From assembly GCF_900110645.1 (NCBI RefSeq), contig NZ_FOFB01000013.1:62001-126000 (forward strand): a stretch of DNA of 64,000 bases, given 5' to 3'. This document shows positions 1 to 64,000 of the stretch, piece by piece. The DNA comes from Neolewinella agarilytica (GTDB lineage: Bacteria > Bacteroidota > Bacteroidia > Chitinophagales > Saprospiraceae). The position numbers were made by a program, and so were the translations under genes. Position 1 is the stretch's first letter. The number at the start of each line of letters is the position of its first letter. Under the pieces are notes generated by a model. The model saw only the letters and a program-made list of their open reading frames with translations. It was not told where the DNA came from and did not search any database.

Positions 1-1206
1 GTACTCCTCTCCCCTACAGGTACGGGTAAGACGCTGGCTTTCCTGCTGCCGATTATTGAAGAACTGAAGAAGAAAACGGAGCAGGTACAGGCGATGGTAA
101 TCGTGCCTTCCCGCGAGCTGGCCATTCAGATTGAGCAGGTACTGCGGCAGATGGGGAGTGGTTGGAAAGTCAATGCATTTTACGGCGGTCGGGCAGGAGC
201 ACAAGACCGGGCGGAGCTGAAAACACCCCCGGCCATACTGATCGGCACCCCGGGACGAATCGCCGATCATTTCCGCCGCAAGAACATCAATACGGATTAT
301 GTGCGCACTCTCGTGCTTGATGAATTTGACAAATCGCTTGAGGTGGGCTTTGACGACGAGATGAAAACAATCATTGACGGCCTGCCTAACCTGCAGAAAA
401 AAATACTCACCTCCGCTACTCAGGGAATCGAGATCCCGGAATTCCTGGGCTTAGAAGACGCCCTGACGATCAACTATCTCGGTAGCCACAGCAGTAAATT
501 ATCGCTACGCAGTGTGGCATCGCCGGACAAAGACAAGCTCTCTACGCTCCGGGCCCTGGTTGCCAATACCCGGGAAGGCAGCGGAATTGTTTTCTGCAAC
601 TTCAAAGCGACGATTGATTTTGTGAGTGATTACTTCGACGAGCACGACATCGAGCACAGCCTCTTCCACGGCGGCATGGAACAGATTGACCGCGAGCGGG
701 CCCTGGTACAGTTTCGCAACGGCACCCACCGGGTTTTACTGGCAACCGACCTTGCCGCCCGCGGAATTGACGTGCCGGAACTCGACTACATCATCCACTA
801 CCAGATGCCGGCCCGGGAGCCGGAGTTTACCCACCGTAATGGCCGGACGGCAAGGATGCACGCCAGCGGAACGGCTTACCTGATGCATTGGGAAAAAACA
901 CCACTGCCTGACTTTGTTGAAGGAGCCATCCCGCTGGAGCTAAGTAAAAAAGTACCCGCTATCAAAGCCAGCAAGTGGGACACAATCCATGTTTCCGGGG
1001 GAAGGAAAGACAAGATATCCAAAGGGGATCTGGCGGGGCTTTTCTTCAAGCAGGGCGGCCTTAAAAAAGGAGAACTGGGTGTTATTGAGTTAGGCTCTCA
1101 ACACTCCTACGTTGCCGTACCACGAGCGAAATCGCTCGCGCTGGTAAAGAAGCTCAACAACCAGAAAGTAAAAGGACGGAAGGTTCGGGTTTCGGTAATT
1201 GACTGA
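1..1206 (+). CDS. DEAD-box RNA helicase, DbpA-like, 5' end missing
   Basis: ATP-dependent RNA helicase, open at the left window edge; frame 1 reads from base 1 without a stop, so the first ATG at 94 is internal. Motifs in order: TGTGKT (Walker A), PSREL, TPGR, DEFD (motif II, where DEAD is usual), TSAT, a motif-IV region IVFCNF, ATDLAARGID, and HRNGRTAR (motif VI, usually HRIGRTGR). The last 75 or so residues (GDLAGLFFKQGGLKKGELG to the end) resemble the DbpA-type RNA-binding domain that directs such helicases to 23S rRNA during ribosome assembly. The helicase call is certain; the DbpA-type assignment rests on the C-terminal domain. About 401 codons are visible and only the Q-motif region is missing. 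Confidence 0.9.
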   Translation, partial: VLLSPTGTGKTLAFLLPIIEELKKKTEQVQAMVIVPSRELAIQIEQVLRQMGSGWKVNAFYGGRAGAQDRAELKTPPAILIGTPGRIADHFRRKNINTDYVRTLVLDEFDKSLEVGFDDEMKTIIDGLPNLQKKILTSATQGIEIPEFLGLEDALTINYLGSHSSKLSLRSVASPDKDKLSTLRALVANTREGSGIVFCNFKATIDFVSDYFDEHDIEHSLFHGGMEQIDRERALVQFRNGTHRVLLATDLAARGIDVPELDYIIHYQMPAREPEFTHRNGRTARMHASGTAYLMHWEKTPLPDFVEGAIPLELSKKVPAIKASKWDTIHVSGGRKDKISKGDLAGLFFKQGGLKKGELGVIELGSQHSYVAVPRAKSLALVKKLNNQKVKGRKVRVSVID

Positions 1207-1245
1207 GTTTGTGGAGCAACATGAGTAAAAAGGACGTGATTAATT

Positions 1246-1403
1246 GACTTGTTGCGAGTTCGCTTTCCGAGCGAGCGACGGCAGGTTTTGTTCTGAACAA
1301 GGCGCGAAAAGGGAGCCTGGCCTAAGCCAGATGACCGATGATGCAACGCAGTTCAGGATAAAATTGGCGAATCGCAGCCGGCAGGGTGAGCTCGCAACAA
1401 GTC
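1246..1403. repeat. 158-bp segment bounded by a 13-bp inverted repeat
   Basis: The 325-bp spacer between the helicase and the barrel gene holds no convincing gene. GACTTGTTGCGAG at 1246-1258 recurs as its exact reverse complement at 1391-1403, enclosing a GC-rich interior. This could be a small non-autonomous element or a large hairpin in the helicase 3' untranslated region. No second copy was seen in the window. A 67-codon ORF inside it shows no recognisable features. Confidence 0.45.
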
Positions 1404-1531
1404 TAATACCATTAATTGGTAAAATACTACCAGTCAATACTTGTTAGCGGCATTTACTTTCCAAGGGTTAACAAAGAGTCGTAATTTTTCGCCAGCCTAG
1501 GATATGTTTCCGGCCCCTCACCTTTTGCCTT

Positions 1532-4033
1532 ATGCGCTACATCAGCTTGCTTTTACTTTTTAGCAGTCAACTTTTGCTCGCCCAGGTAAGCGGCCGGGTA
1601 ATTGATGCCGATAGTGGCCAGGGAGTTGAGTATGCGACGGTGAGCGTGCTAAGTGCGGTGGATTCCAGTGTTATCGGCGGCGCGGTCGCAGGTGCCATGG
1701 GAGCCTTTAAAATGAGCAAAGTAAAGGGCCGCGACGGCTGGCTGCTTCGCGCCAGCTTTATTGGTTATGACGACAGCTTCAGCGAGGTTTTTGCCGGAGG
1801 GGCTTCTTTGCCACCCAACTTCACTTTGCGCCTGCGCTCCGGCGCCCAAATTCTGGAGGAAGTACGGGTGACGGGCAAACAACTGACCGATATTCATCGC
1901 CTCGACAAACAGATCTTCGATGCCGAACAATTTACCAACGCCCGCGGCGGCTCCGCCACTGATGCCATCGCTAACCTCCCCGCCGTCAGCGTCAATTCTG
2001 CCGGAGAGATAAACGTGCGCGGCAGTACCGGCTTCACCCTGATGATCGACGGCCGCCCCGTACAAACCGACCCCGCCACCGTGTTGGCCCAGCTACCGGC
2101 TAACGCAGTGGAAAAGATTGAAATCATCACCACGCCCGGCGCGAAATACGACCCTGACGGCAAGGCGGGCATCCTCAACATCACCACCCGAAAAGGCACA
2201 ACCGATGGCTGGAGCCTGGCGGCCAACGTCAGCCTGGGTGCGCCCCGCATCCGCAACTACGACAATAAGGCCGAGCCCCGCCGCTACGGTGCTGACCTGG
2301 GCGCCACCTACCGCCGCGGCGACTGGGATATTGGCGTTGGCCTCGACTATCGCCGTGACGACAACAACGGCCGCCGCGAAGGCTACGTTAATACCCTGAC
2401 CGGCAATGTGCTCACTGAATTCCCCTCCGACGGAGAGCGGAGCCACGACCGCGAAAGCTACTCCGCCCGCCTGTCCGTGGCTCAGCAACTCAGCAAAACC
2501 CAAAGCCTCCGGGCAGGCTTTCTGGCGGGGAAGCGTACCGTGTGGCGCACAGCAGATATTCTCTATCAAAACCAACGGCGGGCCACCGTTAACCCCGCTG
2601 CCGTAGACCTTGAAAGCCTCTATGACCGTTTTCTGGCCAGCGGAGACGTCTCCTCCGAAGGAGAAGAAATCAACCGGCTCACTTACTACAACGAAAACCT
2701 TCGGGTTCGTCGCGGAGACTTTCTCATCGGCACACTTGACTACTCGGCAGACTTGGGGAACGATCGGAAATTAAGCCTCTCCGGGCTCTACGAACGCACC
2801 ATTCTCGGCGGACCAACCAATAATGATGTCTTTGGCGGCCCTACTCTCGACGTTCCGCTGCAACAACAGTTCAACACCAATGATAATCCACTCGATGGGT
2901 TCCGGCTTAACGCTGATTATGAAGCCATGGTCGGTAACCTGAAATGGGAAACCGGCTACCAGTTTCGCTACCTGAAGCACCCGGGCGATTTCCTTTATCA
3001 GGACCGCGACCTGGAGAATAATGTCTGGATTGACAATCCCGAATTCACGAATGGGATCCTGCTGCGGCGAGACATTCACTCGGCCTACAGCCAATTCAGC
3101 GGCAGCAGCGAGCAATGGCAGTACAGCGCCGGTTTGCGGCTCGAATATTTTGATCGCTCCGTGGAACTCGACCGACCAGCCACCACCTTTACGCTTGACC
3201 GACTGAGCCTCTATCCGTCCGCCAACGCCAAGTACCGCATGAGTGAGCAACTCTCCGCCCGCGCCGGCTACAGCCGGCGTATTGACCGGACGACAACCTT
3301 CAAGATGACCCCCTTCCCCGAACGGGAACACAATGAAACCCTGGAGCAGGGCGACGCCGAATTACTTCCCGAGCTAACGGACCTGGTCGAGCTCGGCCTG
3401 ATCGGTAATTTTGGCGATAATTCCCTCTTCGCCACGGCCTATTACCGTCGCACGACCGACGTCATCAACCGGGTAAACACCGTCTATAACGACACCATCC
3501 TCAACCGCATTTACACCAATGTCGGCAAAGCCGACGCCCTCGGGCTCGAACTCGGTGCCACCCTCTACCCTACTGAAGCCTGGCGGCTGTACGTTGGTGG
3601 TAATGTCTACCGCTACGCCATTGTCGGTGACCTCTTCGGTGACCGGATTGACACCAACAACTGGATCTATTCCGTCAATGCCACAAGCGATATCTCCTTC
3701 GGTAAAAACCTGGATTTTCAGTTGGGCATCAACTACCTCTCCAGGCGTGTAACGGCTCAGGGCGAAGACGGGCGCTTCTTCAACCCTTATCTCAACGTTA
3801 GCCGGGACTTTCCGAAGCAACGACTAGCCATCCGTTTACAGTGGCAGCACTTTGGCCTTGGCCTGTGGGACAACAACGAGCAGCGCATCACGACGGTCCG
3901 GGACAACTTTTTCACCACAACAAATTACGTCTATGAGACAGATCGAATACGGCTGAATGTAGCTTATCGGTTCACCAGGCTGAAGGGGGAAGTCAGGAAG
4001 GTAAAGAGTGAGTTTGGGGATAAGGAGTTTTGA
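1532..4033 (+). CDS. TonB-dependent-receptor-like outer membrane beta-barrel protein
   Basis: Predicted outer membrane protein of 833 residues. Residues 1-17 are a signal peptide ending LLLAQ. Residues 19-100 form a carboxypeptidase-regulatory-like beta domain (VSGRVIDADSGQGVEYATVSV). Residues 105-220 form a TonB plug (LEEVRVTG, then INVRGS, MIDGRPV, VEKIEIITTPGAKYDPDGKAGILNI). The rest is aromatic-rich beta-barrel, of the type found in the Bacteroidota OMP_b-brl_3 family. Substrate cannot be read from the sequence, and there is no SusD partner beside it, so polysaccharide uptake is not supported. An IS256 element has landed just after the stop codon. Confidence 0.85.
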   Translation: MRYISLLLLFSSQLLLAQVSGRVIDADSGQGVEYATVSVLSAVDSSVIGGAVAGAMGAFKMSKVKGRDGWLLRASFIGYDDSFSEVFAGGASLPPNFTLRLRSGAQILEEVRVTGKQLTDIHRLDKQIFDAEQFTNARGGSATDAIANLPAVSVNSAGEINVRGSTGFTLMIDGRPVQTDPATVLAQLPANAVEKIEIITTPGAKYDPDGKAGILNITTRKGTTDGWSLAANVSLGAPRIRNYDNKAEPRRYGADLGATYRRGDWDIGVGLDYRRDDNNGRREGYVNTLTGNVLTEFPSDGERSHDRESYSARLSVAQQLSKTQSLRAGFLAGKRTVWRTADILYQNQRRATVNPAAVDLESLYDRFLASGDVSSEGEEINRLTYYNENLRVRRGDFLIGTLDYSADLGNDRKLSLSGLYERTILGGPTNNDVFGGPTLDVPLQQQFNTNDNPLDGFRLNADYEAMVGNLKWETGYQFRYLKHPGDFLYQDRDLENNVWIDNPEFTNGILLRRDIHSAYSQFSGSSEQWQYSAGLRLEYFDRSVELDRPATTFTLDRLSLYPSANAKYRMSEQLSARAGYSRRIDRTTTFKMTPFPEREHNETLEQGDAELLPELTDLVELGLIGNFGDNSLFATAYYRRTTDVINRVNTVYNDTILNRIYTNVGKADALGLELGATLYPTEAWRLYVGGNVYRYAIVGDLFGDRIDTNNWIYSVNATSDISFGKNLDFQLGINYLSRRVTAQGEDGRFFNPYLNVSRDFPKQRLAIRLQWQHFGLGLWDNNEQRITTVRDNFFTTTNYVYETDRIRLNVAYRFTRLKGEVRKVKSEFGDKEF

Positions 4034-4084
4034 TGGACTGCTTCGCAGTTTTAGGAGGGAGATGTTCCATCGCCAAAGTCGGTT

Positions 4085-5420
4085 GGGAGTGTTCACTGAA
4101 CTGTGTCTAGGTTTATTCAATATGTTGAGTAAATCTAATTCCGTGTGACCGCATGAGTTCCCGTCGAATGCTTGCCCAGCTCTGAACAGTCTTATTCCAA
4201 CTGCCCTTTTTTCTTTCTAAAGATAAGAAGAGTTGAATAAGCAGTGATTTATCACTTGGCCATCCTCCTTTTGTCTTGGTGACTCGTCGGATCTCTCTAT
4301 TCAGATTCTCAATAGCATTAGTGGTGTAGGTGAGCTTTTTGAGCGCAGGGCTTAAGTCCATACAGCCCATCAAGTCCGACCAATCTTTCTTCCATAAGTC
4401 TACGACCACATCATATTTGCCCTCCCAGTATTCTCCAAAGTCTTCCAGCTTACGTTTTGCTTCAGCTTCGTTGACAGCATTGTAGACATCTTTGAGTTGA
4501 CGCATTACCTGTCTGGAGTCCTTTTCGTCTAGGAGTCGGAAGCAGTTACGTATTTTATGAACCATACAACGTTGAATATTGGCTTGTGGGAACGCTTCTG
4601 CTATTACATCTCGCAACCCAGCCAGGCCATCGCTACAGACATAAAAAACATCTTGTAATCCGCGATTCTTAAGCTGCTGCAAGCAACGGCTCCACTCCGT
4701 CGCGCTTTCAGAGCCCTGACCAGGAATAAGGGCTATAATGTCTCGCTTACCCTCTGTTGTAATGCCATAAATGACGTAAAGAGCCACTTTGCGCATTTGT
4801 CCGTCTCGACGAACTAGAACATGGACAGCATCAATAAACATTACGACATAACAAGTATCTAAGGGACGGTTTTGCCATTTTTCGACAAGCTCCCATACTT
4901 GGTTGATGACACCTGAAATACGAGCCTGACTCATCTCTGCACCATACATCTTTATCAAATGCAGGCGAATGTCTTCGATGGAGTTACTCATCGCATAAAG
5001 CTCAAGGATCTGATTGTCGAAGCCCAATCCCATCTGCTTTTGTCGCTTCTTAACGGTAATGGGCTCAAAGCTGCCATTACGATCACGTTGGTAGGTGATA
5101 TCTACTGGCCCAGACTCCGTACGGAGCTCTTTACTTGCCAGACCGTTACGTTTATTGGCAATCCCTAAAGCTTCGTCTTCTGCTAAATGATCGGTTAGTT
5201 CTGCGGCTAAGGCACCTTCTACGAAGTTAGCGATTAGGGGCTTCAGCAAACCCTCGTCTCCCGTAAGCTTTTTTCCACTCATTAGGCCCTTGATAACCTC
5301 TTGACGATAGCTATCAAAGTCGAAGGCATCATCTTCAACATTCGCTTTTTTAGTATTCTTTTTCTTGGACATAATCTAAGATCGTGTTTTTGATCCAGAC
5401 ACAGTTCAGTGAACACTCCC
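4085..5420. mobile_element. IS256-family insertion sequence
   Basis: 1336-bp element with one transposase gene on the minus strand. The ends are perfect 24-bp inverted repeats at 4085-4108 and 5397-5420 (outer end GGGAGTGTTCACTGA). Flanks GTCGGTT (4078-4084) and GTCGCTT (5421-5427) match at 6 of 7 bases, suggesting a target duplication that has since mutated; the family normally makes 8-9 bp. It lies between the barrel gene and the DUF1800 gene and breaks no recognisable gene. The right flank carries one end of the 145-bp MITE-like repeat. The intact ends and intact gene suggest a functional, fairly recent copy. Confidence 0.9.
4113..5372 (-). CDS. IS256 family transposase
   Basis: DDE transposase of 419 residues, the usual length for the family. 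The acidic triad can be placed in MFIDAVHVLVRRDG, YVCSDGLAGLRDVIAEAF and TNAIENLNREIRR; the segment NIQRCMVHKIRN is typical of IS256/Mutator-type enzymes. The gene fills the element: the start is 24 bp from the right inverted repeat and the stop 4 bp from the left one. It is AT-richer than the flanking genes, consistent with recent arrival. No frameshift or internal stop is present. Confidence 0.95.
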   Translation of the reverse strand: MSKKKNTKKANVEDDAFDFDSYRQEVIKGLMSGKKLTGDEGLLKPLIANFVEGALAAELTDHLAEDEALGIANKRNGLASKELRTESGPVDITYQRDRNGSFEPITVKKRQKQMGLGFDNQILELYAMSNSIEDIRLHLIKMYGAEMSQARISGVINQVWELVEKWQNRPLDTCYVVMFIDAVHVLVRRDGQMRKVALYVIYGITTEGKRDIIALIPGQGSESATEWSRCLQQLKNRGLQDVFYVCSDGLAGLRDVIAEAFPQANIQRCMVHKIRNCFRLLDEKDSRQVMRQLKDVYNAVNEAEAKRKLEDFGEYWEGKYDVVVDLWKKDWSDLMGCMDLSPALKKLTYTTNAIENLNREIRRVTKTKGGWPSDKSLLIQLFLSLERKKGSWNKTVQSWASIRRELMRSHGIRFTQHIE

Positions 5421-5466
5421 GTCGCTTTGCTCCTTACCTCTTCGGAGCTGGAGCTCCTCCGCCCAA
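5421..5466. repeat. End fragment of a MITE-like repeat beside the IS
   Basis: The bases after the IS right end include TTCGGAGCTGGAGCTCCTCC followed by GCCCAA. This is one terminus of the 145-bp element seen complete at 8097-8240 and 43818-43966. The other end is not recognisable left of the IS, so the IS either inserted into a decayed copy or removed half of it. Confidence 0.55.
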
Positions 5467-5544
5467 AACATTCCTTAGTGACAGTAGCCACCCAATTAAA
5501 CCTTTCCTTTTCTCGTTCATCCAACATCCGTAAATCACCAATCT

Positions 5545-6876
5545 ATGACCGATCACGCTAAAATTCATCATCTCTACCGTCGGGCAGGATTTGGTCTCAG
5601 TCCGCAGGAGTGGCTAAAGCTGCGAGAGATGACGTTCAAGGATGCACTCGAGGATCTTTTTGCGCGGACGCAGGTGCCAGCAAAGGTTTTACAAGCAGGG
5701 CAAACACCTGATTATACCCGAAAGAACATCAGCCCGAAGGAGCGGATGGAATTACAAAAGCAGGAGCGAAAAGACGTTTCCTTAATCAACGTGCGATGGC
5801 TAAAGCGTATGGCCAGCCCAAAGGAGGATGCGCTACTGGAAAAAATGTGTTTGTTCTGGCACGGTCATTTTGCCTGTGAGACTAAGTTCAGTCTGCTGGC
5901 CACTCAGCAACTCAATACCCTTCGAAAATATGCGCTGGGTAACTTCAGGGACCTTTTACTGGCTATTGCCCGGGACCCATCGATGATCCGCTACCTCAAC
6001 AATCAGCAAAACCGAAAGCTTTCCCCCAACGAAAACTTTGCCCGTGAAGTAATGGAACTCTTCACGCTTGGCCGGGGAAACTACACGGAGACGGACGTAA
6101 AAGAAGCTGCACGGGCCTTCACGGGTTGGTCCAGTAACCTGAAGGGAGAATTTTTCTTTCGGGCCCGGTTACACGATTACGGAACGAAAACCTTTTTGGG
6201 TAAAACCGGAGAGTTCGACGGAACCGATATCCTTGACATGATCCTCGAGCAGCCTGCGGCTGCAGTATTCATCTGCCGCAAAATTTACCGCTACTTCGTC
6301 AATGAAGAAGTAGACGAAGTCAGGGTGCAAGAGCTTGCGGACAGCTTCCGTCAGAATTATGACATCGGTCAACTGATGCGGACCATTTTTAGCAGCGACT
6401 GGTTTTATGCCCCGAACAACATTGGCAACAAAATTAAAAGCCCCGTTGAATTGCTTGCGGGCTTAATGCGGCAGCTCAACGTCAGTGATATTTCGCCACA
6501 GGGCATCATTATTTTACAACTGGCGCTGGGGCAGGTGCTCTTCCGCCCGCCCAATGTGGCGGGCTGGCCGGGTGGGCGATACTGGATCGACAACTCTACC
6601 CTCTTGCTACGGCTCAATCTGGCCGCAGCCATCTTCCAGGCCGGAGAGTTCAACTTCGAACTTGCCCCCGAGTTGGAACAGGATAATAAGCGCCAGCTTA
6701 AAAAATTGGGGGCCGTGATGAACCTGGAACCCCTGAAGCAACTGGCAGCAATATCTTCCGCTGAACTATCGGAGCTTTTGCTTGCCGCCACTTCATCACC
6801 AAGTCTGAAGCTTAGTCCCGCATCCGATCTGCAAGCTCTCCAACTAATGAGTTCTCCCGAATATCAGGTCTGCTAA
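5545..6876 (+). CDS. DUF1800 family protein
   Basis: 443-residue protein of the DUF1800 family, recognised from HLYRRAGFGLSPQEW at the start, LFWHGHFACE, REVMELFTLGRGNYTE, EAARAFTGW and the later FRPPNVAGWPGG. Its biochemical role is not established; in many bacteria it sits directly before a DUF1501 gene, as here with a 12-bp gap, so the two are probably co-transcribed. No obvious signal peptide is seen. Residues 39-46 (FARTQVPA) are encoded by a copy of the dispersed CGCAGGTGC-type repeat at 5662-5679. Confidence 0.85.
   Translation: MTDHAKIHHLYRRAGFGLSPQEWLKLREMTFKDALEDLFARTQVPAKVLQAGQTPDYTRKNISPKERMELQKQERKDVSLINVRWLKRMASPKEDALLEKMCLFWHGHFACETKFSLLATQQLNTLRKYALGNFRDLLLAIARDPSMIRYLNNQQNRKLSPNENFAREVMELFTLGRGNYTETDVKEAARAFTGWSSNLKGEFFFRARLHDYGTKTFLGKTGEFDGTDILDMILEQPAAAVFICRKIYRYFVNEEVDEVRVQELADSFRQNYDIGQLMRTIFSSDWFYAPNNIGNKIKSPVELLAGLMRQLNVSDISPQGIIILQLALGQVLFRPPNVAGWPGGRYWIDNSTLLLRLNLAAAIFQAGEFNFELAPELEQDNKRQLKKLGAVMNLEPLKQLAAISSAELSELLLAATSSPSLKLSPASDLQALQLMSSPEYQVC
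5662..5679 (+). repeat. Dispersed GCGC/AGGTGC motif inside DUF1800 gene
   Basis: GCGCGGACGCAGGTGC shares an exact 16-mer (on the opposite strand) with the copy in xylB near 60.2 kb. Read in frame it gives A-R-T-Q-V-P. Confidence 0.6.
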
Positions 6877-6888
6877 AACCCGAACAAT

Positions 6889-8082
6889 ATGAAACGAAGA
6901 GATTTCCTCCGAAACTCCACGCTGGCCTCCACGGCGATGTTTACCCCGAACTTCCTTCGGAGCTCGGCCATGGCTAATGCCAGCAGACTCGCCTCGCGCT
7001 CGGGCAAAATCCTGATCGTATTACAACTCTCCGGTGGCAACGACGGCCTCAATACAGTCATCCCATTTGGCGATGATCTTTATTACCAGAACCGTCCGGT
7101 CTTGGGTATCCCCCGAAAGGAAGTACTGGGCCTCAATGATCATCAGGGCTTACATCCTGCACTTTTGCCTTTACGCAAGCTGTACGACCGGGGAGAAATG
7201 ACCATCATCAACAGTGTGGGTTACCCCAATCCGGACCGCTCCCATTTCCGGTCTATGGACATATGGCAAACGGGTAGCCCGGCTACTGAAAGTTGGTCTA
7301 CCGGTTGGATCGGCCGCCACCTGGACACTGCAGCCGCCGGCAAGCCTGCCTACCACGCTCTGGAAGTAGATGATGGTCTGAGCCTGGCGATGAAGGGAGC
7401 CACCCGGACGGGTTTTGCCATGAGCCGGCCTGACCGGTTGCGACAGGCGGTCCGTAACCAACGGCTGCACGGCCTGACGGCAGACCACACCGCCGGCAAC
7501 CCTTCCCTGGGTTACCTCTACAAAACGCTCACCGAAACAACGGAAGCAGCGGGGTACCTCTTCGAGCAATCCAAGGTAAAGAAGGCTACTGCGGACTATC
7601 CTAAAGGAGCCTTCGGCAGAGACCTCAAGCAGATCGCCGAGCTCATCACAGCAGATACTGCTACCAATATTTATTACGCCAGCCTCGGCGGATTTGATAC
7701 CCACGTACAACAGCAAAACCGCCAGCAGCGACTACTCGCTCAATACGCTCAGTCCGTTGCGGCCCTCGTGGAAGACCTGAAGGCGAACAACCTTTTCAAC
7801 GATGTGCTCATCATGACCTTTTCCGAGTTCGGTCGCCGCCTGAAGCAAAATGCCTCCGGCGGAACGGATCACGGCACGGCCAACAATGTCTTCCTGATGG
7901 GGGGTAAACTGAAGACGGCGGGCATTTTCAATAATGCTCCTAACCTCTCCACCCTTGACCGGGGAGATATCATTCACGAAATAGATTTCAGACGATGCTA
8001 TGCAACCTTGATTGACGACTGGCTGGAAGGCGATTCTATGGCAGTACTGGGACAGAAATTTGCGAGCTTAGGGGTAGTGTAG
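6889..8082 (+). CDS. DUF1501 domain-containing exported protein
   Basis: 397-residue member of the DUF1501 family, which has an alkaline-phosphatase/sulfatase-like fold. The start MKRRDFLRNSTLASTAMF has a twin-arginine pair and a hydrophobic stretch, suggesting Tat export. Family segments include LIVLQLSGGNDGLNTVIPFGDDLYY, SHFRSMDIWQTG, LGGFDTHVQQ, FSEFGRR and ASGGTDHGTANNVFLMGG. The substrate is unknown. It follows the DUF1800 gene by 12 bp, the usual pairing of these families. Confidence 0.88.
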   Translation: MKRRDFLRNSTLASTAMFTPNFLRSSAMANASRLASRSGKILIVLQLSGGNDGLNTVIPFGDDLYYQNRPVLGIPRKEVLGLNDHQGLHPALLPLRKLYDRGEMTIINSVGYPNPDRSHFRSMDIWQTGSPATESWSTGWIGRHLDTAAAGKPAYHALEVDDGLSLAMKGATRTGFAMSRPDRLRQAVRNQRLHGLTADHTAGNPSLGYLYKTLTETTEAAGYLFEQSKVKKATADYPKGAFGRDLKQIAELITADTATNIYYASLGGFDTHVQQQNRQQRLLAQYAQSVAALVEDLKANNLFNDVLIMTFSEFGRRLKQNASGGTDHGTANNVFLMGGKLKTAGIFNNAPNLSTLDRGDIIHEIDFRRCYATLIDDWLEGDSMAVLGQKFASLGVV

Positions 8083-8096
8083 CCTATATATTCATT

Positions 8097-8240
8097 GGGA
8101 GGAGGAGCTCCAGCTTCGACCAGGCAAGGGAGCGAAGCGGCTTTGCCCCTGCAACACCTGTTCCCTAAGGTCGCTACCGCTATTGCTCGGTTCGGGAGCC
8201 TTTGGCCCCGTTCGCCGTCGGAGCAGGAGCTTCTCCGCCC
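8097..8240. repeat. MITE-like element, 144 bp, copy 1
   Basis: Ends are imperfect terminal inverted repeats: GGGAGGAGGAGCTCCAGCTT at the left, and TCGGAGCAGGAGCTTCTCCG then CCC at the right (about 20 of 23 pair). The same segment, inverted, lies at 43818-43966 ahead of the RidA gene. It has no coding capacity and lies between the DUF1501 and DinB-like genes. It is probably a non-autonomous element whose transposase is not in this window. Confidence 0.65.
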
Positions 8241-8250
8241 AACAACTCCA

Positions 8251-8709
8251 TCACCCCGCCTCCAGCATTCGACGATGATAATTGATCTGCCCCAGGTGGT
8301 AGCTCAGGTGACCAGCCAGGTGTACAAGGAAGTATTCCGTCGTTGTCTTTTCAGCGAAGACTAACTGCGGATAATCCTGAAGAAGTTGTTCTTCCGCTAC
8401 TTCGTCTAAACCCTTATTTACGTCGACGATGGTACGATCAATCATAACGAGTAACTCAGCAACGGGAATATCTTTCCCGGCAAACTCATGCGCGCGATCC
8501 CGGACGTAGCCCGTACCGCCAAACTCCGCAGCAATGTAAGTATTCAGATTTCCGATCAGGTGCAAACAGAGATTACCTCCGGAATTGGTGGTACCAGGAG
8601 CTACCCGCCAGAGGTTTTCTTCGTTTTCATAGCGGGAGATCTCCTCCCGAAGCTTTGTCAAGTCTCTGGTAAAAAGAATCTTCAGAACACCAATGAGAGA
8701 GGAAGCCAT
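8251..8709 (-). CDS. DinB-like (DUF1572-type) four-helix protein
   Basis: 152-residue protein of the DinB/YfiT-like superfamily, whose members form four-helix bundles that often bind a metal through three histidines. Candidate ligands lie in NLCLHLIGNLN and in the C-terminal VHLAGHLSYHLGQINYHRRM. The start is MASSLIGVL: the upstream in-frame extension runs into a dispersed repeat, and TACCTTTC, close to a Bacteroidota -7 box, precedes the chosen ATG. The role is unknown; related proteins act in thiol transfer or stress responses. Confidence 0.75.
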   Translation of the reverse strand: MASSLIGVLKILFTRDLTKLREEISRYENEENLWRVAPGTTNSGGNLCLHLIGNLNTYIAAEFGGTGYVRDRAHEFAGKDIPVAELLVMIDRTIVDVNKGLDEVAEEQLLQDYPQLVFAEKTTTEYFLVHLAGHLSYHLGQINYHRRMLEAG

Positions 8710-8754
8710 AGTTCGGTTTTTGGCGAAAGGTAAGCCATCCCCGCTTTTCAACCA

Positions 8755-8770
8755 CCCTTGCACCTGCACG
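8755..8770 (-). repeat. Dispersed AGGTGCAAGGG motif, partial copy
   Basis: CCCTTGCACCTGCACG on the plus strand lies upstream of the DinB-like gene. It has the CCCTTGCACCTGC half of the repeat but not the CGCGCC half. Confidence 0.45.
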
Positions 8771-8820
8771 CTTGCCAGATTCTGTGACCACGTCCAGCTC
8801 CCTTTTCTTTTGCCCTAAAC

Positions 8821-10617
8821 CTACACCAATAGTTCTCCTGGTGTCTTAAGGGTTACCCGTTCTGTGCCCAGCAAGGTGCGCTTTTGCCCGGAAGTCCGGG
8901 TGAAGATATACTGGAAGAAGAAGTTAGCGGTGTGAATTTTAGACTGGTAGAAATTAGCCTCATCCTGTCCGTCAGCGGTGGGAGCCGCCTTAGCGGCGGC
9001 CACTGCCTGCCGCAGCCAAAGCCAGCCCAGCACGTGCAGGCTGAAGTAGTCAAGGAAGATCGTCGCGTCGGCCAGGAAGACTTTTGGGTCTTCACTTTGC
9101 GCTAATCCCATCAGATGCCCCAGAACTTGTTGTACTCCCCCGAGGCTTTTGCCGAGGGTTTCCGCCATACTGCGGGTTTCGTCGTGGTTAACGGCAGTGG
9201 AGATCGTTTCCTGCATTTCCTCCGTGAGGAATTGCAGGGCTTTACCCTTATGCATCATCAGTTTACGCCCCAGAAGGTCAAGGCCGTGAATGGTCGTGGT
9301 TCCTTCGTAGATGGCATTTACGCGAATGTCGCGGTAGATCTGTTCCAGCGGAAAATCATCAGTGTAACCGGCACCACCGAGCACCTGCATACCCTGGCTG
9401 ACGGCCTCGGTGCCGTACTCACTGGGGAATGATTTAGCGATGGGCGTCAGCAACTCCATCAACAGGTGAGTACGTTCTTTTTCGGCTGGGTCCTGGCTGA
9501 CCTTACTGATGTCTTCCCAGAGGGAACACTGTAGCAGGAGATCAACGCTACCTTCCACGACGGCCTTCTGGAAAAGCAACATCCGGCGAACGTCGGCGTG
9601 CTCAATGATGAGCACCTGCCCGGTGTTGACGTCTTTGTTTCCGGGATGGCGCCCCTGCGGGCGCTCTTTAGCGTACTGCAGGCTGGCGTAGTAGGCCGCT
9701 GAGGCCGAGGCGGCGGCCATAACGCCCGTGCCGATCCGGGCTTCGTTCATCATCTGGAACATATTGTTCAGCCCACGGAACTCCTCTCCCACCAGGTAGC
9801 CTTTCGTCTGTCCCTGTTCGCCGTACATAAGGTGAGCGGCGACGTAGCCTTTCTGTCCCATTTTACCGTAGATGCCGGCGGTGGTAACGTGATTATCCAC
9901 CAGGCCATTTTCCGTAGGCAGGTGCTTGGGCACCACGAAAAGGCTGACGCCCTTCATGCCTTTGGGGCCATCTTTTTTGCGGGCCAACAGCAGGTGAACA
10001 ACATTCTCCGTTGCGTTATGATCTCCGCCGCTGATGTAGATTTTTTGTCCCTTGATGGCGTAGCTGCCATCACCGAGATCCTCGTAAGAAGTAGTGATAT
10101 CTGATAACGAAGAGCCGGCCTGCGGCTCGGTCAGAGCCATGGTTCCCTGCCATTCACCGGCGGCCATTTTCTCCAGGTAGGTAGCCTTCAGCTCGTCGGA
10201 GCCAAAATTGAGAATCAGGTTAGCGGCGCCCGTGGTGAGGAAGCTGTAAGCAGCCATATTTCCGTTGGCAGCCTGAAAGATCAGCCCCGCGGCATTCAGA
10301 ATGACCGTAGGCATTTGTTGTCCGTTATTTTCATAAGGCCAGGCTGCGTTCAACCAACCGGCGGCGCCCATGGCCCGCATACCCTCTCCTACTTCCGGCA
10401 ATACGTGGACCTCTCCATCTTTATAGTAAGCTTTCTTTTTGTCCATCTCCCGATAGTAGGGAAACAAGTATTTATCCGACAGCTCCTTGGCGGCATCCAG
10501 GGTCATTTCGGTGGCCTCATGGTCAAAAGCTTCGTGAGCTTCGAAGGAGCGGATTTTTTTCAGGTCCAACACTTCATTCAGGATGAAACGAAGGTTACGG
10601 GTGGAGATATATTGCAT
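8821..10617 (-). CDS. Acyl-CoA dehydrogenase with C-terminal extension
   Basis: 598-residue FAD-dependent acyl-CoA dehydrogenase that introduces the alpha-beta double bond in acyl-CoA, passing electrons to ETF. Visible: GTMALTEPQAGSSLSDI (flavin/substrate loop), KIYISGGDHN, EARIGTGVMAAASASAAY, PSEYGTEAVSQGMQVLGGAGYTDDFPLEQIYRD, and IYEGTTTIHGLDLLGRK, whose Glu438 is in the catalytic-base position of this subgroup. At about 600 residues it belongs to the long subgroup with an extra C-terminal helical domain, often acting on unusual or long substrates. The start is MQYISTRNLRF at 10617; the in-frame extension upstream is repeat-derived. Confidence 0.92.
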   Translation of the reverse strand: MQYISTRNLRFILNEVLDLKKIRSFEAHEAFDHEATEMTLDAAKELSDKYLFPYYREMDKKKAYYKDGEVHVLPEVGEGMRAMGAAGWLNAAWPYENNGQQMPTVILNAAGLIFQAANGNMAAYSFLTTGAANLILNFGSDELKATYLEKMAAGEWQGTMALTEPQAGSSLSDITTSYEDLGDGSYAIKGQKIYISGGDHNATENVVHLLLARKKDGPKGMKGVSLFVVPKHLPTENGLVDNHVTTAGIYGKMGQKGYVAAHLMYGEQGQTKGYLVGEEFRGLNNMFQMMNEARIGTGVMAAASASAAYYASLQYAKERPQGRHPGNKDVNTGQVLIIEHADVRRMLLFQKAVVEGSVDLLLQCSLWEDISKVSQDPAEKERTHLLMELLTPIAKSFPSEYGTEAVSQGMQVLGGAGYTDDFPLEQIYRDIRVNAIYEGTTTIHGLDLLGRKLMMHKGKALQFLTEEMQETISTAVNHDETRSMAETLGKSLGGVQQVLGHLMGLAQSEDPKVFLADATIFLDYFSLHVLGWLWLRQAVAAAKAAPTADGQDEANFYQSKIHTANFFFQYIFTRTSGQKRTLLGTERVTLKTPGELLV

Positions 10618-10685
10618 GATGTTTTCGTTGGGGCGGTGAAGATAGGGAGGAGTTAGCGAATTTTCGCTGGAAGGGACAAAATTTA

Positions 10686-10710
10686 GGGCGCGGACGCGGG
10701 ATGCAGGGGG
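10686..10710 (-). repeat. Dispersed GCGC/GGTGCA-type motif, diverged copy
   Basis: GGGCGCGGACGCGGG then ATGCAGGGGG matches the repeat consensus except GGATGC for GGTGC. It lies in the 124-bp spacer between the acyl-CoA dehydrogenase start and the next gene. Confidence 0.5.
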
Positions 10711-10741
10711 GAGGTTGGGGGGCGGGGGAGTCACAACCAAC

Positions 10742-12661
10742 TCACTCAACGGTAAAAACCCGCAGCCCATCCAACACCATCCCTGGCTGAGAATTACCAC
10801 CATTCCAGAAGGAGACGACAACCTGATCGGCTCCAGCATCGGGGACTTTAGAGTCGATGTGTACGCTACGGCGCCAGTCGTGATTGAGGACCCGGTGCAT
10901 CCGGATCATCCGGCGCTTTACCTCTACGCCGTTACGGCGGAAGGCGATGATCATCTGGGCGGAGTTGTCGCGGTTACCGCGCGGCTGATCGATTTTAACG
11001 TCGACGGAGGCACGAATCCAGGTGCGGGGAGGCAGGTCGATGTCGGTGATAAAATCCGGACTGTTCTGTTGTTTAGCCACCAGGCATAATGCACCGTTAC
11101 CCGTTACGGGAGTCAGGCCACAGTCGTCGGTGGAGCGGTCCTCGAAGTCGTTCTCGTAGAGAAGCTGACCGATGGTCGCTTCCCCCGGGAAAAACTCGGG
11201 GGTGTCGAGAGCGAGGCGGTCATCATAGTTTTTGTCGAAGGTGTAAAGTGTCCGCCAAAAATAAGTTTCCGTCATCTGCTCCGTCAGGAAGAGTCCGCCC
11301 CGATGAGCCTGATGCGTGAACCAGAGGTTGTGCCAGGTGAAGAGGAGGAGCAAACCTCCTATGAAAAAGGGAAGGATTTTGGCGGAAGTTTTTCCTTGCT
11401 CCTTAGCTACGCCTTGCACCTGCGGTTGCGCCCCAAGACCCTGGACGCTCGAAGGTCCCTCTGCTCCTTCGTCGCTCCGGGACGCTTCGAGGTCCTTCTC
11501 CCAACCAAAAACCCATCCCAGAAAGGCTGCGAGCGGGAAAGACAGCGTTACGTAAGCCTGCACCATCGTCCGCTGCCCCAGACTTCCGCCATACCACCAA
11601 ACACTCCAGGCGAAGGCGACGTAAATGAAAAGCACCGCGTGGAGGAAAGTCGGGAAGAAGATTTCTCTCCGCTGAAAAAAGAGCGGCAGGAAGCCCAGAG
11701 CCCCAAAAGCCATCAGCGGCGTATACACCAGCCAGCCCGCTTTATAACTGAATAGACCGTGGTAAATGTGTGCCTTCAGCCAGTCAAAACCCTGATCCTG
11801 ATAACTGTATACGATCCAGTCTCCGCTGACGTATTTCCAGTAAAACAGCTGTAAAGAACCAATGGCAAGTGTCACAGCTGCCGCGCCCACCAGCTTGGCC
11901 CAATGCTGGCCAAAGAAAGCCAATCGCTCCTGAATGGCGCCCTTCTTCGTCAGGTCTAACCCCCATAGAATCGGCAGTAAAGCCGCAATGATTTCCGTCG
12001 GTCGGGTAAGCGCCATCAAGCCGATACACCCCCCAATCAGCAGCGCGCGCCGCCAGCTCGCCTTAGTGTAGAACCGGTGAGTGGTGAGCAACAAAAGCGC
12101 GTAGAGTGTGAAAACATTGTTGTGGGTCATGGCCCCGTCAATGGCCGAATAGTTCAGGTAATTCGTTCCAAAAGCGATGCAAAGCAGCGTAAGGGCCACC
12201 GCTTCTTCCCGGAAGTAGTGCCGGAGTAAAACCATCAGCCAGTACAAGCCCAGAAAACTAACGAGCAGACTCCCCAACGAGATCATGAACTGATAGGGAT
12301 GAGAAAAACCATCTGCGGGATAGATTTCACTCACGCTCGCCCACCCATGTGCCACGGCAAAAAACGGCAGGTACATGACCGACTGCCCGAGGCTGTATTT
12401 CATGACCCGGTTACCACTCTCATGGGTAAAAGCCTGGTAAGGGTCACTGGTGGGACGATAATCACTGATTACGTCGTCCAGAAACTTAACTTCCTTAAGG
12501 TCCTGATAAATGAAGGCAGCCGGTAAGTACATATAGTAGCCGCTCACATCATAACTGATGGTCGCCTCGGCCCCCGCCTGCTGCCACTTGGGGTAATAGC
12601 AGAAATGTACCAGGCTAATGAGCAGGTAAGAAGCAAGAAGGGCGAGGGTGGCGGATCGCAT
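10742..12661 (-). CDS. Polytopic membrane protein, GT-C glycosyltransferase-like
   Basis: 639-residue integral membrane protein, function not identified. About ten hydrophobic segments cover the first 450 residues. An early loop carries ISYDVSGYYMYLPAAFIY, a D-x-x-x-Y arrangement reminiscent of the first periplasmic loop of GT-C lipid-linked sugar transferases. The last 170 residues after the final helix look like an exported beta-sandwich (LLYENDFEDRSTDDCG, DFITDIDLPPRTWIRASVDVKID). A TATCTTCG box ends 5 nt before the ATG. Residues of about 388-417 (DLEASRSDEGAEGP to GAQPQVQG) lie in a loop and are encoded by two different dispersed repeats. Confidence 0.6.
   Translation of the reverse strand: MRSATLALLASYLLISLVHFCYYPKWQQAGAEATISYDVSGYYMYLPAAFIYQDLKEVKFLDDVISDYRPTSDPYQAFTHESGNRVMKYSLGQSVMYLPFFAVAHGWASVSEIYPADGFSHPYQFMISLGSLLVSFLGLYWLMVLLRHYFREEAVALTLLCIAFGTNYLNYSAIDGAMTHNNVFTLYALLLLTTHRFYTKASWRRALLIGGCIGLMALTRPTEIIAALLPILWGLDLTKKGAIQERLAFFGQHWAKLVGAAAVTLAIGSLQLFYWKYVSGDWIVYSYQDQGFDWLKAHIYHGLFSYKAGWLVYTPLMAFGALGFLPLFFQRREIFFPTFLHAVLFIYVAFAWSVWWYGGSLGQRTMVQAYVTLSFPLAAFLGWVFGWEKDLEASRSDEGAEGPSSVQGLGAQPQVQGVAKEQGKTSAKILPFFIGGLLLLFTWHNLWFTHQAHRGGLFLTEQMTETYFWRTLYTFDKNYDDRLALDTPEFFPGEATIGQLLYENDFEDRSTDDCGLTPVTGNGALCLVAKQQNSPDFITDIDLPPRTWIRASVDVKIDQPRGNRDNSAQMIIAFRRNGVEVKRRMIRMHRVLNHDWRRSVHIDSKVPDAGADQVVVSFWNGGNSQPGMVLDGLRVFTVE
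11412..11434 (-). repeat. Dispersed motif inside the GT-C-like gene
   Basis: CCTTGCACCTGCGGTTGCGC on the plus strand; read on the gene strand it encodes GAQPQVQG in a hydrophilic loop. Confidence 0.7.
11442..11497. repeat. REP-like half-hairpin inside the GT-C-like gene
   Basis: GGACGCTCGAAGGTCC followed by GGGACGCTTCGAGGTCC resembles half of the 143-bp palindromic element and the degenerate copy at 35459-35567. It encodes the loop segment LEASRSDEGAEGPSSVQG. Confidence 0.5.
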
Positions 12662-12966
12662 GGGGGCGAAGATAGAGAATGGAGGAATGGGAGAATGCCA
12701 ACGGGTGAGTTGGATTCTTAGAATGAGAAAAAGGATTTGTAGGATTTAAAAGCTATACCATCGAAACTAGAGTTTTCCCCCAGTAATTCCGCAGGAATTA
12801 CGGCTAATAAAGGAGCTGATTGTAGAGGCATAAAGGACTAACCATCATCTCTAGCGGAGGCGGTCGGACGGATCATTTCGACGAGCGCCCTCCAGCGCAG
12901 CGAAGAGGGAGAGAGGAGAAATCTCCGACCGCTCGTAGTGGAATCGGAGGAAAAGGCCAACCGCTC
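12662..12966. other. Spacer with decayed sequence and inverted repeats
   Basis: No gene found. It contains a hairpin (GTAATTCCGCAGGAATTAC near 12783) and a long-range pair, AGGCGGTCGGA near 12858 with TCCGACCGCT near 12928. A short run of gagaatgg-type repeats sits near 12677. The right end passes directly into the PQQ dehydrogenase remnant. Confidence 0.5.
12667..12674 (-). promoter_or_regulatory. -7 box TATCTTCG, 5 nt before ATG
   Basis: On the minus strand TATCTTCG is followed by CCCCC and the ATG of the GT-C-like gene. If the box works as the Bacteroidota -7 element, transcription would start at or next to the ATG. moeA has nearly the same arrangement. Confidence 0.5.
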
Positions 12967-13239
12967 TTGATGTTACATACCGGAACGGAAAACTACGGCG
13001 GCCCCGTCGTTACCGCTGGCGGACTCCTCTTCATCGCCGCCACCGGCGACCCGATGTTCAAAGCCTATAACAAGCGGACGGGCGAGCTACTCTGGAAATA
13101 CAAGCTTCCGGCAGCGGGCTTTGCTACGCCTGCGATGTATGAGATTGATGGGAAGCAGATCGTGGTGATTGCCTGCGGGGGTGGGAAACTGAATACGCTG
13201 GCGGGGGATGGGTATGTAGCGTTTGGGTTAGCGGAATGA
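12967..13239 (+). pseudogene. C-terminal remnant of a PQQ-dependent dehydrogenase
   Basis: The 90 codons match the end of a quinoprotein glucose/alcohol dehydrogenase: GTENYGGPVVTAGGLLFIAATGD, then KRTGELLWKYKLPAAGFATPAMYEIDGKQ and VVIACGGGK. The full enzymes run to about 650-700 residues with a beta-propeller; everything before this last blade or so is missing, and the sequence just upstream is repeat-like. There is no proper start (TTG/ATG only by chance). It is best read as a deletion remnant. Oxidation of sugars or alcohols in the periplasm would have been the original role. Confidence 0.8.
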
Positions 13240-13292
13240 GGGAATGGGTGAATGAAGAAATGAGTGAATGAAGGAATGAGTGAATGGGAGAA
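13227..13292. repeat. Degenerate GAATGRGT simple repeat
   Basis: A run of gaatga/gaatgg units (GAATGGGTGAATGAAGAAAT and on) begins near the stop of the PQQ remnant. Similar short runs occur near 12680, 51270 and 60405, always between genes. Confidence 0.55.
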
Positions 13293-13318
13293 TGACAGTA
13301 TTTCGTCTGTCCCGAAAA

Positions 13319-14446
13319 TCATTTTCGCGCTCCCAAGGTTGTCAACACCCTCGCCCGCTCCTCCGGCGTATTCGCATTTGAAATCGGCGTTTCGTCTTCG
13401 ATTTCCAGCAGCGCGACGTCGCTGTTGATGAGCATCTTGCGGGGGCAGGCCCGGCCGAGGCTCAGGAATTGCAGCAGGCGGGAATAGGCTCTTGGCTCGT
13501 AGATGGCGACGAGGGGCTCGGGGAAAGGCTTGCTGGCGCCCTTGATGGCGGTGGCAAATTTGCGGGAATCGCGGGCAGAGATTAAAGCATTTAAAGTGTC
13601 AGTTTCCAGGAGGGGAAGATCACAGGCGAGGACGAGCCAGGCGGTGTCAGGCTCCATTAGTAGGGCCGTACAGATGGCGCCCATGGGGCCCATTCCCGCG
13701 AAACGGTCGGTGATCTGGGGTACAGCAGCGTCTGCGGAATCGGTGACGGCGGCTACGGAGAGGTAGGGCTCCAGTCCGGCGGTGCGGCACATAGCGATCA
13801 TCCGATCTACTTCGCTGGTTTCCTGGCGGTACACGAGCTGGCTTTTATCGGTTCCCATCCGGGAGCTTTTGCCGCCGGTGAGGATGAGGGCTTTGAGTGG
13901 TGGGCGGTGGGCAGTGGCTTCCGACCGGAGGAGGGGAAGCAACAGATTATGGCTGTCTTCGAATTTCCCTTGCACCCGCGGTCCCGCGGCTAAATGTTCC
14001 TGCAGCCAGTCGGGCATTTCCTCCGCACCGGGGCAAAAAATGACAGCAGCTACATCCGTCAACTGCTCTTTTCTACGCGCTAAAGTTCCTGCCTTTTTCG
14101 GGTCCACGAAGACGATCTGCCGTGCCGCCGGGTAGTGATTGCCATTCACCAGCACAAGGTCATACTCCTTGCCCAGCAGCTGATCGTCGTATTCATTCCA
14201 GGTGGAAGGGCTGTCGTTCATCAGTTTCTCCCCCACCCGACGGGCATCGTGGCCGGGCAAATCTCCGTGCTTCCCGCTAACGGTAAGCACCCGAAAAGAT
14301 TCACTCAACTGCGGCAACCATTCTTCCAGCAGCCCGTCAATACGCGCACAGGTAGTGCCCACTAATGCGAACTCCGCACGCGCATAATTCCCCAATTGCG
14401 GGCGAAGAAGCTTGGGGTGTTTCTGATGTGTTTTCTCCGTGGACAT
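13319..14446 (-). CDS. mobA: Molybdenum cofactor guanylyltransferase with extra N-terminal domain
   Basis: The C-terminal half (from about residue 185) is MobA, which transfers GMP from GTP to Mo-molybdopterin: LILTGGKSSRMGTDKSQL is the nucleotide-binding loop, and ITDRFAGMGPMGAI and LACDLPLLETDTL follow. Residues 1-175 form a second domain (FALVGTTCARIDGLLEEWLPQL, LTVSGKHGD) that may be a degenerate MobB-type GTP-binding domain without its P-loop; this is uncertain. The linker AAGPRVQG before the MobA domain is encoded by a dispersed repeat. moeA lies 112 bp upstream on the same strand, so the pair is probably one transcript. Confidence 0.85.
   Translation of the reverse strand: MSTEKTHQKHPKLLRPQLGNYARAEFALVGTTCARIDGLLEEWLPQLSESFRVLTVSGKHGDLPGHDARRVGEKLMNDSPSTWNEYDDQLLGKEYDLVLVNGNHYPAARQIVFVDPKKAGTLARRKEQLTDVAAVIFCPGAEEMPDWLQEHLAAGPRVQGKFEDSHNLLLPLLRSEATAHRPPLKALILTGGKSSRMGTDKSQLVYRQETSEVDRMIAMCRTAGLEPYLSVAAVTDSADAAVPQITDRFAGMGPMGAICTALLMEPDTAWLVLACDLPLLETDTLNALISARDSRKFATAIKGASKPFPEPLVAIYEPRAYSRLLQFLSLGRACPRKMLINSDVALLEIEDETPISNANTPEERARVLTTLGARK
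13967..13990 (-). repeat. Dispersed motif inside mobA
   Basis: CCCTTGCACCCGCGG then TCCCGCGGC on the plus strand; on the gene strand it encodes AAGPRVQG in the linker between the two domains. Confidence 0.7.
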
Positions 14447-14558
14447 GATGAAGCATTATTTTCTGGAAGGGTAACAGCCTGAAGGCCTTAATGGATGGAT
14501 GGGCGCAGCACGCAGGTGCCATGAAAGCCTTAAAAGCAAGGGGATGCACTCCCGGAAA

Positions 14559-15752
14559 TCAAAGTCTCAACACCCGGAACACTTCTCCCGCCGCGAATTC
14601 CGCCCGCTCCGCCGGCAGTTCCAAAAAACCATCGGAGCGCAGCAAACTGGCGGCATCCCCTGAGCCGGCGTGCGGCGTTGGGGTGGCGAGCAATTGTCCA
14701 CTTTCCGGATCAGCCTTCAGGGAAACCAGCTGAAACAGCGTTAATGAAGGCTTGAAAGTAAGGGCCTCCGTTAGTGCGGCAAAAACGGTGTTTGGTTCCG
14801 TCATGTGTAATCGCTGCCGCAGAAAAGGCATTACCATTCCGAGCGTACAGTTCACGCTGGAGATGGGGTTTCCCGGCAGTCCGAAAACCATCGTGTCTCC
14901 CAGTCGACCCGCCCAGAGCGGTTTGCCGGGTCGCTGCGCGACCCCATGAAAGAGTTTCTCTACGCCCAACTCCTGCAATATACCGGGCACATAGTCCAGC
15001 TTACCCTTAGACACCCCTCCGCTGAGCATAACTAATTCGTTGTTGCGGACGATAGCGGACAGCGACTCCCGCAGCCTTTCCGGCTCGTCCGGCAAATGGT
15101 GCAAGGCAGGCTCAATGCCCAATCCCCGGAGCACCTCCCGCAGTTGAAACAGGTTGGACATCCGAATCTGGTGCGGCAGCGGCCTGGCCGCAACGTCCAC
15201 CAGCTCATTACCGGTAGCAATAATAGCCGTTCGCGGCAGCGCACTTACTTCCACTTCGGCGTAGCCGCAGGTAGCCAGCATTCCGATCTCCGCTATGCCA
15301 ATGCGACAACCGGGAGTAGCCAGCTCCGCCCCTTCCTCAATATCTTTACCGCGGTAATGGATGCTTTTGCCATCTTCCACTCCTTCCGGCAGGTGAAAAC
15401 CGCCACCCTCCGCCCGTAAATCTTCGTAGCGGATAACGGTGGTGGCTCCCTCGGGCAGGGCAGCGCCGGTCATGATTTCAATGCACTTGGTGGCATCCGT
15501 TAAAGCGCGGGGGCTTTGCCCCGCTGCCTGCATCCAGGCTACGGGAAAGAAACGCTGCCCGGCGGCGTAGGCAGCGTAATCAATGCAGATGCCATCCATC
15601 GCCACACGGTTGAAGGGCGGTTGGTCGCGGTCGGCCCGTAGGGTCTGCCTCAACACCCGGCCTGCGGCCTGGCCTAAAGCAACGGTCTCGGTTCCCCAAT
15701 CGGGGTCTTGTTGGGCTAGTATGTCGGTGGCCTCGGTGTGCGTAATGAGCAT
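14559..15752 (-). CDS. moeA: Molybdopterin molybdenumtransferase
   Basis: MoeA inserts molybdate into adenylated molybdopterin. 397 residues, normal length. Recognisable: LGQAAGRVLRQTLRADRDQPPFNRVAMDG (substrate-binding start), EIMTGAALPEGATTVIRYED, RTAIIATGNELV, and MLSGGVSKGKLDYVPGILQELGV with GKPLWAGRLGDTMVFGLPGNPISS. TAACTTCG ends 5 nt before the ATG, a probable -7 box. It sits upstream of mobA on the same strand, supporting a small cofactor operon; no molybdoenzyme is in the window. Confidence 0.93.
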   Translation of the reverse strand: MLITHTEATDILAQQDPDWGTETVALGQAAGRVLRQTLRADRDQPPFNRVAMDGICIDYAAYAAGQRFFPVAWMQAAGQSPRALTDATKCIEIMTGAALPEGATTVIRYEDLRAEGGGFHLPEGVEDGKSIHYRGKDIEEGAELATPGCRIGIAEIGMLATCGYAEVEVSALPRTAIIATGNELVDVAARPLPHQIRMSNLFQLREVLRGLGIEPALHHLPDEPERLRESLSAIVRNNELVMLSGGVSKGKLDYVPGILQELGVEKLFHGVAQRPGKPLWAGRLGDTMVFGLPGNPISSVNCTLGMVMPFLRQRLHMTEPNTVFAALTEALTFKPSLTLFQLVSLKADPESGQLLATPTPHAGSGDAASLLRSDGFLELPAERAEFAAGEVFRVLRL

Positions 15753-16072
15753 GGGGGCGAAGTTAGGGATTTGCTGCGCAGTACTTCGTGCTCTCGAGTT
15801 TCATTTCCGTACGGCAATATGTGATAGGTGATAAAATCGAACACCTGCCTCCAAGCTCCAAATAGGACGCTGAATTTAGCGCAATGAATAGTTTCTAGTC
15901 CCGATAGGGACGGGCCAGCCTCTTAGCGAGGTACGCAAGAGCCGCGCAGCGGGCGATGGAGTGCCTCGCTGGTCAGGTATTCATTTTAATCCAACCAACT
16001 ACCGCAGTTAAACGGTCCGAGAGCTTGTGCCCCCGTTCGCGCTCAACGCATAAGCGTCTCGACCAACAAAAA
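15753..16072. other. Spacer upstream of moeA, no gene seen
   Basis: Holds the moeA promoter-like box TAACTTCG (15758-15765, minus strand) and a small palindrome AGTCCCGATAGGGAC near 15898. No ORF here resembles a protein. Confidence 0.4.
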
Positions 16073-16100
16073 CGGGCCGCTGGCATTTGCCAACGGCCCG
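16073..16100 (-). terminator. Intrinsic terminator on the minus strand
   Basis: A GC-rich stem, GGGCCG.TGGC / GCCA.CGGCCC, is followed on the minus strand by GTTTTTGTTGG. The only minus-strand reading frame just upstream is the 21-codon ORF at 16105-16170, which it would terminate. Confidence 0.7.
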
Positions 16101-16104
16101 ACTA

Positions 16105-16170
16105 TCACACACATTCATTCACAATTCTTAGCAAGTCTGTTAGCACGCTTGCTATGTTGAACAAACCCAT
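16105..16170 (-). CDS. Possible 21-residue small protein
   Basis: ATG to TGA gives MGLFNIASVLTDLLRIVNEC plus a final V. GGGAGG stands 3 nt before the ATG, an unusually clear ribosome binding site for this genome, and the stop is 4 nt from a strong terminator. The residues alternate hydrophobic and charged in a way that could form one amphipathic helix. Its function is unknown. It could also be a leader of a longer untranslated transcript. No toxin or antitoxin partner was recognised. Confidence 0.4.
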   Translation of the reverse strand: MGLFNIASVLTDLLRIVNECV

Positions 16171-16286
16171 TTGCCTCCCAGGATGTTTGGTAAGGGTAAG
16201 GGAATAACTTAGCCGTAACAATTCCCCTTCCGTTTTGGGTAAACCTTAACGATCTCACTGGCCTTCCCCATAACGCCCATTCTTTT

Positions 16287-16294
16287 TATCTTCG
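16287..16294 (+). promoter_or_regulatory. -7 box TATCTTCG, 7 nt before ATG
   Basis: TATCTTCG precedes the TM2-domain gene with a 7-nt gap, part of the pattern of promoter boxes set against start codons in this window. Confidence 0.45.
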
Positions 16295-16301
16295 CCTTCG
16301 T

Positions 16302-17165
16302 ATGCTGAATAAGACACTCGCCGGATTTTTCGCCTTCTTCCTGGGTATATTTGGAGTCCACTATTTCTATATCGGGAAATGGTGGAAAGGGGTGTTACAG
16401 ATGGGGGCCTTTTGGCTATTCGTTTTTCTTGAAGGAGCAGGAAACGGACAACCTAGAGACCTTTTCGGCATACTCATCGCCATTACGGTCCTCTCTGCGG
16501 TTATTACCGGCATCACCTGGTGGGCGATGCCCGAGGAGAAGTGGAGAAAGAAGTACGACCCGGAATCATTGGCCGGGGAACGGGGCTTTGGCGCTATGGG
16601 CCTGCCCGCGCCCAGTAAGAACACGAAGGCCTTGAAAGCTGAAGGTATTCGCTACTACCGTAGTGCGGACTATGACCTGGCCATCGAAGCCTTCCTCGAA
16701 GCCGCTGACGCAGACATTGCTGACCCCGGCACCCACTTCAATCTGGCCTGCTCCTACGCCCAGCTCGGACAATACCCGGAATCCATGCGGCATTTAGAGC
16801 TGTCCGTCACCTTTGGCCTGCCAAAACCGGAACGGATCGAAAAGCACCCGGCCCTGGCGGCCATGCGTAAGCATACGGCCTTCAAGAATTTCCGGGAGAA
16901 CAATTACCGCCGGCTCAACCTCCTCGAAGGTGGCCCGAAAGCAGCAGAAGCACCGACCGTAATTCCCAAAGAAGAAACCCTCGAAGACTTCGCTACTCCT
17001 CCGCCCACTGTCAGTGACGCTCCGCCACGCGAGGCTTTTTCTGCTGACACACCGCCGCCTCAGCCCGACCTGCTGGAGCAAATCACCCGTTTGCGGGAAC
17101 TGCACGATGCCGGCGTGCTCACTCAACTGGAATATCAGAAGCAAAAAGAGCGGTTATTGGGTTAA
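16302..17165 (+). CDS. TM2 domain protein with TPR-like repeats and SHOCT tail
   Basis: 287-residue membrane-anchored protein. Residues 1-75 are a TM2 domain: two helices with GIFGVHYFYIGKWWKGVLQMG between them. Residues about 107-190 hold tetratricopeptide-like helices (KAEGIRYYRSADYDLAIEAF, GTHFNLACSYAQLGQYPESM). After a proline-rich linker, the last 30 residues are a SHOCT-like motif (LLEQITRLRELHDAGVLTQL then EYQKQK). The combination suggests an inner-membrane scaffold with a cytoplasmic assembly domain; the exact role is unknown. Confidence 0.8.
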   Translation: MLNKTLAGFFAFFLGIFGVHYFYIGKWWKGVLQMGAFWLFVFLEGAGNGQPRDLFGILIAITVLSAVITGITWWAMPEEKWRKKYDPESLAGERGFGAMGLPAPSKNTKALKAEGIRYYRSADYDLAIEAFLEAADADIADPGTHFNLACSYAQLGQYPESMRHLELSVTFGLPKPERIEKHPALAAMRKHTAFKNFRENNYRRLNLLEGGPKAAEAPTVIPKEETLEDFATPPPTVSDAPPREAFSADTPPPQPDLLEQITRLRELHDAGVLTQLEYQKQKERLLG

Positions 17166-17251
17166 CCGGGGCTTTGCACGCGGAGCGTGCAAGAAAACCT
17201 TCGGCACATAGAATGTGCAGCCTCCCGACAAAAAATCCACCCTGCCTCCGC

Positions 17252-17259
17252 TATCTTTG
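17252..17259 (+). promoter_or_regulatory. -7 box TATCTTTG, 4 nt before ATG
   Basis: An exact TAnnTTTG box is followed by CCCA and the ATG of the next gene. Start of transcription would fall at or beside the start codon, giving a leaderless message. Confidence 0.55.
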
Positions 17260-17263
17260 CCCA

Positions 17264-18031
17264 ATGCAAAGGAAACTTCTTTTCCCCTCTATTTTCATTC
17301 TCCTCCTGCTCTCCTTCTCAGGAGCGGCACAAGGGTTAGCCGGTGCCAAAAACCTGGATCGTGCGGTACTGATGCACCTTGGCTACGGGCCAATATTCAG
17401 CAGCGGAGACCTGCAGGATCGCTTCGGTAATGGCTTTTCGCTGGATGGCGGCCTTACCTGGCTGCCCGCTAACTCAAATCTGGAGCTCGGCTTTCGCGTA
17501 CAGTTTGGCTTTGGAGATCAGGTGAAAGAAGATGTCCTGGCAGGTTTACGGACCAGCAATGGCTTCGTCATCGGGAATCAGCGGGAACCCGCTGATATTC
17601 AACTTCGGCAGCGGCAGATCTTTCTCGGACCGGCCCTTGGCTACACGCTCAAGATCGGTAAAAACCAGCGAGCTGGCCTCCACCTCAAAACGAGTGTTGG
17701 CTATTTTTTCCACCGGATCCGCCTGCAGGAGGATGCCGTACAAAATGTCCCCCAGCTTAATGATGAATTGAGTGCCGGTTATGACCGGCTGACGGGCGGG
17801 CTGGCCATCCATCAATTCATTGGTTATCAGCAACTGGCCTTTGACCGAAGGCTCAACTTTTACCTGGGCGCAGAAATGACGGCAGGCTTTACCAAAGGTC
17901 TGCGGACCTTCGATATTCCGCTGGGAACTCCTCCCTCTTCGGAAGGGCGAACCGATATTGTCCTCGGCCTGAAGGCAGGTTTAATCATTCCGTTTTACTT
18001 CGGGGAGGGGCGCGAGATTTTTTATAGATAA
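17264..18031 (+). CDS. Outer membrane beta-barrel-like secreted protein
   Basis: 255 residues from MQRKLLFPSIF; this start gives a clean signal peptide ending SGAAQ and follows the TATCTTTG box. The mature part has alternating polar/aromatic strands (GYGPIFSSGDLQDRFGNGFS, LELGFRVQFGFG, RAGLHLKTSVGYFFHRIRL, LNFYLGAEMTAGFTKG) and ends in a strand, as expected for a small barrel. No named family recognised. waaA follows 16 bp later on the same strand. Confidence 0.65.
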   Translation: MQRKLLFPSIFILLLLSFSGAAQGLAGAKNLDRAVLMHLGYGPIFSSGDLQDRFGNGFSLDGGLTWLPANSNLELGFRVQFGFGDQVKEDVLAGLRTSNGFVIGNQREPADIQLRQRQIFLGPALGYTLKIGKNQRAGLHLKTSVGYFFHRIRLQEDAVQNVPQLNDELSAGYDRLTGGLAIHQFIGYQQLAFDRRLNFYLGAEMTAGFTKGLRTFDIPLGTPPSSEGRTDIVLGLKAGLIIPFYFGEGREIFYR

Positions 18032-18047
18032 AGTCCTTCTACCTCAC

Positions 18048-19307
18048 ATGCCCATTCTCTACCGCCTAGGAACTGCCCTATACCACACGGCCATACGGCT
18101 GGCGGGAGCAGTAGGCAACCCCAAAGCAAAGGAATGGGTACAGGGCCGCAAAAACGCGGCTCCCCTACCCGACCATCTCCGCCCCGAGCGGCGGAAAGCC
18201 GGGGAGAAACTCCTTTGGGTCCACTGTGCAAGCCTTGGAGAGTGGGAACAGGGTCGCCCCGTAGTGGAAGCACTACAGGCCGCTAACCCCGGCTGGAAGA
18301 CGGTGCTGACCTTCTACAGCCCCAGTGGATATCAACGCTGCAAGAACAGCGAAATAGTCGATTTTGTGACCTACCTGCCTCCGGATAGTCCCCGAAACGC
18401 AGACCAGTGGCAGCGGGAGCTGCGGCCCGACCTGGCCGTGTTCGTCAAATACGAGTTCTGGTATTACCATCTGGAAGCCCTGTTCAGCTACAAGGTGCCC
18501 ACTTTTTTGGTAGCGGCCAGCTTCCGGGCCGATCAACGGTTCTTCAGCAAATCCGGTGACTGGTGGCGGGGGGTACTTCAATTGTTTACGGGCATCATTA
18601 CCCAGACGGAGTCAGACGCCAGTTTGCTCATGAATCGCGGCGGAGTCCCCGCAGAAATCGTTCGGGTGGGCGGAGACCCGCGCATGGACCGGACGCTGGC
18701 GCTGGCGGAAGCCCCCTTCGAAGATCCCCTGCTGGCGGCCTTTACGGCTCCGGCGGTAACAACGATTATTGCGGGCTCCGTCTGGCCGGACGATCTTAAG
18801 GCACTGTGGTTAGCTTGGGATAAGCTGCCGGACACAGTACGCATCATTCTGGCGCCCCACGAGCTGCATAAGCAGGAGCTGGCGCAAACGCAGGTGCAAT
18901 GGAGTGCTAAGCGATATACGCAGTCGCAGGCCGAAGAGCTCACCGACGCCCGCGTTCTTTTGTTAGACACCATTGGCATCCTCAGCAGGGCCTACCGCTA
19001 CGGAGAGCTGGCCTACGTGGGCGGTGCCTTCCGCACCGGCCTCCACAACACCCTGGAGCCGCTGGCCTATGGCCTGCCGACGGTATTTGGCCCCAAGCAC
19101 CAAAAATTCCCCGAAGCCGCCGCAGCGATAGCGGGCGGCGGAGCCTTTTCCGTTACCTCCGGAGGAGAGCTGGCCGTCGTGCTGGAAGAATTGCTCGATG
19201 AGGAAAATCGAGCCCGGGCCAGCAAAGCCCAGCGGGCACTGGCCGGGGCTAACGCTGGTGCGGCTGCGCGCACCGCCCAACTCATCAATAATTGGGACCA
19301 TGACTAA
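18048..19307 (+). CDS. waaA: 3-deoxy-D-manno-octulosonic acid (Kdo) transferase
   Basis: GT30 family enzyme that adds Kdo to lipid A precursor at the inner membrane. 419 residues, normal length. Visible: LLWVHCASLGEWEQGRPVVEAL (acceptor site with the catalytic Glu), FYSPSGYQ, LAVFVKYEFWYYHLEAL, IIAGSVWPDD, APHELH, and AYVGGAFRTGLHNTLEPLAYGLPTVFGP. Its 3' end overlaps the next gene by 8 bp. Residues LAQTQVQW are encoded by a near-match to the dispersed repeat at 18881-18902. Presence implies a Kdo-containing lipopolysaccharide. Confidence 0.95.
   Translation: MPILYRLGTALYHTAIRLAGAVGNPKAKEWVQGRKNAAPLPDHLRPERRKAGEKLLWVHCASLGEWEQGRPVVEALQAANPGWKTVLTFYSPSGYQRCKNSEIVDFVTYLPPDSPRNADQWQRELRPDLAVFVKYEFWYYHLEALFSYKVPTFLVAASFRADQRFFSKSGDWWRGVLQLFTGIITQTESDASLLMNRGGVPAEIVRVGGDPRMDRTLALAEAPFEDPLLAAFTAPAVTTIIAGSVWPDDLKALWLAWDKLPDTVRIILAPHELHKQELAQTQVQWSAKRYTQSQAEELTDARVLLLDTIGILSRAYRYGELAYVGGAFRTGLHNTLEPLAYGLPTVFGPKHQKFPEAAAAIAGGGAFSVTSGGELAVVLEELLDEENRARASKAQRALAGANAGAAARTAQLINNWDHD
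18881..18902 (+). repeat. Dispersed motif inside waaA
   Basis: GGCGCAAACGCAGGTGCAAT then GG matches the motif at about 19 of 22 positions and reads A-Q-T-Q-V-Q in frame. Confidence 0.5.
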
Positions 19308-20169
19308 GCCACTATCACCTTGCTCTTTTTGGTCCTTTCTCTGCACCTGCGGCATCGCCCTGCTGATCTCCTTTCCACTGAGTGGCCAGCCGCTCTCTCC
19401 GGAAGCCAGCCTCAACCGGGCCTTCGAAAAAGGTAATCTCATGGTGGCCATCTCCGCCCAGAGCTGGCGCCCCGGGCTCTGCATGGCCGCCGCACGGGTA
19501 CAAACCGGCAAAAGTGTAAGCCTCTCGCTGAGCCTTAGCGCCCGGAAGAGCTATACTTTTATCTCCACCGCCGAGCAGGAATCGACGGACGTAGACCTCT
19601 ATTTACGGGATCAGGACGGAAAAATCATCGCCAGCGATAGCGAAACCGACGGTACTCCGGTGATCGAATTTCGCGTTCCCGAAACCGGAAACTACCAGCT
19701 TCAGCTACATATCCCTGCTTCGGACCAAGGGACGAATTTTGTCTCACTGAGCCTTTTGGAAAGCAGCGGACGACAGATCATCGAGGAGGAGTACCGGAAC
19801 CTGACGGCCAGTTTCTTCGCCAGCAGCGAAGAGATCATATCGGCTTACCCCAAGGTTCGCTGGCAGTCAACTATTAACCAGTGGTGTCTCTTCGGTTTTT
19901 CGTTGGATCAAAAGGAAGGACACACCTTCCAGCAACTGCGCCTGGATGCTGCCCGCTACTACTTTGCCGCTGCCGGAGGGCCTGCATGTCAGAACATTGA
20001 CCTATATTTAGCCAACCAGAAAAATGAAATTGTTGCTCTGGACAAAGCCCCCGACGCACTGCCCTTACTGGAATATGTCAGCAATAACAGTCAATCGTGT
20101 AATCTGCGAATCGAGGTCAAACGTTCCTCCGGGCCCGGCTTCATTTTACTTGGTCTCTTTCATCAGTAA
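19300..20169 (+). CDS. Secreted protein with two beta-sandwich (PPC-like) domains
   Basis: 289 residues from the ATG at 19300, which overlaps the waaA stop by 8 bp (ATGACTAA), so translation is probably coupled. The first 30 residues form a signal peptide ending PLSGQ. Two related domains follow: SVSLSLSLSARKSYTFISTA, VDLYLRDQDGKII and FRVPETGNYQLQL, then QNIDLYLANQKNEIVALDKA. These resemble bacterial pre-peptidase C-terminal domains. No enzyme motif. The signal peptide codons include a copy of the dispersed TGCACCTGCG motif at 19337-19360, here in a different reading frame. Confidence 0.6.
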   Translation: MTKPLSPCSFWSFLCTCGIALLISFPLSGQPLSPEASLNRAFEKGNLMVAISAQSWRPGLCMAAARVQTGKSVSLSLSLSARKSYTFISTAEQESTDVDLYLRDQDGKIIASDSETDGTPVIEFRVPETGNYQLQLHIPASDQGTNFVSLSLLESSGRQIIEEEYRNLTASFFASSEEIISAYPKVRWQSTINQWCLFGFSLDQKEGHTFQQLRLDAARYYFAAAGGPACQNIDLYLANQKNEIVALDKAPDALPLLEYVSNNSQSCNLRIEVKRSSGPGFILLGLFHQ

Positions 20170-20213
20170 ACCTGATCGGGCATTTACCCCGGTCGCAATA
20201 CTCCCTTTTTATT

Positions 20214-20420
20214 ATGGCTAAAGTCCTCAAAGTAATCGAAGTACTCGCAGAAAGTAGCGACAGCTACGAAGATGCCATCCGCAACGCCGTAGAGAGCACC
20301 TCCAAGTCCGTTCGTCACGTACGTTCTGCTTACATCAATGAGCAATCCGTCACCGTGAAGGATGGCAAGGTGGATAAGTTCCGCGTCAACGTGAAAATCA
20401 CTTTCGAAGTGGATGTTTAG
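20214..20420 (+). CDS. Dodecin family flavin-binding protein
   Basis: 68 residues, full dodecin length: MAKVLKVIEVLAESSDSYED, AIRNAVESTSKSVRHVRSAY, then strands ending KITFEVDV. Dodecins form hollow dodecamers that store or buffer flavins in the cytoplasm. It is followed by a strong bidirectional terminator, so it is probably transcribed alone or as the last gene of the run from the left. Confidence 0.93.
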   Translation: MAKVLKVIEVLAESSDSYEDAIRNAVESTSKSVRHVRSAYINEQSVTVKDGKVDKFRVNVKITFEVDV

Positions 20421-20440
20421 GGAAAACAAGCTCCCTTAGC

Positions 20441-20485
20441 AAAAAAAACGCCACCTACTGTCATTCAGTGGGTGGCGTTTTTTTG
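20441..20485. terminator. Bidirectional intrinsic terminator
   Basis: A8 precedes and T7 follows the stem ACGCCACC.ACTG / CAGT.GGTGGCGT. It serves dodecin from the left and the thioredoxin-like gene from the right. Confidence 0.9.
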
Positions 20486-20500
20486 GGGGTAGCATTGGCT

Positions 20501-20995
20501 TTACTTAGCGGCCAGTCGTTTGATCACTCTATCGACTTCCTCTTCCCGGCCTTTCTCGTAACCCGTAAAGGACTTAACGATATTCCCTTTTCCGTCCAGA
20601 ATATACATCTGTGGGATGCTTCGGAATCCGAGCTTGCCCTGCAGTTTACCGTCCGTATCCACCAGAATGTCGTATTTCCATCCCTTGCGCTTTACGAGCG
20701 GGTTAATGCGGTTGATCATGTGCCGTTGGTCAACACTGACAGCTACGAAGCGGGCACCGTATTCGCTTTGCCACTTATTGAGGTAAGACTTCATGTGATC
20801 CAGCTCCATGTGACAGGGCATACACCAGGTTGCCCAAACGGCAATGACGGTTGGCTTACCGTCACCAACATAATCCGCCAGAGAGGCTGGTTGCTGGCTG
20901 ACCGTCACGAGATCAGGAGTAGGAAAAGCTTTTTGGGCGTTAAGGCCCGCCGTCATACAAAGCAGTAGCAACGGCAACAGTAAGTTCTTGAACAT
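20501..20995 (-). CDS. TlpA-like periplasmic thioredoxin-fold protein
   Basis: 164 residues with a signal peptide (1-20, ending GLNAQ) and a redoxin domain. The active site is WATWCMPC with Cys58 and Cys61, and the cis-proline loop is RSIPQMYILDG. It probably acts as a periplasmic disulfide reductase or oxidase in cytochrome maturation or envelope repair. It shares a terminator with dodecin. Confidence 0.88.
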   Translation of the reverse strand: MFKNLLLPLLLLCMTAGLNAQKAFPTPDLVTVSQQPASLADYVGDGKPTVIAVWATWCMPCHMELDHMKSYLNKWQSEYGARFVAVSVDQRHMINRINPLVKRKGWKYDILVDTDGKLQGKLGFRSIPQMYILDGKGNIVKSFTGYEKGREEEVDRVIKRLAAK

Positions 20996-21088
20996 CTTAT
21001 TTCTTTTACGGAGAGTAAACGTCCACTCCCCGTATTAATGTTACCCGAAGATAGGTTATTGTTATCTTAATGTGTTAATACATGGAAC

Positions 21089-21706
21089 CTATCCCATCTC
21101 CTGAACCACTTCTTTAACCTGTGGCATCATCCGCTTCAGCATTGACTCAATTCCGGACTTCAGGGTAACCGTTGAGCTCGGACAGCCGCTGCAGGAGCCC
21201 TGCATGATCACGGTCACCACACCTTCATGGTAGCTTTTGAATTCGATGTTACCACCATCCATTTCTACGGCTGGTTTCACGTAGGTATCGATGAGATCTT
21301 TGATTTGCTTGACGGTTTCCGCATCGTCTTCGCTGTAATCATAGCTATCACCACGCTCAGCTTCCAGGCGGGCGACCTCTTCGGCAAAACCTTCTTTGAT
21401 GATGGCTTTATCTTCCTGCAGGTATTCTTTGATGAATTCCTTGAGCTTAAGCATGATATCGTCCCAGGAGTAGTTGAACTCCTTCGTCAGGGTCACATAG
21501 TTATTGGCGATGTATACCTTTTGTACGTAAGGAAAATCGTAGAGGGCCGATGCCAGCTCCGACCATTCCCGGGCGAAGGATTCTTCCTTAAACTCTGCCG
21601 TACCGTTGAAAAGCATACGGTTGGTGACGAACTTGAGGCTCTCCGGATTAGGCGTTTGCTCGGTATAGAGTAGTACGGGGCGCTTTTTGGTGGCGACTTC
21701 GCTCAT
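21089..21706 (-). CDS. Nfu-type iron-sulfur cluster carrier
   Basis: 205 residues from MSEVATKKR; the upstream in-frame extension has no family match. Residues 8-100 are an Nfu N-terminal domain (LLYTEQTPNPESLKFVTNRML, REWSELASALYDFPYVQKVYI). Residues 125-205 are the NifU C-terminal domain with Cys172 and Cys175 in GSCSGCPSSTVTL, which bridge a 4Fe-4S cluster between two subunits. It delivers clusters to target enzymes in the cytoplasm. Confidence 0.9.
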   Translation of the reverse strand: MSEVATKKRPVLLYTEQTPNPESLKFVTNRMLFNGTAEFKEESFAREWSELASALYDFPYVQKVYIANNYVTLTKEFNYSWDDIMLKLKEFIKEYLQEDKAIIKEGFAEEVARLEAERGDSYDYSEDDAETVKQIKDLIDTYVKPAVEMDGGNIEFKSYHEGVVTVIMQGSCSGCPSSTVTLKSGIESMLKRMMPQVKEVVQEMG

Positions 21707-21850
21707 AATATTTTTTTTGTGCCTGAAGGGGCGTTTGGCTGGTAAACGCCTGTTCCACCAAGAGGGTTTAATGCCCGTTTGCCCGAGAATTAAACAAAGG
21801 CCAACCATTTCCCGTACTTATCCCATCTTTACACCAAAATATACCTTCTA

Positions 21851-22726
21851 ATGCGTCACTTTTTATTGCTGATTCTTCCCCTGGCTTTCTCCCTTTCTAT
21901 CTCCGCTCAGGAGTTTAGTGGAGGTTTTCGTGCCGGTCTTAACTTTATTAGTTTTTCTGGCGATCAGGAAATGAGTTCTGTTACAGATGCTACATATGAG
22001 ACCTTTAACCGCACCACCGGTTTCCACGTTGGGGCCACTTTCGCGTTGGCATTCACGGATCTGGTAGGCATTAAAGCAGACCTCATGTACAGCCAAAAAG
22101 GAGGAGAGATCCGGTATGAAGGCCCTTCTTACTTTTACCTTTATGCCAATCAGGATGACCTGGAGGGATCGGTTATCTTTGGTGACCGCAGCAGTGAATA
22201 CGACGTCGTCAATAGCTTCATCGATATTCCCCTGACGGCCTACTACCGGCTTGGCCCGCTGGAAATTGAAGGCGGCCTGAGCGCTGCCTTCATGGTCAAT
22301 AGCCGGGTCTCCGGCGGAGCGACCTACAACACGAATACTTTCGGAATCGACAACGACATTGTCTTTAACGTAGATGGCAATTATTTTCAGGACAGAGCCG
22401 GCGGAGGTGGTATTATCTCCCGATCCTCCACTCCGCTACCACGTACGGATGTATTCCCTCCCGACGTTATTTCGGCCTATTACAATTCTAACAGCGACGA
22501 GAAACTGTACAGACGGCTTGATTTTGCCGCCGTTATCGGTCTTAGTTTCTACCTCAATAACGGACTCTTCATTGGTGCTCGTTACCAACACGGCCTAACG
22601 GACGCTACTCTGGGTGAAAATGACCTCCGGATAACTAACGAAGACTTAGTTGGTGGCCGGGAGTTTAACACCGAAGACACTGACAACAGCCGGGTTATTC
22701 AGGCTAGTGTCGGTTTCCGGTTTTAG
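21851..22726 (+). CDS. PorT-type outer membrane beta-barrel protein
   Basis: 291 residues, signal peptide 1-19 ending SISAQ. The pattern GGFRAGLNFISFSGDQ, FHVGATFALAFTDLVGIKADLMY, QKGGEI, and late FAAVIGLSFYLNNGLFIGARY with a final VIQASVGFRF is typical of the outer-membrane beta-barrel domain common in Bacteroidota. Ligand and role unknown. Confidence 0.82.
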   Translation: MRHFLLLILPLAFSLSISAQEFSGGFRAGLNFISFSGDQEMSSVTDATYETFNRTTGFHVGATFALAFTDLVGIKADLMYSQKGGEIRYEGPSYFYLYANQDDLEGSVIFGDRSSEYDVVNSFIDIPLTAYYRLGPLEIEGGLSAAFMVNSRVSGGATYNTNTFGIDNDIVFNVDGNYFQDRAGGGGIISRSSTPLPRTDVFPPDVISAYYNSNSDEKLYRRLDFAAVIGLSFYLNNGLFIGARYQHGLTDATLGENDLRITNEDLVGGREFNTEDTDNSRVIQASVGFRF

Positions 22727-22760
22727 GCTCTCCTCCAATATTTCGATTCCAGTGCCCCGA

Positions 22761-24218
22761 TTACCGGCTCTTGTGCATCTGAATAGCCTGTGCTAACTGC
22801 TCCACCTTCAGGTTCTTGGCCACAATCTTGCGGTCCGGGCCAAGCAGATAAAGCTCCGGCGTATTGTCTACATAATAGGTCTTAAAGATACTCCGATTGG
22901 TGGGGTCAAACACGTTAGTGAATGGCTGCAAACGATAAGCCTGCACGAAGCCTTTCCATTTAGCGGCATCCGTGTCAAGGGCGATGGCGTATACATCCAG
23001 ATCATTCTTCAGGCTCTGATAAGCCTGCGTTAGTTTGGGAGTCTGCTCAATACAGTGATCACACTCCGGGTTGTACATAAAGACTGCGATGTAAGGCTTT
23101 TTAAGGTCGTACAGACGCTTGCCTTTACCGTCCAGCCCCGGAACGGTGATGTCAGGTCCGGCTTGCCCCTTCAGACTGTAAGCCATCTGGTCTGCGCGTT
23201 GTTGCAGTCCGAAGACAGTCATACTATCTGACCAGAACGCCCGCTCACGGGTGAAGTAGTTCTGAATCATGTGAACGTGAATGGCCTCGGCGTCCATTAC
23301 CGTAGACTTTCCCGGTTCATACTGCAGGGTAATCCAGTTAGCGAAGAATTTGAAGAAGTCCGGTTTATCAATGGCTTTGGCTATCAGGAAGTCGCTGGCC
23401 GCCTTAATGGAATCGGCGTTCTGTGGCGTCAGTTCTTTGATGTACCGCTTAAGCTTATTGAAAATAACCGGCGTCCGCAGCAGGCGGTCGTCATTGAAGT
23501 TGACGCCGTTCCAAAAGTCCCGCCGGAAGGCGACCACCTGCCCTTCTTCATCAACCTGACCATCGGGTCGGCGAATATCTCTTAGTTGTGGATTTTGCCC
23601 GCCACGCTTAAAGGAGGTAAACAGAGAATTTGGTGCCTGTTTATAAAGCCCCTCCAGATGAGCCATCCGCTGATCGACTAAAGCCCGACGTTCAGCCTGT
23701 AGTCTGTCGTAATCAGGGCTACCCTTGCTTGCGGAGCGTAGCTGCGCCCCAAGATTCCGGAACTGATCCTGCTGACTGTTTTCGTACCGAAGGGCCTCGT
23801 ACAAAAGCTCATTGTCCTGGCTACCTTTCACGACCATAGTTCCAACGGCATCCGGCATACTGGCCGTCATGGTGAAAGTCTGGTCCTCCGTAATCAGCAT
23901 CTGCACTCCGGAGCCGTCCGAAAAGTAAGCATAGTAATGCCCCTGAGGATAGGGTTCGCTTCGCTGAAACACGATGGCGTTACCGTCAATTCTCGCCGTA
24001 TCTACCCGGTATTGTTGTTCCATCAACTGACCGATCAGTAGTGCTCCGGGAAGCGGAGCGCCAGCCACTTCCACTCGTATATTAGGAGATTCCAGATTAG
24101 CAGAACCCGGCGCGGACGCTGGTGCAGTGGACGCTCCCGAGGAAGCAGAAACCGTTCCTCCCGTATCGCCACAGGCCAGGAGTAAAAGAATGGGTAGAAG
24201 TAAAGCGTAGAAGCGCAT
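22761..24218 (-). CDS. Thioredoxin-fold lipoprotein (DUF5106-like)
   Basis: 485 residues from MRFYALLLPILLLLACGD; the lipobox places lipidated Cys16 at the cell envelope. Residues about 45-140 form a beta domain of the DUF4369 kind (IRVEVAGAPLPGALLIGQLM, AYFSDGSGVQMLI). A helical DUF5106-like middle follows, and the C-terminal 130 residues are a redoxin domain with Cys386 and Cys389 (NPECDHCIEQTP) and cis-proline at VDNTPELYLLG. Probably an envelope thiol-disulfide exchanger. TACCTTTG lies 17 nt before the start. Confidence 0.85.
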   Translation of the reverse strand: MRFYALLLPILLLLACGDTGGTVSASSGASTAPASAPGSANLESPNIRVEVAGAPLPGALLIGQLMEQQYRVDTARIDGNAIVFQRSEPYPQGHYYAYFSDGSGVQMLITEDQTFTMTASMPDAVGTMVVKGSQDNELLYEALRYENSQQDQFRNLGAQLRSASKGSPDYDRLQAERRALVDQRMAHLEGLYKQAPNSLFTSFKRGGQNPQLRDIRRPDGQVDEEGQVVAFRRDFWNGVNFNDDRLLRTPVIFNKLKRYIKELTPQNADSIKAASDFLIAKAIDKPDFFKFFANWITLQYEPGKSTVMDAEAIHVHMIQNYFTRERAFWSDSMTVFGLQQRADQMAYSLKGQAGPDITVPGLDGKGKRLYDLKKPYIAVFMYNPECDHCIEQTPKLTQAYQSLKNDLDVYAIALDTDAAKWKGFVQAYRLQPFTNVFDPTNRSIFKTYYVDNTPELYLLGPDRKIVAKNLKVEQLAQAIQMHKSR

Positions 24219-24235
24219 AATTTTCAATTGTGGGG

Positions 24236-24243
24236 CAAAGGTA
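24236..24243 (-). promoter_or_regulatory. -7 box TACCTTTG of the lipoprotein gene
   Basis: On the minus strand TACCTTTG lies 17 nt upstream of the ATG at 24218, matching TAnnTTTG exactly. Confidence 0.5.
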
Positions 24244-24331
24244 CGGAAGGGGGAGAATTGATATCCTGCCCTTAGTGTTCGAAGTATAAATGCTTCTATT
24301 AACTCGATATCGGAGAGGGCCCAGGCCAAAT

Positions 24332-24474
24332 CCAGACCCTCAAAGGAACTCAGTCCTCCGCTACGCTTCGTGCTGAGCACCTTCGAGGTCTTAAAACATT
24401 GGGTAATTGTCAAGGACCTCGAAGGTGTTGGCCCGTAGCCGGAGGCGGAGTAGCCAACTCCTTTGAGGGTCCGG
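24332..24474. repeat. 143-bp palindromic (RAYT-related) element, inverted copy
   Basis: Begins CCAGACCCTCAAAGG and ends CCTTTGAGGGTCCGG, with inner arms CACCTTCGAGGTC and AGGACCTCGAAGGTG around a short AT-rich centre. Length and architecture equal the two short elements at 60.6 and 61.7 kb, in opposite orientation. It lies beside the duplicated segment preceding tRNA-Gly. Confidence 0.8.
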
Positions 24475-24488
24475 CTTTGGGGCATGCG

Positions 24489-24762
24489 ATGACTCCTTCG
24501 TCGTGATCGCTTACGCTCTGAGTTCGAACAATTACGACAAAGAAAAGCTTCCCTTCCCAAAACGCACAAGGGCCATCATCCCGGAGGATAACGGCCCTTT
24601 GACGCGTAGTGGAGCGGATTACAAGATGACTCCTTCGTCGTGATCGCTTACGCTCTGAGTTCGAACAATTACGACAAAGAAAAGCTCCCCTTCCCCAAAC
24701 GCACAAGGGCCATCATCCCGGAGGATAACGGCCCTTTGACGCGTAGTGGAGCGGATTACAAG
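24489..24762. repeat. Tandem duplication of 137 bp containing a tRNA 3' end
   Basis: Copies at 24489-24625 and 24626-24762 differ at only a few bases. Each carries a GGGCC hairpin and the last 12 bases of tRNA-Gly (GCGGATTACAAG on plus) with CCA. Only the right copy continues into a whole tRNA. The left copy is thus a tRNA 3' fragment, as left by unequal exchange or by integration at a tRNA. Confidence 0.85.
24705..24736 (-). terminator. Hairpin downstream of tRNA-Gly
   Basis: AAGGGCC pairs with GGCCCTT, with partial extension (ATCATCC / GGATAAC). The tail on the minus strand is GTGCGTTTGGGG, a weak U-run. The duplicate lies at 24568-24599. Confidence 0.5.
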
Positions 24763-24822
24763 ATTCGAACCTGCGACCTCAACCTTGGCAAGGTTGCGCT
24801 CTACCAACTGAGCTAAATCCGC
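24747..24822 (-). tRNA. tRNA-Gly (anticodon GCC)
   Basis: Reads GCGGATT acceptor, TAGCTCAGTTGGTAGAGC D-arm, anticodon arm CAACC-TTGCCAA-GGTTG (anticodon GCC), GGTTCGAATC T-arm, AATCCGC acceptor, discriminator U and an encoded CCA. All four stems pair. It decodes GGC and GGU. Confidence 0.97.
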
Positions 24823-24865
24823 GTCTGCTGGCTGCTCAGCCAAGTGCTCTATTGCTAAAGCGATG

Positions 24866-24897
24866 CAAATATAGGGCGTTTCAAAAGACCCTTGCAA
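24866..24897 (-). promoter_or_regulatory. Promoter of tRNA-Gly
   Basis: On the minus strand TTG (24895-24897) and TATATTTG (24866-24873) are 21 nt apart, fitting the Bacteroidota -33/-7 pattern. The tRNA starts about 43 nt downstream. Confidence 0.6.
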
Positions 24898-24998
24898 GTA
24901 AAATGGCTTAAAAGAGAATAAAAGTTGCAGCGAAATGAGGCAATTTATTGATTATCAATTTAATGGAAGACAAAAAAAAATCATCCTACATTTGAGCC

Positions 24999-26441
24999 AT
25001 GCCGAAAGAATACCCAAAGTATGCTTTTTACCTGCTCATAGTTGCTGGTTTCAGCCTGTGGGTAATTAATTGGTGGGCGGGCCGCCCACTCTTCATTGAT
25101 GAGGCCAACGTAGCCCGTAATTTATATGATCGCTCCTTTAGCGGGCTGTTCCACCCGTTAGACCACCAGCAGTATGCTGCACCGCTTTATCTGGTGATGG
25201 CAAAAGCCTGCGGAGAACTTCTCGGATACGGAGAACTGTCGCTCCGCCTCCCGGCCATGCTGGGTGGTGGTCTGGCCGCTCTGGGGCTCTGGCTCGCCGG
25301 ACGAACGCTGAAGCTCGGGTGGTGGGCGCTTCTGCCCCTGGCCCTACTGTTCGTCAATCCCTACGTCCTTCGCTACGTAGGAGAGATAAAGCCCTACGCC
25401 ATTGATCTCGGGCTGGCCTCCCTGCTCATCGCCTTCGCGCTGAAGAATCCGCAGCCGGACGGGAAGTGGCTACTCATTGGTTTGTTGGCTCCCTGGATTT
25501 CTTTGCCCGCCACCTTCGTTTTGGCAGCGGTGGGGATCAGCTCTTTCCTCAGGGTGCTGATCAAACCGTCCGCGCCCCGGGCTGAGCTACCCCAGCATAA
25601 CAGAAGGTCCGTGCTTAAGTGGATAGGACTCGCCGTAATTTGGCTCTTCTCCTTCGCTGTCTTGTATACATTGGTAATCCAGGCATCAATCGGCAACCAA
25701 TACCTGCATCATTATCATGGTCGTTATTTCTTCCCGCCCCTTAGTGGTGAGGCAAATTTGCTCAAAGCACTTGGTCTGCTCTATTCACTACCCAAACTGG
25801 CCTTTGGCTTTACGGGCATAGCCATCGTTGTGGGTGTTCTCCTGGCCGGCCTGGGCCTGTTCAAAAAGTATAGCGACCAGAAGCTACTGCTATTTCTTCC
25901 GCTTCTCATCGTAACCATTGCCTCCTACTTCACCCTTTATAGTCTCATCCCCCGCCTGCTCCTCTTCACCCTTCCGGGCTGGTGGCTCCTGGCAGCCATC
26001 GGGAGCAAGGAACTGTGGGAAGATTACAGCGGCCGCCCCGTAATAATGTATGGTCTGCCACTTAGCTGGGTCTTCGTATTGGGGTCCACTAATGTAGCAC
26101 GCCACTTCCTGCAACCGATGACTTTTTCGGATTCCCGGGACTTAGTTACACAGATAAGCGAAGGATATGTCCCCGTTATCCACCGCAGTGTGCAGCCTGC
26201 CTGGGACTACTACCGGCGCATACATCCGGCATTTAAGGACCGCCTGGAAGAAGAAGTTCCCGCAACGGAGATTGAACAGCAAACCTTCCCGGGCAAATAC
26301 GTCCTGCTGTATACGGTGCTTACACAGCAGAGCATCCGGGATCGTTTGGAAACGGATAGAATCTGGGCGACGGAGCGCGGGTGCAAGGTGAGGACAGAGG
26401 CCATATATCGGGCCGCTGCGGTATATCTGGACTGTGAATGA
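24999..26441 (+). CDS. GT39-like polytopic glycosyltransferase
   Basis: 480 residues with about ten membrane helices. The first periplasmic loop reads GRPLFIDEANVARNLYDRSF then HPLDHQQYAAPLYLVMAK; the acidic pair in IDEA and the following pattern match ArnT/PMT-like (GT-C) enzymes that take sugars from polyprenyl phosphate. A soluble C-terminal segment of about 90 residues ends the protein. The acceptor cannot be inferred; lipid A or cell-surface glycan decoration is possible. Confidence 0.72.
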   Translation: MPKEYPKYAFYLLIVAGFSLWVINWWAGRPLFIDEANVARNLYDRSFSGLFHPLDHQQYAAPLYLVMAKACGELLGYGELSLRLPAMLGGGLAALGLWLAGRTLKLGWWALLPLALLFVNPYVLRYVGEIKPYAIDLGLASLLIAFALKNPQPDGKWLLIGLLAPWISLPATFVLAAVGISSFLRVLIKPSAPRAELPQHNRRSVLKWIGLAVIWLFSFAVLYTLVIQASIGNQYLHHYHGRYFFPPLSGEANLLKALGLLYSLPKLAFGFTGIAIVVGVLLAGLGLFKKYSDQKLLLFLPLLIVTIASYFTLYSLIPRLLLFTLPGWWLLAAIGSKELWEDYSGRPVIMYGLPLSWVFVLGSTNVARHFLQPMTFSDSRDLVTQISEGYVPVIHRSVQPAWDYYRRIHPAFKDRLEEEVPATEIEQQTFPGKYVLLYTVLTQQSIRDRLETDRIWATERGCKVRTEAIYRAAAVYLDCE

Positions 26442-26459
26442 CCGAATAGGCTGTCTACC

Positions 26460-27386
26460 CTACTCTTCCAATAAACGCTGAACGCTCACATCTTCGAGCA
26501 CCGGGCCTACCCGACTTAGTTTTAACTCGGCCATCGCGCGTCCGGCTCTTGTGCAACACTCCCAGCCTAAGCCTTCGTTGTAGCTGGCCAGGAATCCCGA
26601 CCAGAAGGCATCTCCGGCACCGGTGGTGTCTTTGACGTCCACTTTTCTGGCGGGCAGGTGAAAGGTTCCCTCATCGTGCATCACGAACACGCCGTCTTCT
26701 CCCAAAGTCAGGCAAACGAGATGTGCGCCCATATCTTTAATTTTCTTTGCGGCGGAGTGATAATCAATCACCATTTCACCGAAGAGGCGCTCGAAGTCTA
26801 CTTCGCTGACTTTTACCATCGCACCGAGTCCCGCCAGTTCCTCCAGTGTTTTGCGACCGAGGGCTACGTTGTCCAGCCAGATTTTGTCGGCATAATTGAA
26901 GTCGGTGCTCAGGCGAATGCCTTTGGCCGCAGCCTCCCGCATGGTGATCAGGATACTGGTACGGGCGGGGTCCTGGCTGAGGGCGAAAGCAGTGGTGTGC
27001 AAAACTCTGGCGGCAGACAAATCCAGCGCTCTGAGTTGTTCCAGCGTGATCTGTCGGTCGGCCAGCCGGTAGGGTTCGAAATTGCTCACGGCCCGGGACT
27101 TGGTTACGAGGATGAGCGTGGTCGGGTCTTCATGACGGGCAACGGCAGAGGTATCTGCACCGGATTCTTCTACGGCGTCAATCAGGAGGCTGCCGGCGTC
27201 GTCTTGCCCGACGGTGGCGACCAGGCTCACCGGCTGGCCCAGCCGGGCCAGGTTCATGGCCAGGTTGGCCGGGCTGCCTCCGGGCAACCGCTGGTAACGG
27301 TCCGCCGAGCGGAAGTCATCAGTATACTCCGTACTGATCAGGTCAATGAGGAGTTCACCTACGCATATAATTTCTGAAGGGGGCAT
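26460..27386 (-). CDS. PfkB family carbohydrate kinase, fructokinase-like
   Basis: 308 residues. Substrate-side motif GGSPANLAMNLARLG near residue 37 and the ATP/anion-hole motif DTTGAGDAFWSGFL with catalytic Asp259. Overall pattern (ICVGELLIDLISTE, LVATVGQDDAGS) fits bacterial fructokinases, though ribokinase-like sugars are also possible. It converges with the GT39-like gene, 18 bp apart. Confidence 0.88.
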   Translation of the reverse strand: MPPSEIICVGELLIDLISTEYTDDFRSADRYQRLPGGSPANLAMNLARLGQPVSLVATVGQDDAGSLLIDAVEESGADTSAVARHEDPTTLILVTKSRAVSNFEPYRLADRQITLEQLRALDLSAARVLHTTAFALSQDPARTSILITMREAAAKGIRLSTDFNYADKIWLDNVALGRKTLEELAGLGAMVKVSEVDFERLFGEMVIDYHSAAKKIKDMGAHLVCLTLGEDGVFVMHDEGTFHLPARKVDVKDTTGAGDAFWSGFLASYNEGLGWECCTRAGRAMAELKLSRVGPVLEDVSVQRLLEE

Positions 27387-27483
27387 GTCGGGGGGAAGGC
27401 TTATGAAGGGCTAACTTACGGAATAGGTGGCGTACGTACTGCTTCGCAAACAAGCTCGTGTGTATAACAAGCTCTACATTCGT

Positions 27484-27537
27484 AGCGCGGCTGGAAGCCG
27501 CTTTGGCCGGTCGCTGCTGGAAGCAGCGTACACCGGT
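27484..27537 (-). repeat. 54-bp twin-hairpin repeat, copy A
   Basis: Contains GCGGCTGGAAGCCGC and GCTGCTGGAAGCAGC hairpins. The opposite-strand copy at 30856-30909 differs at about four positions. Confidence 0.7.
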
Positions 27538-27544
27538 AACCTCA

Positions 27545-27571
27545 CCCTGCACCTGCGGCCGCGCCTGCAAG
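27545..27571 (-). repeat. Dispersed motif before glpD
   Basis: CCCTGCACCTGCGGCCGCGC then CTGCAAG on the plus strand; full-length copy, intergenic. Confidence 0.7.
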
Positions 27572-27669
27572 CTACTGAAAGCCTTATTCCCACTAAACAC
27601 GGGATGACACAGAACAATTAACCGTCCATTGTGCTTTTGTCTCTATATTCAACGTAAAGACAAAGCGGC

Positions 27670-29352
27670 ATGAAAGCTACTTCCAAAAGAAGCCAGAAAC
27701 TAGAAAAACTACGGACACATTCTTTTGACCTCCTGGTCATCGGTGGTGGCATCACCGGTGCCGGCGTAGCCCTGGACGCCGCCAGTCGCGGTCTCGATGT
27801 TCTGCTCGTTGAACGGCATGATTTTGCTTCCGGCACCAGCTCTAAATCCACCAAGCTGATTCACGGCGGATTGCGTTACCTCAAGAATCTGGAAATTGGC
27901 CTCGTCCGCGAAGTAGGGCAAGAGCGCGCCGTTGTTCATGAAATTGCGCCCCACCTCGTCCGCCCCGAAAAGATGCTACTCCCTTTGGTTGAGGGAGGTT
28001 CACTGGGCAAGATGACCACCAGCATGGCACTCTGGGTCTATGATTTTCTGGCCGATGTGGAAGGCGATGATAAGCGGGTCATGCTGACCAAAGAAGAGAC
28101 CGCTGAATACGAACCGCTGGTACGCACAGACATTCTCAAAGGAGGAGGCTTCTACGCCGAATACCGGACCGATGATGCCCGACTAACCATCGAAAACATC
28201 AAAACCGCCGAAAAGCACGGCGCGACCGCCCTCAACTACGTAGAGGCGACCGAATTTGTCTACGATGATGACGGGCAAATCACCGCCGTCATCTGCCACG
28301 ACCGTTTCAGCGGCGAGCACATCACCGTACAAACGAGCCACGTCATCAGCTCCACCGGGCCCTGGGTCGATGAGCTCCGGACCGTCGACAAAAGCATGAC
28401 CGACCGCCACGTATTTCTCTCCAAAGGAGTGCACATCGTGGTGTCCCGGGAACGACTCCCCCTGAAGCATGCGGTTTACTTTGACGTGCCGGACGGGCGA
28501 ATGTTCTTCGCCATTCCCAGACTCCGCTGCACCTACATTGGCACAACGGACACCGCCTACAAGGGAGACCCCGACGCTATCCCGACTTACCTCGAAGATG
28601 TGGAGTACATCCTGCACGGTACGAACCTGATCTTCCCGACGGTCAACCTGAAGCTGGAAGACGTGGAGTCCAGCTGGGCCGGCGTTCGCCCCCTGATTTA
28701 TGAAGAGGGTAAGTCCGGCGCAGAAATGTCCCGCAAAGACGAAATTTTTGAGTCCGAGTCCGGTCTGCTCTCCATTGCCGGCGGCAAATTAACCGGCTAC
28801 CGGAAAATGGCGGAACGGGTTGTTGACCGTGTCGGCAAACAAATGAAAGAAGACGGCAAGAAGCTGAAGCACACCACCACCAAAGACATTGACCTCACCG
28901 GTGGCCCGTTCAAAGACTTTGCGGCCGTATTGGCCTACGAAAAAGAGATTGCCGCGCTGCTGGAAGCAGCGAGCCTGTCCCCTGACCGTGCCGCCTATCT
29001 GGTGAGCAACTACGGCAAGCAATCCCCCGAAATCATTGAAGCGGCTACTCACCGTAAGGAAGGTACCGACGTTGGCCGGCTGGCCGCCGCAGAAGCTGCC
29101 TGGTGCATCGAGCACGAGTTAGCCCTCTACCCCATTGACTGGGTCGAGCGGCGCAGCGGCCGCCTGTATTTCGACATGCCAAGCATCGAGCCCGTGCTCG
29201 AGGAAGTGCTGGCCGTCTTCGCCGAAGCCTACCAATACACCGAAGAAGACACCAATCGGGAGCGCGAGCGTATCCGCAAAGCCATCAAGTGGGTGAGTGA
29301 GTTTGAGGCTGCCCCGGAAGGAGTGGTGGTGCCGGAGATTGTGGCGGTTTAA
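27670..29352 (+). CDS. glpD: Glycerol-3-phosphate dehydrogenase (FAD)
   Basis: 560 residues. N-terminal FAD-binding Rossmann motif DLLVIGGGITGAGVALDAAS, then the family signature LVERHDFASGTSSKSTKLIH followed by GGLRYL. Later TFGVRPL-type segment SSWAGVRPLIYE and SIAGGKLTGYRKMAERVVD. It oxidises glycerol-3-phosphate to dihydroxyacetone phosphate at the membrane and passes electrons to quinone. No glpK or glpF neighbours, so phospholipid-derived substrate is plausible. A small terminator follows at 29418. Confidence 0.95.
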   Translation: MKATSKRSQKLEKLRTHSFDLLVIGGGITGAGVALDAASRGLDVLLVERHDFASGTSSKSTKLIHGGLRYLKNLEIGLVREVGQERAVVHEIAPHLVRPEKMLLPLVEGGSLGKMTTSMALWVYDFLADVEGDDKRVMLTKEETAEYEPLVRTDILKGGGFYAEYRTDDARLTIENIKTAEKHGATALNYVEATEFVYDDDGQITAVICHDRFSGEHITVQTSHVISSTGPWVDELRTVDKSMTDRHVFLSKGVHIVVSRERLPLKHAVYFDVPDGRMFFAIPRLRCTYIGTTDTAYKGDPDAIPTYLEDVEYILHGTNLIFPTVNLKLEDVESSWAGVRPLIYEEGKSGAEMSRKDEIFESESGLLSIAGGKLTGYRKMAERVVDRVGKQMKEDGKKLKHTTTKDIDLTGGPFKDFAAVLAYEKEIAALLEAASLSPDRAAYLVSNYGKQSPEIIEAATHRKEGTDVGRLAAAEAAWCIEHELALYPIDWVERRSGRLYFDMPSIEPVLEEVLAVFAEAYQYTEEDTNRERERIRKAIKWVSEFEAAPEGVVVPEIVAV

Positions 29353-29417
29353 GGATAAACCTCTCCCCACCCCCTCTCCGAAAAGCCTTGCCTCCGGCGC
29401 GACGGAGAGGGGCTATG

Positions 29418-29435
29418 AAAACGCCGGGCGTTTTT
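29418..29435 (+). terminator. Intrinsic terminator after glpD
   Basis: AAAACGC-CGG-GCGTTTTT, a short perfect stem with a T-run on the plus strand, 66 bp after the glpD stop. Confidence 0.65.
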
Positions 29436-29468
29436 GGTGGTAGACCATTGGAATTTCGTAGAAAAAAC

Positions 29469-29508
29469 AGCTCGAAGAGCTTCGTAACACAGCACCGACT
29501 TTAGTCGG
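29469..29508. repeat. 40-nt double-hairpin repeat, copy A
   Basis: AGCTCGAAGAGCTTCG then CCGACTTTAGTCGG. The second copy (58737-58776, opposite strand) has CCGGCTTGAGCCGG, where an A-T pair has become G-C. The repeat includes the stop codon of the MepA-like gene. Confidence 0.65.
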
Positions 29509-30217
29509 CTGGAATATTGAAATCAACGTGGTAATGATCATCGTGTAGATCGTCCACCAACTTAGGTAGTGCTTTAGCTAAATAAATGCCTCTGGCACGT
29601 ACCGCTTGTCCGCTTTTCGTAGCGTAAAAGTCATCCTTGAGATCGATCTTGAGGATGACTTTTTTTATGCGCAGACCATTCTTTCGGGCCGCATCATCGA
29701 GCGCGAGAATATGCTTACCCATGGTTTCAAAATCGATGGCTACGTTTTCACTCCACCGTCCTTTTTCGTCGAAGGAGAGCAGGTAATGCCACACGCCTAG
29801 CCGGTCCAGCCAACGGTATTGTTGCCCGTTCTTGATCTTAGGCACCATAAAATCCACCGACATTCCGATCTGATGCGTGCGGTGCGGCCAAAGCCGCCCA
29901 CCACAGCAACGGGCGCTTTCCATAATCCTAAACTGAATGCCGGGGCAACTCGTCTCGCAGGCAGCATACGCCTCCACTACCGTTTGATGGACTTTGTGGT
30001 GGGCGTAGCCCCGATCCAGTACGAAATAACTCAGCGAACTGAAGTACCGGAAGTTCTCACCTGACCATGGCAGCAGCCAGCCATTTTCCAGGGTCCCACC
30101 GGAGACGGAGCCTTTGGAAGCACTCTTGCCTTCGTTTTGGTGAAGGAGTTCCGGAAGGGATAATACAATAAGGAGAATGGCGAATACTGCCAGGGCAATC
30201 TTTTTACGCTTAGTCAT
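29501..30217 (-). CDS. MepA-like murein endopeptidase
   Basis: 238 residues with an N-terminal membrane anchor or signal (residues 7-22). The zinc-site motifs of LAS-type peptidases are visible: HRTHQIGMSVDFM and the C-terminal DDHYHVDF. This resembles penicillin-insensitive murein endopeptidase, which cuts peptide crosslinks in peptidoglycan. Four cysteines (CETSCPG, CCGG) suggest disulfides outside the cytoplasm. The last codons overlap a 40-nt hairpin repeat. Confidence 0.75.
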   Translation of the reverse strand: MTKRKKIALAVFAILLIVLSLPELLHQNEGKSASKGSVSGGTLENGWLLPWSGENFRYFSSLSYFVLDRGYAHHKVHQTVVEAYAACETSCPGIQFRIMESARCCGGRLWPHRTHQIGMSVDFMVPKIKNGQQYRWLDRLGVWHYLLSFDEKGRWSENVAIDFETMGKHILALDDAARKNGLRIKKVILKIDLKDDFYATKSGQAVRARGIYLAKALPKLVDDLHDDHYHVDFNIPAD

Positions 30218-30241
30218 GCGGGGGGGGGAAGGCTCTGCTAG

Positions 30242-30814
30242 CTAAACGTCTGCCGGGAAGCCATAGTGCCCCATTACTAAATCAGCGACTTCATCAGCAG
30301 TCAGCGATTCATTGTTGATCTTAAATATTTTACGCTCCGGCATTTCTCCCGGCAACGTATTCTCCCGATAGTTTTCATCATCGGACAAAAGGCACTTTTC
30401 GGAATGAGCGATGTTTCTTTTCGAAGGTTTCTCCGCCAGACGATCCGGATGCCGGTTCCGCTTCAGTCTGGTTGCCTGACTGGCCGTTAACTCAACATAA
30501 TGGACTTTAGCCCCGGCATCGGTGAAGATTTTCACTATTTGATCTACGTACTTTCTGTCCTCCGGCAAGCCCATTGCCCAGCAAAAGGTAAAGATGAAGC
30601 CGGGCAAATCGCTGTCGGCTACCACCTCGAAGACGCCAAACCGGACCAATCGATCAATCTTCCGGAACGGATCGGTTCCGAAGTCGAAGAAGCGGTTAGC
30701 CAGTTCCAGCGAGACGTGGTTATGCATCAGCTTATAGCCCGTTTTGGCGGCCAGAGCTTTACCGACGGTCATCTTGCCAACGGCGGGAGGGCCGAAAATG
30801 AGGATGAAGTTCAT
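30242..30814 (-). CDS. P-loop nucleotide kinase-like protein
   Basis: 190 residues beginning MNFILIFGPPAVGKMTVGKA, a Walker A motif. The remainder (HNHVSLELANRFF, VHYVELTASQATRLKRNRHPDRL) resembles small P-loop kinases related to shikimate/gluconate kinases, with an Arg-rich lid. Substrate not recognised. It lies 24 bp upstream of the MepA-like gene on the same strand. Confidence 0.7.
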   Translation of the reverse strand: MNFILIFGPPAVGKMTVGKALAAKTGYKLMHNHVSLELANRFFDFGTDPFRKIDRLVRFGVFEVVADSDLPGFIFTFCWAMGLPEDRKYVDQIVKIFTDAGAKVHYVELTASQATRLKRNRHPDRLAEKPSKRNIAHSEKCLLSDDENYRENTLPGEMPERKIFKINNESLTADEVADLVMGHYGFPADV

Positions 30815-30855
30815 GCTGTTGGATGTCGGGAATGAGCCATAAAGTTGCGAATCGC

Positions 30856-30909
30856 ACCGGCGTACGCTGCTTCCAGCAGCGACCGGCCAAAGTGACTTCC
30901 AGCCGCGCT
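30856..30909 (+). repeat. 54-bp twin-hairpin repeat, copy B
   Basis: Same unit as 27484-27537 on the other strand (GCTGCTTCCAGCAGC, then GACTTCCAGCCGCGCT). Lies between divergent genes. Confidence 0.7.
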
Positions 30910-30994
30910 GCCAATTTTATTGCGCGCGCAGAGCGCTCTTTGGCCCGTTCGCGCGCGGAGCGGCGCGTACGCCGCAACATTCCCTCACACGGTT

Positions 30995-31002
30995 TATCTT
31001 TG
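30995..31002 (+). promoter_or_regulatory. -7 box TATCTTTG of prfA
   Basis: Exact TAnnTTTG, 34 nt before the prfA start at 31037. Confidence 0.5.
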
Positions 31003-31036
31003 CGCCCCGATACCAACAGTTTAAAACTACCAACCT

Positions 31037-32116
31037 TTGCTCGACCAGCTCGCCGCCATCTTTCATCGCTTCAAGAACCTCGAGGAACAACTCTCTGACC
31101 CGGAGGTAATCACCGATGCCAGTAAGTTTACCAAAGTCAACAAAGAGTACGGTAAGCTACGGCCCATCGCGGACACCTACCTGGAGTACAAGGACCTGCT
31201 CGACAACCTGGAGAGCGCCGAGTCCATGCGCAAAGACCCCGACCCGGAGATGCGGGAAATGGCCCAGATGGAATTCGAAGAACTCCGCGACCGTAAAGAA
31301 GTGATGGACGAGGAGATCAAAGTAATGCTCATCCCGAAAGATCCGGAAGATGAGCGGGACATCATCATGGAGATCCGCTCCGGAGCGGGCGGCGACGAAG
31401 CCGCCATCTTCGCCGGCGATCTCTACGATATGTACAAGCGCTACTGCGAAGGGAAGGGCTGGAAACTGGAAGTCATCGATGAAAACGAAGGCACCGCCGG
31501 CGGTTACTCGAAGCTCGTCTTCGAGGTCCATGGCGATGATGTGTACTCTCACCTGAAGTTTGAATCCGGTGCTCACCGCGTACAACGCGTTCCTAAGACG
31601 GAGAGCCAGGGCCGGGTGCATACCTCTGCCGCCACGGTAGCCGTCTTACCCAAGATGGAGGAAGAGGACATCAACATCAACAAGGCCGATCTGAAGATCG
31701 ACACCTTCCGCGCCTCCGGCGCGGGTGGGCAGCACGTCAACAAGACGGAATCCGCCATCCGGATTACCCACCTGCCTACGGGCATCGTCAGCGAAAGCCA
31801 GGATGGCCGTAGCCAGCACAAGAATAAGGAGATTGCCATGGCGCAGCTCTACCAGCGCATCAAGGACGCCCAGGACTCCGCCGCCCAGAGTGAACTCTCT
31901 GCGGCGAGAAAATCCCTCGTCGGCAGCGGTGACCGCTCCGAGAAAATCCGCACCTACAACTACCCCCAGAACCGGGTAACCGATCATCGCATCAACCTCA
32001 CCCTGCACAGCCTGGACAAGATTGTCGCCGGCGGGCTGGAGCCCGTTATCGAAGGCTTGCAGGTAGCGGAGAATGCTACGAAGTTGAAGGAAGGAGGAAG
32101 TGTGGGAGAAGGGTGA
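31037..32116 (+). CDS. prfA: Peptide chain release factor 1
   Basis: RF1 reads UAA and UAG and triggers peptide release. 359 residues, normal length. GGQ is at residues 230-232 ([19 protein letters not shown]), preceded by [20 protein letters not shown] and followed by [15 protein letters not shown], which separates RF1 from RF2. The start is TTG: the product [12 protein letters not shown] aligns with other RF1 N-termini and no ATG fits. Confidence 0.96.
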
Positions 32117-32140
32117 TATTTCGGATGTAGAAGTTTCGAC

Positions 32141-32878
32141 TTACTCCCCCAGCGTATTAAGGTATAGCGCCAGCACTAAGCCAATGGCGGTAGCCAGCCC
32201 GGTCCAGTACTTATCATCTTTGAAGGCCTTCGGGAAAACCTCCAGTGCAAGCGAGCCGACCACTGCTCCTCCCGCAAAACACTTGATGTAATTAAGGTAC
32301 TCGCTGGGAACATCCGTTAGCAGATAATGTCCCAACAGCGCTGAGGCAGAAAGAATTACTGCCGTAAACACCCAAAGGAAAAGGATTTTCTTTTTGGAAT
32401 GCTGGTTCTCCGCCATTTCCTTAGCGCCACCCGCTGCCTCCGGCAGGTTAGACAACAGGATTGACCCCGACAAAGCAGCAACGGAAGCCGGGCCGGCACT
32501 AATGAGAGCTACGCCCAAAGCCAGATTTTCCGGGATGCCATCAAGGGTAATGGCGGCAAGTAAGCCGCCGCCACTGTCAGAGCCCCATTTTTCTTTGACC
32601 AAATAGTCCAATACCGTAAAAGTGACGGCTCCGGCAAAAACGGCAGCCAGGGTAATGGGTACCGAATTTTCCTCGAGTGCAGGATTGATCAATTCCAGTA
32701 AAGCCGAAACTAAAAGCGCTCCGCCGGCTAAAGCGACCAAAAAGCCCTCCAATTGCTTAGACAGGCTTCCGTAAATGCCCCAGATTGCGCCTGCAATCAG
32801 TGCTCCGGAGACAACAATTATTACTATGGCGGTCATCATTATTGCAGCGTTTATAGCGGTCTGTCTGATAAGTTCCAA
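32141..32878 (-). CDS. ZIP family metal transporter
   Basis: 245 residues with about eight membrane segments. The family metal site is in TM4, ITLDGIPENLALGVAL (D-x-x-P-E-N where H is common), and TM5, ILLSNLPEAAGGAKEM. It probably moves zinc or another divalent metal across the inner membrane. Downstream stop converges with prfA, 24 bp apart. Confidence 0.85.
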   Translation of the reverse strand: MELIRQTAINAAIMMTAIVIIVVSGALIAGAIWGIYGSLSKQLEGFLVALAGGALLVSALLELINPALEENSVPITLAAVFAGAVTFTVLDYLVKEKWGSDSGGGLLAAITLDGIPENLALGVALISAGPASVAALSGSILLSNLPEAAGGAKEMAENQHSKKKILFLWVFTAVILSASALLGHYLLTDVPSEYLNYIKCFAGGAVVGSLALEVFPKAFKDDKYWTGLATAIGLVLALYLNTLGE

Positions 32879-32991
32879 CGCAACATTAAAGATAGATGTT
32901 CCGAATTAGGGCCGTACCCAAAATGCCCAATCAAAGCGTTTATGATTCTCACTGCTTCCCCCACCCTACCCTGCAGTTTTGCTGAAAGAAA

Positions 32992-33017
32992 CCCTTGCAC
33001 CTGCGGTCCCGCGCCCC
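32992..33017 (-). repeat. Dispersed motif before aroK, full copy
   Basis: CCCTTGCACCTGCGGTCCCG then CGCCCC; one of the most complete copies, intergenic between the divergent ZIP and aroK genes. Confidence 0.8.
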
Positions 33018-33056
33018 TCCAACCAACCCCTCTCCTTATCATAGCGTTCTCTAGGT

Positions 33057-33566
33057 ATGCGTATTTATCTAACGGGCTTCATGGGTTGCGGAAAGAGCTG
33101 GACGGGCCGTCGGCTGGCCAAGCTGATCGGCTGTGATTTTGTGGACCTGGACGACTGGATCGAGATTGCCGCCGGGCAATCCATCAACGAAATATTTGCC
33201 ACTCAGGGAGAAGAAGCCTTCCGGGAATGGGAACGCAGCTCCCTGCGGCAGCTGGCTGAAAAGACCTCCTTCGTGATGGCCACGGGTGGCGGAGCGCCTT
33301 GTTTTCATGGCAATATGGACTGGATGAACGAGCATGGCACCACCGTTTTCCTCGACCCTCCGCTGGAATGGATGCTCGAACGACTGGAAAAAGGCCGTGC
33401 TCACCGCCCCTTACTGCAAACCAGCGAAGAACTCGCTGATTTCGTCCGCCAAAAACTGGCCGACCGGCGCCCCGTTTACGAAAAAGCCCACATTCACTTG
33501 CAGCCGACAGACCCAAATACCTACATTCCGCGTTTGCTCTACGACCAATTGCTGTCCAGTACGTAA
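33057..33566 (+). CDS. aroK: Shikimate kinase
   Basis: 169 residues. P-loop GFMGCGKS (residues 7-14), shikimate-binding FVDLDDWIE, EEAFREWE, and MATGGGAPCF; lid Arg in RAHRPLL. It phosphorylates shikimate in the aromatic amino acid pathway. The subtilase gene follows 47 bp later. Confidence 0.95.
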   Translation: MRIYLTGFMGCGKSWTGRRLAKLIGCDFVDLDDWIEIAAGQSINEIFATQGEEAFREWERSSLRQLAEKTSFVMATGGGAPCFHGNMDWMNEHGTTVFLDPPLEWMLERLEKGRAHRPLLQTSEELADFVRQKLADRRPVYEKAHIHLQPTDPNTYIPRLLYDQLLSST

Positions 33567-33613
33567 TACCTGTCAGCTGTCCATCAAACACGAATTAAGC
33601 TACTACACAACTT

Positions 33614-35017
33614 ATGCGTTTATTATTCGCCAGCCTTCTTGGCCTCTGCCTACTCTCCTCCACCCTCTCCGCCCAAAAAGAAACCACCGAAACCGGGATG
33701 TACTTCATCGGCTTCTCCGATAAAAAAGATACTCCCCATACCCTGGAGGATCCTTCAACTTACCTGAGTGAAAAGGCGCTGATTCGCCGCGCGCTGCACG
33801 ATAGCCAGGTGAACGAAATGGATCTCCCCGTCAGCCCTGCCTACGTGACGGCCATCGCAGAAACGGGGGCTAAAATCTGGCTGACCACCAAATGGATGAA
33901 CGGTGTGGTGGTGGCCGCTGCCGGACCACAGGTGGAGGACATCCGGAAACTTTCCTTCGTCGAAAAGACGGAGTTGGTCGCTCCGGTACAATATGACCGT
34001 CCCTCCGCCAGGCCCGTCATCCCGAACATGGACCGTCCGGCGCCCGAACTGGAGCCCGTCCCCGTCCGGAAAAACTTGTACGGTTACGGCTGGAAGAACC
34101 TGGACCAGATGGAAGGTGACAGTCTGCACATGTGGGGTTTCCGGGGAGAGGGCGTGCTGGTGGCCGTGTTCGACGGAGGCTTCCCTTACGTAAACTACAA
34201 AGACTTTCTGGGCTATCCGGATGCCTCCATGGTCCCCGCCAGCTACGACGTAGTGGAGCAGGACAGCACTGCCTACGACAGCGGAACCCACGGCGCTACG
34301 GTGCTGAGTACGATGGCGGCTTACCACCCTTTCTTCTTCATCGGGACGGCTCCGGATGCCCGCTACATCCTCTTCAAAACGGAGAACGGCAAAGGGGAGC
34401 ACCGGCTGGAGGAGATCAACTACGTGGCCGCACTGGAAATTGCTGACAGCATCGGGGTAGACGTCGTGAACAGCTCTTTGGGCTACACCACCTTTGGGAT
34501 CAAGGAAATGAATTACACGAAGAAGGACCTGGACGGAAAAACCAGTCCGGCCAGTATCGCCATTGACCACGCCTTTGAACGGGGAATGATCATCGTCACC
34601 AGCGCGGGCAACAGTGGCAATGACAAATGGAAGTACATCTCTACGCCGGCCGATGCCAAGCATGCTTTTTCCATCGGAGCACTTAATTCAGACGGCAGCC
34701 GGGCCTATTTCAGCAGCTTTGGCCCGACGGCTGACGGACGGATCAAGCCCGACGTTAGTGCCCTCGGCGTTGACGTAACCGCCATCACGGCCTCAGGCCG
34801 TGGCATTACCAAGGCTAATGGTACGAGCCTGGCCTCTCCGCTGGTGGCGGGTTTGATTGCCTGCCTGCGGCAGGCAGTGCCCGGTGCGACTAATCAGGAA
34901 TTACTGGATGCCATCCGGCAAACGGCTAATCAGGCGGATGAGCCGGACAATGAAAGAGGCTACGGGCGCCCTGACTTTGCCGCTGCTTACCGACTGCTGA
35001 TGATGAGCCGGAAGTAG
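33614..35017 (+). CDS. Secreted subtilisin-like (S8) serine protease
   Basis: 467 residues with a signal peptide (1-18, ending STLSAQ). The catalytic triad is Asp187 (VAVFDGGFPYV), His226 (SGTHGATVLSTM) and Ser405 (GTSLASPLVAGL), with the oxyanion Asn in VTSAGNSGN. Residues 19-150 are a propeptide-like region. There is no T9SS sorting domain, unlike the other large proteases here, so the mature enzyme may stay in the periplasm or use another route. Confidence 0.92.
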   Translation: MRLLFASLLGLCLLSSTLSAQKETTETGMYFIGFSDKKDTPHTLEDPSTYLSEKALIRRALHDSQVNEMDLPVSPAYVTAIAETGAKIWLTTKWMNGVVVAAAGPQVEDIRKLSFVEKTELVAPVQYDRPSARPVIPNMDRPAPELEPVPVRKNLYGYGWKNLDQMEGDSLHMWGFRGEGVLVAVFDGGFPYVNYKDFLGYPDASMVPASYDVVEQDSTAYDSGTHGATVLSTMAAYHPFFFIGTAPDARYILFKTENGKGEHRLEEINYVAALEIADSIGVDVVNSSLGYTTFGIKEMNYTKKDLDGKTSPASIAIDHAFERGMIIVTSAGNSGNDKWKYISTPADAKHAFSIGALNSDGSRAYFSSFGPTADGRIKPDVSALGVDVTAITASGRGITKANGTSLASPLVAGLIACLRQAVPGATNQELLDAIRQTANQADEPDNERGYGRPDFAAAYRLLMMSRK

Positions 35018-35158
35018 TCTTCAGCCCCGAATAACCAACAAAGTTATAAGCCAGAAAAAAGGATCAAGCAATGGGTTGCTCGTAAATTGCTTACACCGGT
35101 CGCCGAAAAAAATCTTTGCAGATTTTAGAGGCCCGTAAACGGGGCAGATTAAGACATT

Positions 35159-35185
35159 AAGCTTTTTCAACATACCTAAAAAGCT
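35159..35185 (+). repeat. AAGCTTTTT/AAAAAGCT hairpin
   Basis: An 8-bp inverted repeat with a 10-nt loop, within an AT-rich stretch just upstream of the candidate RNA at 35228. Possibly part of its promoter region. Confidence 0.4.
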
Positions 35186-35227
35186 AATTTAAAGCTCTTT
35201 AATCAAAAAAATTACATCCTGTCTTTG

Positions 35228-35440
35228 GGGCTTTGTTCGTCATTTTTTCGCCCGCTAATTTGGGTAGCCGCAACGGTTGTGTTAGTTTTACCCTACGATA
35301 GTGATCAACCTTCTGCAAAACCAGCAGTTAGCTTAGCACCATCGATTAAAGTATTCGGCGTTTCGCCGTCAAGCCTTTATTTGGTATCAGTAAGTTGGAA
35401 CGAGCCCCGCCGGTATATCTGGCGGGGTTCTTTGTTTTTT
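35228..35440 (+). ncRNA. Candidate structured RNA with intrinsic terminator
   Basis: No protein is recognisable in the 579-bp spacer, but it holds an RNA-like unit. The 5' GGGGCTTTGTTC can pair with 3' GAACGAGCCCC (one bulge), closing about 185 nt. Inside are hairpins CTGC-AAAACCA-GCAG and CGGCG-TTT-CGCCG and a GGTTG/CAACC stem. The upstream region is AT-rich and TGTCTTTG, near a -7 box, precedes it. A strong terminator closes it. Length and paired ends recall 6S RNA, but I see no sequence signature; tmRNA, SRP RNA and RNase P hallmarks are absent. Confidence 0.45.
35403..35440 (+). terminator. Intrinsic terminator of the candidate RNA
   Basis: AGCCCCGCC / GGCGGGGTT stem with loop GGTATATCT, followed by CTTTGTTTTTTTGG on the plus strand. 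Confidence 0.8.
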
Positions 35441-35458
35441 TGGCTCATAGCCAGAACA

Positions 35459-35567
35459 CGGACGCTCGCAGGTTGCTTCGCGACGCTACGAGGTCCTAAC
35501 AAAAGAGCCAGAAGACCTCGTAGCCTCCTGAAAGGACCTTCGAGCGGTCCCGGTGGGAAGGCAATAC
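35459..35567. repeat. Degenerate RAYT-type palindromic element
   Basis: Left arm CGGACGCTCGCAGG with GACGCTACGAGGTCCT; right arm AGACCTCGTAGCC with GGACCTTCGAGCGGTCC. Shorter and more diverged than the 143-bp copies, and closest to the half-element inside the GT-C-like gene. Confidence 0.5.
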
Positions 35568-35596
35568 TAGCCTCCCAGCGGGAAACATGAGGTTAC

Positions 35597-36940
35597 CTAC
35601 CGATCAAAAGCCAGCCGCTCCCCTTTAATTTCTTCAAAGAAGAGTCCCCGATCGTAGGCGAGGTGGCCGGACACGATCGTCTGCCGAACCCGACCCGTGA
35701 GATTCCAACCTTCGATGGGAGACCAGCCTACCTTGTAGAAGATATTGTCCTGAGCCACCGTCCACTTTTCTTTAGGATCGTAAATAACGACATCAGCCCA
35801 CATGCCTTCGTCGAGGTAACCACGGCGGTCTACCTGAAAGCAGATCGCGGGCGCGTGGCACATTTTTTCGACGATCTTTTCCAATGAAATATCACCGGCC
35901 TGCTCCAGTCGCATCATCATGTCAAGCGAATGCTGCACCAGCGGCAGGCCACCGGGGGCTTTGAAGTAATCCGTCCGGGCTTTCTCCTCGGCGGTGTGTG
36001 GGGCGTGATCGGTAGCGATGACGTCGAAATGGTCGTCGAGCAGGGCGGGTAGCAGCGCTTTGCGGTGCTCTTCGGCCTTGATGGCGGGGTTGCATTTGAT
36101 CTTATTGCCGAGGGTCAGGTAATCCTCCGCGTTGAAGGTCAGGTGGTGGACACAGACTTCAGCGGTGATGCGCTTTTCTTCCAGCGGGATATCGTTGCGG
36201 AAGAGGGCTACTTCATCGGCCGTACTGATATGCAGAATGTGCAGGCGGGTGTTGTGTCGCTTAGCCAACTCGATGGCCAGTGAGCTACTTTTCAGGCAGC
36301 CTTCCGCTGAGCGGATGATGGGGTGCTGGGTGACGGGAATCTCGTCGCCGAAGCGTTCTTTTGCCGCAGCGGCATTGGCCCGGATGGTGGCTTCATCTTC
36401 GCAGTGTGTAGCGATGAGCAGCGGGCTCTGTGAGAAAAGACCGTCGAGGGTTTTCTCATTGTCAACCAGCATATTACCGGTGCTGCTTCCCATGAAAATT
36501 TTGAGCCCGCAAACCCTGGTGGGGTCCGTCTTCAGGGCCTGTTCCAGGTTATCGTTAGAGGCCCCCATGTAGAAGCTGTAGTTAGCGGGGCTGACGGCTG
36601 CGCCGATGTCGTACTTGGCCTGCAGCAATTCCTGGGTAAGCGAAGCGGGCTTGGTGTTGGGCATCTCCATGAAGGAGGTGGTACCGCCGGCTACCGCGGC
36701 CCGGCTTTCCGTTTTAATGTTCGCTTTATGCGTCAGACCGGGTTCCCGGAAGTGCACCTGATCATCGATTATACCCGGCAGGACGAAGCAACCCTCGGCA
36801 TTGATCTCCCGGTCTGCGGGCCGGTCGATGGAGCTGGCAACGGCTTCGATGAAGCCGTCTTTAATAAATACGTCCGCCACCTGTCGCTGTCCGCGGTTAA
36901 CGATGGTTCCTCCTTTGATGAGAATAGTGCCTTTGCGCAT
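35597..36940 (-). CDS. pyrC: Dihydroorotase
   Basis: 447-residue amidohydrolase of pyrimidine synthesis, closing carbamoyl aspartate to dihydroorotate. Metal and substrate residues appear in GIIDDQVHFREPGLTHK, AGGTTSFMEMPNT, GLKIFMGSS (carboxylated Lys position), LIATHCEDE, LHILHIST and VIATDHAPHT. The length and DQVHFREPG motif place it in the class I/AllB-like branch usual in Bacteroidota; the ATDHAPHT motif favours dihydroorotase over allantoinase. Confidence 0.92.
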   Translation of the reverse strand: MRKGTILIKGGTIVNRGQRQVADVFIKDGFIEAVASSIDRPADREINAEGCFVLPGIIDDQVHFREPGLTHKANIKTESRAAVAGGTTSFMEMPNTKPASLTQELLQAKYDIGAAVSPANYSFYMGASNDNLEQALKTDPTRVCGLKIFMGSSTGNMLVDNEKTLDGLFSQSPLLIATHCEDEATIRANAAAAKERFGDEIPVTQHPIIRSAEGCLKSSSLAIELAKRHNTRLHILHISTADEVALFRNDIPLEEKRITAEVCVHHLTFNAEDYLTLGNKIKCNPAIKAEEHRKALLPALLDDHFDVIATDHAPHTAEEKARTDYFKAPGGLPLVQHSLDMMMRLEQAGDISLEKIVEKMCHAPAICFQVDRRGYLDEGMWADVVIYDPKEKWTVAQDNIFYKVGWSPIEGWNLTGRVRQTIVSGHLAYDRGLFFEEIKGERLAFDR

Positions 36941-36970
36941 GAGTTGCTTGTTTGACGGCGAAGGTAATAT

Positions 36971-37161
36971 GCAGGGGGGCGGGGTGCAAGTTGCAGGGTG
37001 GAGGTTGCGGGTTGCAGGTTGCAGGTTGCAAGTTGCAGGATGCAGGGGGCATGGTGCAAGTTGCAGGATGCGGGCAGGGAAAGGATAAATTGGCGGCGCG
37101 TCCGCAGGTGCAGGGGGAGTTGCAGGGTGCAGGGGGTAGGTTCCAGGTTGGAGGGTACAGG
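36971..37161. repeat. GTTGCAG heptamer simple repeat
   Basis: Many imperfect units of GTTGCAG/GGTGCAA upstream of pyrC, with a dispersed-motif copy (37095-37117) embedded. The complementary run lies at 37646-37731. Confidence 0.75.
37095..37117 (+). repeat. Dispersed motif in the heptamer region
   Basis: GGCGCGTCCGCAGGTGCAGG then GGG; full core. Confidence 0.7.
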
Positions 37162-37194
37162 TTATTGAACACCCTCGAACACTTCCTCATTCAC

Positions 37195-37530
37195 TCAGCT
37201 GGCGGACCGACGACCTTCGTTCCTCAGGAATCGGGCCGACGGCTTTGGAGCAGGTGAAGCCGTCCACCGGCTCGAAGCGCAGCGTAGGCCGTCGGCCGGC
37301 TGGGCGGAATTCACGATGCGACCTTCACTCCGCCTATTGTCTGCAAAAACGACATTCACGTTTACTGAAATTTGGGCGGGTAGATTATTCTCCGTTAGCT
37401 CAATAAAGCCCTCATACCTGTTGCCACTTACATCGCCAACGTAGTCATTGCATAAACTTAGGTTCTGATGTTCGTCACATCCAACGGATAAGCAGGCAAC
37501 AGACATCATCACGGCAAAAATTATCTTCAC
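37195..37530 (-). CDS. Possible small lipoprotein with repeat-derived tail
   Basis: From the GTG at 37530 the frame reads MKIIFAVMMSVACLSVGCDE, a plausible signal with lipobox LSVGC. About 50 residues of mature sequence follow (LCNDYVGDVSGNRYEGFIEL, then AQISVNVNVVFADNR). The last 35 residues (RIVNSAQPADGLRCASSRWT and on) come from a palindromic segment at 37200-37320 and are unlikely to be native. It may be a small gene whose 3' end was replaced. No family recognised. Confidence 0.35.
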   Translation of the reverse strand: MKIIFAVMMSVACLSVGCDEHQNLSLCNDYVGDVSGNRYEGFIELTENNLPAQISVNVNVVFADNRRSEGRIVNSAQPADGLRCASSRWTASPAPKPSARFLRNEGRRSAS

Positions 37531-37605
37531 TCTTCTATCTAAGTTAATGTGTCCGATATTCCAGATCAGATTAGGAAAATTATTCAGCAAAGCCCCTAAG
37601 TCCCT

Positions 37606-37630
37606 CCCCTGCACCTGCGGCCCCGCGCCC
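37606..37630 (-). repeat. Dispersed motif, full copy
   Basis: CCCCTGCACCTGCGGCCCCG then CGCCC; in the upstream extension of the small lipoprotein frame it reads GAGPQVQG. Confidence 0.75.
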
Positions 37631-37645
37631 GTGGGAACCAATTTT

Positions 37646-37697
37646 CAGGTTGCAAGTTGCAGGTTGACGCCCCCCGAAACCTGCAACTTGCAACCTG
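37646..37697. repeat. Perfect 20-bp inverted repeat of heptamers
   Basis: CAGGTTGCAAGTTGCAGGTT (37646-37665) and its exact reverse complement (37678-37697) flank a 12-nt loop. More heptamer units continue to 37731. Confidence 0.8.
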
Positions 37698-37914
37698 CAA
37701 CCCGCAACCCGCACCTTGAAACCTGCAACCTAAGACACCTTAACCTCTCCTTAATTGCCCACCCCTAAGATTTTAACAGTCAAATGTGCAACCTTTGGCC
37801 ATCGGTAACCGCCCTTATCAGCAAATCACCCGAAACTATGCCTTTGGCCTGATGGTCCACCGGCTCTCGTTTTGCCCCTTACTTTAAACCTTACAACCAT
37901 TAAAACTCACTTCC

Positions 37915-38586
37915 ATGAGACTTCTGACTGTTCTTTGCTTTTGCCTTTTTGCTACATCGTTTGTTTCCGCCCAGAATGAGGGATATGCTGAAACAACGGT
38001 ACTGGCCCATCAGGCCCAGGAAACCACATACGACGCCGACCTTGGTCTTCACCAGGGACGTGAGCGCACGCTGTTGGGCGATCTCGACCTCAGCGGTGCC
38101 TGGGGTGGCCCGACTTACAATTACTCCATGACCGGAGACGACTGGGCGCTGGTTCGCGGTGGCTTCGGCGGACTGGAGTTCGGCGAAGAGTTCTTCCTCG
38201 GCTACGGTGGTTGGAAAGGCCGTGAATCCTTCACGGTGGACAACCCTACGGATGCTTCCCCTGATTTTCAGTTCCAACATTCCGGTTTTATCCTCGCCTA
38301 CTCTCCCCTTAGCGATAAAGTGATTCACCCACGGATCACCACCATCATCGGCCCCGGTAAGATTGATATTAACCCACAGTTTGTACCTGCGGGGGAAGAC
38401 AGCCGCGACCGTATGCTGGTCGGCCAGGCTATGGTCGGCTTCGAGCTCAACCTCTTCCAGTGGTTCCGCCTTGGTGTTGACGGTGGTTACCGTTTTGCTT
38501 CCGGAGTTGATACCCCGACCATTACGGCTCAGGATGTTTCCGGCACCGTACTGCAGATCGAAGCCCGCTTCGGCTTTAGCTGGTAA
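37915..38586 (+). CDS. Secreted or outer-membrane beta-strand protein
   Basis: 223 residues with a signal peptide (1-19, ending FVSAQ). The mature part is rich in Gly and aromatic residues in alternating strands (LLGDLDLSGAWGGPTYNYSM, LVRGGFGGLEFGEEFFLGYG, FRLGVDGGYRFASGV) and ends in IEARFGFSW, whose final aromatic fits barrel insertion. Probably a small eight-strand barrel. A strong terminator follows at once. Confidence 0.65.
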   Translation: MRLLTVLCFCLFATSFVSAQNEGYAETTVLAHQAQETTYDADLGLHQGRERTLLGDLDLSGAWGGPTYNYSMTGDDWALVRGGFGGLEFGEEFFLGYGGWKGRESFTVDNPTDASPDFQFQHSGFILAYSPLSDKVIHPRITTIIGPGKIDINPQFVPAGEDSRDRMLVGQAMVGFELNLFQWFRLGVDGGYRFASGVDTPTITAQDVSGTVLQIEARFGFSW

Positions 38587-38608
38587 CGTTACGAGTGCTT
38601 TAAACACA

Positions 38609-38653
38609 AAATCGCCCTAACCTGCTGAAGCAAGGTTAGGGCGATTTTTTTTT
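38609..38653. terminator. Intrinsic terminator
   Basis: AAATCGCCCTAACCT pairs with AGGTTAGGGCGATTT, then a long T-run on the plus strand. Ends the barrel-like gene. Confidence 0.9.
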
Positions 38654-38798
38654 GGCCCAGGATTAGTGGCTCACCAGGAGTAGGGTGTTCCATCGGGTTT
38701 TTACCACGATTCCGGAGGAATCGGGGCCGGAAAAAGGCCAAATTACAGAGGCAAGGCATGCCTTGCCTCTGCAATCTCCGTCCCTTCCGTCAGTGGTC

Positions 38799-41342
38799 CT
38801 ACCTCGCCACCGTAAACCGAGCCGTAGCCTGATAAGCCTGCTGGCCATCGATCCGGAGCAGGTAGGCACCTGTGGGCAGGTTCCCGACGGGAACGCCAAG
38901 ACGTTGATTGCCGGCGCTCAGCTCCATCTTCTGCTGTAAAAGTGTACGACCACGCAGATCAACAATGCGGAGAGTGGCTGGCCCGGAAGCAGCTGTCGTC
39001 AGGTCAACGTTAACCTGATCTGAAGCGGGGTTCGGGAACAGTGTCAACTGCTCCATGACCGTGGAGGTGGTAAGCGGAGTATCGTCCTCAATGGCCTGTC
39101 CTTCTTCCGTTAGCAAAGCGACACAAGAGCTGCCTTCATAGATACGGATATTGCGGAAGTAAGACGTACCGTTCTGCGCGCCGCCGTCATGGTCAGCCGT
39201 AAAGAACAAGCGGTTAAAATCGCCCCGGTAAAACTGGCCGACGGGAATAGTGAAAGATTCCCAGGTTCCGATGTTCGTGTAGGTGTCAAAATTACCCCGC
39301 CCCCAGGTTTGGCTACCATAGAGCCGGAAAGTCTGGTTAGAGCTGATCCTGTTATCATTATCAAAACCGATGCCATGAATTTCTCCCTGGCGGGTTGATC
39401 CGAATTCAAATTCAATGATCGTGTTGGCGGTCACTGTATAGTCCAGCATCAAAGCTTTCCAGGCGTTATTCTCCAAGCGGATGGTGGTACTGTTCATAAC
39501 AGTCACCGGACCGCGGTCCTGGCTGGAGCCGTAAGAAACAGGTGGGTAGTCAATGAAGCTGATAGCGTTACAGGCAGTATCATCGCCGCCATTATCGTCA
39601 TCACCACCTTCATCTCCACCACCGTCGCCGTCGCCATTGCCGTCATCGCCGGAGTTGGTGATACAGAAGTTTTCCGTCGTGGTAAAGCGGAAGCTGCCAC
39701 CCGAAACCACGTCAGTGCCCTCAACATTGATATTAAAGGAGCCATTACCGTAAGCGCAGCAGATGCCGTCGCCGTAGGTATCGTTAATCACAAAGTCATA
39801 GCAGCCGGCGGGCAGGCAGAGCTCCTGAGTAAAGGTTGCTCCAAGGGTCGCATATGGGCCTCCACTGGCAAGGGTTGATCCCGCTGCGTTTTTCAGCGCC
39901 CAGGTGGTTTCCCCTGGGTAATTGTCCGTCTTAATGGTAATGGTCGTTACCGCATCCGTACAGCCAGAACCACCGCCGGAACCACCGCCCGAGCCACCGC
40001 CGGAACCGCTGCCGCCGTTACCGCCGCCGCCAGTTCCACCACCTCCACCACTGGAACAGTTGGACAGGCAAGAGCCGTTATAAGCCCGGTTACGCATCAG
40101 GTTTCCGGGTTGGGTACCGAATCCTTTGTTGAAGTTTACGCCAACAGAGGTGAGGTGACAGTAACTCATAATCGTGCCGCCGCCACTGGGACGAGACTCC
40201 GTAGCAGCACAACCACCTTCGGTAGTCCGGCAGGCATCCAGGGCCGTATTGTTACCATTCCACACACAAGCATGGGTATGCTGAGAGCCAAAGTTATGAC
40301 CAATCTCGTGAGCCATTACGTTGACCGACCAGCTGTAAGAAGGTACACTCTGGTAGCTGTTGTTGATCGAGCTGAAGCCATACGCAAATTGGGTTGCGCA
40401 CAGTACATCAACGTAGGCAACTCCACCACTGGCCTGAAAGGAGACCAGGTGAGCGATGTCTCCATTGAAACTACTACGGTTATTCATGAAGGCATTCAGA
40501 TTTCCGGTACTGCTGCTGCTGTTGTAGGGGTCGTTGCTTGTCCAAATGTACAACTCACTCATCACCAGATTGATATTCTCATTGGCGTAGAGGGTAGCTA
40601 CCTGATTGAACAGGCCGGTCATGAAGACCGTAACGTTGGCAGAGTTACTTCCCCGTTGGGTGTAGATGCTATTGTCAACCTCCAGATAGACATTGACACA
40701 GTTATTGGCATCCTTCTGCTGAGTATCAAGGTCCAGCAATTCTTTGGGGCTGTAGGGTATTCCACTATCCTCCGTTGCACATTCGCCCAGGTCAGGCGTA
40801 GGCAGGTCTTTATCGTTGTAGAGGACGTGGCTGGAAGACTTCGTCAGTTTTCCCAGCACAAAGTTGCCTTCGGCGTTGGCAATCATTCCACTCACCTCAT
40901 CTTCAAAGACGGAGAGGGCCACAACGCTTGATTTGTCTCCGGCAACAACGCCACGGTAGTGCAAACCGTAGCCGGCCTTAGTGTAAGTGTTCCCTTCGCT
41001 TTCACTGATTCGAAACCCATCAGCGAAGAGGTTTGCCCTTACCAGGTCGAGGCGGTCACCACTTCCGGGCAGGGTAATCTGCAGGGTCGCCGGGGCACTT
41101 TTCCGAAGATCGGTCAGGCCTGCGGCATCAAGTTCAAATACGTCGTAATCTACGCCTGCCTGATCGAGAACTTCGATGGGCGCATGGCTTTTAGTCTGGG
41201 TAAAGAGGTTAAAGGATTCTTCAAATCCGGTTTCATCGGTGATCTCCTGTACCTGATCAGCAGGGCGAAGTGTCTGGGCAAAAAGCCCGTTCGTGATCAT
41301 CGCCGTGCAAAGCAGTGAAAACAGTAAAATAGCGTTATGCAT
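38799..41342 (-). CDS. Secreted reprolysin-like zinc metalloprotease with T9SS sorting domain
   Basis: 847 residues. Signal peptide 1-22 (ending GLFAQ), propeptide to about 200, then an M12-like catalytic domain with HEIGHNFGSQH at 345-355 (zinc ligands His345, His349, His355; Glu346 catalytic). A glycine-serine linker, a beta domain (TITIKTDNYPGETTWALKNA), an Asp/Gly-rich linker, a jelly-roll-like domain and a C-terminal T9SS sorting domain (LFPNPASDQVNVDL to the end) follow. It is exported and probably anchored or released by T9SS. Confidence 0.92.
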   Translation of the reverse strand: MHNAILLFSLLCTAMITNGLFAQTLRPADQVQEITDETGFEESFNLFTQTKSHAPIEVLDQAGVDYDVFELDAAGLTDLRKSAPATLQITLPGSGDRLDLVRANLFADGFRISESEGNTYTKAGYGLHYRGVVAGDKSSVVALSVFEDEVSGMIANAEGNFVLGKLTKSSSHVLYNDKDLPTPDLGECATEDSGIPYSPKELLDLDTQQKDANNCVNVYLEVDNSIYTQRGSNSANVTVFMTGLFNQVATLYANENINLVMSELYIWTSNDPYNSSSSTGNLNAFMNNRSSFNGDIAHLVSFQASGGVAYVDVLCATQFAYGFSSINNSYQSVPSYSWSVNVMAHEIGHNFGSQHTHACVWNGNNTALDACRTTEGGCAATESRPSGGGTIMSYCHLTSVGVNFNKGFGTQPGNLMRNRAYNGSCLSNCSSGGGGGTGGGGNGGSGSGGGSGGGSGGGSGCTDAVTTITIKTDNYPGETTWALKNAAGSTLASGGPYATLGATFTQELCLPAGCYDFVINDTYGDGICCAYGNGSFNINVEGTDVVSGGSFRFTTTENFCITNSGDDGNGDGDGGGDEGGDDDNGGDDTACNAISFIDYPPVSYGSSQDRGPVTVMNSTTIRLENNAWKALMLDYTVTANTIIEFEFGSTRQGEIHGIGFDNDNRISSNQTFRLYGSQTWGRGNFDTYTNIGTWESFTIPVGQFYRGDFNRLFFTADHDGGAQNGTSYFRNIRIYEGSSCVALLTEEGQAIEDDTPLTTSTVMEQLTLFPNPASDQVNVDLTTAASGPATLRIVDLRGRTLLQQKMELSAGNQRLGVPVGNLPTGAYLLRIDGQQAYQATARFTVAR

Positions 41343-41452
41343 ATGTCAAAAATTGGTTTGTGTGAATAGAAGGTTCAGGCCCCGCACTACGGTGGGAGCA
41401 CAAGTATTCAAATGAATACTGTCTGGAAAGAGTCTATGAGGAAAATGCTTCT

Positions 41453-41703
41453 GTTAGTTTCCGAGGTCCGTGATCAGTGGACACTTAAAAAAGTATGGTC
41501 ATGAATGTAGACGAACACAAGAACCCAATGGGGGAACTTGCCCTGAAAGCAAAAAATAAAGAGGTTGGTTTCCGAGGTCCCTTTCAAGGACACTTAAAAA
41601 AGTATAGCCAAAAACAAAGCTCTGCAAGTCCCGGAGAAATGGGACTTACGAAAAAAATTAAAGAAAGGGGTGTTGGTTTCCGAGGCCTTAAGAGGCACTT
41701 AGC
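41453..41703 (+). repeat. Three spaced copies of GTTGGTTTCCGAGG
   Basis: Copies start at 41453, 41564 and 41672, spaced 111 and 108 nt. Each continues with a GGTCC..GGAC inverted pair and CACTTA. All three are in the same reading frame (VSFRGP-stop, VGFRGPFQGHL, VGFRGLKRHL). The 461-bp spacer holds nothing else except the small ORF below. Confidence 0.75.
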
Positions 41704-41767
41704 AGAGGTGCAGGGGGAAAACTTCTCCACTTGCTGTGGCACCTCAAACGTATGTACATTTCATTAA
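41529..41767 (+). CDS. Possible repeat-built small peptide with Cys-rich C-terminus
   Basis: A frame of 79 codons from ATG 41529, with a second ATG at 41639 that would give 42 residues. Two internal repeats share K-x-VGFRG-x-HL, and the tail is FSTCCGTSNVCTFH. The charged repeats followed by a Ser/Thr/Cys tail recall ribosomal peptide precursors, but no modifying enzyme, transporter or double-glycine site is nearby. It may equally be a decaying repeat array. Function unknown. Confidence 0.35.
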
Positions 41768-41803
41768 GTTGTTTACGCAGCAGAAAAAAATGCCTCTCTT
41801 TTA

Positions 41804-43054
41804 TTATTTAACAATTAGGCCCTGGCAGAGCCAATCCGCAATTAACTGACGGTTACGGGGTTCCACGATTCTGAGCTGATCAGACGGATTGGTAATATTT
41901 CCCAATTCGATAAAGACACCGCTCGTTTTGGTTTCGCGCAAGACATAAAGGTCTCGTGGCCCGACCGTACCGGCGTATCCCCTCCCCTTACGAACCTGAT
42001 CATACTTTTGCCGCACTACCGTTTGCATTCGATCTGCCTGTTTAGCACCAATCAAATCCGTTTCGTGATGATAAAAGAACAGGTCGATTTTTTTGTTACT
42101 GGCACGACTGTCCACGTGAATGGAAACCATCGTCTGATCACTGATCCCCTTGGCCAGATTCTCATCATACAATCGGTTGATGATGTTGGACCGTTGTGCC
42201 AGTCGGTTTTTTTGTCCATGAGGGATAGGGTTTCCGCCCCAGGCGGTCTCATCCTTGTCTCCTTTCAGGTAACGATCATCCCGGATCCCGTCGGTATCCC
42301 GGACGATCATGTAGGGTGTCCCGCCGTGCTTCAGGATATTTCGGGTCAGGCGCAGAGCGACATCGTAGGCATACTCATCTTCGTGCAGGAAATGCCCTGC
42401 CCGCTTCCCTATCGTTCCGGGGTCCGGGCCGCCGTGCCCGGAGACGATGTAAAAGATTCTGCCCGCCAGCTTATCATCTACTTTAGGGACATAAGCGTAC
42501 TTCTCCCCGAAAATTTTAAAGGTTCTGAAGGCCGTTGTAGTCTGCTGCTCCGGAACTGCTCCTTCGGCGGAGACCAAACCTCCTTCCGGTTTACTAATTT
42601 CACCACTGTCCGTGATTTCTTCCGGAGCTGCCTTTAGCTTTTCCTCAAAACAATTATCGATATGGAAAGGAAGGTACAAGACATTGTCTTCCCGAAAGTC
42701 CTTCGGGCGAACGCCTTTTGCCAACAACTCCTCGTTATAATACTGGATACTCAATGCCCGGGCATAATCGTCGTTGCCCGTTGAGCTTCGAATACTCTTG
42801 CCATTATAGTTAATGGTTTCAATCGGCATTTCATACGTTCGTCCTACAAAGAGGTTCGCGTTTTGCTTAAGACCGTTCAGGCGATAGAACTCCTGCAGGT
42901 TACAGGGGTAATCCAACAATTGGTATCGTCGCAGGATAGCATAGACGCCATCACCTTTCTGCGCAACAACCTTGAGTTGTTCCGCCTGAAGGGTTGACAG
43001 GGCCACCAGAAGCAGGCAAAGGAGGAGTAAGTGTTTGTTCAAAAGAAAAGACAA
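41804..43054 (-). CDS. N-acetylmuramoyl-L-alanine amidase
   Basis: 416 residues with a signal peptide ending TLQAE. A LysM-like region near residues 28-80 (LKVVAQKGDGVYAILRRYQL, EFYRLNGLKQNANLFVGRTY) may bind glycan. The C-terminal half is an Amidase_3 domain: YIVSGHGGPDPGTIG, HEDEYAYDVALRL, VSIHVDSR and GVFIELGNITNPSDQ carry the zinc and catalytic positions. It cuts the stem peptide from peptidoglycan during cell separation or recycling. Confidence 0.9.
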   Translation of the reverse strand: MSFLLNKHLLLLCLLLVALSTLQAEQLKVVAQKGDGVYAILRRYQLLDYPCNLQEFYRLNGLKQNANLFVGRTYEMPIETINYNGKSIRSSTGNDDYARALSIQYYNEELLAKGVRPKDFREDNVLYLPFHIDNCFEEKLKAAPEEITDSGEISKPEGGLVSAEGAVPEQQTTTAFRTFKIFGEKYAYVPKVDDKLAGRIFYIVSGHGGPDPGTIGKRAGHFLHEDEYAYDVALRLTRNILKHGGTPYMIVRDTDGIRDDRYLKGDKDETAWGGNPIPHGQKNRLAQRSNIINRLYDENLAKGISDQTMVSIHVDSRASNKKIDLFFYHHETDLIGAKQADRMQTVVRQKYDQVRKGRGYAGTVGPRDLYVLRETKTSGVFIELGNITNPSDQLRIVEPRNRQLIADWLCQGLIVK

Positions 43055-43111
43055 TTATTAATTCAGCAAAAGCCTGACGGAATGATGGCGCAAGATAGTA
43101 AGCGTCCAACT

Positions 43112-43119
43112 TACCTTTG
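43112..43119 (+). promoter_or_regulatory. -7 box TACCTTTG, 4 nt before ATG
   Basis: TACCTTTG is followed by CAAA and the ATG of the CcmB-like gene, so the message is predicted to be leaderless. Confidence 0.55.
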
Positions 43120-43123
43120 CAAA

Positions 43124-43783
43124 ATGGACACTCTCCGTCAGATCGGCCACCTCTTTTGGTGGGAGCTTAAAACAGAATGGCGCAACCGCTATGCCCTGGG
43201 CAGCGTATTGCTGTACGTCGTTGCCACCACGGTGGTGATTTACTTCGCCGTCCGGCAGTTTAGCCCCATGACCTTTAACGCACTATTTTGGGTAGTGTTG
43301 TTTTTCGGAGCCACGGTGGCTTCAGGGCGCAGTTTTCTGCGGGAAGGCGGACGGCGGCATTACTACTTCTACACGCTGGCCAGCCCGGAGGCCCTGCTCG
43401 TCAGTAAACTCCTCTACAACACACTGATCATTTGGCTTATCAGTGGTCTCAGCTGGGCACTGCTTAGTTTTTTTGCGGCGGAGAACTACGTGTTCGAACC
43501 CGCCTATTTCACGCTGGCCTTACTGCTCGGAGGCATCGGCCTATCGGCCATCCTGACCTTTGTGGCGGCCGTAGCCGCCCGGGCCGGCGGTAACGGAACC
43601 CTGATGGCGGTTCTTTCTTTTCCGCTCATCATCCCGCTGCTTTTTCTGTTGGTAAATGCCGGTGGTTATGCGGTTGGGCTCACTTCGGGCCAGGAATCCT
43701 CTTATCTGCTACTCGCAGTAGCGATCGATTTGCTGGCCATGGCGGTTGGCCTGGTGTTATTCCCCTTTGTGTGGCGGGATTAA
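43124..43783 (+). CDS. CcmB-like heme exporter membrane subunit
   Basis: 219 residues from MDTLRQIGHLFWWELKTEWR, with six membrane helices. The start, helix pattern and motifs (LFWVVLFFGATVASGRSFLR, YFYTLASPEALLVSKLLYN) match the CcmB permease of cytochrome c maturation. The ATPase CcmA and other ccm genes are not adjacent in this window. The chosen ATG directly follows a -7 box. Confidence 0.82.
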   Translation: MDTLRQIGHLFWWELKTEWRNRYALGSVLLYVVATTVVIYFAVRQFSPMTFNALFWVVLFFGATVASGRSFLREGGRRHYYFYTLASPEALLVSKLLYNTLIIWLISGLSWALLSFFAAENYVFEPAYFTLALLLGGIGLSAILTFVAAVAARAGGNGTLMAVLSFPLIIPLLFLLVNAGGYAVGLTSGQESSYLLLAVAIDLLAMAVGLVLFPFVWRD

Positions 43784-43785
43784 GC

Positions 43786-43810
43786 GGGCGCGGCCGCGGG
43801 TGCAAGGGGG
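43786..43810 (+). repeat. Dispersed motif after the CcmB-like gene
   Basis: GGGCGCGGCCGCGGGTGCAA then GGGGG begins 2 nt after the stop codon. Confidence 0.75.
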
Positions 43811-43817
43811 AGTTTTT

Positions 43818-43966
43818 GGGAGCAAAGAAGCTCCAGCTCCGAACACGAATGGGGCCACAGGCTCCCGGAGCAGGTATGCGCAGTAGCTTTCTTATTGTTG
43901 GAAGCCATGGATGAGACAAAATCGCTTCGCTCCCTTGCCCGGTTCGGAGCTGGAACTCCTCCGCCC
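43818..43966. repeat. MITE-like element, 149 bp, copy 2
   Basis: Same element as 8097-8240 in reverse orientation, with ends GGGAGCAAAGAAGCTCCAGC and GGAGCTGGAACTCCTCCGCC. Its right end lies 21 bp before the RidA start, so the RidA promoter box sits next to it. Confidence 0.65.
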
Positions 43967-43987
43967 AAAGACGCTATCTTAGCTCCT

Positions 43988-44368
43988 ATGAAAATCATCC
44001 AGCACCCCGACATCCCCACACCAAAGGGGCACTACAGTCCCATTATGGAGCACCAGGGCACTCTCTATGTCTCCGGTCAGCTCCCAACGCTCCCCGATGG
44101 GAGTATGCCGGACGGCCTCGAAGCACAACTTCTGCTGGCACTCGGGAAAGTCGAACAACTTCTCCTCTGTGCGGGCAGCGACCGCAACCATGTGATTCAG
44201 GCTCGTATCTATATCCCGGACGTGGCTTACTGGCCAGAGGTTAACCGTATTTATGCCGGCTTCTTCGGAGCCCACAAACCCGCACGCTGCGTGGTCCCCA
44301 GCAGGGAATTACACCATGGAGCTCTGGTGGAAGTCGAGGTAGTCGCTTGTGCAAAGAGCGATAGCTGA
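43988..44368 (+). CDS. RidA family enamine/imine deaminase
   Basis: 126 residues. The start MKIIQHPDIPTPKGHYSP and YVSGQLP, HVIQARIYI, PARCVVPSRELHHGALVEVE match RidA, with the conserved Arg and Glu of the active site. These trimers hydrolyse reactive 2-aminoacrylate-type imines. The ATG at 43988 is chosen because TATCTTAG, close to a -7 box, lies 5 nt upstream and the longer frame runs into a MITE-like repeat. Confidence 0.9.
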   Translation: MKIIQHPDIPTPKGHYSPIMEHQGTLYVSGQLPTLPDGSMPDGLEAQLLLALGKVEQLLLCAGSDRNHVIQARIYIPDVAYWPEVNRIYAGFFGAHKPARCVVPSRELHHGALVEVEVVACAKSDS

Positions 44369-44390
44369 ATACTTCATTGCCTCCTACCCT

Positions 44391-44415
44391 TCTCTGCACC
44401 TGCGTACGCGCCCGC
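44391..44415 (-). repeat. Dispersed motif after RidA
   Basis: TCTCTGCACCTGCGTACGCG then CCCGC; lies 23 bp after the RidA stop. Confidence 0.7.
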
Positions 44416-44438
44416 TTAGTGACATTTGACCCAACAAA

Positions 44439-44471
44439 ATGCCCGTAGAAGCAATCGACTTCTACGGGCAT
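44439..44471. terminator. Hairpin between convergent genes
   Basis: ATGCCCGTAGAAG pairs exactly with CTTCTACGGGCAT, preceded by CAACAAA and followed by CTCTGTTTA. It can end both RidA and the opposing protease gene. Confidence 0.75.
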
Positions 44472-44504
44472 CTCTGTTTATGCGTCTTGCTGAAAAGCCA
44501 GCGT

Positions 44505-46739
44505 CTACTTCTTCACAAACCGTAAAGACCCTAACGCACTCCGCAGTAAGTAAACGCCCGGAGGCAGGCTGCTAACGGATAGTCGTCCGCCAGCCTTCAG
44601 TTGATCGACGCGCATTACCTCCCGACCGCTCAAGTCCAATACCTGTAGGTTATTGACCTTTGCATTGTCCGTTTCCGGAAAGCGGACGGTAAGCATATCT
44701 ACCACGGGGTTCGGAGACAAAGACCAAAGCGCTTCGCCTGCCAGGGAAGCCGTTACAACTTCAGAGAAAGAAAATTCTCCATCAAAGTCCGTCTGGCGCA
44801 CCCGGTAATGGTTTAAGCCGGCGTAGGGTGAAGCATCCGTCAGCTCATACTGCCCGCTCTCATTGGGCACTACACGACCGATGGCAGCAAAAGTCGCCCC
44901 ATTGTCCGTTGACCGCTCAACGGTAAAGTAATCATTGTCCGTCTCCATTACCGTAGCCCACTGTACCAGGATCGTCTTGTCCTGCGGTGTAGCCGTTACG
45001 GACAGCCAATCAACCGGTAACAAAGCCTCAAAAGCAGGCAAGGTGTAGCCCCGGTTCGATAAGATGGTATGCACCATAAGCACTTCTGCGTTAGTGCAGC
45101 CAGGTAACACCCGGGAAGCTTCGTATACAGCAACCGCCGCGTCGTTCTGAGAAGAGCTTCCACTTGTCATGGCAATCCCGGACCAGAACATCATGTCCGT
45201 CTTCATCTTACCTACGGCGTCCCAAATCTGCATCATAGCGGAGGCCCAGATTTGGCCATCGTTGTGGATTTGGCCAACCAGACCACTTGGGTAAGAACGA
45301 GAATCATCCACTCTGCGCCCGGACCAGAATTCGTTGTGTCCATCCCAGGTAAACACGTGGTCGTAGCCGTCGTCGGCGGGGTCCCACAACCCAAAAGAGC
45401 GGTTGTAAGATGCTGCCCAGTAATCACCGGACCCTTCACTCAGACCATTTACCTGAGAAAGGCCACCGTCAGTAAACCAGTCATGAAGGCCGTGGCCAAG
45501 CTCATGGTGAATTACGTCAGAATCCTCTGCATCATCGACTCCGCCGTCTCCGAAGATAATTCGTTGGGTAGTGCCAGTATAATAGGATTGGTCATCATTG
45601 TTAACACCCGATGGATCGAATTGGACCCCACCAGTATATTCTGACGGGCTCACATCGAGGCCTAGTGTTTCGTTCAGGTAACGCATGGAGGCATCTACGT
45701 GGTAGTAGACATTGGCCGCCTCAAAAGCATTATCCGACCGATTGAAGTTCCAATTGGGGGTGGCTTGAGAAAACAGTCCTCTAAACGGGCTCTCATGGTC
45801 TACTATTTCAGCGTACGGACCAATCAAATGGTATTGCCCACCACTAAAAGTGATATCGAGTAAGGTAACCGAAACCTGCTCAGCGACCAGATTAGGGCTG
45901 TTAGCATCGTTCGCATCACTGTACCCGCTGGTGAAATAACTTACCCCCGCAGTGGTAAGTGGATCCGGGTCAAAAACGTTTCCGGTGCCGTTTACCATCA
46001 TGGGAAAGGGCAGCGCTTCGGGCTCCTGCCCGTGTCCATGCCCGTGTTCTTCATCGTGCCGGTAGTAAAAAGCGATATCAGACACTTTTAACAGCTCCCC
46101 GGTTTGTGCATCTACGAAAGACTCCCATTCGCCCTGTGGAGCATTGCTGGAAATAACAATACGGTGGGCCAGATAAGGCACTTCCTTTAGGGCTACAATA
46201 ACAAGATCCTGAGTTTCAAAGTGGATGTCACCCGTAATCTGAAGATGCTGAGCCGCTACGTTACGTGCAGCCGTGGAATTAATGGCGGGGCTGACGGAGG
46301 CGAGGTTCACCCCGGCAACGAATTCGTTATTCACCATGCCTACGGACTGATCAGGGAAAACCGTGAGGGAGATTCCTCCCTTCCAAACCGGTACTCCTTT
46401 CCAGGTCTGTTTTAGCCGGACCGTTGTTCCGGCCGGGCGCTCGCGGGCGACCTTGAATTCGAGGTTTTCGAGGTCCGCAGTAGTAAGGCCTAGTTTAGCC
46501 GTTGACCGGCCAAGGTATTCCATGGCCATCTCCAGAGGCGATGCCTTAGCCACCTTTTTGTCGGTTTGATAAATGACTAAGGCCTTACCGGTGGTAGCGT
46601 CGAGCCGTTCTTTCCCTGTAACGAAGCTGCCTTTTTCGGCCTCTACTCCTAAAGTAAGTCCGCGGTCAGCCATTGGCTTTTGTGCAACTAAAGTTGCGGT
46701 AAGCCCAACCAGGCTTACTAAAAATAGTAATCGTTTCAT
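44505..46739 (-). CDS. Secreted gluzincin metalloprotease (M36/M4-like) with T9SS domain
   Basis: 744 residues from MKRLLFLVSLVG; signal peptide ends TLVAQ. An FTP/PepSY-type propeptide covers about 20-230. The zinc site is HHELGHGLHDWF with His412, Glu413 and His416, and the third ligand Glu in LSEGSGDYWAASY, a spacing closer to fungalysin (M36) than thermolysin. A fibronectin-like domain (PVDWLSVTATPQDKTILVQW) and a T9SS sorting domain (SPNPVVDMLTVRF to the end) follow. It is an extracellular protease. Confidence 0.9.
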   Translation of the reverse strand: MKRLLFLVSLVGLTATLVAQKPMADRGLTLGVEAEKGSFVTGKERLDATTGKALVIYQTDKKVAKASPLEMAMEYLGRSTAKLGLTTADLENLEFKVARERPAGTTVRLKQTWKGVPVWKGGISLTVFPDQSVGMVNNEFVAGVNLASVSPAINSTAARNVAAQHLQITGDIHFETQDLVIVALKEVPYLAHRIVISSNAPQGEWESFVDAQTGELLKVSDIAFYYRHDEEHGHGHGQEPEALPFPMMVNGTGNVFDPDPLTTAGVSYFTSGYSDANDANSPNLVAEQVSVTLLDITFSGGQYHLIGPYAEIVDHESPFRGLFSQATPNWNFNRSDNAFEAANVYYHVDASMRYLNETLGLDVSPSEYTGGVQFDPSGVNNDDQSYYTGTTQRIIFGDGGVDDAEDSDVIHHELGHGLHDWFTDGGLSQVNGLSEGSGDYWAASYNRSFGLWDPADDGYDHVFTWDGHNEFWSGRRVDDSRSYPSGLVGQIHNDGQIWASAMMQIWDAVGKMKTDMMFWSGIAMTSGSSSQNDAAVAVYEASRVLPGCTNAEVLMVHTILSNRGYTLPAFEALLPVDWLSVTATPQDKTILVQWATVMETDNDYFTVERSTDNGATFAAIGRVVPNESGQYELTDASPYAGLNHYRVRQTDFDGEFSFSEVVTASLAGEALWSLSPNPVVDMLTVRFPETDNAKVNNLQVLDLSGREVMRVDQLKAGGRLSVSSLPPGVYLLRSALGSLRFVKK

Positions 46740-46877
46740 TTTAAATTGTACCTGAGTTCCCTGTAAATAATGCCTAAAAGTAGCCCAATTCAACCTATCT
46801 GATGATGGTAACTAAATTTAAAGTCGGACAGAAGACACTGGCGCCTTTGAAGTTCAGGTAAATTCTGCAAGGGAGGC

Positions 46878-46898
46878 GGGGCGATTCCGCGGGTGCAG
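46878..46898 (+). repeat. Dispersed motif, diverged copy
   Basis: GGGGCGATTCCGCGGGTGCA in the spacer ahead of the helicase; core CGCGGGTGCA intact. Confidence 0.5.
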
Positions 46899-46953
46899 CG
46901 GACGGTTTTTAAAGAGCAGGGTTAATCACTACTCTGACTACCGCAGCAAGGTA

Positions 46954-46961
46954 TATCTTTG
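46954..46961 (+). promoter_or_regulatory. -7 box TATCTTTG, 3 nt before ATG
   Basis: TATCTTTG is followed by CGT and the helicase ATG at 46965, the tightest spacing seen in this window. Confidence 0.55.
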
Positions 46962-46964
46962 CGT

Positions 46965-48320
46965 ATGACATTTGCCGAACTCAACCTGAACCGCCCACTC
47001 TGGAATGCCCTTGAAGAACTCGGACTGGAGACGCCTACTGCCATTCAGGCCAAGGCCTTCTCCCCCATCATGGCTGGTCGGGATGTTATCGGCATCGCCC
47101 AAACCGGAACGGGTAAGACCTATGCCTACCTCCTACCTGCGCTCAAGTTGTGGCAATTCACGAAGTCGCCTTTCCCTCAGGTACTCATCATCGTACCTAC
47201 CCGGGAACTCGTACAGCAAGTGGTTACCGAGATTGAAAAACTCACCCAATTCATGAGCGTCGAAGTTGCTGGCGTCTATGGAGGAACCAACATCAAATCG
47301 AATAAGGCAGAGATTGAAGTCGGGGTAGACTTCGTAGTGGGAACCCCGGGTCGCCTGGTAGACCTGCTCAAAGACGGCGTTCTGAAGCTGAAGAACGTCA
47401 AGCGCCTTATTCTGGACGAAGTTGACGAGATGCTTGACCTCGGATTTCGGACACAACTCAACGACATCGTTGACTTCCTGCCCAAAAAAAGGCAACACCT
47501 TTTCTTCTCCGCAACCATGGTGGAAGAAGTGATGGGAACCATCAGGCAGTTCACTGACTACTACGAAGTAATTGAAACGGCGCCCTCCGGTGCACCACTG
47601 GAAAATATTGACCAGTTCTCTTTTGAAGTCCCCAACTTCAACTCCAAGGCCAACCTGCTGGAATACTTGCTAAAAAACCGAGCAGAAATGACGAAGGTGT
47701 TAGCTTTCGCCTCTACCCGAAAAATGGCCGATGCGCTCTATGAGCGATTAGAACCTGTATTTGGAGAAGCAGTAGGCGTAATTCACTCTTCAAAGTCGCA
47801 AAACAACCGTTTTAATACGGTAGCCACCTTTGAGGATGGTACCTATCAATGCCTGATTGCCACCGATATTGTAGCCCGCGGACTGGACGTCTCCGGCATT
47901 ACCCACGTCATCAACTTTGATGTATCGGACAATCAGGAAAAGCACATTCACCGCGTCGGCCGTACCGGCCGCGCCAAAGAGAAGGGTGTAGCGATCACCT
48001 TCTTCTCAGAGGCCGAAAAAGAAGCTAAAGCAGCCATCGAGGAATTGATGGGGCGCCCCATTGAAGTTCGTCCGCTACCGGAAGGCGTAGAGCTGTCCGA
48101 CGTCCTCATCCCACTGGAAATGGAACCAGAGTATGTGGCGGAGAATACCGAGTTTTTCGACATTGACCCGGAGCGGGCTGCCTTTCATGAAAAGGCGGAG
48201 CGAAACCAGAAGGTGAACGTTCGAATGGGCAAACGGGCAACGATGATGCTGAAGTACAAGAAACCACAGTCGCGGGGGGCGAAGCCTAAGGGGAATAAGA
48301 AGAATAAGAAGAGGAAGTAG
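46965..48320 (+). CDS. DEAD-box RNA helicase with DEVD motif II
   Basis: 451 residues. Q-motif region ELGLETPTAIQAKAF, AQTGTGKT, PTREL, TPGRL, DEVDEMLDLGF (DEVD for DEAD), SATM, ATDIVARGLDVSG and HRVGRTGRAKEKG. A basic tail (KYKKPQSRGAKPKGNKKNKK) probably binds RNA. It unwinds short RNA duplexes in ribosome assembly or RNA decay. The closest usual name is RhlE-like but this was not tested. Confidence 0.92.
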   Translation: MTFAELNLNRPLWNALEELGLETPTAIQAKAFSPIMAGRDVIGIAQTGTGKTYAYLLPALKLWQFTKSPFPQVLIIVPTRELVQQVVTEIEKLTQFMSVEVAGVYGGTNIKSNKAEIEVGVDFVVGTPGRLVDLLKDGVLKLKNVKRLILDEVDEMLDLGFRTQLNDIVDFLPKKRQHLFFSATMVEEVMGTIRQFTDYYEVIETAPSGAPLENIDQFSFEVPNFNSKANLLEYLLKNRAEMTKVLAFASTRKMADALYERLEPVFGEAVGVIHSSKSQNNRFNTVATFEDGTYQCLIATDIVARGLDVSGITHVINFDVSDNQEKHIHRVGRTGRAKEKGVAITFFSEAEKEAKAAIEELMGRPIEVRPLPEGVELSDVLIPLEMEPEYVAENTEFFDIDPERAAFHEKAERNQKVNVRMGKRATMMLKYKKPQSRGAKPKGNKKNKKRK

Positions 48321-48362
48321 TCTTTTGGTCTTTTGGTTCTTTGGTCTTTTGGGCTACCGCAT

Positions 48363-48443
48363 TTTGGAGGCTTTGGAGGCTTTGGAGGCTTTGGAGGCTT
48401 TGGAGGCTTTGGAGGCTTTGGAGGCTTTGGAGGCTTTGGAGGC
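48363..48443. repeat. Nine exact tandem copies of TTTGGAGGC
   Basis: 81 bp, nine perfect 9-bp units, between the convergent helicase and methyltransferase genes. A run of tcttttgg units precedes it (48321-48352). A frame across it would read KPP repeats, but it has no other support. Confidence 0.95.
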
Positions 48444-48471
48444 AAAATAAAGATCGGACAATTACCGTGGA

Positions 48472-49452
48472 TCAAGTGACCGTCAAAATCATACCGGGTA
48501 CTGCACCAAGATGGTACTGAGCGGAAATCATCTTCCTGCCCACCGGTAATGAATCCGTATTAAAAACAGCCTTCGGAATCGTTAAGCCGGATTCATTCAG
48601 ACCTAAAGATTGGGTCCCAAATATTTTGATAGTCGTTGAGATTCCCAACTTGTGAGCATTGGCAATATCCTCATCAACAAGTTGATGCTCTATCATAGGA
48701 AACTGAGTTGCTCCGTCCTGCAAAAGCGGAGGATGGCCGGACAGTGCCTTCCGGCTAATAACCAGCAATTCAGCTAGCGCTCTGGACTTGACGGTCCCCG
48801 TACTACCGTATTCTATGGCAGCAAGGTGCAGACTGATTTCCGCTGGAATCAACAGAGCATCTTCCCGCAGCTGAGGTAACAGATTTAGAGTTATGGCCAC
48901 CTGAGGTTCCTTTTGCAAAGCGTACTGCATTGTTTCGCTTAGCAGGATGTCATATCTTTCTGGGTCATTCAACTGAAGCGTCGTCGCATCTGCCTGGTAA
49001 AGCGCCCTAAGATAAGGTCTGAAATCATCGCCCTCAAAAACCCTCCGGACGGTCTTGAAGCTAACTTCATTAATTTCCACCAGCGTAAGCTGAAGTTCTT
49101 CCGGAGAATACCTGAAAAGTAAAGGAAGGGCCAGAGTCGCAAAAGGGCCAGATCCTGCATACAGCAATTCTATTGGCTTGAGCCCCTGGTTGAGCTGATA
49201 ATCAATCGCTTCTGCGAGACCTTTCACAAATCGCTTAGTGCGCAGTATGTCATCAACACAACGTACGGCCCACTCCGTTCCAATAGCCAACCCCTCAGAC
49301 AAATGAACATCATTTCTCAGGGAATCGTCATCTAACCCCAGTTGGGTTAGGTCAAGTAAACAGACCCGGAAGTCATCGATAGCCTGATAGAGTTCAGCGA
49401 AGTCTACTTCGTCCGCCAAAAATACGGTAGCAATATCACGGAGATTATTCAT
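48472..49452 (-). CDS. Putative class I SAM-dependent methyltransferase
   Basis: 326 residues. SAM-binding motif I reads IELLYAGSGPFATLALPLL, followed by an acidic strand end LTLVEINE, and motif IV-like DPERYDILLSETM. The N-terminal 90 residues are helical and the C-terminal 100 are beta-rich, recalling protein arginine methyltransferase layout, but no double-E loop is clear. The substrate is unknown. It follows the small gene at 49456-49677 with a 3-bp gap on the same strand, so the two are almost certainly co-transcribed. Confidence 0.65.
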   Translation of the reverse strand: MNNLRDIATVFLADEVDFAELYQAIDDFRVCLLDLTQLGLDDDSLRNDVHLSEGLAIGTEWAVRCVDDILRTKRFVKGLAEAIDYQLNQGLKPIELLYAGSGPFATLALPLLFRYSPEELQLTLVEINEVSFKTVRRVFEGDDFRPYLRALYQADATTLQLNDPERYDILLSETMQYALQKEPQVAITLNLLPQLREDALLIPAEISLHLAAIEYGSTGTVKSRALAELLVISRKALSGHPPLLQDGATQFPMIEHQLVDEDIANAHKLGISTTIKIFGTQSLGLNESGLTIPKAVFNTDSLPVGRKMISAQYHLGAVPGMILTVT

Positions 49453-49455
49453 TGA

Positions 49456-49677
49456 CTACTCCACAATCTCATAGTCAATCTGCAATTTCCGTAGTGAGCG
49501 GAAAGCGGAACTTTCGTTAAAGCTTACTTCAATATCCACGGGCGAGCCTTCGATCAGGATATTGGTGAGTTCATTGGCGAGGTTGTAGTCGAGGCCATCG
49601 GCAATGTCCTCCAAAGTCCGGGCGATAGCCCGGCGGTCGGGGCGATCCTGTCCGCAAGAAAGTAAATTGAGCTGCAT
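49456..49677 (-). CDS. Small protein resembling the L7/L12 C-terminal domain
   Basis: 73 residues from MQLNLLSCGQDRPDRRAIAR. The pattern of a helix, LANELTNILIEGSPVDIEVS, a second helix RSLRKLQ and a final strand IDYEIVE resembles the ribosomal protein L7/L12 C-terminal fold; this is a by-eye match. It directly precedes a methyltransferase gene. It might be that enzyme's partner or substrate. Confidence 0.5.
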   Translation of the reverse strand: MQLNLLSCGQDRPDRRAIARTLEDIADGLDYNLANELTNILIEGSPVDIEVSFNESSAFRSLRKLQIDYEIVE

Positions 49678-49881
49678 TTTGTTTTGTTTATTGGCAAATA
49701 TAAACAATTTAGCGCAAATACGCCATTGAACTATCATTTTGTGTACACAGCGAGATGCACGAGCCGTCAATTAACTTTTTCGGCCTCCGCCATCACTACG
49801 AGCCGGTCGAAGAACCAAGACGGTAGTCTGGCCCCCGGGATTAAAATTCCTCCTGCCACCTCCCCCTGCTCTTTCACCTTT

Positions 49882-49906
49882 CCCCTTGCACCTGCGTTCT
49901 GCGCCC
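49882..49906 (-). repeat. Dispersed motif upstream of the beta-lactamase-like gene
   Basis: CCCCTTGCACCTGCGTTCTG then CGCCC; full length. Confidence 0.8.
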
Positions 49907-49981
49907 AAAAAACAATGAGCATCCAAAAAAGAACATTGCCCCTCGTCGAGCCGCTCTATCTTTATGCCGAAATCACCAACC

Positions 49982-51271
49982 ATGAAAATGCGCCTTGCGC
50001 TGGCACTGCTAATTCTTGTGCTGCTAGTATACCCATCTGTTCCTGCTGACTCCTACCCAATCGATGGCTACGAACGCTCGGGCATCTCCCGGCTGCAGTA
50101 CCTGACGACGATGGACAGCAGCCGGCTCGTTCGGCAACTACGCCCGGGTGCCCGCCATCCCTTGGAATATGTACGCCTGAACCTGATGGCTAAGCCCGTG
50201 CAGGAACTCCCCGAGCCGGATGAAGCGCTGCAGAAAGAGCTGGAAGACATCCTTCCCATTTTCCATAAGAGTTATTCTCTGGCGGTGTACGACATGACCC
50301 CGGGCCGGGAACCCCGCTACGCCGTTCGCAACCCCGATGCTGGTTACCAACCCGGATCTGTCGGCAAACTGGCCGTGGCCACTGCCTTTTTCTGTGAGCT
50401 CGAAAACCTGTACGTGGACGACGTTGGCAAGCGCTTTGATCTGATGAAAAAGAAGGTCGTCAAAGCCGGCCCCTTCGGCGTCTATGATCATCATACCATC
50501 CCCAGGTTTGACGTGGAAAAAGAACGCTATGCCAGAAGCAGAGTAAATGAAGGAGATGAGTTCACCCTGTATGAATGGGTTGATCACATGCTGTCCGTGA
50601 GCAATAACGGTGCGGCAAGTATTGTCTGGCGGGAAGCCATCCTGATGCGCGTGTTTGGAGACAAATACCCCGAACTGACGTACGAAGAGATGATGGACTA
50701 CTTCAAGAAGGTGCCCTGGGCCGAGAAACGGGACATTGCCGAGGACGTGGTGAACGGGCCACTGAGGGACATGGGCATCGAGCACGAAGAATGGCGGTTG
50801 GGCACAATGTTTACGCGGGGGGCCAGTGGTATTGTGCCGCCCAAAGGCGGTAGCATCGGTACCGTTCATGGCCTGATGAAATGGATGACAGCGCTGGAGT
50901 CTGGCAAAGTCATTGACGCCCCTTCCAGTCTGGAAATCAAGCGTTTAATGTACATGACCGACCGACGGATTCGCTACGCTTATTCGAAATCGCTGGACGA
51001 TGCGGCCGTGTACTTCAAGTCCGGCTCTCTCTACGGTTGTAAACCCGGCACCAGTTGCGGTAAATACCGGGGTAACCGGATGAACTACATGAACTCCATT
51101 GCCATTGTGGAGCAACCCGACGGTACGCGCTACGCCGTAGCGCTGATGAGTAATGTTCTGAGCCGAAATTCCGCTTATGATCATCAGCTGCTGGCTACCC
51201 GGATCGATAATGTCCTGAGAAAAACAAATAATGCAGATCCTTCGGAGAGTTTGGGGGACGGGACGGAGTAA
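49982..51271 (+). CDS. Serine beta-lactamase-like (penicillin-binding fold) exported hydrolase
   Basis: 429 residues with signal MKMRLALALLILVLLVYPSV. The serine-penicilloyl fold motifs are present: SxxK as SVGK (Ser126, Lys129), SxN as SVSNNGAAS, and KxG as FKSGSLYG. The long insert between them and no class A Omega loop pattern make a transpeptidase or esterase as likely as a true beta-lactamase. An upstream ATG at 49964 is possible but lies on the TATCTTT promoter-like box. Confidence 0.75.
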   Translation: MKMRLALALLILVLLVYPSVPADSYPIDGYERSGISRLQYLTTMDSSRLVRQLRPGARHPLEYVRLNLMAKPVQELPEPDEALQKELEDILPIFHKSYSLAVYDMTPGREPRYAVRNPDAGYQPGSVGKLAVATAFFCELENLYVDDVGKRFDLMKKKVVKAGPFGVYDHHTIPRFDVEKERYARSRVNEGDEFTLYEWVDHMLSVSNNGAASIVWREAILMRVFGDKYPELTYEEMMDYFKKVPWAEKRDIAEDVVNGPLRDMGIEHEEWRLGTMFTRGASGIVPPKGGSIGTVHGLMKWMTALESGKVIDAPSSLEIKRLMYMTDRRIRYAYSKSLDDAAVYFKSGSLYGCKPGTSCGKYRGNRMNYMNSIAIVEQPDGTRYAVALMSNVLSRNSAYDHQLLATRIDNVLRKTNNADPSESLGDGTE

Positions 51272-51307
51272 GGGAGTAAAGGAGAAGGGATAAAGGGAGT
51301 AAAGAAG

Positions 51308-51331
51308 GGGGCGCGGTCGCAGGTGCAAGGG
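51308..51331 (+). repeat. Dispersed motif after the beta-lactamase-like gene
   Basis: GGGCGCGGTCGCAGGTGCAA then GGG, 36 bp after the stop; full length. Confidence 0.8.
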
Positions 51332-51454
51332 AAAAGTTTAAGGAGCAGAGAGGTCCTGCCCATAACTATCGGATAAAGACATCCTCGAATTGTCTAACAC
51401 AACTATGCTGCGCCAAACGGGTTTTCCTTACTTTCGCCCAAAATTTATACCCCC

Positions 51455-52393
51455 ATGAGTAAGGAACCATTAAAGACCGTCATCATCGGCTCCGGCCCTG
51501 CCGGCTACACAGCTGCCATTTATGCCGCCCGGGCAAATCTCAGCCCCGTGCTGTATACCGGTAAAGAGCCCGGAGGACAGTTGATGATTACTACTGACGT
51601 AGAGAACTTCCCTGGCTACCCGGACGGTATTCAGGGGCCTGCCATGATGGAGGATCTACGCAAGCAGGCAGAACGCTTCAACACGGAGGTTAAATATGAG
51701 TTGATTGACAAAGTTGACTTCAGCGGACCTATCCATAAAATTTACACGGAAACCGGTGAAGAGATTCAGTCACACACCGTCATTATCTCTACGGGTGCCA
51801 GTGCCCGCTGGCTCGGTCTGGAAAGTGAGCAACGCCTGATGAACAATGGCGTAAGCGCCTGTGCCGTCTGTGACGGTTTTTTCTACCGTGGTAAAGAGAC
51901 GGCTATCGTTGGTGCTGGTGACAGTGCTGCCGAAGAAGCACTTTACCTGAGTAACCTGTGCCCGACCGTTCACATGCTCGTCCGCCGCGATGAAATGCGC
52001 GCGTCTAAGATTATGCAGGACCGGGTCAAGAAGCAGAAGAACATCAAGATTTACTGGAACACGGAGACCGAAGAAATCCTTGGTGACGATGCCGTAACGG
52101 GTGTTCGGGTCTTTAACAATAAGACTGGCGAAAAGCAGGATATCCCCGTTGAAGGCTTTTTCGTTGCTATCGGTCACGTTCCTAACACAGCGATGTTTAA
52201 AGACTGGCTCGACATGGAAGATACCGGCTACCTGATTCACCAGCCGAACTCAACCAAGACGAATGTTCCGGGAGTATTTGTTTCCGGCGACGCGGCCGAT
52301 CACGTATACCGCCAGGCCATTACGGCTGCAGGAACCGGTTGTATGGCCGCCCTTGATGCAGAACGTTACCTGGGAGAGATAGGGATTATTTAA
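51455..52393 (+). CDS. trxB: Thioredoxin-disulfide reductase
   Basis: 312 residues. FAD motif IIGSGPAGYTAAIYAARANL, redox site Cys136-Ala-Val-Cys139 (SACAVCDGFFYRGK), NADPH motif VGAGDSAAEEALYL and FAD motif VFVSGDAADHVYRQA. It keeps thioredoxin reduced with NADPH in the cytoplasm. TACTTTCG, a weak -7 box, lies 19 nt upstream. Confidence 0.97.
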   Translation: MSKEPLKTVIIGSGPAGYTAAIYAARANLSPVLYTGKEPGGQLMITTDVENFPGYPDGIQGPAMMEDLRKQAERFNTEVKYELIDKVDFSGPIHKIYTETGEEIQSHTVIISTGASARWLGLESEQRLMNNGVSACAVCDGFFYRGKETAIVGAGDSAAEEALYLSNLCPTVHMLVRRDEMRASKIMQDRVKKQKNIKIYWNTETEEILGDDAVTGVRVFNNKTGEKQDIPVEGFFVAIGHVPNTAMFKDWLDMEDTGYLIHQPNSTKTNVPGVFVSGDAADHVYRQAITAAGTGCMAALDAERYLGEIGII

Positions 52394-52404
52394 AAGCCTC
52401 CGGC

Positions 52405-52586
52405 TTTTTAGACACGCTTCGCGCTTTTAGGGCTTCGGTAAAGACTGGACCGGAACTCTAAAAGCGCAGCGTCTAAAAACCGCGAAGCGGTGTCTAAAAG
52501 AAAGAGGAGCGCAGCGATCTCTTTCGTCTAAAAGGCGAAGCCGTCTAAAAAGGAGCGCAGCAACTGTCTAAAAAGCGAAGCGTCTA
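52405..52586. repeat. Irregular GTCTAAAA hairpin array
   Basis: Units of GTCTAAAA at 52471, 52492, 52526, 52543 and 52566, with a CTCTAAAA at 52456 and an inverted TTTTAGAC near 52405. The gaps (17-34 nt) hold small palindromes such as CCGCGAAGCGG and GGCGAAGCC. Not CRISPR: unit too short and spacing irregular. Confidence 0.65.
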
Positions 52587-52589
52587 CCG

Positions 52590-52597
52590 TACCTTTG
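52590..52597 (+). promoter_or_regulatory. -7 box TACCTTTG of lpdA
   Basis: Exact TAnnTTTG 45 nt before the lpdA ATG, immediately after the GTCTAAAA array. Confidence 0.5.
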
Positions 52598-52642
52598 CGT
52601 CGTTTTTAAGCATACACACTACCAATTAAAATTTCAACCATT

Positions 52643-54043
52643 ATGGCTTCTTTTGATCTCATCGTTATTGGCAGTGGCCCTGGCGGCTACGTTGCAGCAA
52701 TTCGTGCTTCACAATTAGGCATGAAAGTAGCCATTGTGGAAAGAGAAAATCTTGGTGGAATCTGTCTTAACTGGGGTTGTATCCCGACGAAGGCACTCAT
52801 CAAAAGTTCCCAGGTATTTGAGTACGTGGAGCATGCGGCTGATTACGGCATTAAGGTCGGTAAGCCGAAGATTGATTTTGGTGCTATGATTGGTCGTAGC
52901 CGCGGCGTTGCCGACGGGATGAGCAAGGGCGTCAACTTCCTGATGCGTAAGAACAAGATTGAAGTGATTGAGGGTGAGGGTAAGCTCCTTCGCGGTAAGA
53001 AGGTGGAAGTCAAAGCCGCCAGCGGTAAGGCTACTGTTTACGACGCGGAGCACATCATCATCGCCACCGGCGCGCGTGCCCGCGCGCTGCCTAACCTCCC
53101 CATCGACGGAGAGAAGATCATCGGCTACCGCCAGGCGATGACCCTGGAGAAGCAACCCAAGCGTATGGTCGTAGTGGGAGCCGGTGCCATCGGTGTCGAG
53201 TTTGCCTACGTTTACGCCAGTATCGGCACGGAAGTGACGGTAGTGGAGTTCATGCCCGGAGGCCTCGTGCCGCGCGAAGACGCGGACGTGAGCAAAGAGC
53301 TGACCAAAATTTACAAAAAGAAAGGCATCAAGGTACTGGCTAACACCAGTGTTGAGTCCGTTGATACGAAGAACAAGACCCTCAAAGTGACGACCAAGGA
53401 CCGCAAAAGCGGCAAAGAATCCGTCATTGAGTGTGATGTGGTCCTCTCCGCCGCCGGCGTAGCTCCGAATACGGAAAACATTGGCCTGGAAGACCTGGGA
53501 ATTAAGACCGAGCGCGGCCTCATCGAAGTCGATGAGATGTACCGCACCAACGTCCCCGGCGTTTACGCCATCGGTGATGTACTTCCCACTCAGGCACTGG
53601 CTCACGTGGCAAGTGCTGAGGCAATTACCTGTGTGGAAGCTATTGCCGGCCTTAATCCGGAAGCCATTGATTACAACAACATTCCCGGTTGTACCTACTG
53701 CATCCCCGAAGTTGCCAGTGTTGGCTACACGGAAGCTGCCGCCAAAGAGGCGGGCTACGAACTGAAGGTTGGGAAATTCCCCTTCAGTGCCAGTGGTAAG
53801 GCGAGTGCCGCAGGTGCAAAGGAAGGTTTTGTGAAGCTGATCTTTGACGCCAAATACGGTGAGCTCCTTGGTGCCCACATGATCGGTGCCAACGTCACCG
53901 AAATGATCGCCGAATGTGTCTCCATCCGTAAGCTGGAAACCACCGGCCACGAGATCATTAAGACCGTTCACCCCCACCCGACCATGAGTGAGGCAATCAT
54001 GGAGGCTGCCGCAGCGGCTTATGGGGAGGTGATCCATTTGTAG
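52643..54043 (+). CDS. lpdA: Dihydrolipoyl dehydrogenase
   Basis: E3 subunit of 2-oxoacid dehydrogenase and glycine cleavage complexes; 466 residues. FAD site VIGSGPGGYVAAIRASQLG, disulfide Cys41/Cys46 in GGICLNWGCIPTK, NAD site VVVGAGAIGVEFAYVYASIG, YAIGDVLP, and catalytic His in TVHPHPTMSEA. No E1 or E2 gene is adjacent, as often for a shared E3. Confidence 0.97.
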   Translation: MASFDLIVIGSGPGGYVAAIRASQLGMKVAIVERENLGGICLNWGCIPTKALIKSSQVFEYVEHAADYGIKVGKPKIDFGAMIGRSRGVADGMSKGVNFLMRKNKIEVIEGEGKLLRGKKVEVKAASGKATVYDAEHIIIATGARARALPNLPIDGEKIIGYRQAMTLEKQPKRMVVVGAGAIGVEFAYVYASIGTEVTVVEFMPGGLVPREDADVSKELTKIYKKKGIKVLANTSVESVDTKNKTLKVTTKDRKSGKESVIECDVVLSAAGVAPNTENIGLEDLGIKTERGLIEVDEMYRTNVPGVYAIGDVLPTQALAHVASAEAITCVEAIAGLNPEAIDYNNIPGCTYCIPEVASVGYTEAAAKEAGYELKVGKFPFSASGKASAAGAKEGFVKLIFDAKYGELLGAHMIGANVTEMIAECVSIRKLETTGHEIIKTVHPHPTMSEAIMEAAAAAYGEVIHL

Positions 54044-54093
54044 GGTTACCCCAGGAACAAATGTGAGGCTTCGTGTTTCCCACCAAGACTCCG

Positions 54094-57060
54094 TCAATAC
54101 TTCAAAACAGATCGAATAGCAAAGCCACCAGTTCTTAGGTCTCTTAAATGCAGGAAGTAAGTCCCGGGAGGTAGTCCACCCAGTGAAATGGTTGGGGAGT
54201 TACTGGTCGTCTGTCCTTCAAGAATTTTCCTTCCATCTTGCGAGAAGATAGCAAGTCGGAGGTTACTTCTATTACTTACCCCGTCAAGGTTAATTGTCAG
54301 TAGATCAGCGGTTGGGTTGGGAAATACATTTAGTGCTTGGTCAAGAACTGTGTTTAGAACATTCACCGTGGTATCGGGCAAGGCGGCACAGTGAGCGACT
54401 ATAACATCGGGATCGCCGACTGTTCCAGTATTTGTTGGATCACTCGGATCGAAACGAAATAGTTCTTGCCCATATAATGTATCCCTTGCCGAGAAGTATA
54501 GGAATCCATCATGTGTATACAAGCTTGATGGAGCAAAGGCGGTTTGACTATTTGAGATACTTCGTACTAAAACGGTACCGTCAGTACTGCCATCGGAAAC
54601 ATACAGGTCACGGTTTCCATCACTAGCCTCAGCGGTAAAATACAGGCTTCCAGAAAGCAAGGTTAGCTCCCGAGGAAAAGAAGCGTCAGGGCCTGCCCGA
54701 AGATCAATGAGTTGACGCGCTAATTGACCAGGGCCCGGGATGATCCACAACTCCGCTCCCGCAGCCTCAGTGGTTGCGGTAAAAAATATTGTGTCTCCCT
54801 TCGCCACTGCATTCATAGCAAACCTACCGGCACCGTTGAACAGCGCCGTCCGCCTGATAATTTGATTTGTGGAGTCAATACGGTAAAGGTTAGTTGAACT
54901 GAATTGGTCAGCAAAAAAGTGGAGCTCTCCCTGATAAGTGAATATTTTCCGGATATTATCAAAGCTTACATTATTGAGTAAGCGGGTACCACCGACTGTG
55001 CCATCCGTTCTAAACAGGTATTCATTAAAAGAATCAACTATTACCTTGATATATCCAACTCCATTGACAACTTTGCTAATTTGAATACTTCGCGGATCGA
55101 AGATATTATTCAACGGCAGCACTACTGTACCTTCAGAAGTGCCATCGGTACGGTACAGAACTAGGCCGTTACTACTACGATTCGTGAAGAGGGTAACAGA
55201 GTCCGTTAAGGACATAAAGGGGCTATTCGAAGAATTAAACCCAATGTCACTCAATCGCTTTAGAGAATCAATCTGACCACTTAATGGATTGTATCGATAC
55301 AAAATTTGCCCTTGCGATACGCCACTAAAAGCAGTGATTAATAATTGATTGCCAACTCGCCCGGGTGGTGATAAGCTTTGAATTCCTAACTCTACGGAAT
55401 TGGTAACAATCTCTTTTGTCCCAGATTCAGTGCCGTCACTTTCTATCAAAATACCCGTTCCGCTCGCTGTGAAATAAAATTTATCCGCAAGCTCTAACTG
55501 GCCGAATATAGAATAGCCCTCACGGCCCAAAATAATATCCCGGACCAACCGAGTAGTCGCAGCAGAGCCACCACTTTTATGCAATTCACTACCATTGCAG
55601 CCGTTATTGGCCCGAAAAAACAAGGTATCCCGGAAGGTAAAGAAGCTTCCAGGGTTAGAACCGGCTTCTTTAGTATTAATATCTGATAGTAGCCGGGTCC
55701 CCACTTTACTGCCGTCAGAAATTAGAACTTCTTGTCCGAAGTTTATGGTACTGGCCGTAAACATTACTCTTTCACCAACTTTAGTAAGTTGGTCAATAAG
55801 CGCGTCATCTACTCCCGGAATTAAATCATCTACAGCCTTAGTTCCTTCTACCGTACCATCGCTTACCCAAAGTTCTTCGCCGGTTTCAGTACGAAATGCT
55901 TTAAAATAGAACTTACCATTAACCAGTTTATTACTAGTGCCTATGTTAGCAATGGAGGCTCCGGCGGGTTGAACGACACCAAGAACAAAGGTGCCAGCTT
56001 CCGTCAAATCCGAACGATATAGACTCACACTTCCGTCTGTAGTCTTTCGCCCTAAAAAAAACAGAAGACCGGACTCTGAATCATAGGTGTGAGCAAAATA
56101 TCCAACTGAGTCTTGGCCAGGATTCAGATTTACCACCGTGTCCAAACGAGTAGCAGATGTATCGGTGCGTAATAACTCATGAGCAAAGTTTTCCCCATTA
56201 CGAGTATAATAAACCTGATCGCCAGAGATAAAAGCAGTGCGTAAAAATAGCGTATTCGTATCGCTGGAAAAAGTGGATAAGCTTCGGAATTCAGACAAAC
56301 CAGGATCCGCAAGCAGGTGTGTAAAACTATCCCTGCTAAAACCAGACAGTAGTACTTTATTGCCAAAGGGAGTTACTTCAAGCCCAAAGTCTGTCTGCAA
56401 AGGCAAATCGACGGGTGTAGTATTTACTCCTTCGTTGAGGTAAAGAGAAGCGGGTCGGCCTTCAAAAAAATCAGCCGGGTAAACCAGATACGCAAATGTG
56501 CCTTGAGTTGCGATTTGACTAACAAACTGGTTATCGGGCAAATCTGTCAAATAGTGAGTCCCCTCACTCGATCCGTCCGTCCGGAAAAGCTGGAAAGTAT
56601 AAGCCTCATTCCTATGAATGAACAACACTTCTTGCGTTCCATCATCTAAGGGAGTAAAGTTGTTAATTCCTGAGGAAGATCCAGAGGCACCTAGTTGCGC
56701 AAGCGTAAACAAGCTATCTGAAGTAAGGTTAGCTCGGTGAAAGGTTTCTTCCGCTCTTTCAAAATTAAATGTTCGAAAATAAACATCATCTCCGATCAAC
56801 TTACTATCCCAGATTATGTCGTCGATTTGAATTGGTATATCTGTACCAAAACGTTTTAAACTGTCACTAGCAGTATCCAAAAAGAACAACTGAAAGGCAG
56901 TGTCGTCAGGACGGGCAAAAAACACTCCGTAATTGGCATTTCCCATTAATTCATCCGGCCGGCTTCCCCCATTGGTTTGATTAATATTAGCAACAAGGTG
57001 CTGCGCACTAACGTGAGTGAAGAAAAACAGAAACAAAATGGACATCCAAGCGCGAATCAT
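54094..57060 (-). CDS. Secreted ELWxxDGT-repeat protein with T9SS sorting domain
   Basis: 988 residues from MIRAWMSILFLFFFTHVSAQ. The body is built of repeated units such as ELWVSDGTVEGTKAV, LFRTDGSSEGTHYL, LYRTDGTSEGTVVL and LYVSDGSTDGTVLV, a beta-propeller-like family typical of Bacteroidota. The last 80 residues are a T9SS sorting domain (VFPNPTADLLTINL to FAIRSVLKY). It is a surface or secreted protein of unknown binding function. Its AT content is clearly higher than the neighbours, which may reflect transfer or weaker codon selection. Confidence 0.88.
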   Translation of the reverse strand: MIRAWMSILFLFFFTHVSAQHLVANINQTNGGSRPDELMGNANYGVFFARPDDTAFQLFFLDTASDSLKRFGTDIPIQIDDIIWDSKLIGDDVYFRTFNFERAEETFHRANLTSDSLFTLAQLGASGSSSGINNFTPLDDGTQEVLFIHRNEAYTFQLFRTDGSSEGTHYLTDLPDNQFVSQIATQGTFAYLVYPADFFEGRPASLYLNEGVNTTPVDLPLQTDFGLEVTPFGNKVLLSGFSRDSFTHLLADPGLSEFRSLSTFSSDTNTLFLRTAFISGDQVYYTRNGENFAHELLRTDTSATRLDTVVNLNPGQDSVGYFAHTYDSESGLLFFLGRKTTDGSVSLYRSDLTEAGTFVLGVVQPAGASIANIGTSNKLVNGKFYFKAFRTETGEELWVSDGTVEGTKAVDDLIPGVDDALIDQLTKVGERVMFTASTINFGQEVLISDGSKVGTRLLSDINTKEAGSNPGSFFTFRDTLFFRANNGCNGSELHKSGGSAATTRLVRDIILGREGYSIFGQLELADKFYFTASGTGILIESDGTESGTKEIVTNSVELGIQSLSPPGRVGNQLLITAFSGVSQGQILYRYNPLSGQIDSLKRLSDIGFNSSNSPFMSLTDSVTLFTNRSSNGLVLYRTDGTSEGTVVLPLNNIFDPRSIQISKVVNGVGYIKVIVDSFNEYLFRTDGTVGGTRLLNNVSFDNIRKIFTYQGELHFFADQFSSTNLYRIDSTNQIIRRTALFNGAGRFAMNAVAKGDTIFFTATTEAAGAELWIIPGPGQLARQLIDLRAGPDASFPRELTLLSGSLYFTAEASDGNRDLYVSDGSTDGTVLVRSISNSQTAFAPSSLYTHDGFLYFSARDTLYGQELFRFDPSDPTNTGTVGDPDVIVAHCAALPDTTVNVLNTVLDQALNVFPNPTADLLTINLDGVSNRSNLRLAIFSQDGRKILEGQTTSNSPTISLGGLPPGTYFLHLRDLRTGGFAIRSVLKY

Positions 57061-57243
57061 ATCAGGTTTTTTGGTGTGTAAGAGAACAGACTTCAACGAA
57101 CTATATCGTCAAAGCAGGGTGAATATAGTGATTTTTAATAGCGACAATGGTATTCCAGCTCATTTCACCGACTTGAGCCCGTCTGACCAGAACAACCATC
57201 AACACAAAAGAAGCCAGCCAGACGACGTCTCACCAGAAAAACT

Positions 57244-57282
57244 AAAAAGCCGTCACTGACTTCAGTCAATGACGGCTTTTAC
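57244..57282. terminator. Bidirectional intrinsic terminator
   Basis: AAAAGCCGTCA pairs with TGACGGCTTTT, with an inner CTGACTTCAG hairpin. It lies after the VOC gene and before the ELWxxDGT gene upstream region. Confidence 0.85.
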
Positions 57283-57289
57283 TTTTCAC

Positions 57290-57664
57290 TTACTGCCGGG
57301 AATGAAGCCCGATAGTATTTCCCTCCGTGTCCTGTAGTATCGAGACGAAGCCGAACTCACCGATGGACATCTTAGGACGGAGAACTTTACCTCCTGCCTG
57401 CTCTACCCGCGCTTCTTCCGTTACGCAATCGCCCGAAACGAAGTAGACGACGGTGTTGTTGCCACCGGCTACCCGGTCAGCTTTTTCAACCAGTGCTCCC
57501 GAGATGTTCAGCCCTTCGAAGTCAGCCGGGAAAGCGGATTGTTTGCCCCACTCTGCCGGAAGGTCCGTCAGCTGGGTGTTGAATACGGTTTGGTAAAATT
57601 TTTTGGCGCGGTCTATGTCTGAAACATAAATATCGAACCAACCTACAGGATTTGTCATCTTCAT
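57290..57664 (-). CDS. VOC (glyoxalase/bleomycin-resistance) family protein
   Basis: 124 residues with two beta-alpha-beta-beta-beta units: VGWFDIYVSDIDRAKKFYQT starts the first and VYFVSGDCVTEEARVEQAGG the second, ending QDTEGNTIGLHS. This subgroup often lacks full metal ligands. Role unknown. The AraC-type regulator lies 84 bp upstream on the same strand. Confidence 0.88.
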   Translation of the reverse strand: MKMTNPVGWFDIYVSDIDRAKKFYQTVFNTQLTDLPAEWGKQSAFPADFEGLNISGALVEKADRVAGGNNTVVYFVSGDCVTEEARVEQAGGKVLRPKMSIGEFGFVSILQDTEGNTIGLHSRQ

Positions 57665-57748
57665 CGTTTAATGATTAATGTACTTTGCTATATCGCACTG
57701 CAAATATGCCGCGACACCAAAGCCTGTAATTGTAAAAATGGGACAAGC

Positions 57749-58564
57749 CTATTTTTTTCGGTCGAAAATCAGCGACATTTTGAGGTGATCACCGTAAAAA
57801 TCTTTGGGTGTCTGCCCGGTAAACTCCTTAAAGTCCTTAATGAAGTGTGCCTGGTCATAAAATTCGTTTTCGTAGGCCAGGTCGGTAAGCTTAACCGTTT
57901 CCTCGTTCAGCAAAGTCTTGAGGGTTGCCTGTAATCTTATCGTTTTGGATAGTTGCTTAGGGCTTAAACCAATGGTTGAGGAAAATTTGCGGAGCAGGTT
58001 CCTTCGGTTGACGTTGTTCTGCTTTGAAAGATCATTTACGGATAGTCGCCCGTTGGCCGTCAGGATGGTTTCAATCGTAGACTTAACGATCAGGTCTACA
58101 TTTTGGGCGTCCGTTAAGCGCTCCAGTAAGAAACGCTCCATGAGGCTGATCCTCTCTGAAGTAGTGCTGGCTTCCAGAACCTGCTGCCCGATTTCCCGTC
58201 CGGCACCACCAAAAAGCTTCTCCAGAGGAACGGCCGTGTTCTCCATGTCTTTGATCGGATAAGGGGCAAAGGGTAAAAAGCCATTGGGATGGAAGCAGAC
58301 AAAGAAGGTTCCGGTTTCTCCCATCGGCTCCACCTCATAGGGCTGAGTGAGTTGTCCGATCAAAAAGAATTCCGGCAAAATTTGAGCATCCCCGCTTTTA
58401 GGATGATGCTTGTAAGGATCCCCGTAATGGAAAATTAACTTCATGCAACCGTCCGGGACGATGGTATTTCTTACTGGTGTGTTTTCCTGCTCACTTTCCA
58501 AAGTCCAATAGCACTTGACGAAGGGAGCTAAGTCAGGGCAGGGCTTGAAGATTTGATGGTCCAT
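57749..58564 (-). CDS. AraC family transcriptional regulator
   Basis: 271 residues. N-terminal sensor domain begins HQIFKPCPDLAPFVKCYWTL, of the DUF6597 type common in Bacteroidota; the C-terminal 100 residues are two helix-turn-helix units (LSVNDLSKQNNVNRRNLLRK, LTDLAYENEFYDQAHFIKDF then KEFTGQTPKDF). It probably regulates the VOC gene 84 bp downstream and itself. Confidence 0.92.
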   Translation of the reverse strand: MDHQIFKPCPDLAPFVKCYWTLESEQENTPVRNTIVPDGCMKLIFHYGDPYKHHPKSGDAQILPEFFLIGQLTQPYEVEPMGETGTFFVCFHPNGFLPFAPYPIKDMENTAVPLEKLFGGAGREIGQQVLEASTTSERISLMERFLLERLTDAQNVDLIVKSTIETILTANGRLSVNDLSKQNNVNRRNLLRKFSSTIGLSPKQLSKTIRLQATLKTLLNEETVKLTDLAYENEFYDQAHFIKDFKEFTGQTPKDFYGDHLKMSLIFDRKK

Positions 58565-58664
58565 GGGGGCTGAACTTTGAAGAGGCTTTTAAGAGAACAG
58601 ATTGATAAAAGCGAAATACGGCATTTTACCCAAGAACGCCAACCAAATCATCTGCTAACCGCCT

Positions 58665-58902
58665 GAGGGCGTCTATCAGTAGCGATGGTTGACCGAGTTG
58701 GCGAAGCCGACGAGGAAGCCCATCGCACGCAGGTTCCCGGCTCAAGCCGGTACTGTGTTGCGAAGCTCTTCGAGCTCTATTCGCTAATAGATCGGTACTC
58801 CTGTGGACGCCCTTCCTGAGCTACAACCGTTAGCCCTGGAAGGGCGTCTACACGTAGCGATGGTTGACTGAGTTGGCGAAGCCAAGGAAGGAGCCCATTG
58901 CA
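58665..58902. repeat. Two direct copies of a 62-bp segment before xylB end
   Basis: Copies at 58665-58727 and 58841-58902 share GTAGCGATGGTTGA and GAGTTGGCGAAGCC. The intervening DNA carries copy B of the 40-nt double hairpin (58737-58776). The 352-bp spacer has no gene. Confidence 0.7.
58737..58776 (-). repeat. 40-nt double-hairpin repeat, copy B
   Basis: Reverse complement differs from 29469-29508 at five positions, two of which are partners in one stem. Confidence 0.65.
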
Positions 58903-58916
58903 AGGAGAAGCAAACC

Positions 58917-60401
58917 CTATCCCAACATCCCCTCCAAACTCCGCTCCCACTTCAAATATGCAGTTTCCAGCGCCGAAACATTCTCTCCCGGCGTAACCCG
59001 CTCTAACACCTCCTGCCGGCCCACGGCGCTGCCCAGATCAGGGGCAAGGCCAACGGAGACAGCAGCCGCCAGCGCAGCCCCTACCGCTCCCGTCGTATTG
59101 TGCACCTCGATGGTGGCACCAGTCAGGGTAGCAATGGTGGAGCTGAATACATCGCTCTGAAAGAGGTTGTCATTACCGACGCGGATGGTGGACAGGTCAA
59201 CGCCCAGCTCCTTGAGCACTTTCATGCCGTAGACGAAGGCGAAGGCGATGCCTTCGAGCCCGGCGCGCACCAGGTGCGCGCGTTCGTGACGGTTCAGGTC
59301 GAGGCCCAGCAGGTGAGCACCGATGTTTTTGTTGCCGAGCATCCGCTCGGGGCCATTTCCGAAGGGCAGGAAGTGAAGACCATCGCAGCCAGCGGGAGCA
59401 CTTTGGGCGAGGGTTTCCATATCTCCGTAAGTGAGGCTGTCTCCGCCAATCATATTTTTCACCCAGCGGTGCAGAATGCCCGCGCCATTGATACAGAGTA
59501 ATACCCCGATCCGGGGTGCTCCCCCCTCATGATTAACGTGGGCGAAGGAGTTGACGCGCTGTCCGGGGTCGAAGGCCAGGCGGTCCGTGACGCCGTAGAC
59601 AACGCCGGAGGTGCCACCGGTAGCGGCGACCTCGCCGGGGGCGAGGACGTTGAGACTCAGCGCATTGTTGGGCTGGTCACCCGCACGGTAGCCAACAACG
59701 GTGCCGGGGGCAAGGCCAAGTTCTTTGGCGGCTGACTCGGAGAGGCGGCCCTGTTCACCGACGGCAGGCACGCGGGGTGGCAGCAGATCGGCATTGAGCT
59801 TCATTTCGTTGAGGATGAGGTTGGCGGGCGTGTTGTCCGCAAAATCCCAGAGGACGCCTTCGCTTAGCCCCGTAACCGTCGTAGTCGCCTTTCCGGTCAG
59901 GCGAAGAGCGATATAGTCTCCCGGCAACATGGCAAATTTAGCGCGGGCGTAGTTGTCGGGTTCGTTGTCAGCGACCCACTTCAGCTTGCTGGCGGTAAAG
60001 TTGCCGGGGCTGTTGAGGCAGTGCGTCAGGCAGGTGTCCGCGCCGATGGCGTGGAAGGCACGATCGCCGGTTTCGACGGCCCGGCCGTCGCACCAGATGA
60101 TGGAGGGGCGAACGACCTGATGATTGTCATCCACCAGCACGAGACCGTGCATTTGGTAGCCGATTCCCACGGCTTTTATGTCCCTTGCCTGCACCTGCGT
60201 CCGCGCCAGAATATCCTGGGTCGCCTGCACCACATATTTATACCAGTCTTCCGGATTTTGCTCGGCCCAACCCGCTTCCGGCGCGTCCATGCCCATTTCC
60301 GTCTCCGGTGCCGTTACGCGGGCTAAAACCTTGCCGGTTTTGGCTTCCACGAGGGCTGCTTTGATGGAGGAAGAACCGAGGTCGTAACCGATAGTGTACA
60401 T
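58917..60401 (-). CDS. xylB: Xylulokinase
   Basis: FGGY kinase that phosphorylates D-xylulose. 494 residues from MYTIGYDLGSSSIKAALVEA (phosphate-1 motif). GYQMHGLVLVD and SIIWCDGRA mark the xylulose site, TGGTSGVVYG phosphate 2. No xylose isomerase or transporter adjacent. Residues ILARTQVQARD are encoded by a dispersed-motif copy. The upstream in-frame extension is repeat-derived, so this ATG is used. Confidence 0.92.
   Translation of the reverse strand: MYTIGYDLGSSSIKAALVEAKTGKVLARVTAPETEMGMDAPEAGWAEQNPEDWYKYVVQATQDILARTQVQARDIKAVGIGYQMHGLVLVDDNHQVVRPSIIWCDGRAVETGDRAFHAIGADTCLTHCLNSPGNFTASKLKWVADNEPDNYARAKFAMLPGDYIALRLTGKATTTVTGLSEGVLWDFADNTPANLILNEMKLNADLLPPRVPAVGEQGRLSESAAKELGLAPGTVVGYRAGDQPNNALSLNVLAPGEVAATGGTSGVVYGVTDRLAFDPGQRVNSFAHVNHEGGAPRIGVLLCINGAGILHRWVKNMIGGDSLTYGDMETLAQSAPAGCDGLHFLPFGNGPERMLGNKNIGAHLLGLDLNRHERAHLVRAGLEGIAFAFVYGMKVLKELGVDLSTIRVGNDNLFQSDVFSSTIATLTGATIEVHNTTGAVGAALAAAVSVGLAPDLGSAVGRQEVLERVTPGENVSALETAYLKWERSLEGMLG
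60183..60209 (-). repeat. Dispersed motif inside xylB
   Basis: TGCACCTGCGTCCGCGCC core; on the gene strand it reads A-R-T-Q-V-Q. Confidence 0.65.
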
Positions 60402-60554
60402 GGTGAATAGATGAATGAGAGAATGGGTAAACGGGGTAACGAGGATAATTTTCGCCAATATACTAATCGGTGAATAAGGCAATCGTTTGTTGCCTTTAGA
60501 AGAGCAACATTTGGGCGCGGACGCGGGTGCAAGGAGAGGCCCCAGAAAGCAAAG
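60402..60554. other. Spacer upstream of xylB
   Basis: 153 bp without a gene, with a short gaatga repeat near 60405, a possible minus-strand -7 box TATATTGG near 60456, and a dispersed-motif copy (60513-60534). Confidence 0.4.
60513..60534 (+). repeat. Dispersed motif before the RAYT array
   Basis: GGGCGCGGACGCGGGTGCAA then GG; full length. Confidence 0.75.
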
Positions 60555-60697
60555 CCGGACCCTCAAAGGAATTGGCTGCCTCGCCTTCGGCTACGGGCCA
60601 ATACCTTCGAGGTCCTAGGATAAATCCTGCAGTATAAGGACCTCGAAGGTACCCAGCACGAAGCGGAGCGGAGGACTGGGTTCCTTCGAGGGTCCGG
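60555..60697. repeat. 143-bp palindromic element, copy 1 of array
   Basis: Ends CCGGACCCTCAAAGG and CCTTCGAGGGTCCGG; inner arms CCTTCGAGGTCCTAGG and AGGACCTCGAAGG; centre ATAAATCCTGCAGTATA. Equal in length to copies at 61625 and 24332. Confidence 0.9.
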
Positions 60698-60785
60698 TCC
60701 GGCAACGGTATTCAGCTACCTCAAAAGCATTTTACAAGAGGGCTAAATACCTTCGAGGTATAACAGGAGGTCCGGGAAAACAAAG
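60698..60785. repeat. 88-bp spacer unit, repeated at 61537-61624
   Basis: Near-identical spacers (TCCGGCAACGGTATTCAGCT onward, with palindrome ATACCTTCGAGGTAT) separate the three palindromic elements, making a tandem array of a 231-bp unit. Confidence 0.85.
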
Positions 60786-61536
60786 CCGGACCCTCAAAGG
60801 AATTGGCTGCCTCGCCTTCGGCTACGGGCCAATACCTTCGAGGTCCTAGGAAATAAATCTAAATTTCCAGATCCCCATCATTGAATAATAAGTCCTCTAT
60901 TTCATGAGCGGCAACAAAAGCATCAATACCGCCAAATTTATCCCAAAGAATATCCCTGGCTAGAAATGTGGACATCATTGGTGTAGTTAATTCATGAAAA
61001 GATGTCCATGGGTATTCTTCTAATCCTCGACAATAGCCGTGTTTAATTGGATTTCTGTGAGTGTAAAGAACAACGTTCTTAAAATAACGCAAATCCATGA
61101 CTTCCTGTCGCTCAAAACTTCGTTCGAACAAGCCGCTTACCGTTCGGTATTTTCCATTGAAATATTTCGCATATGCATTTTGCAAATGGCTGAACTGACG
61201 GCCGATTCTTCTCTCGTCGGTTAAAAACCATTCCTCTAGTTCTGTTCTACCTTTAATACAAACTACCAAATGAAAATGGTCCTCCATTAATGCATAAGAA
61301 AATAAGGAACCGACAGGCAGGACGTATTTCCTAAGTAAATTCAAGAATCGCTTAAAATCTTGCTCTTCCTTGAAAATAGTACGTCTATTCACTCCCCGAT
61401 TAAATATGTGATAGTACTTCGATGGGGAAATGGTTGTTTTTTGCTTTTGAGGCATGATGTAGCAACTAATGATCCAGGACCTCGAAGGTACCCAGCACGA
61501 AGCGGAGCGGAGGACTGGGTTCCTTTGAGGGTTCGG
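60786..61536. mobile_element. 751-bp RAYT-carrying palindromic element
   Basis: Left half (60786-60850) and right half (61476-61536) match the 143-bp element; the RAYT gene occupies the centre in place of the short ATAAATCCTGCAGTATA. Outer ends CCGGACCCTCAAAGG and CCTTTGAGGGTTCGG. It is the likely full-length parent of the short copies. Confidence 0.85.
60859..61455 (-). CDS. REP-associated tyrosine transposase (RAYT, Y1)
   Basis: 198 residues of the Y1-transposase family that handles single-stranded REP sequences. YYHIFNRGVNRRTIF is the family start; YALMEDHFHLVV carries the HUH-type pair His60/His62 in place of the usual PNHFH; catalytic Tyr is Tyr95 or Tyr98 in QNAYAKYFNGKYR. The later YTHRNPIKHGYC is also typical. 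AT-richer than neighbours. It is flanked by its own palindromes. Confidence 0.93.
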   Translation of the reverse strand: MPQKQKTTISPSKYYHIFNRGVNRRTIFKEEQDFKRFLNLLRKYVLPVGSLFSYALMEDHFHLVVCIKGRTELEEWFLTDERRIGRQFSHLQNAYAKYFNGKYRTVSGLFERSFERQEVMDLRYFKNVVLYTHRNPIKHGYCRGLEEYPWTSFHELTTPMMSTFLARDILWDKFGGIDAFVAAHEIEDLLFNDGDLEI

Positions 61537-61624
61537 TCCGGCAACGGTATTCAGCTACCTCAAAAGCATTTTACAAGAGGGCTAAATATCTTCGAGGTAT
61601 AACAGGAGGTCCGGGAAAACAAGG

Positions 61625-61767
61625 CCGGACCCTCAAAGGAATTGGCTGCCTCGCCTTCGGCTACGGGCCAATACCTTCGAGGTTCTAGGATAAATCCTGC
61701 AGTATAAGGACCTCGAAGGTACCCAGCACGAAGCGAATCGGAGGACTGGGTTCCTTTGAGGGTCCGG
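61625..61767. repeat. 143-bp palindromic element, copy 3 of array
   Basis: Same ends and centre as copy 1, differing by a few bases (e.g. GTTCTAGG, AAGCGAATCGG). The next gene starts 60 bp later. Confidence 0.9.
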
Positions 61768-61826
61768 GCTTCTATAGAAAAACTCTCCACCACGCCGTAA
61801 CTTCACCCTCACACCCAATACAAACC

Positions 61827-64000
61827 ATGCTCCTCCGCCACTTTCTCCTCTTCGGCTGCCTTTTACTCAGCAGCACCCTTTTCGCTCAGTCTGAAACGAA
61901 TCCAAAATCCAAACTCGACGCCGTAAAATACCGCCACGTAGGCCCCTTCCGGGGAGGCCGGGCCAACGATGCGGTTGGCGTTCCGGGCGATCCGATGACC
62001 TACTACATGGGTAATACCGGCGGCGGCGTTTGGAAGACAGAAGACGCGGGGCAGCACTGGAGCAACATCTCCGACGGTTTCTTCGGCTCCAGCTCCATCG
62101 GTGCACTGGCCGTTGCGGCCAGCAACCCCAACATCGTCTACTGCGGTACGGGCGAACACGCCGTGCGGGGTGTGATGACTTCCTCCGGAGACGGCGTCTA
62201 TAAATCAACCGATGCCGGTAAAACCTGGAAGAAGATCGGGCTGGAGAACAGTCGCCACATCGCCCGCATCGTGGTGCATCCTACGGATGAAGACATCGTC
62301 TACGTCGCCGTGCAGGGCTCCCTGTACGGCCCGTCTAAGGAGCGAGGTATTTACAAAACGACTGATGGCGGTAAGAACTGGAAGCAAATTCTGGCCGTCG
62401 ACGAGCGAACAGGCTGCTCAGAGCTGAGCATGGTAACCAGCAATCCGCTCATCCTCTACGCCACCATGTGGGAATACGGACGCAAGCCCTGGCAGGTCAT
62501 CAGCGGAGGCCCGGGCAGCGGGGTTTATAAAAGCACCGACGGTGGTGAGAGCTGGAATAAAATTCAGGACGGCCTGCCGAAAGAACTGGGAAAAATGGCG
62601 ATCTCGGTCGCTCAGAGTAATCCGGACAAAGTCTACCTGCTGGCAGAGTCCGACTCCGAAAAACAGTTAGGTGGTCTGTTTGTGTCCAACGATGCTGGCG
62701 GCAGCTGGTCGCGAGTTAGTGGAGACCATCGCCTGATCCAACGCGCCTGGTACTACATCGAGGTCTTTGCTGACCCGAATAACGAAAACACGGTTTACGT
62801 ACTGAGCGCGCCGATGCTAAAATCCATTGACGGCGGTAAAAACTGGGAGGTGATGTCTGGTCCTCACGGCGATTATCACAATCTATGGATCAACCCTAAG
62901 AACTCGAAGAACATGGTCGTAACCGACGATGGAGGCTGTGGCATCACCTATAATGGCGGCAAGAGCTGGTCTCGGCAAGACAATATGCCTACGGTACAGA
63001 TTTACCGCCTGAACGTAGACAACCATTTCCCTTACCGCCTATATGGCGGTCAGCAAGACAATACTTCCGTCCGGCTGGAAAGCCGGGACCTGAGGGGCGG
63101 TGGCATTGGCCCGCGTGCCATGACGCCTTCCGCCGGAGGGGAGAGTGCCTTTCTGGCCTTTGACCCTGATGACCCAAGCTACGTGCTCGGTGGCAGTTAC
63201 CTGGGCACCATCGGTTCACTGGATACCAAGACGAGTACTTACACCAACATCATGTCATCGCCCATTCAATACCTTGCGCTTGATGCCAAAGACATGAAGT
63301 ACCGCTTCAACTGGAACGCGCCCATTATCTGGTCACAGCATGAGCCGAACACTTATTACCATGCTGCACAAGTCCTGCTTCGCACCCGCGACCGCGGCAA
63401 AAGCTGGGAAGAGGTATCGCCTGATCTGACACGTAACGAAAAAGAGAAACAGGGCAAGGGCGGAGTTCCCTATACCAACGAATCGGTTGGAGCCGAAAGC
63501 TATGGCACCATTGCCTACGTTATGGAGTCTCCCCACGAGAAAGGGGTGATCTGGACGGGTAGCGACGACGGGCTCGTTCAACTCACCCGCGATGGTGGCA
63601 AAAACTGGAAAAATGTTACTCCCACCGGCCTGGCGGAATGCCTGGTTAACGCCATTGAGGTCTCCCCACACGATCCAGCAACGGCTTACATCGCCACTAC
63701 CCGCTATAAATTCGATGATCATAAGCCAGGGCTTTACGTTACTCACAATTACGGTAAGAGTTGGTCGGCCATCAACGCTGGCATTCCTGATGGCGCCTTC
63801 ACGCGCGTCATTCGTGAAGATGACAAGGTGAAAGACCTCCTCTTCGCTGGCACGGAAACCGGCGTCTATGTCTCCCAAAACGGCGGCAAACAATGGGACG
63901 CCCTGCAACTGAACCTTCCCGTGACACCGATTACGGATATGGCCGTTCGCCACGACGACCTCATTCTCTCTACTGCTGGCCGTGGCTTCTGGATTCTGGA
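61827..64000 (+). CDS. Secreted BNR/sortilin-like beta-propeller protein, 3' end missing
   Basis: Open to the right edge; 724 codons seen. Signal peptide 1-21 (LLSSTLFAQ). Repeats of the BNR kind, such as [48 protein letters not shown] and [14 protein letters not shown], build a VPS10/sortilin-like or exo-sialidase-like propeller. [15 protein letters not shown] at the start of the mature part is shared by large Bacteroidota glycosyl-hydrolase-like proteins of about 1000 residues. Exact activity unknown. Confidence 0.85.

Follow-up and report, generated by a model that had tools for sequence, protein, structure and literature searches.

A three-module motif spaced by orientation in Lewinella and Neolewinella, and its possible role as a directional self-DNA tag

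Genomes of Lewinella and Neolewinella carry a non-palindromic motif of about 45 bp, GGGCG-N4..6-CGCRGGTGCA-RNG...GAGCA, whose copies in the same orientation exclude each other; this exclusion between neighbouring sites is a new finding. Judging from the sequences, the motif may be a genus-specific self tag that resembles a DNA uptake signal and is read directionally, an account that we regard as evenly balanced between right and wrong. It was encountered in a 64-kb stretch of Neolewinella agarilytica DNA (contig NZ_FOFB01000013.1, positions 62,001 to 126,000), referred to here as the window.

The core CGCRGGTGCA has 17 exact matches on the two strands of the window, which confirms an earlier count by eye of about 17, and the roughly 0.2 copies expected in that count are close to the mean of 0.27 (maximum 2) found in 100 dinucleotide shuffles. 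Genome-wide, the excess over background is equally clear, with 1,237 cores in 6.22 Mb (619 and 618 by strand) against 14 matches (5 and 9) to a control pattern read backwards. The core is the middle one of three modules that are separated by variable spacers, with 4-8 bases upstream and the tail module 9-17 bases past the core. The preliminary description of a motif of about 24 bp with an n(2-4) spacer thus captured the upstream part, where the spacer is better written as GGCG-N4..6-CGC, and missed the downstream GAGCA module. A profile of all three modules (GGGCG, core and GAGCA) finds 24 sites above 18 bits in the window (Table 1), while the reversed profile finds none in an 84-kb stretch containing it. 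Cores that are one base off exceed the Markov expectation by about 19 per 87 perfect copies, which resembles the 21% rise with one mismatch allowed that an excerpt of PMC3630211 gives for kingDUS. A hairpin formed by GCG-N4..6-CGC was considered as the recognised form, and a GCG/CGC hairpin lies within the best fold at four of six sites; it was rejected because none of the six sites folds clearly better than its shuffles (z -1.3 to 1.0), and its stem bases vary too little to show covariation. Site density rises with GC content (Spearman 0.52, 126 windows), and the longest site-free gaps of the stretches C26 and C37 are GC-poor (0.44 and 0.47, compared with 0.51-0.53 for the entire stretches). 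Due to this general dependence, the gaps do not separate foreign origin from base composition.

Table 1. Motif sites in the window, numbered from its first base ("exact", core CGCRGGTGCA; sense and antisense relative to the gene given)
Core	Position	Strand	Context	Remarks
CGCAGGTGCC (variant)	1687..1696	+	sense, called gene 1532-4033	profile 31.0 bits
CGCAGGCGCA (variant)	1827..1836	-	antisense, called gene 1532-4033; convergent with 1687	profile 31.0 bits
CGCAGGTGCC (variant)	5669..5678	+	DUF1800 gene, sense, ARTQVP	23.0 bits; G009 core identical
TGCAGGTGCA (weak)	8759..8768	-		23.1 bits
exact	11415..11424	-	GT-C/PMT_2-like gene, sense, GAQPQVQG	45.2 bits
exact	13971..13980	-	MobA-like gene, sense, AAGPRVQG	ungapped against G015
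CGCAGGTGCC (variant)	14511..14520	+	intergenic	33.4 bits
exact	18889..18898	+	waaA, sense, AQTQVQ	ungapped, 21-genome alignment
exact	19342..19351	-	antisense, N-terminus of gene 19300-20169	kept in G009
CGCTGGTGCA (T at degenerate position)	24117..24126	+	antisense to gene 22761-24380	31.6 bits; G009 has CGCAGGTGCA
exact	26376..26385	+	gene 24999-26441, sense, frame ERGCK	kept in G009
exact	27548..27557	-	intergenic	kept in G009, spacer length altered
exact	32996..33005	-	intergenic	
exact	37103..37112	+	intergenic	
exact	37610..37619	-	intergenic; convergent with 37103	
exact	43795..43804	+	intergenic	kept in G009, spacer length altered
exact	44395..44404	-	intergenic; convergent with 43795	
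exact	46888..46897	+	intergenic	kept in G009
exact	49887..49896	-	intergenic	
exact	51318..51327	+	intergenic	44.2 bits
exact	53809..53818	+	dihydrolipoamide-dehydrogenase-like gene, sense, frame AAGAK	
exact	60190..60199	-	FGGY kinase (xylB-like) gene, sense, ARTQVQ	
exact	60522..60531	+	intergenic, upstream of FGGY kinase gene as called	41.0 bits
CGCGGGTGCG (weak)	63381..63390	-	antisense, called gene 61827-63998	19.6 bits

The arrangement of the sites depends strongly on their orientation. In 1.27 Mb of the N. agarilytica genome, 10 of the 120 pairs within 2 kb share an orientation, compared with a mean of 59.2 and a minimum of 38 in 2,000 shuffles, and low values are also found in the genomes G004 (7/30, 14.9 expected) and G014 (5/35, 17.5 expected). 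Counted over 482 sites, same-orientation neighbours closer than 2 kb number 22 against about 138 expected, and the mean spacing on one strand is 7.2 kb in N. agarilytica. Sites in opposite orientation show little mutual avoidance: convergent pairs are favoured, with an excess at 60-200 bp and at 0.75-1.5 kb, and divergent pairs below 1.5 kb are in mild deficit (32 observed, about 53 expected). Strict alternation of orientations was rejected as a rule of its own. Rotating the sites of one strand reproduces most of the alternation, which therefore mainly follows from same-strand spacing; 95 of 114 were counted in C27 against 85.2 after rotation (P 0.01), and the values for G004, G014 and the window are not significant. 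In two small controls, phage HP1 for the uptake signal sequence (USS) of Haemophilus (4/9 pairs within 2 kb in the same orientation) and a 50-kb stretch of E. coli for Chi (7/12), no such depletion is seen.

Within genes, the copies follow no single frame. A survey of 404 kb found 87 copies, 33 genic and 51 intergenic, with a density between genes about sevenfold that within them. Of the genic copies, 16 are sense and 17 are antisense, and their frame use (7/8/1 in sense, 12/5/0 in antisense) covers five of the six frames. The five genic copies on which the preliminary description had built are indeed all sense and read in the x-Q/R-V-Q/P frame, but this gives no rule for the others: the window copies at 26376 and 53809 are sense in another frame, those at 19342 and 24117 are antisense, and with five frames in use over 404 kb the "one frame" claim is explained by sampling. 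An element acting at the RNA level or linked to transcription was rejected in view of the near-equal sense and antisense counts and the mixed intergenic orientations. An alignment of waaA from 21 genomes places the peptide at residue ~280 in four species, ungapped and opposite different residues in relatives; another four species have an exact site antisense near residue 50, and a fifth has a one-base variant there. The peptide in mobA is likewise ungapped against G015, and the relative compared for DUF1800 (G009) carries the identical site. The alignments of waaA and mobA indicate that genic copies in these two genes arose by substitution and not by insertion.

The motif is limited to Lewinella and Neolewinella in the searches made. 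The pattern GGCGN{4,6}CGCRGGTGC occurs 1,333 times in N. agarilytica and 484 and 1,517 times in two congeners drawn, compared with at most 11 times in any of 117 genomes from other genera of Saprospiraceae. An exact 23-mer, scanned against a collection of 84,980 species, returned 31 stretches, of which 28 belong to Lewinella/Neolewinella and three to metagenome-assembled genomes of Saprospiraceae/Bacteroidia. Counts of a strict pattern range from 0 to 324 across 21 genomes of the genus, with zero genome-wide in G001, G003 and G010. Absence of the motif from low-count congeners would be the wrong reading for most of them, which use a dialect instead, beginning GGCG(G/C) and having T or A at the seventh and A, C or G at the tenth core base; several of the dialect matches are one orthologous position recurring across genomes. 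The dialect pattern was not found in 20 kb of G001 or in 20 kb of G010. A bias to one strand in G017 was rejected, as minus-strand matches exist on the same contig. Between the window and G009, all eight sites within aligned blocks are present in both genomes, and the degenerate fourth core base aside, 0 of 72 core columns differ, against 16.0% of all 27,929 aligned columns, a count that may be flattered since sites at or beyond block ends (e.g. 8759, 44395) do not enter it.

The motif also occurs in phages. A loose match was found in 112 viral stretches, of which 80 were scanned as loci. Among these, 14 held at least two sites or a single one scoring over 38 bits, and one group of tailed phages encoding terminase, tape measure and tail proteins accounts for 10 of them (nine records). 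One 38.7-kb record has eight sites in both orientations, at a density similar to the bacterial one. Matches outside this group were taken as chance, by judgement and not against a formal null, and presence in viruses at large was rejected. Phage HP1 (32.4 kb) itself contains 17 USS against three in a reversed control, so that finding a motif in phages is compatible with its being an uptake signal.

To explain these observations, a dedicated receptor in Lewinella/Neolewinella might bind the three-part site. DNA bearing the motif would then be preferentially imported, or spared inside the cell, and recombined, and this preference would let the motif accumulate by point substitution. Each site would act on the DNA to one side over about 2-3 kb; within that distance another copy pointing the same way would be redundant, but one pointing the opposite way would not. 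From this pattern we infer that a receptor exists, that uptake is the step involved, that reading is directional and that drive is the cause; under a simple drive model in which uptake is one-sided, exclusion of the same strength is expected for one class of opposite pairs, for which only a mild deficit is seen. The more specific proposal, that the three-part site is bound by a machine lacking type IV pili, which processes or imports one side over about 2-3 kb and thereby wrote orientation-specific spacing into the chromosomes and a host-like site density into the phages, is offered tentatively, at slightly less than an even chance. ComEC was found in 21/21 genomes of the genus, and as these include the genomes with zero strict sites it does not track the motif. 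A search with PF00437 for a type IV pilus or T2SS ATPase gave none that was convincing in the 21 genomes. Twenty of them have partial matches, at about 19-25 bits and just above the cut-off in 11, with none in G009 (55% complete), and the best lie in frames 943-1,074 residues long, judged UvrA-like. A true PilB or PilT would score far higher, which makes a ComP-like receptor based on pili unlikely. A literature search returned no paper linking Lewinella with natural transformation, and no uptake experiment was found.

The proposed tag shares much with the uptake sequences of other bacteria. Like the DUS of Neisseriaceae, the motif is present in thousands or more than 1,000 copies, is limited to a family or genus, has lineage dialects and genic copies, and leaves few near-misses. 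The DUS is however one word of 10-12 bp read by the pilin ComP, whereas the motif consists of three modules set apart by variable spacers, belongs to another phylum, is found without a convincing pilus ATPase and has same-orientation copies that exclude each other. The USS of Pasteurellaceae is made up of an invariant core and flanking modules, and it resembles the motif in this build, in its occurrence in phage and in its genome-wide balance of orientations. The literature reports no orientation effect for the USS, and HP1 shows no same-orientation depletion; the density of the motif is also about one third of that of the USS. An uptake or recombination signal like the USS, as first suggested, fits in many features, but the motif is set apart by its orientation-specific spacing, its three modules and the failure to find a convincing type IV pilus ATPase in the genus.

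The main rival to the directional self tag is a Chi-like mark against degradation, in which one orientation of the site halts or switches a DNA-translocating helicase-nuclease that has entered from a broken end, so that self DNA is protected and recombination started. Strong exclusion between same-orientation neighbours only is what would be expected if each direction of travel needed its own evenly spaced set, Chi, too, depends on orientation and is spaced several kb apart per strand, and sites in the tailed-phage group would protect phage DNA. The spacing of the motif bears indirectly on reading of one orientation by a translocating enzyme of the RecBCD/AddAB type. Chi, however, is a contiguous word of 5-8 bases skewed to one replication strand, unlike a motif of ~45 bp with three modules and two variable spacers whose plus and minus counts are balanced (56/60, 37/41 and 43/40) in three long stretches not placed relative to the origin. 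Together with the missing depletion in the small E. coli sample and the genus-limited dialects, which are closer to uptake sequences, this makes the Chi-like mark unlikely. The tailed-phage group also lends itself to a packaging signal, at which a gene transfer agent or a generalised transducing phage would begin to fill heads, with sites spreading as the packaged DNA is inherited; reading in one direction and redundancy on the kb scale would suit filling from a start site. Eight sites in both orientations in one 38.7-kb record are unlike a single pac site, phage terminase had no match in the 21 genomes (a search run without a positive control), and this reading is improbable.

Regular spacing, dependence on orientation and the excess of convergent pairs would be equally in line with a site of chromosome organisation, bound by a structural protein, where convergent copies anchor loops. 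An architectural site would not be expected to reach similar density in a phage, to stand at another place and in the opposite orientation in waaA of related species or to differ in dialect inside one genus, and no structural site we know of comes near this copy number, which leaves this reading no more probable than packaging. A REP-like dispersed element moved by a Y1 (RAYT) transposase draws on the intergenic enrichment, the inverted pairs and the Y1 transposases found in 20/21 genomes. Yet the motif is not palindromic, 33 of 87 copies are genic, there is no insertion in waaA or mobA, 6/6 sites fold no better than shuffles, and presence of the motif does not follow Y1, with many motifs and no Y1 match in G018 and Y1 without a strict motif in G001, G003 and G010; this explanation is largely refuted and very improbable. 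Insertion in frame, by analogy with Rickettsia palindromic elements as initially proposed, would explain repeats that code for a peptide in several genes and the one sense frame shared by five window copies. It fails against the ungapped alignments of waaA and mobA, for which it is refuted, and against a non-palindromic motif present on both strands, in five frames and with 51 of 87 copies intergenic; its probability is negligible.

The best-known cases of sequence-specific uptake of self DNA are in Neisseriaceae and Pasteurellaceae, members of which use type IV pili according to an excerpt of PMC7965970. An uptake signal of such strength in a genus that lacks a convincing pilus ATPase would suggest that DNA is bound by a new kind of receptor and imported by a new route, and a defined sequence would make transformation in Bacteroidota testable. 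We know of no earlier clear candidate for a direction-reading self-DNA signal in this phylum. As a quantitative footprint, the orientation-specific spacing indicates that the reader of the motif acts along the DNA in one direction, and how far; if the motif is such a signal, the distance of exclusion would measure how much DNA is handled in one event. The pair-orientation test can be applied at once to any genome whose uptake or Chi signal is known.

The window has 17 copies of the core CGCRGGTGCA where 0.27 would be expected, which bears out the tally by eye of the preliminary description, and the excess holds far over background in the whole 6.22-Mb genome, with 1,237 copies against 14 for the same pattern read backwards (the reversed control). 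Alignment of 47 sites, and then of 87 sites out of 404 kb, shows this core to be the middle part of a longer, non-palindromic motif. Before the core stand GGGCG and a spacer; after it come RNG and a purine-rich segment containing GG and TT, with a GAGCA module beginning 9-17 bases past the core end. The spacer has 4 bases in 56 of the 87 sites, 5 in 12, 6 in 16 and 7-8 in 3. The core is nearly invariant: with the A/G position left free there are 87 perfect copies in the 404 kb, and words with one mismatch (scored against the A form, the A/G difference set aside) number 48 against 29.4 by a third-order Markov model, the excess being concentrated on the 4th and 10th bases. With a flexible profile and a threshold of 18 bits, the window yields 24 sites; 1.27 Mb of the genome yield 345, against 9 for the reversed control over the same 1.27 Mb. 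A small hairpin within the motif is no more stable than in shuffled sequence.

In the genomes searched, the motif is largely confined to the genus. An exact 23-mer scan of an 84,980-species collection matched 31 stretches: 28 bear a Lewinella or Neolewinella title, two come from a Bacteroidia MAG and one from a Saprospiraceae MAG, which makes the source organism a Lewinella relative. Of 20 congeners (G001-G020), 17 match the strict pattern; it was matched in none of the 16 family genomes from other genera and in none of 23 from the order. A looser pattern occurs 1,333 times in the own genome (G000), 484 times in G017 and 1,517 times in G004, and at most 11 times in each of 117 drawn genomes from other genera of the family, where reversed controls give 0-9. 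Congeners with low strict counts use a dialect with GGCG then G/C, T/A at the 7th and A/C/G at the 10th core base, and frequently RTG afterwards. GGCGN4-6CGCRGGTGC occurs 38 times in 279 kb of ten dialect genomes (some matches being one orthologous position repeated across genomes, and G001 giving none) and its reversed control 0 times; 20 kb of G010 contain none. Por secretion tails on 3 of 10 window proteins are consistent with Bacteroidota.

By simple gene calls (coding fraction 0.83), the 87 sites comprise 51 intergenic, 33 genic and 3 at stretch edges, a density between genes about sevenfold that within them, and no fixed orientation of intergenic copies relative to flanking genes was seen. 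It had been proposed that the motif is read in one frame inside DUF1800, a GT-C-like gene, mobA, waaA and xylB; all five are indeed of the Q-V-Q type, and this uniformity is a sampling effect, as other genic copies use further frames or the antisense strand. The genic sites are sense in 16 cases (Q-V-Q 7, A-G-A 8, R-G-C 1) and antisense in 17 (A-P-A 12, C-T-C 5, the third frame never). All five C-T-C sites start in the first 180 bases of the respective genes, and several are signal-peptide-like.

The accompanying idea of an inserted peptide fails in waaA and mobA. Across waaA orthologues from 21 genomes, T-Q-V-Q-W lies near residue 280 in G000, G009, G005 and G013, in an ungapped region where the other 17 have different residues (e.g. 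IAWQQQF), and the mobA alignment with G015 is likewise ungapped across the site; DUF1800 was compared with G009 alone, which carries the same site. Elsewhere in waaA, a variable loop near residue 50, differing in length among genomes, holds an exact antisense site in G007, G004, G014 and G002 and a one-base variant in G018. One further exact core, in G011, falls beyond waaA in open frame rich in alanine; close matches occur there in congeners, and this core may be a chance match. The ungapped alignments indicate that in these two genes the motif was made by substitution, costing amino-acid changes, and where tested it turns over by position. Against G009, the closest genome (84% identity across 27,929 aligned columns), 8 of 8 window sites within aligned blocks are shared, a figure that may be flattered since the count leaves out the 16 of the 24 window sites that fall beyond such blocks or at their edges. 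Only 4 of 80 core columns differ, every one at the degenerate 4th base, and two intergenic sites show the spacer going from 4 to 6 bases through paired one-base gaps with the core unchanged.

Other dispersed repeats and site-free stretches are collected in the table. In G004, locus L095 carries tracts of AACCTGCA/AGGTTGCA, its most over-represented 8-mer being AGGTTGCA (26 against 1.5 expected), and loci L103 (G020) and L106 (G006) hold, in 20 kb, words around AGTTCTGTAG (some 25 occurrences) and TTTTAGTCTT (some 12), apparently as local arrays. The site-free stretches, on long stretches C26 and C37 of the own genome (GC 0.51-0.53 as a whole), are possibly acquired clusters.

Other repeats in the window and site-free stretches elsewhere in the genome
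Position	Feature	Remarks
Window 8095-8235	Dispersed repeat family	Matches several to many G009 contigs
Window 15890-15970	Dispersed repeat family	Matches several to many G009 contigs
Window 48319-48372	Dispersed repeat family	Matches several to many G009 contigs
Window 52390-52565	Dispersed repeat family	Matches several to many G009 contigs
Window 27478-27537	Repeat with short inverted arms (GTACGCTGCTTCCAGCAGCGACCGGCC...)	Copies also in G009; directly adjoins a motif site
Window 30856-30915	Same repeat with short inverted arms	Copies also in G009
Window 24488-24764	140-bp tandem duplication	Near-exact; extends into tRNA-Gly gene (24747-24822)
Window 24332-24479 and 60536-61767	Repeat family, 60-220 bp	Direct and inverted copies, 83-97% alike
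Window 36982-37731	Tandem-like inverted repeats	
C26:144153-164441	Site-free stretch	GC 0.44
C37:209408-232328	Site-free stretch	GC 0.47

Neighbouring sites are opposite in orientation above chance, in 77 of 107 cases on the window and long stretches C19-C21 and in 99 of 117 for extended sites on 400 kb of C27, and this alternation is mainly caused by exclusion between sites of the same orientation. Among 482 sites in 1.67 Mb of three genomes, with uniform placement as the expectation, pairs of like orientation less than 2 kb apart come to 22 against about 138, with recovery at 3.5-4 kb. Convergent pairs are in excess below 200 bp (40 against 7.0) and at 0.75-1.5 kb (46 against 26) and in deficit at 1.5-3 kb (33 against 52), while divergent pairs below 1.5 kb number 32 against 53. 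Intergenic preference alone would raise all short-range classes, so that it may account for part of the convergent excess, and the true same-orientation deficit is, if anything, larger than these figures show. Permuting orientations over fixed positions removes this effect: in G000, 10 of 120 pairs within 2 kb share an orientation, against a shuffled mean of 59.2 and a minimum of 38 in 2,000 rounds, with 7 of 30 against 14.9 in G004 and 5 of 35 against 17.5 in G014. Same-strand gaps in G000 (n=333) have a mean of 7.2 kb and a coefficient of variation of 0.54, and in the dialect genome G008 (100 kb, 19 pattern matches) 0 of 17 fall below 2 kb. The small control samples show no depletion, same-orientation pairs within 2 kb being 4 of 9 for USS in phage HP1 and 7 of 12 for Chi in 50 kb of E. 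coli. Because most alternation persists when one strand's sites are rotated against the other's, the two strands are largely independent save for the convergent preference.

Phages carry the motif as well. Its loose pattern matches 112 IMG/VR stretches, 80 of them given as loci. Ten of these loci, from nine records, are related fragments that overlap and form one group, whose records have 28 sites, 8 of them in a 38.7-kb record, and none of the reversed pattern; PHROGs gives a named function (terminase, tape measure, tail) for 3 of the 10 proteins tested. The records behind loci L331, L305, L299, L323, L325, L330, L347, L319 and L343 represent a metagenomic tailed-phage group with host-like motif density. 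The terminase found no match in 21 genus genomes in a search run without positive control, and so there is no sign of the group as prophages there. Among 12 loci that the terminase brought up, L410 and L412 (54-56% identity) are free of sites over about 9 kb apiece, as are three short fragments (4-6 kb) of close relatives (L405-L407). Haemophilus phage HP1 (32.4 kb) has 17 USS against 3 in the reversed control.

As for machinery, all 21 genomes of the genus have ComEC, and so do 10 of 14 control genomes, which makes it permissive evidence only. Partial matches to the T2SS/T4P ATPase family (about 19-25 bits) occur in 20 of 21 genomes, 11 barely above the cut-off and the best in frames of 943-1,074 residues, and we judge none to be a pilus ATPase. 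Since pilus-like homologues have been argued for in Flavobacterium johnsoniae (PMC7965970), this finding is restricted to the present genus. Y1 transposases occur in 20 of 21 genomes, including ones without strict sites, and are missing from motif-rich G018.

The motif resembles DNA uptake sequences such as the DUS of Neisseriaceae in copy number, genus limit and dialects, in having few variants around an invariant core, in its origin by substitution, in the frames that tolerate it, and in its enrichment between genes, its inverted pairs and its presence in phages. Its near-miss excess is similar to the 21% given for kingDUS in PMC3630211. Unlike DUS and USS, it occurs in a genus without a convincing type IV pilus ATPase and obeys an orientation rule that published USS work does not report; the accessible part of PMC1939737 describes no orientation effect for USS and a spacing less even than that of compaction sites. 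The motif should therefore not be classed as DUS or USS, since a pilus machine and indifference to orientation were looked for and neither was found, and only its putative working is likened to theirs. Within Bacteroidota, PMC7965970 describes a preference for self DNA in Riemerella columbina, for which the candidate words listed are A-rich. Nothing was found in the open literature on Lewinella natural transformation or Saprospiraceae repeated motifs, subscription journals being mostly uncovered, and the motif is undescribed among the matches listed for Bacteroidota uptake sequences, Neolewinella genomes and Bacteroidetes Chi.

As the exclusion is limited to one orientation, it suggests action in one direction over a few kb. 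This fits directional import or processing from the site, and a Chi-like stop sign fits equally well; that the motif is a Chi-like mark we nevertheless consider rather improbable. The chances that it is an uptake-type self signal we put at about even, and the reader of such a motif would act along the DNA in one direction over a few kb.
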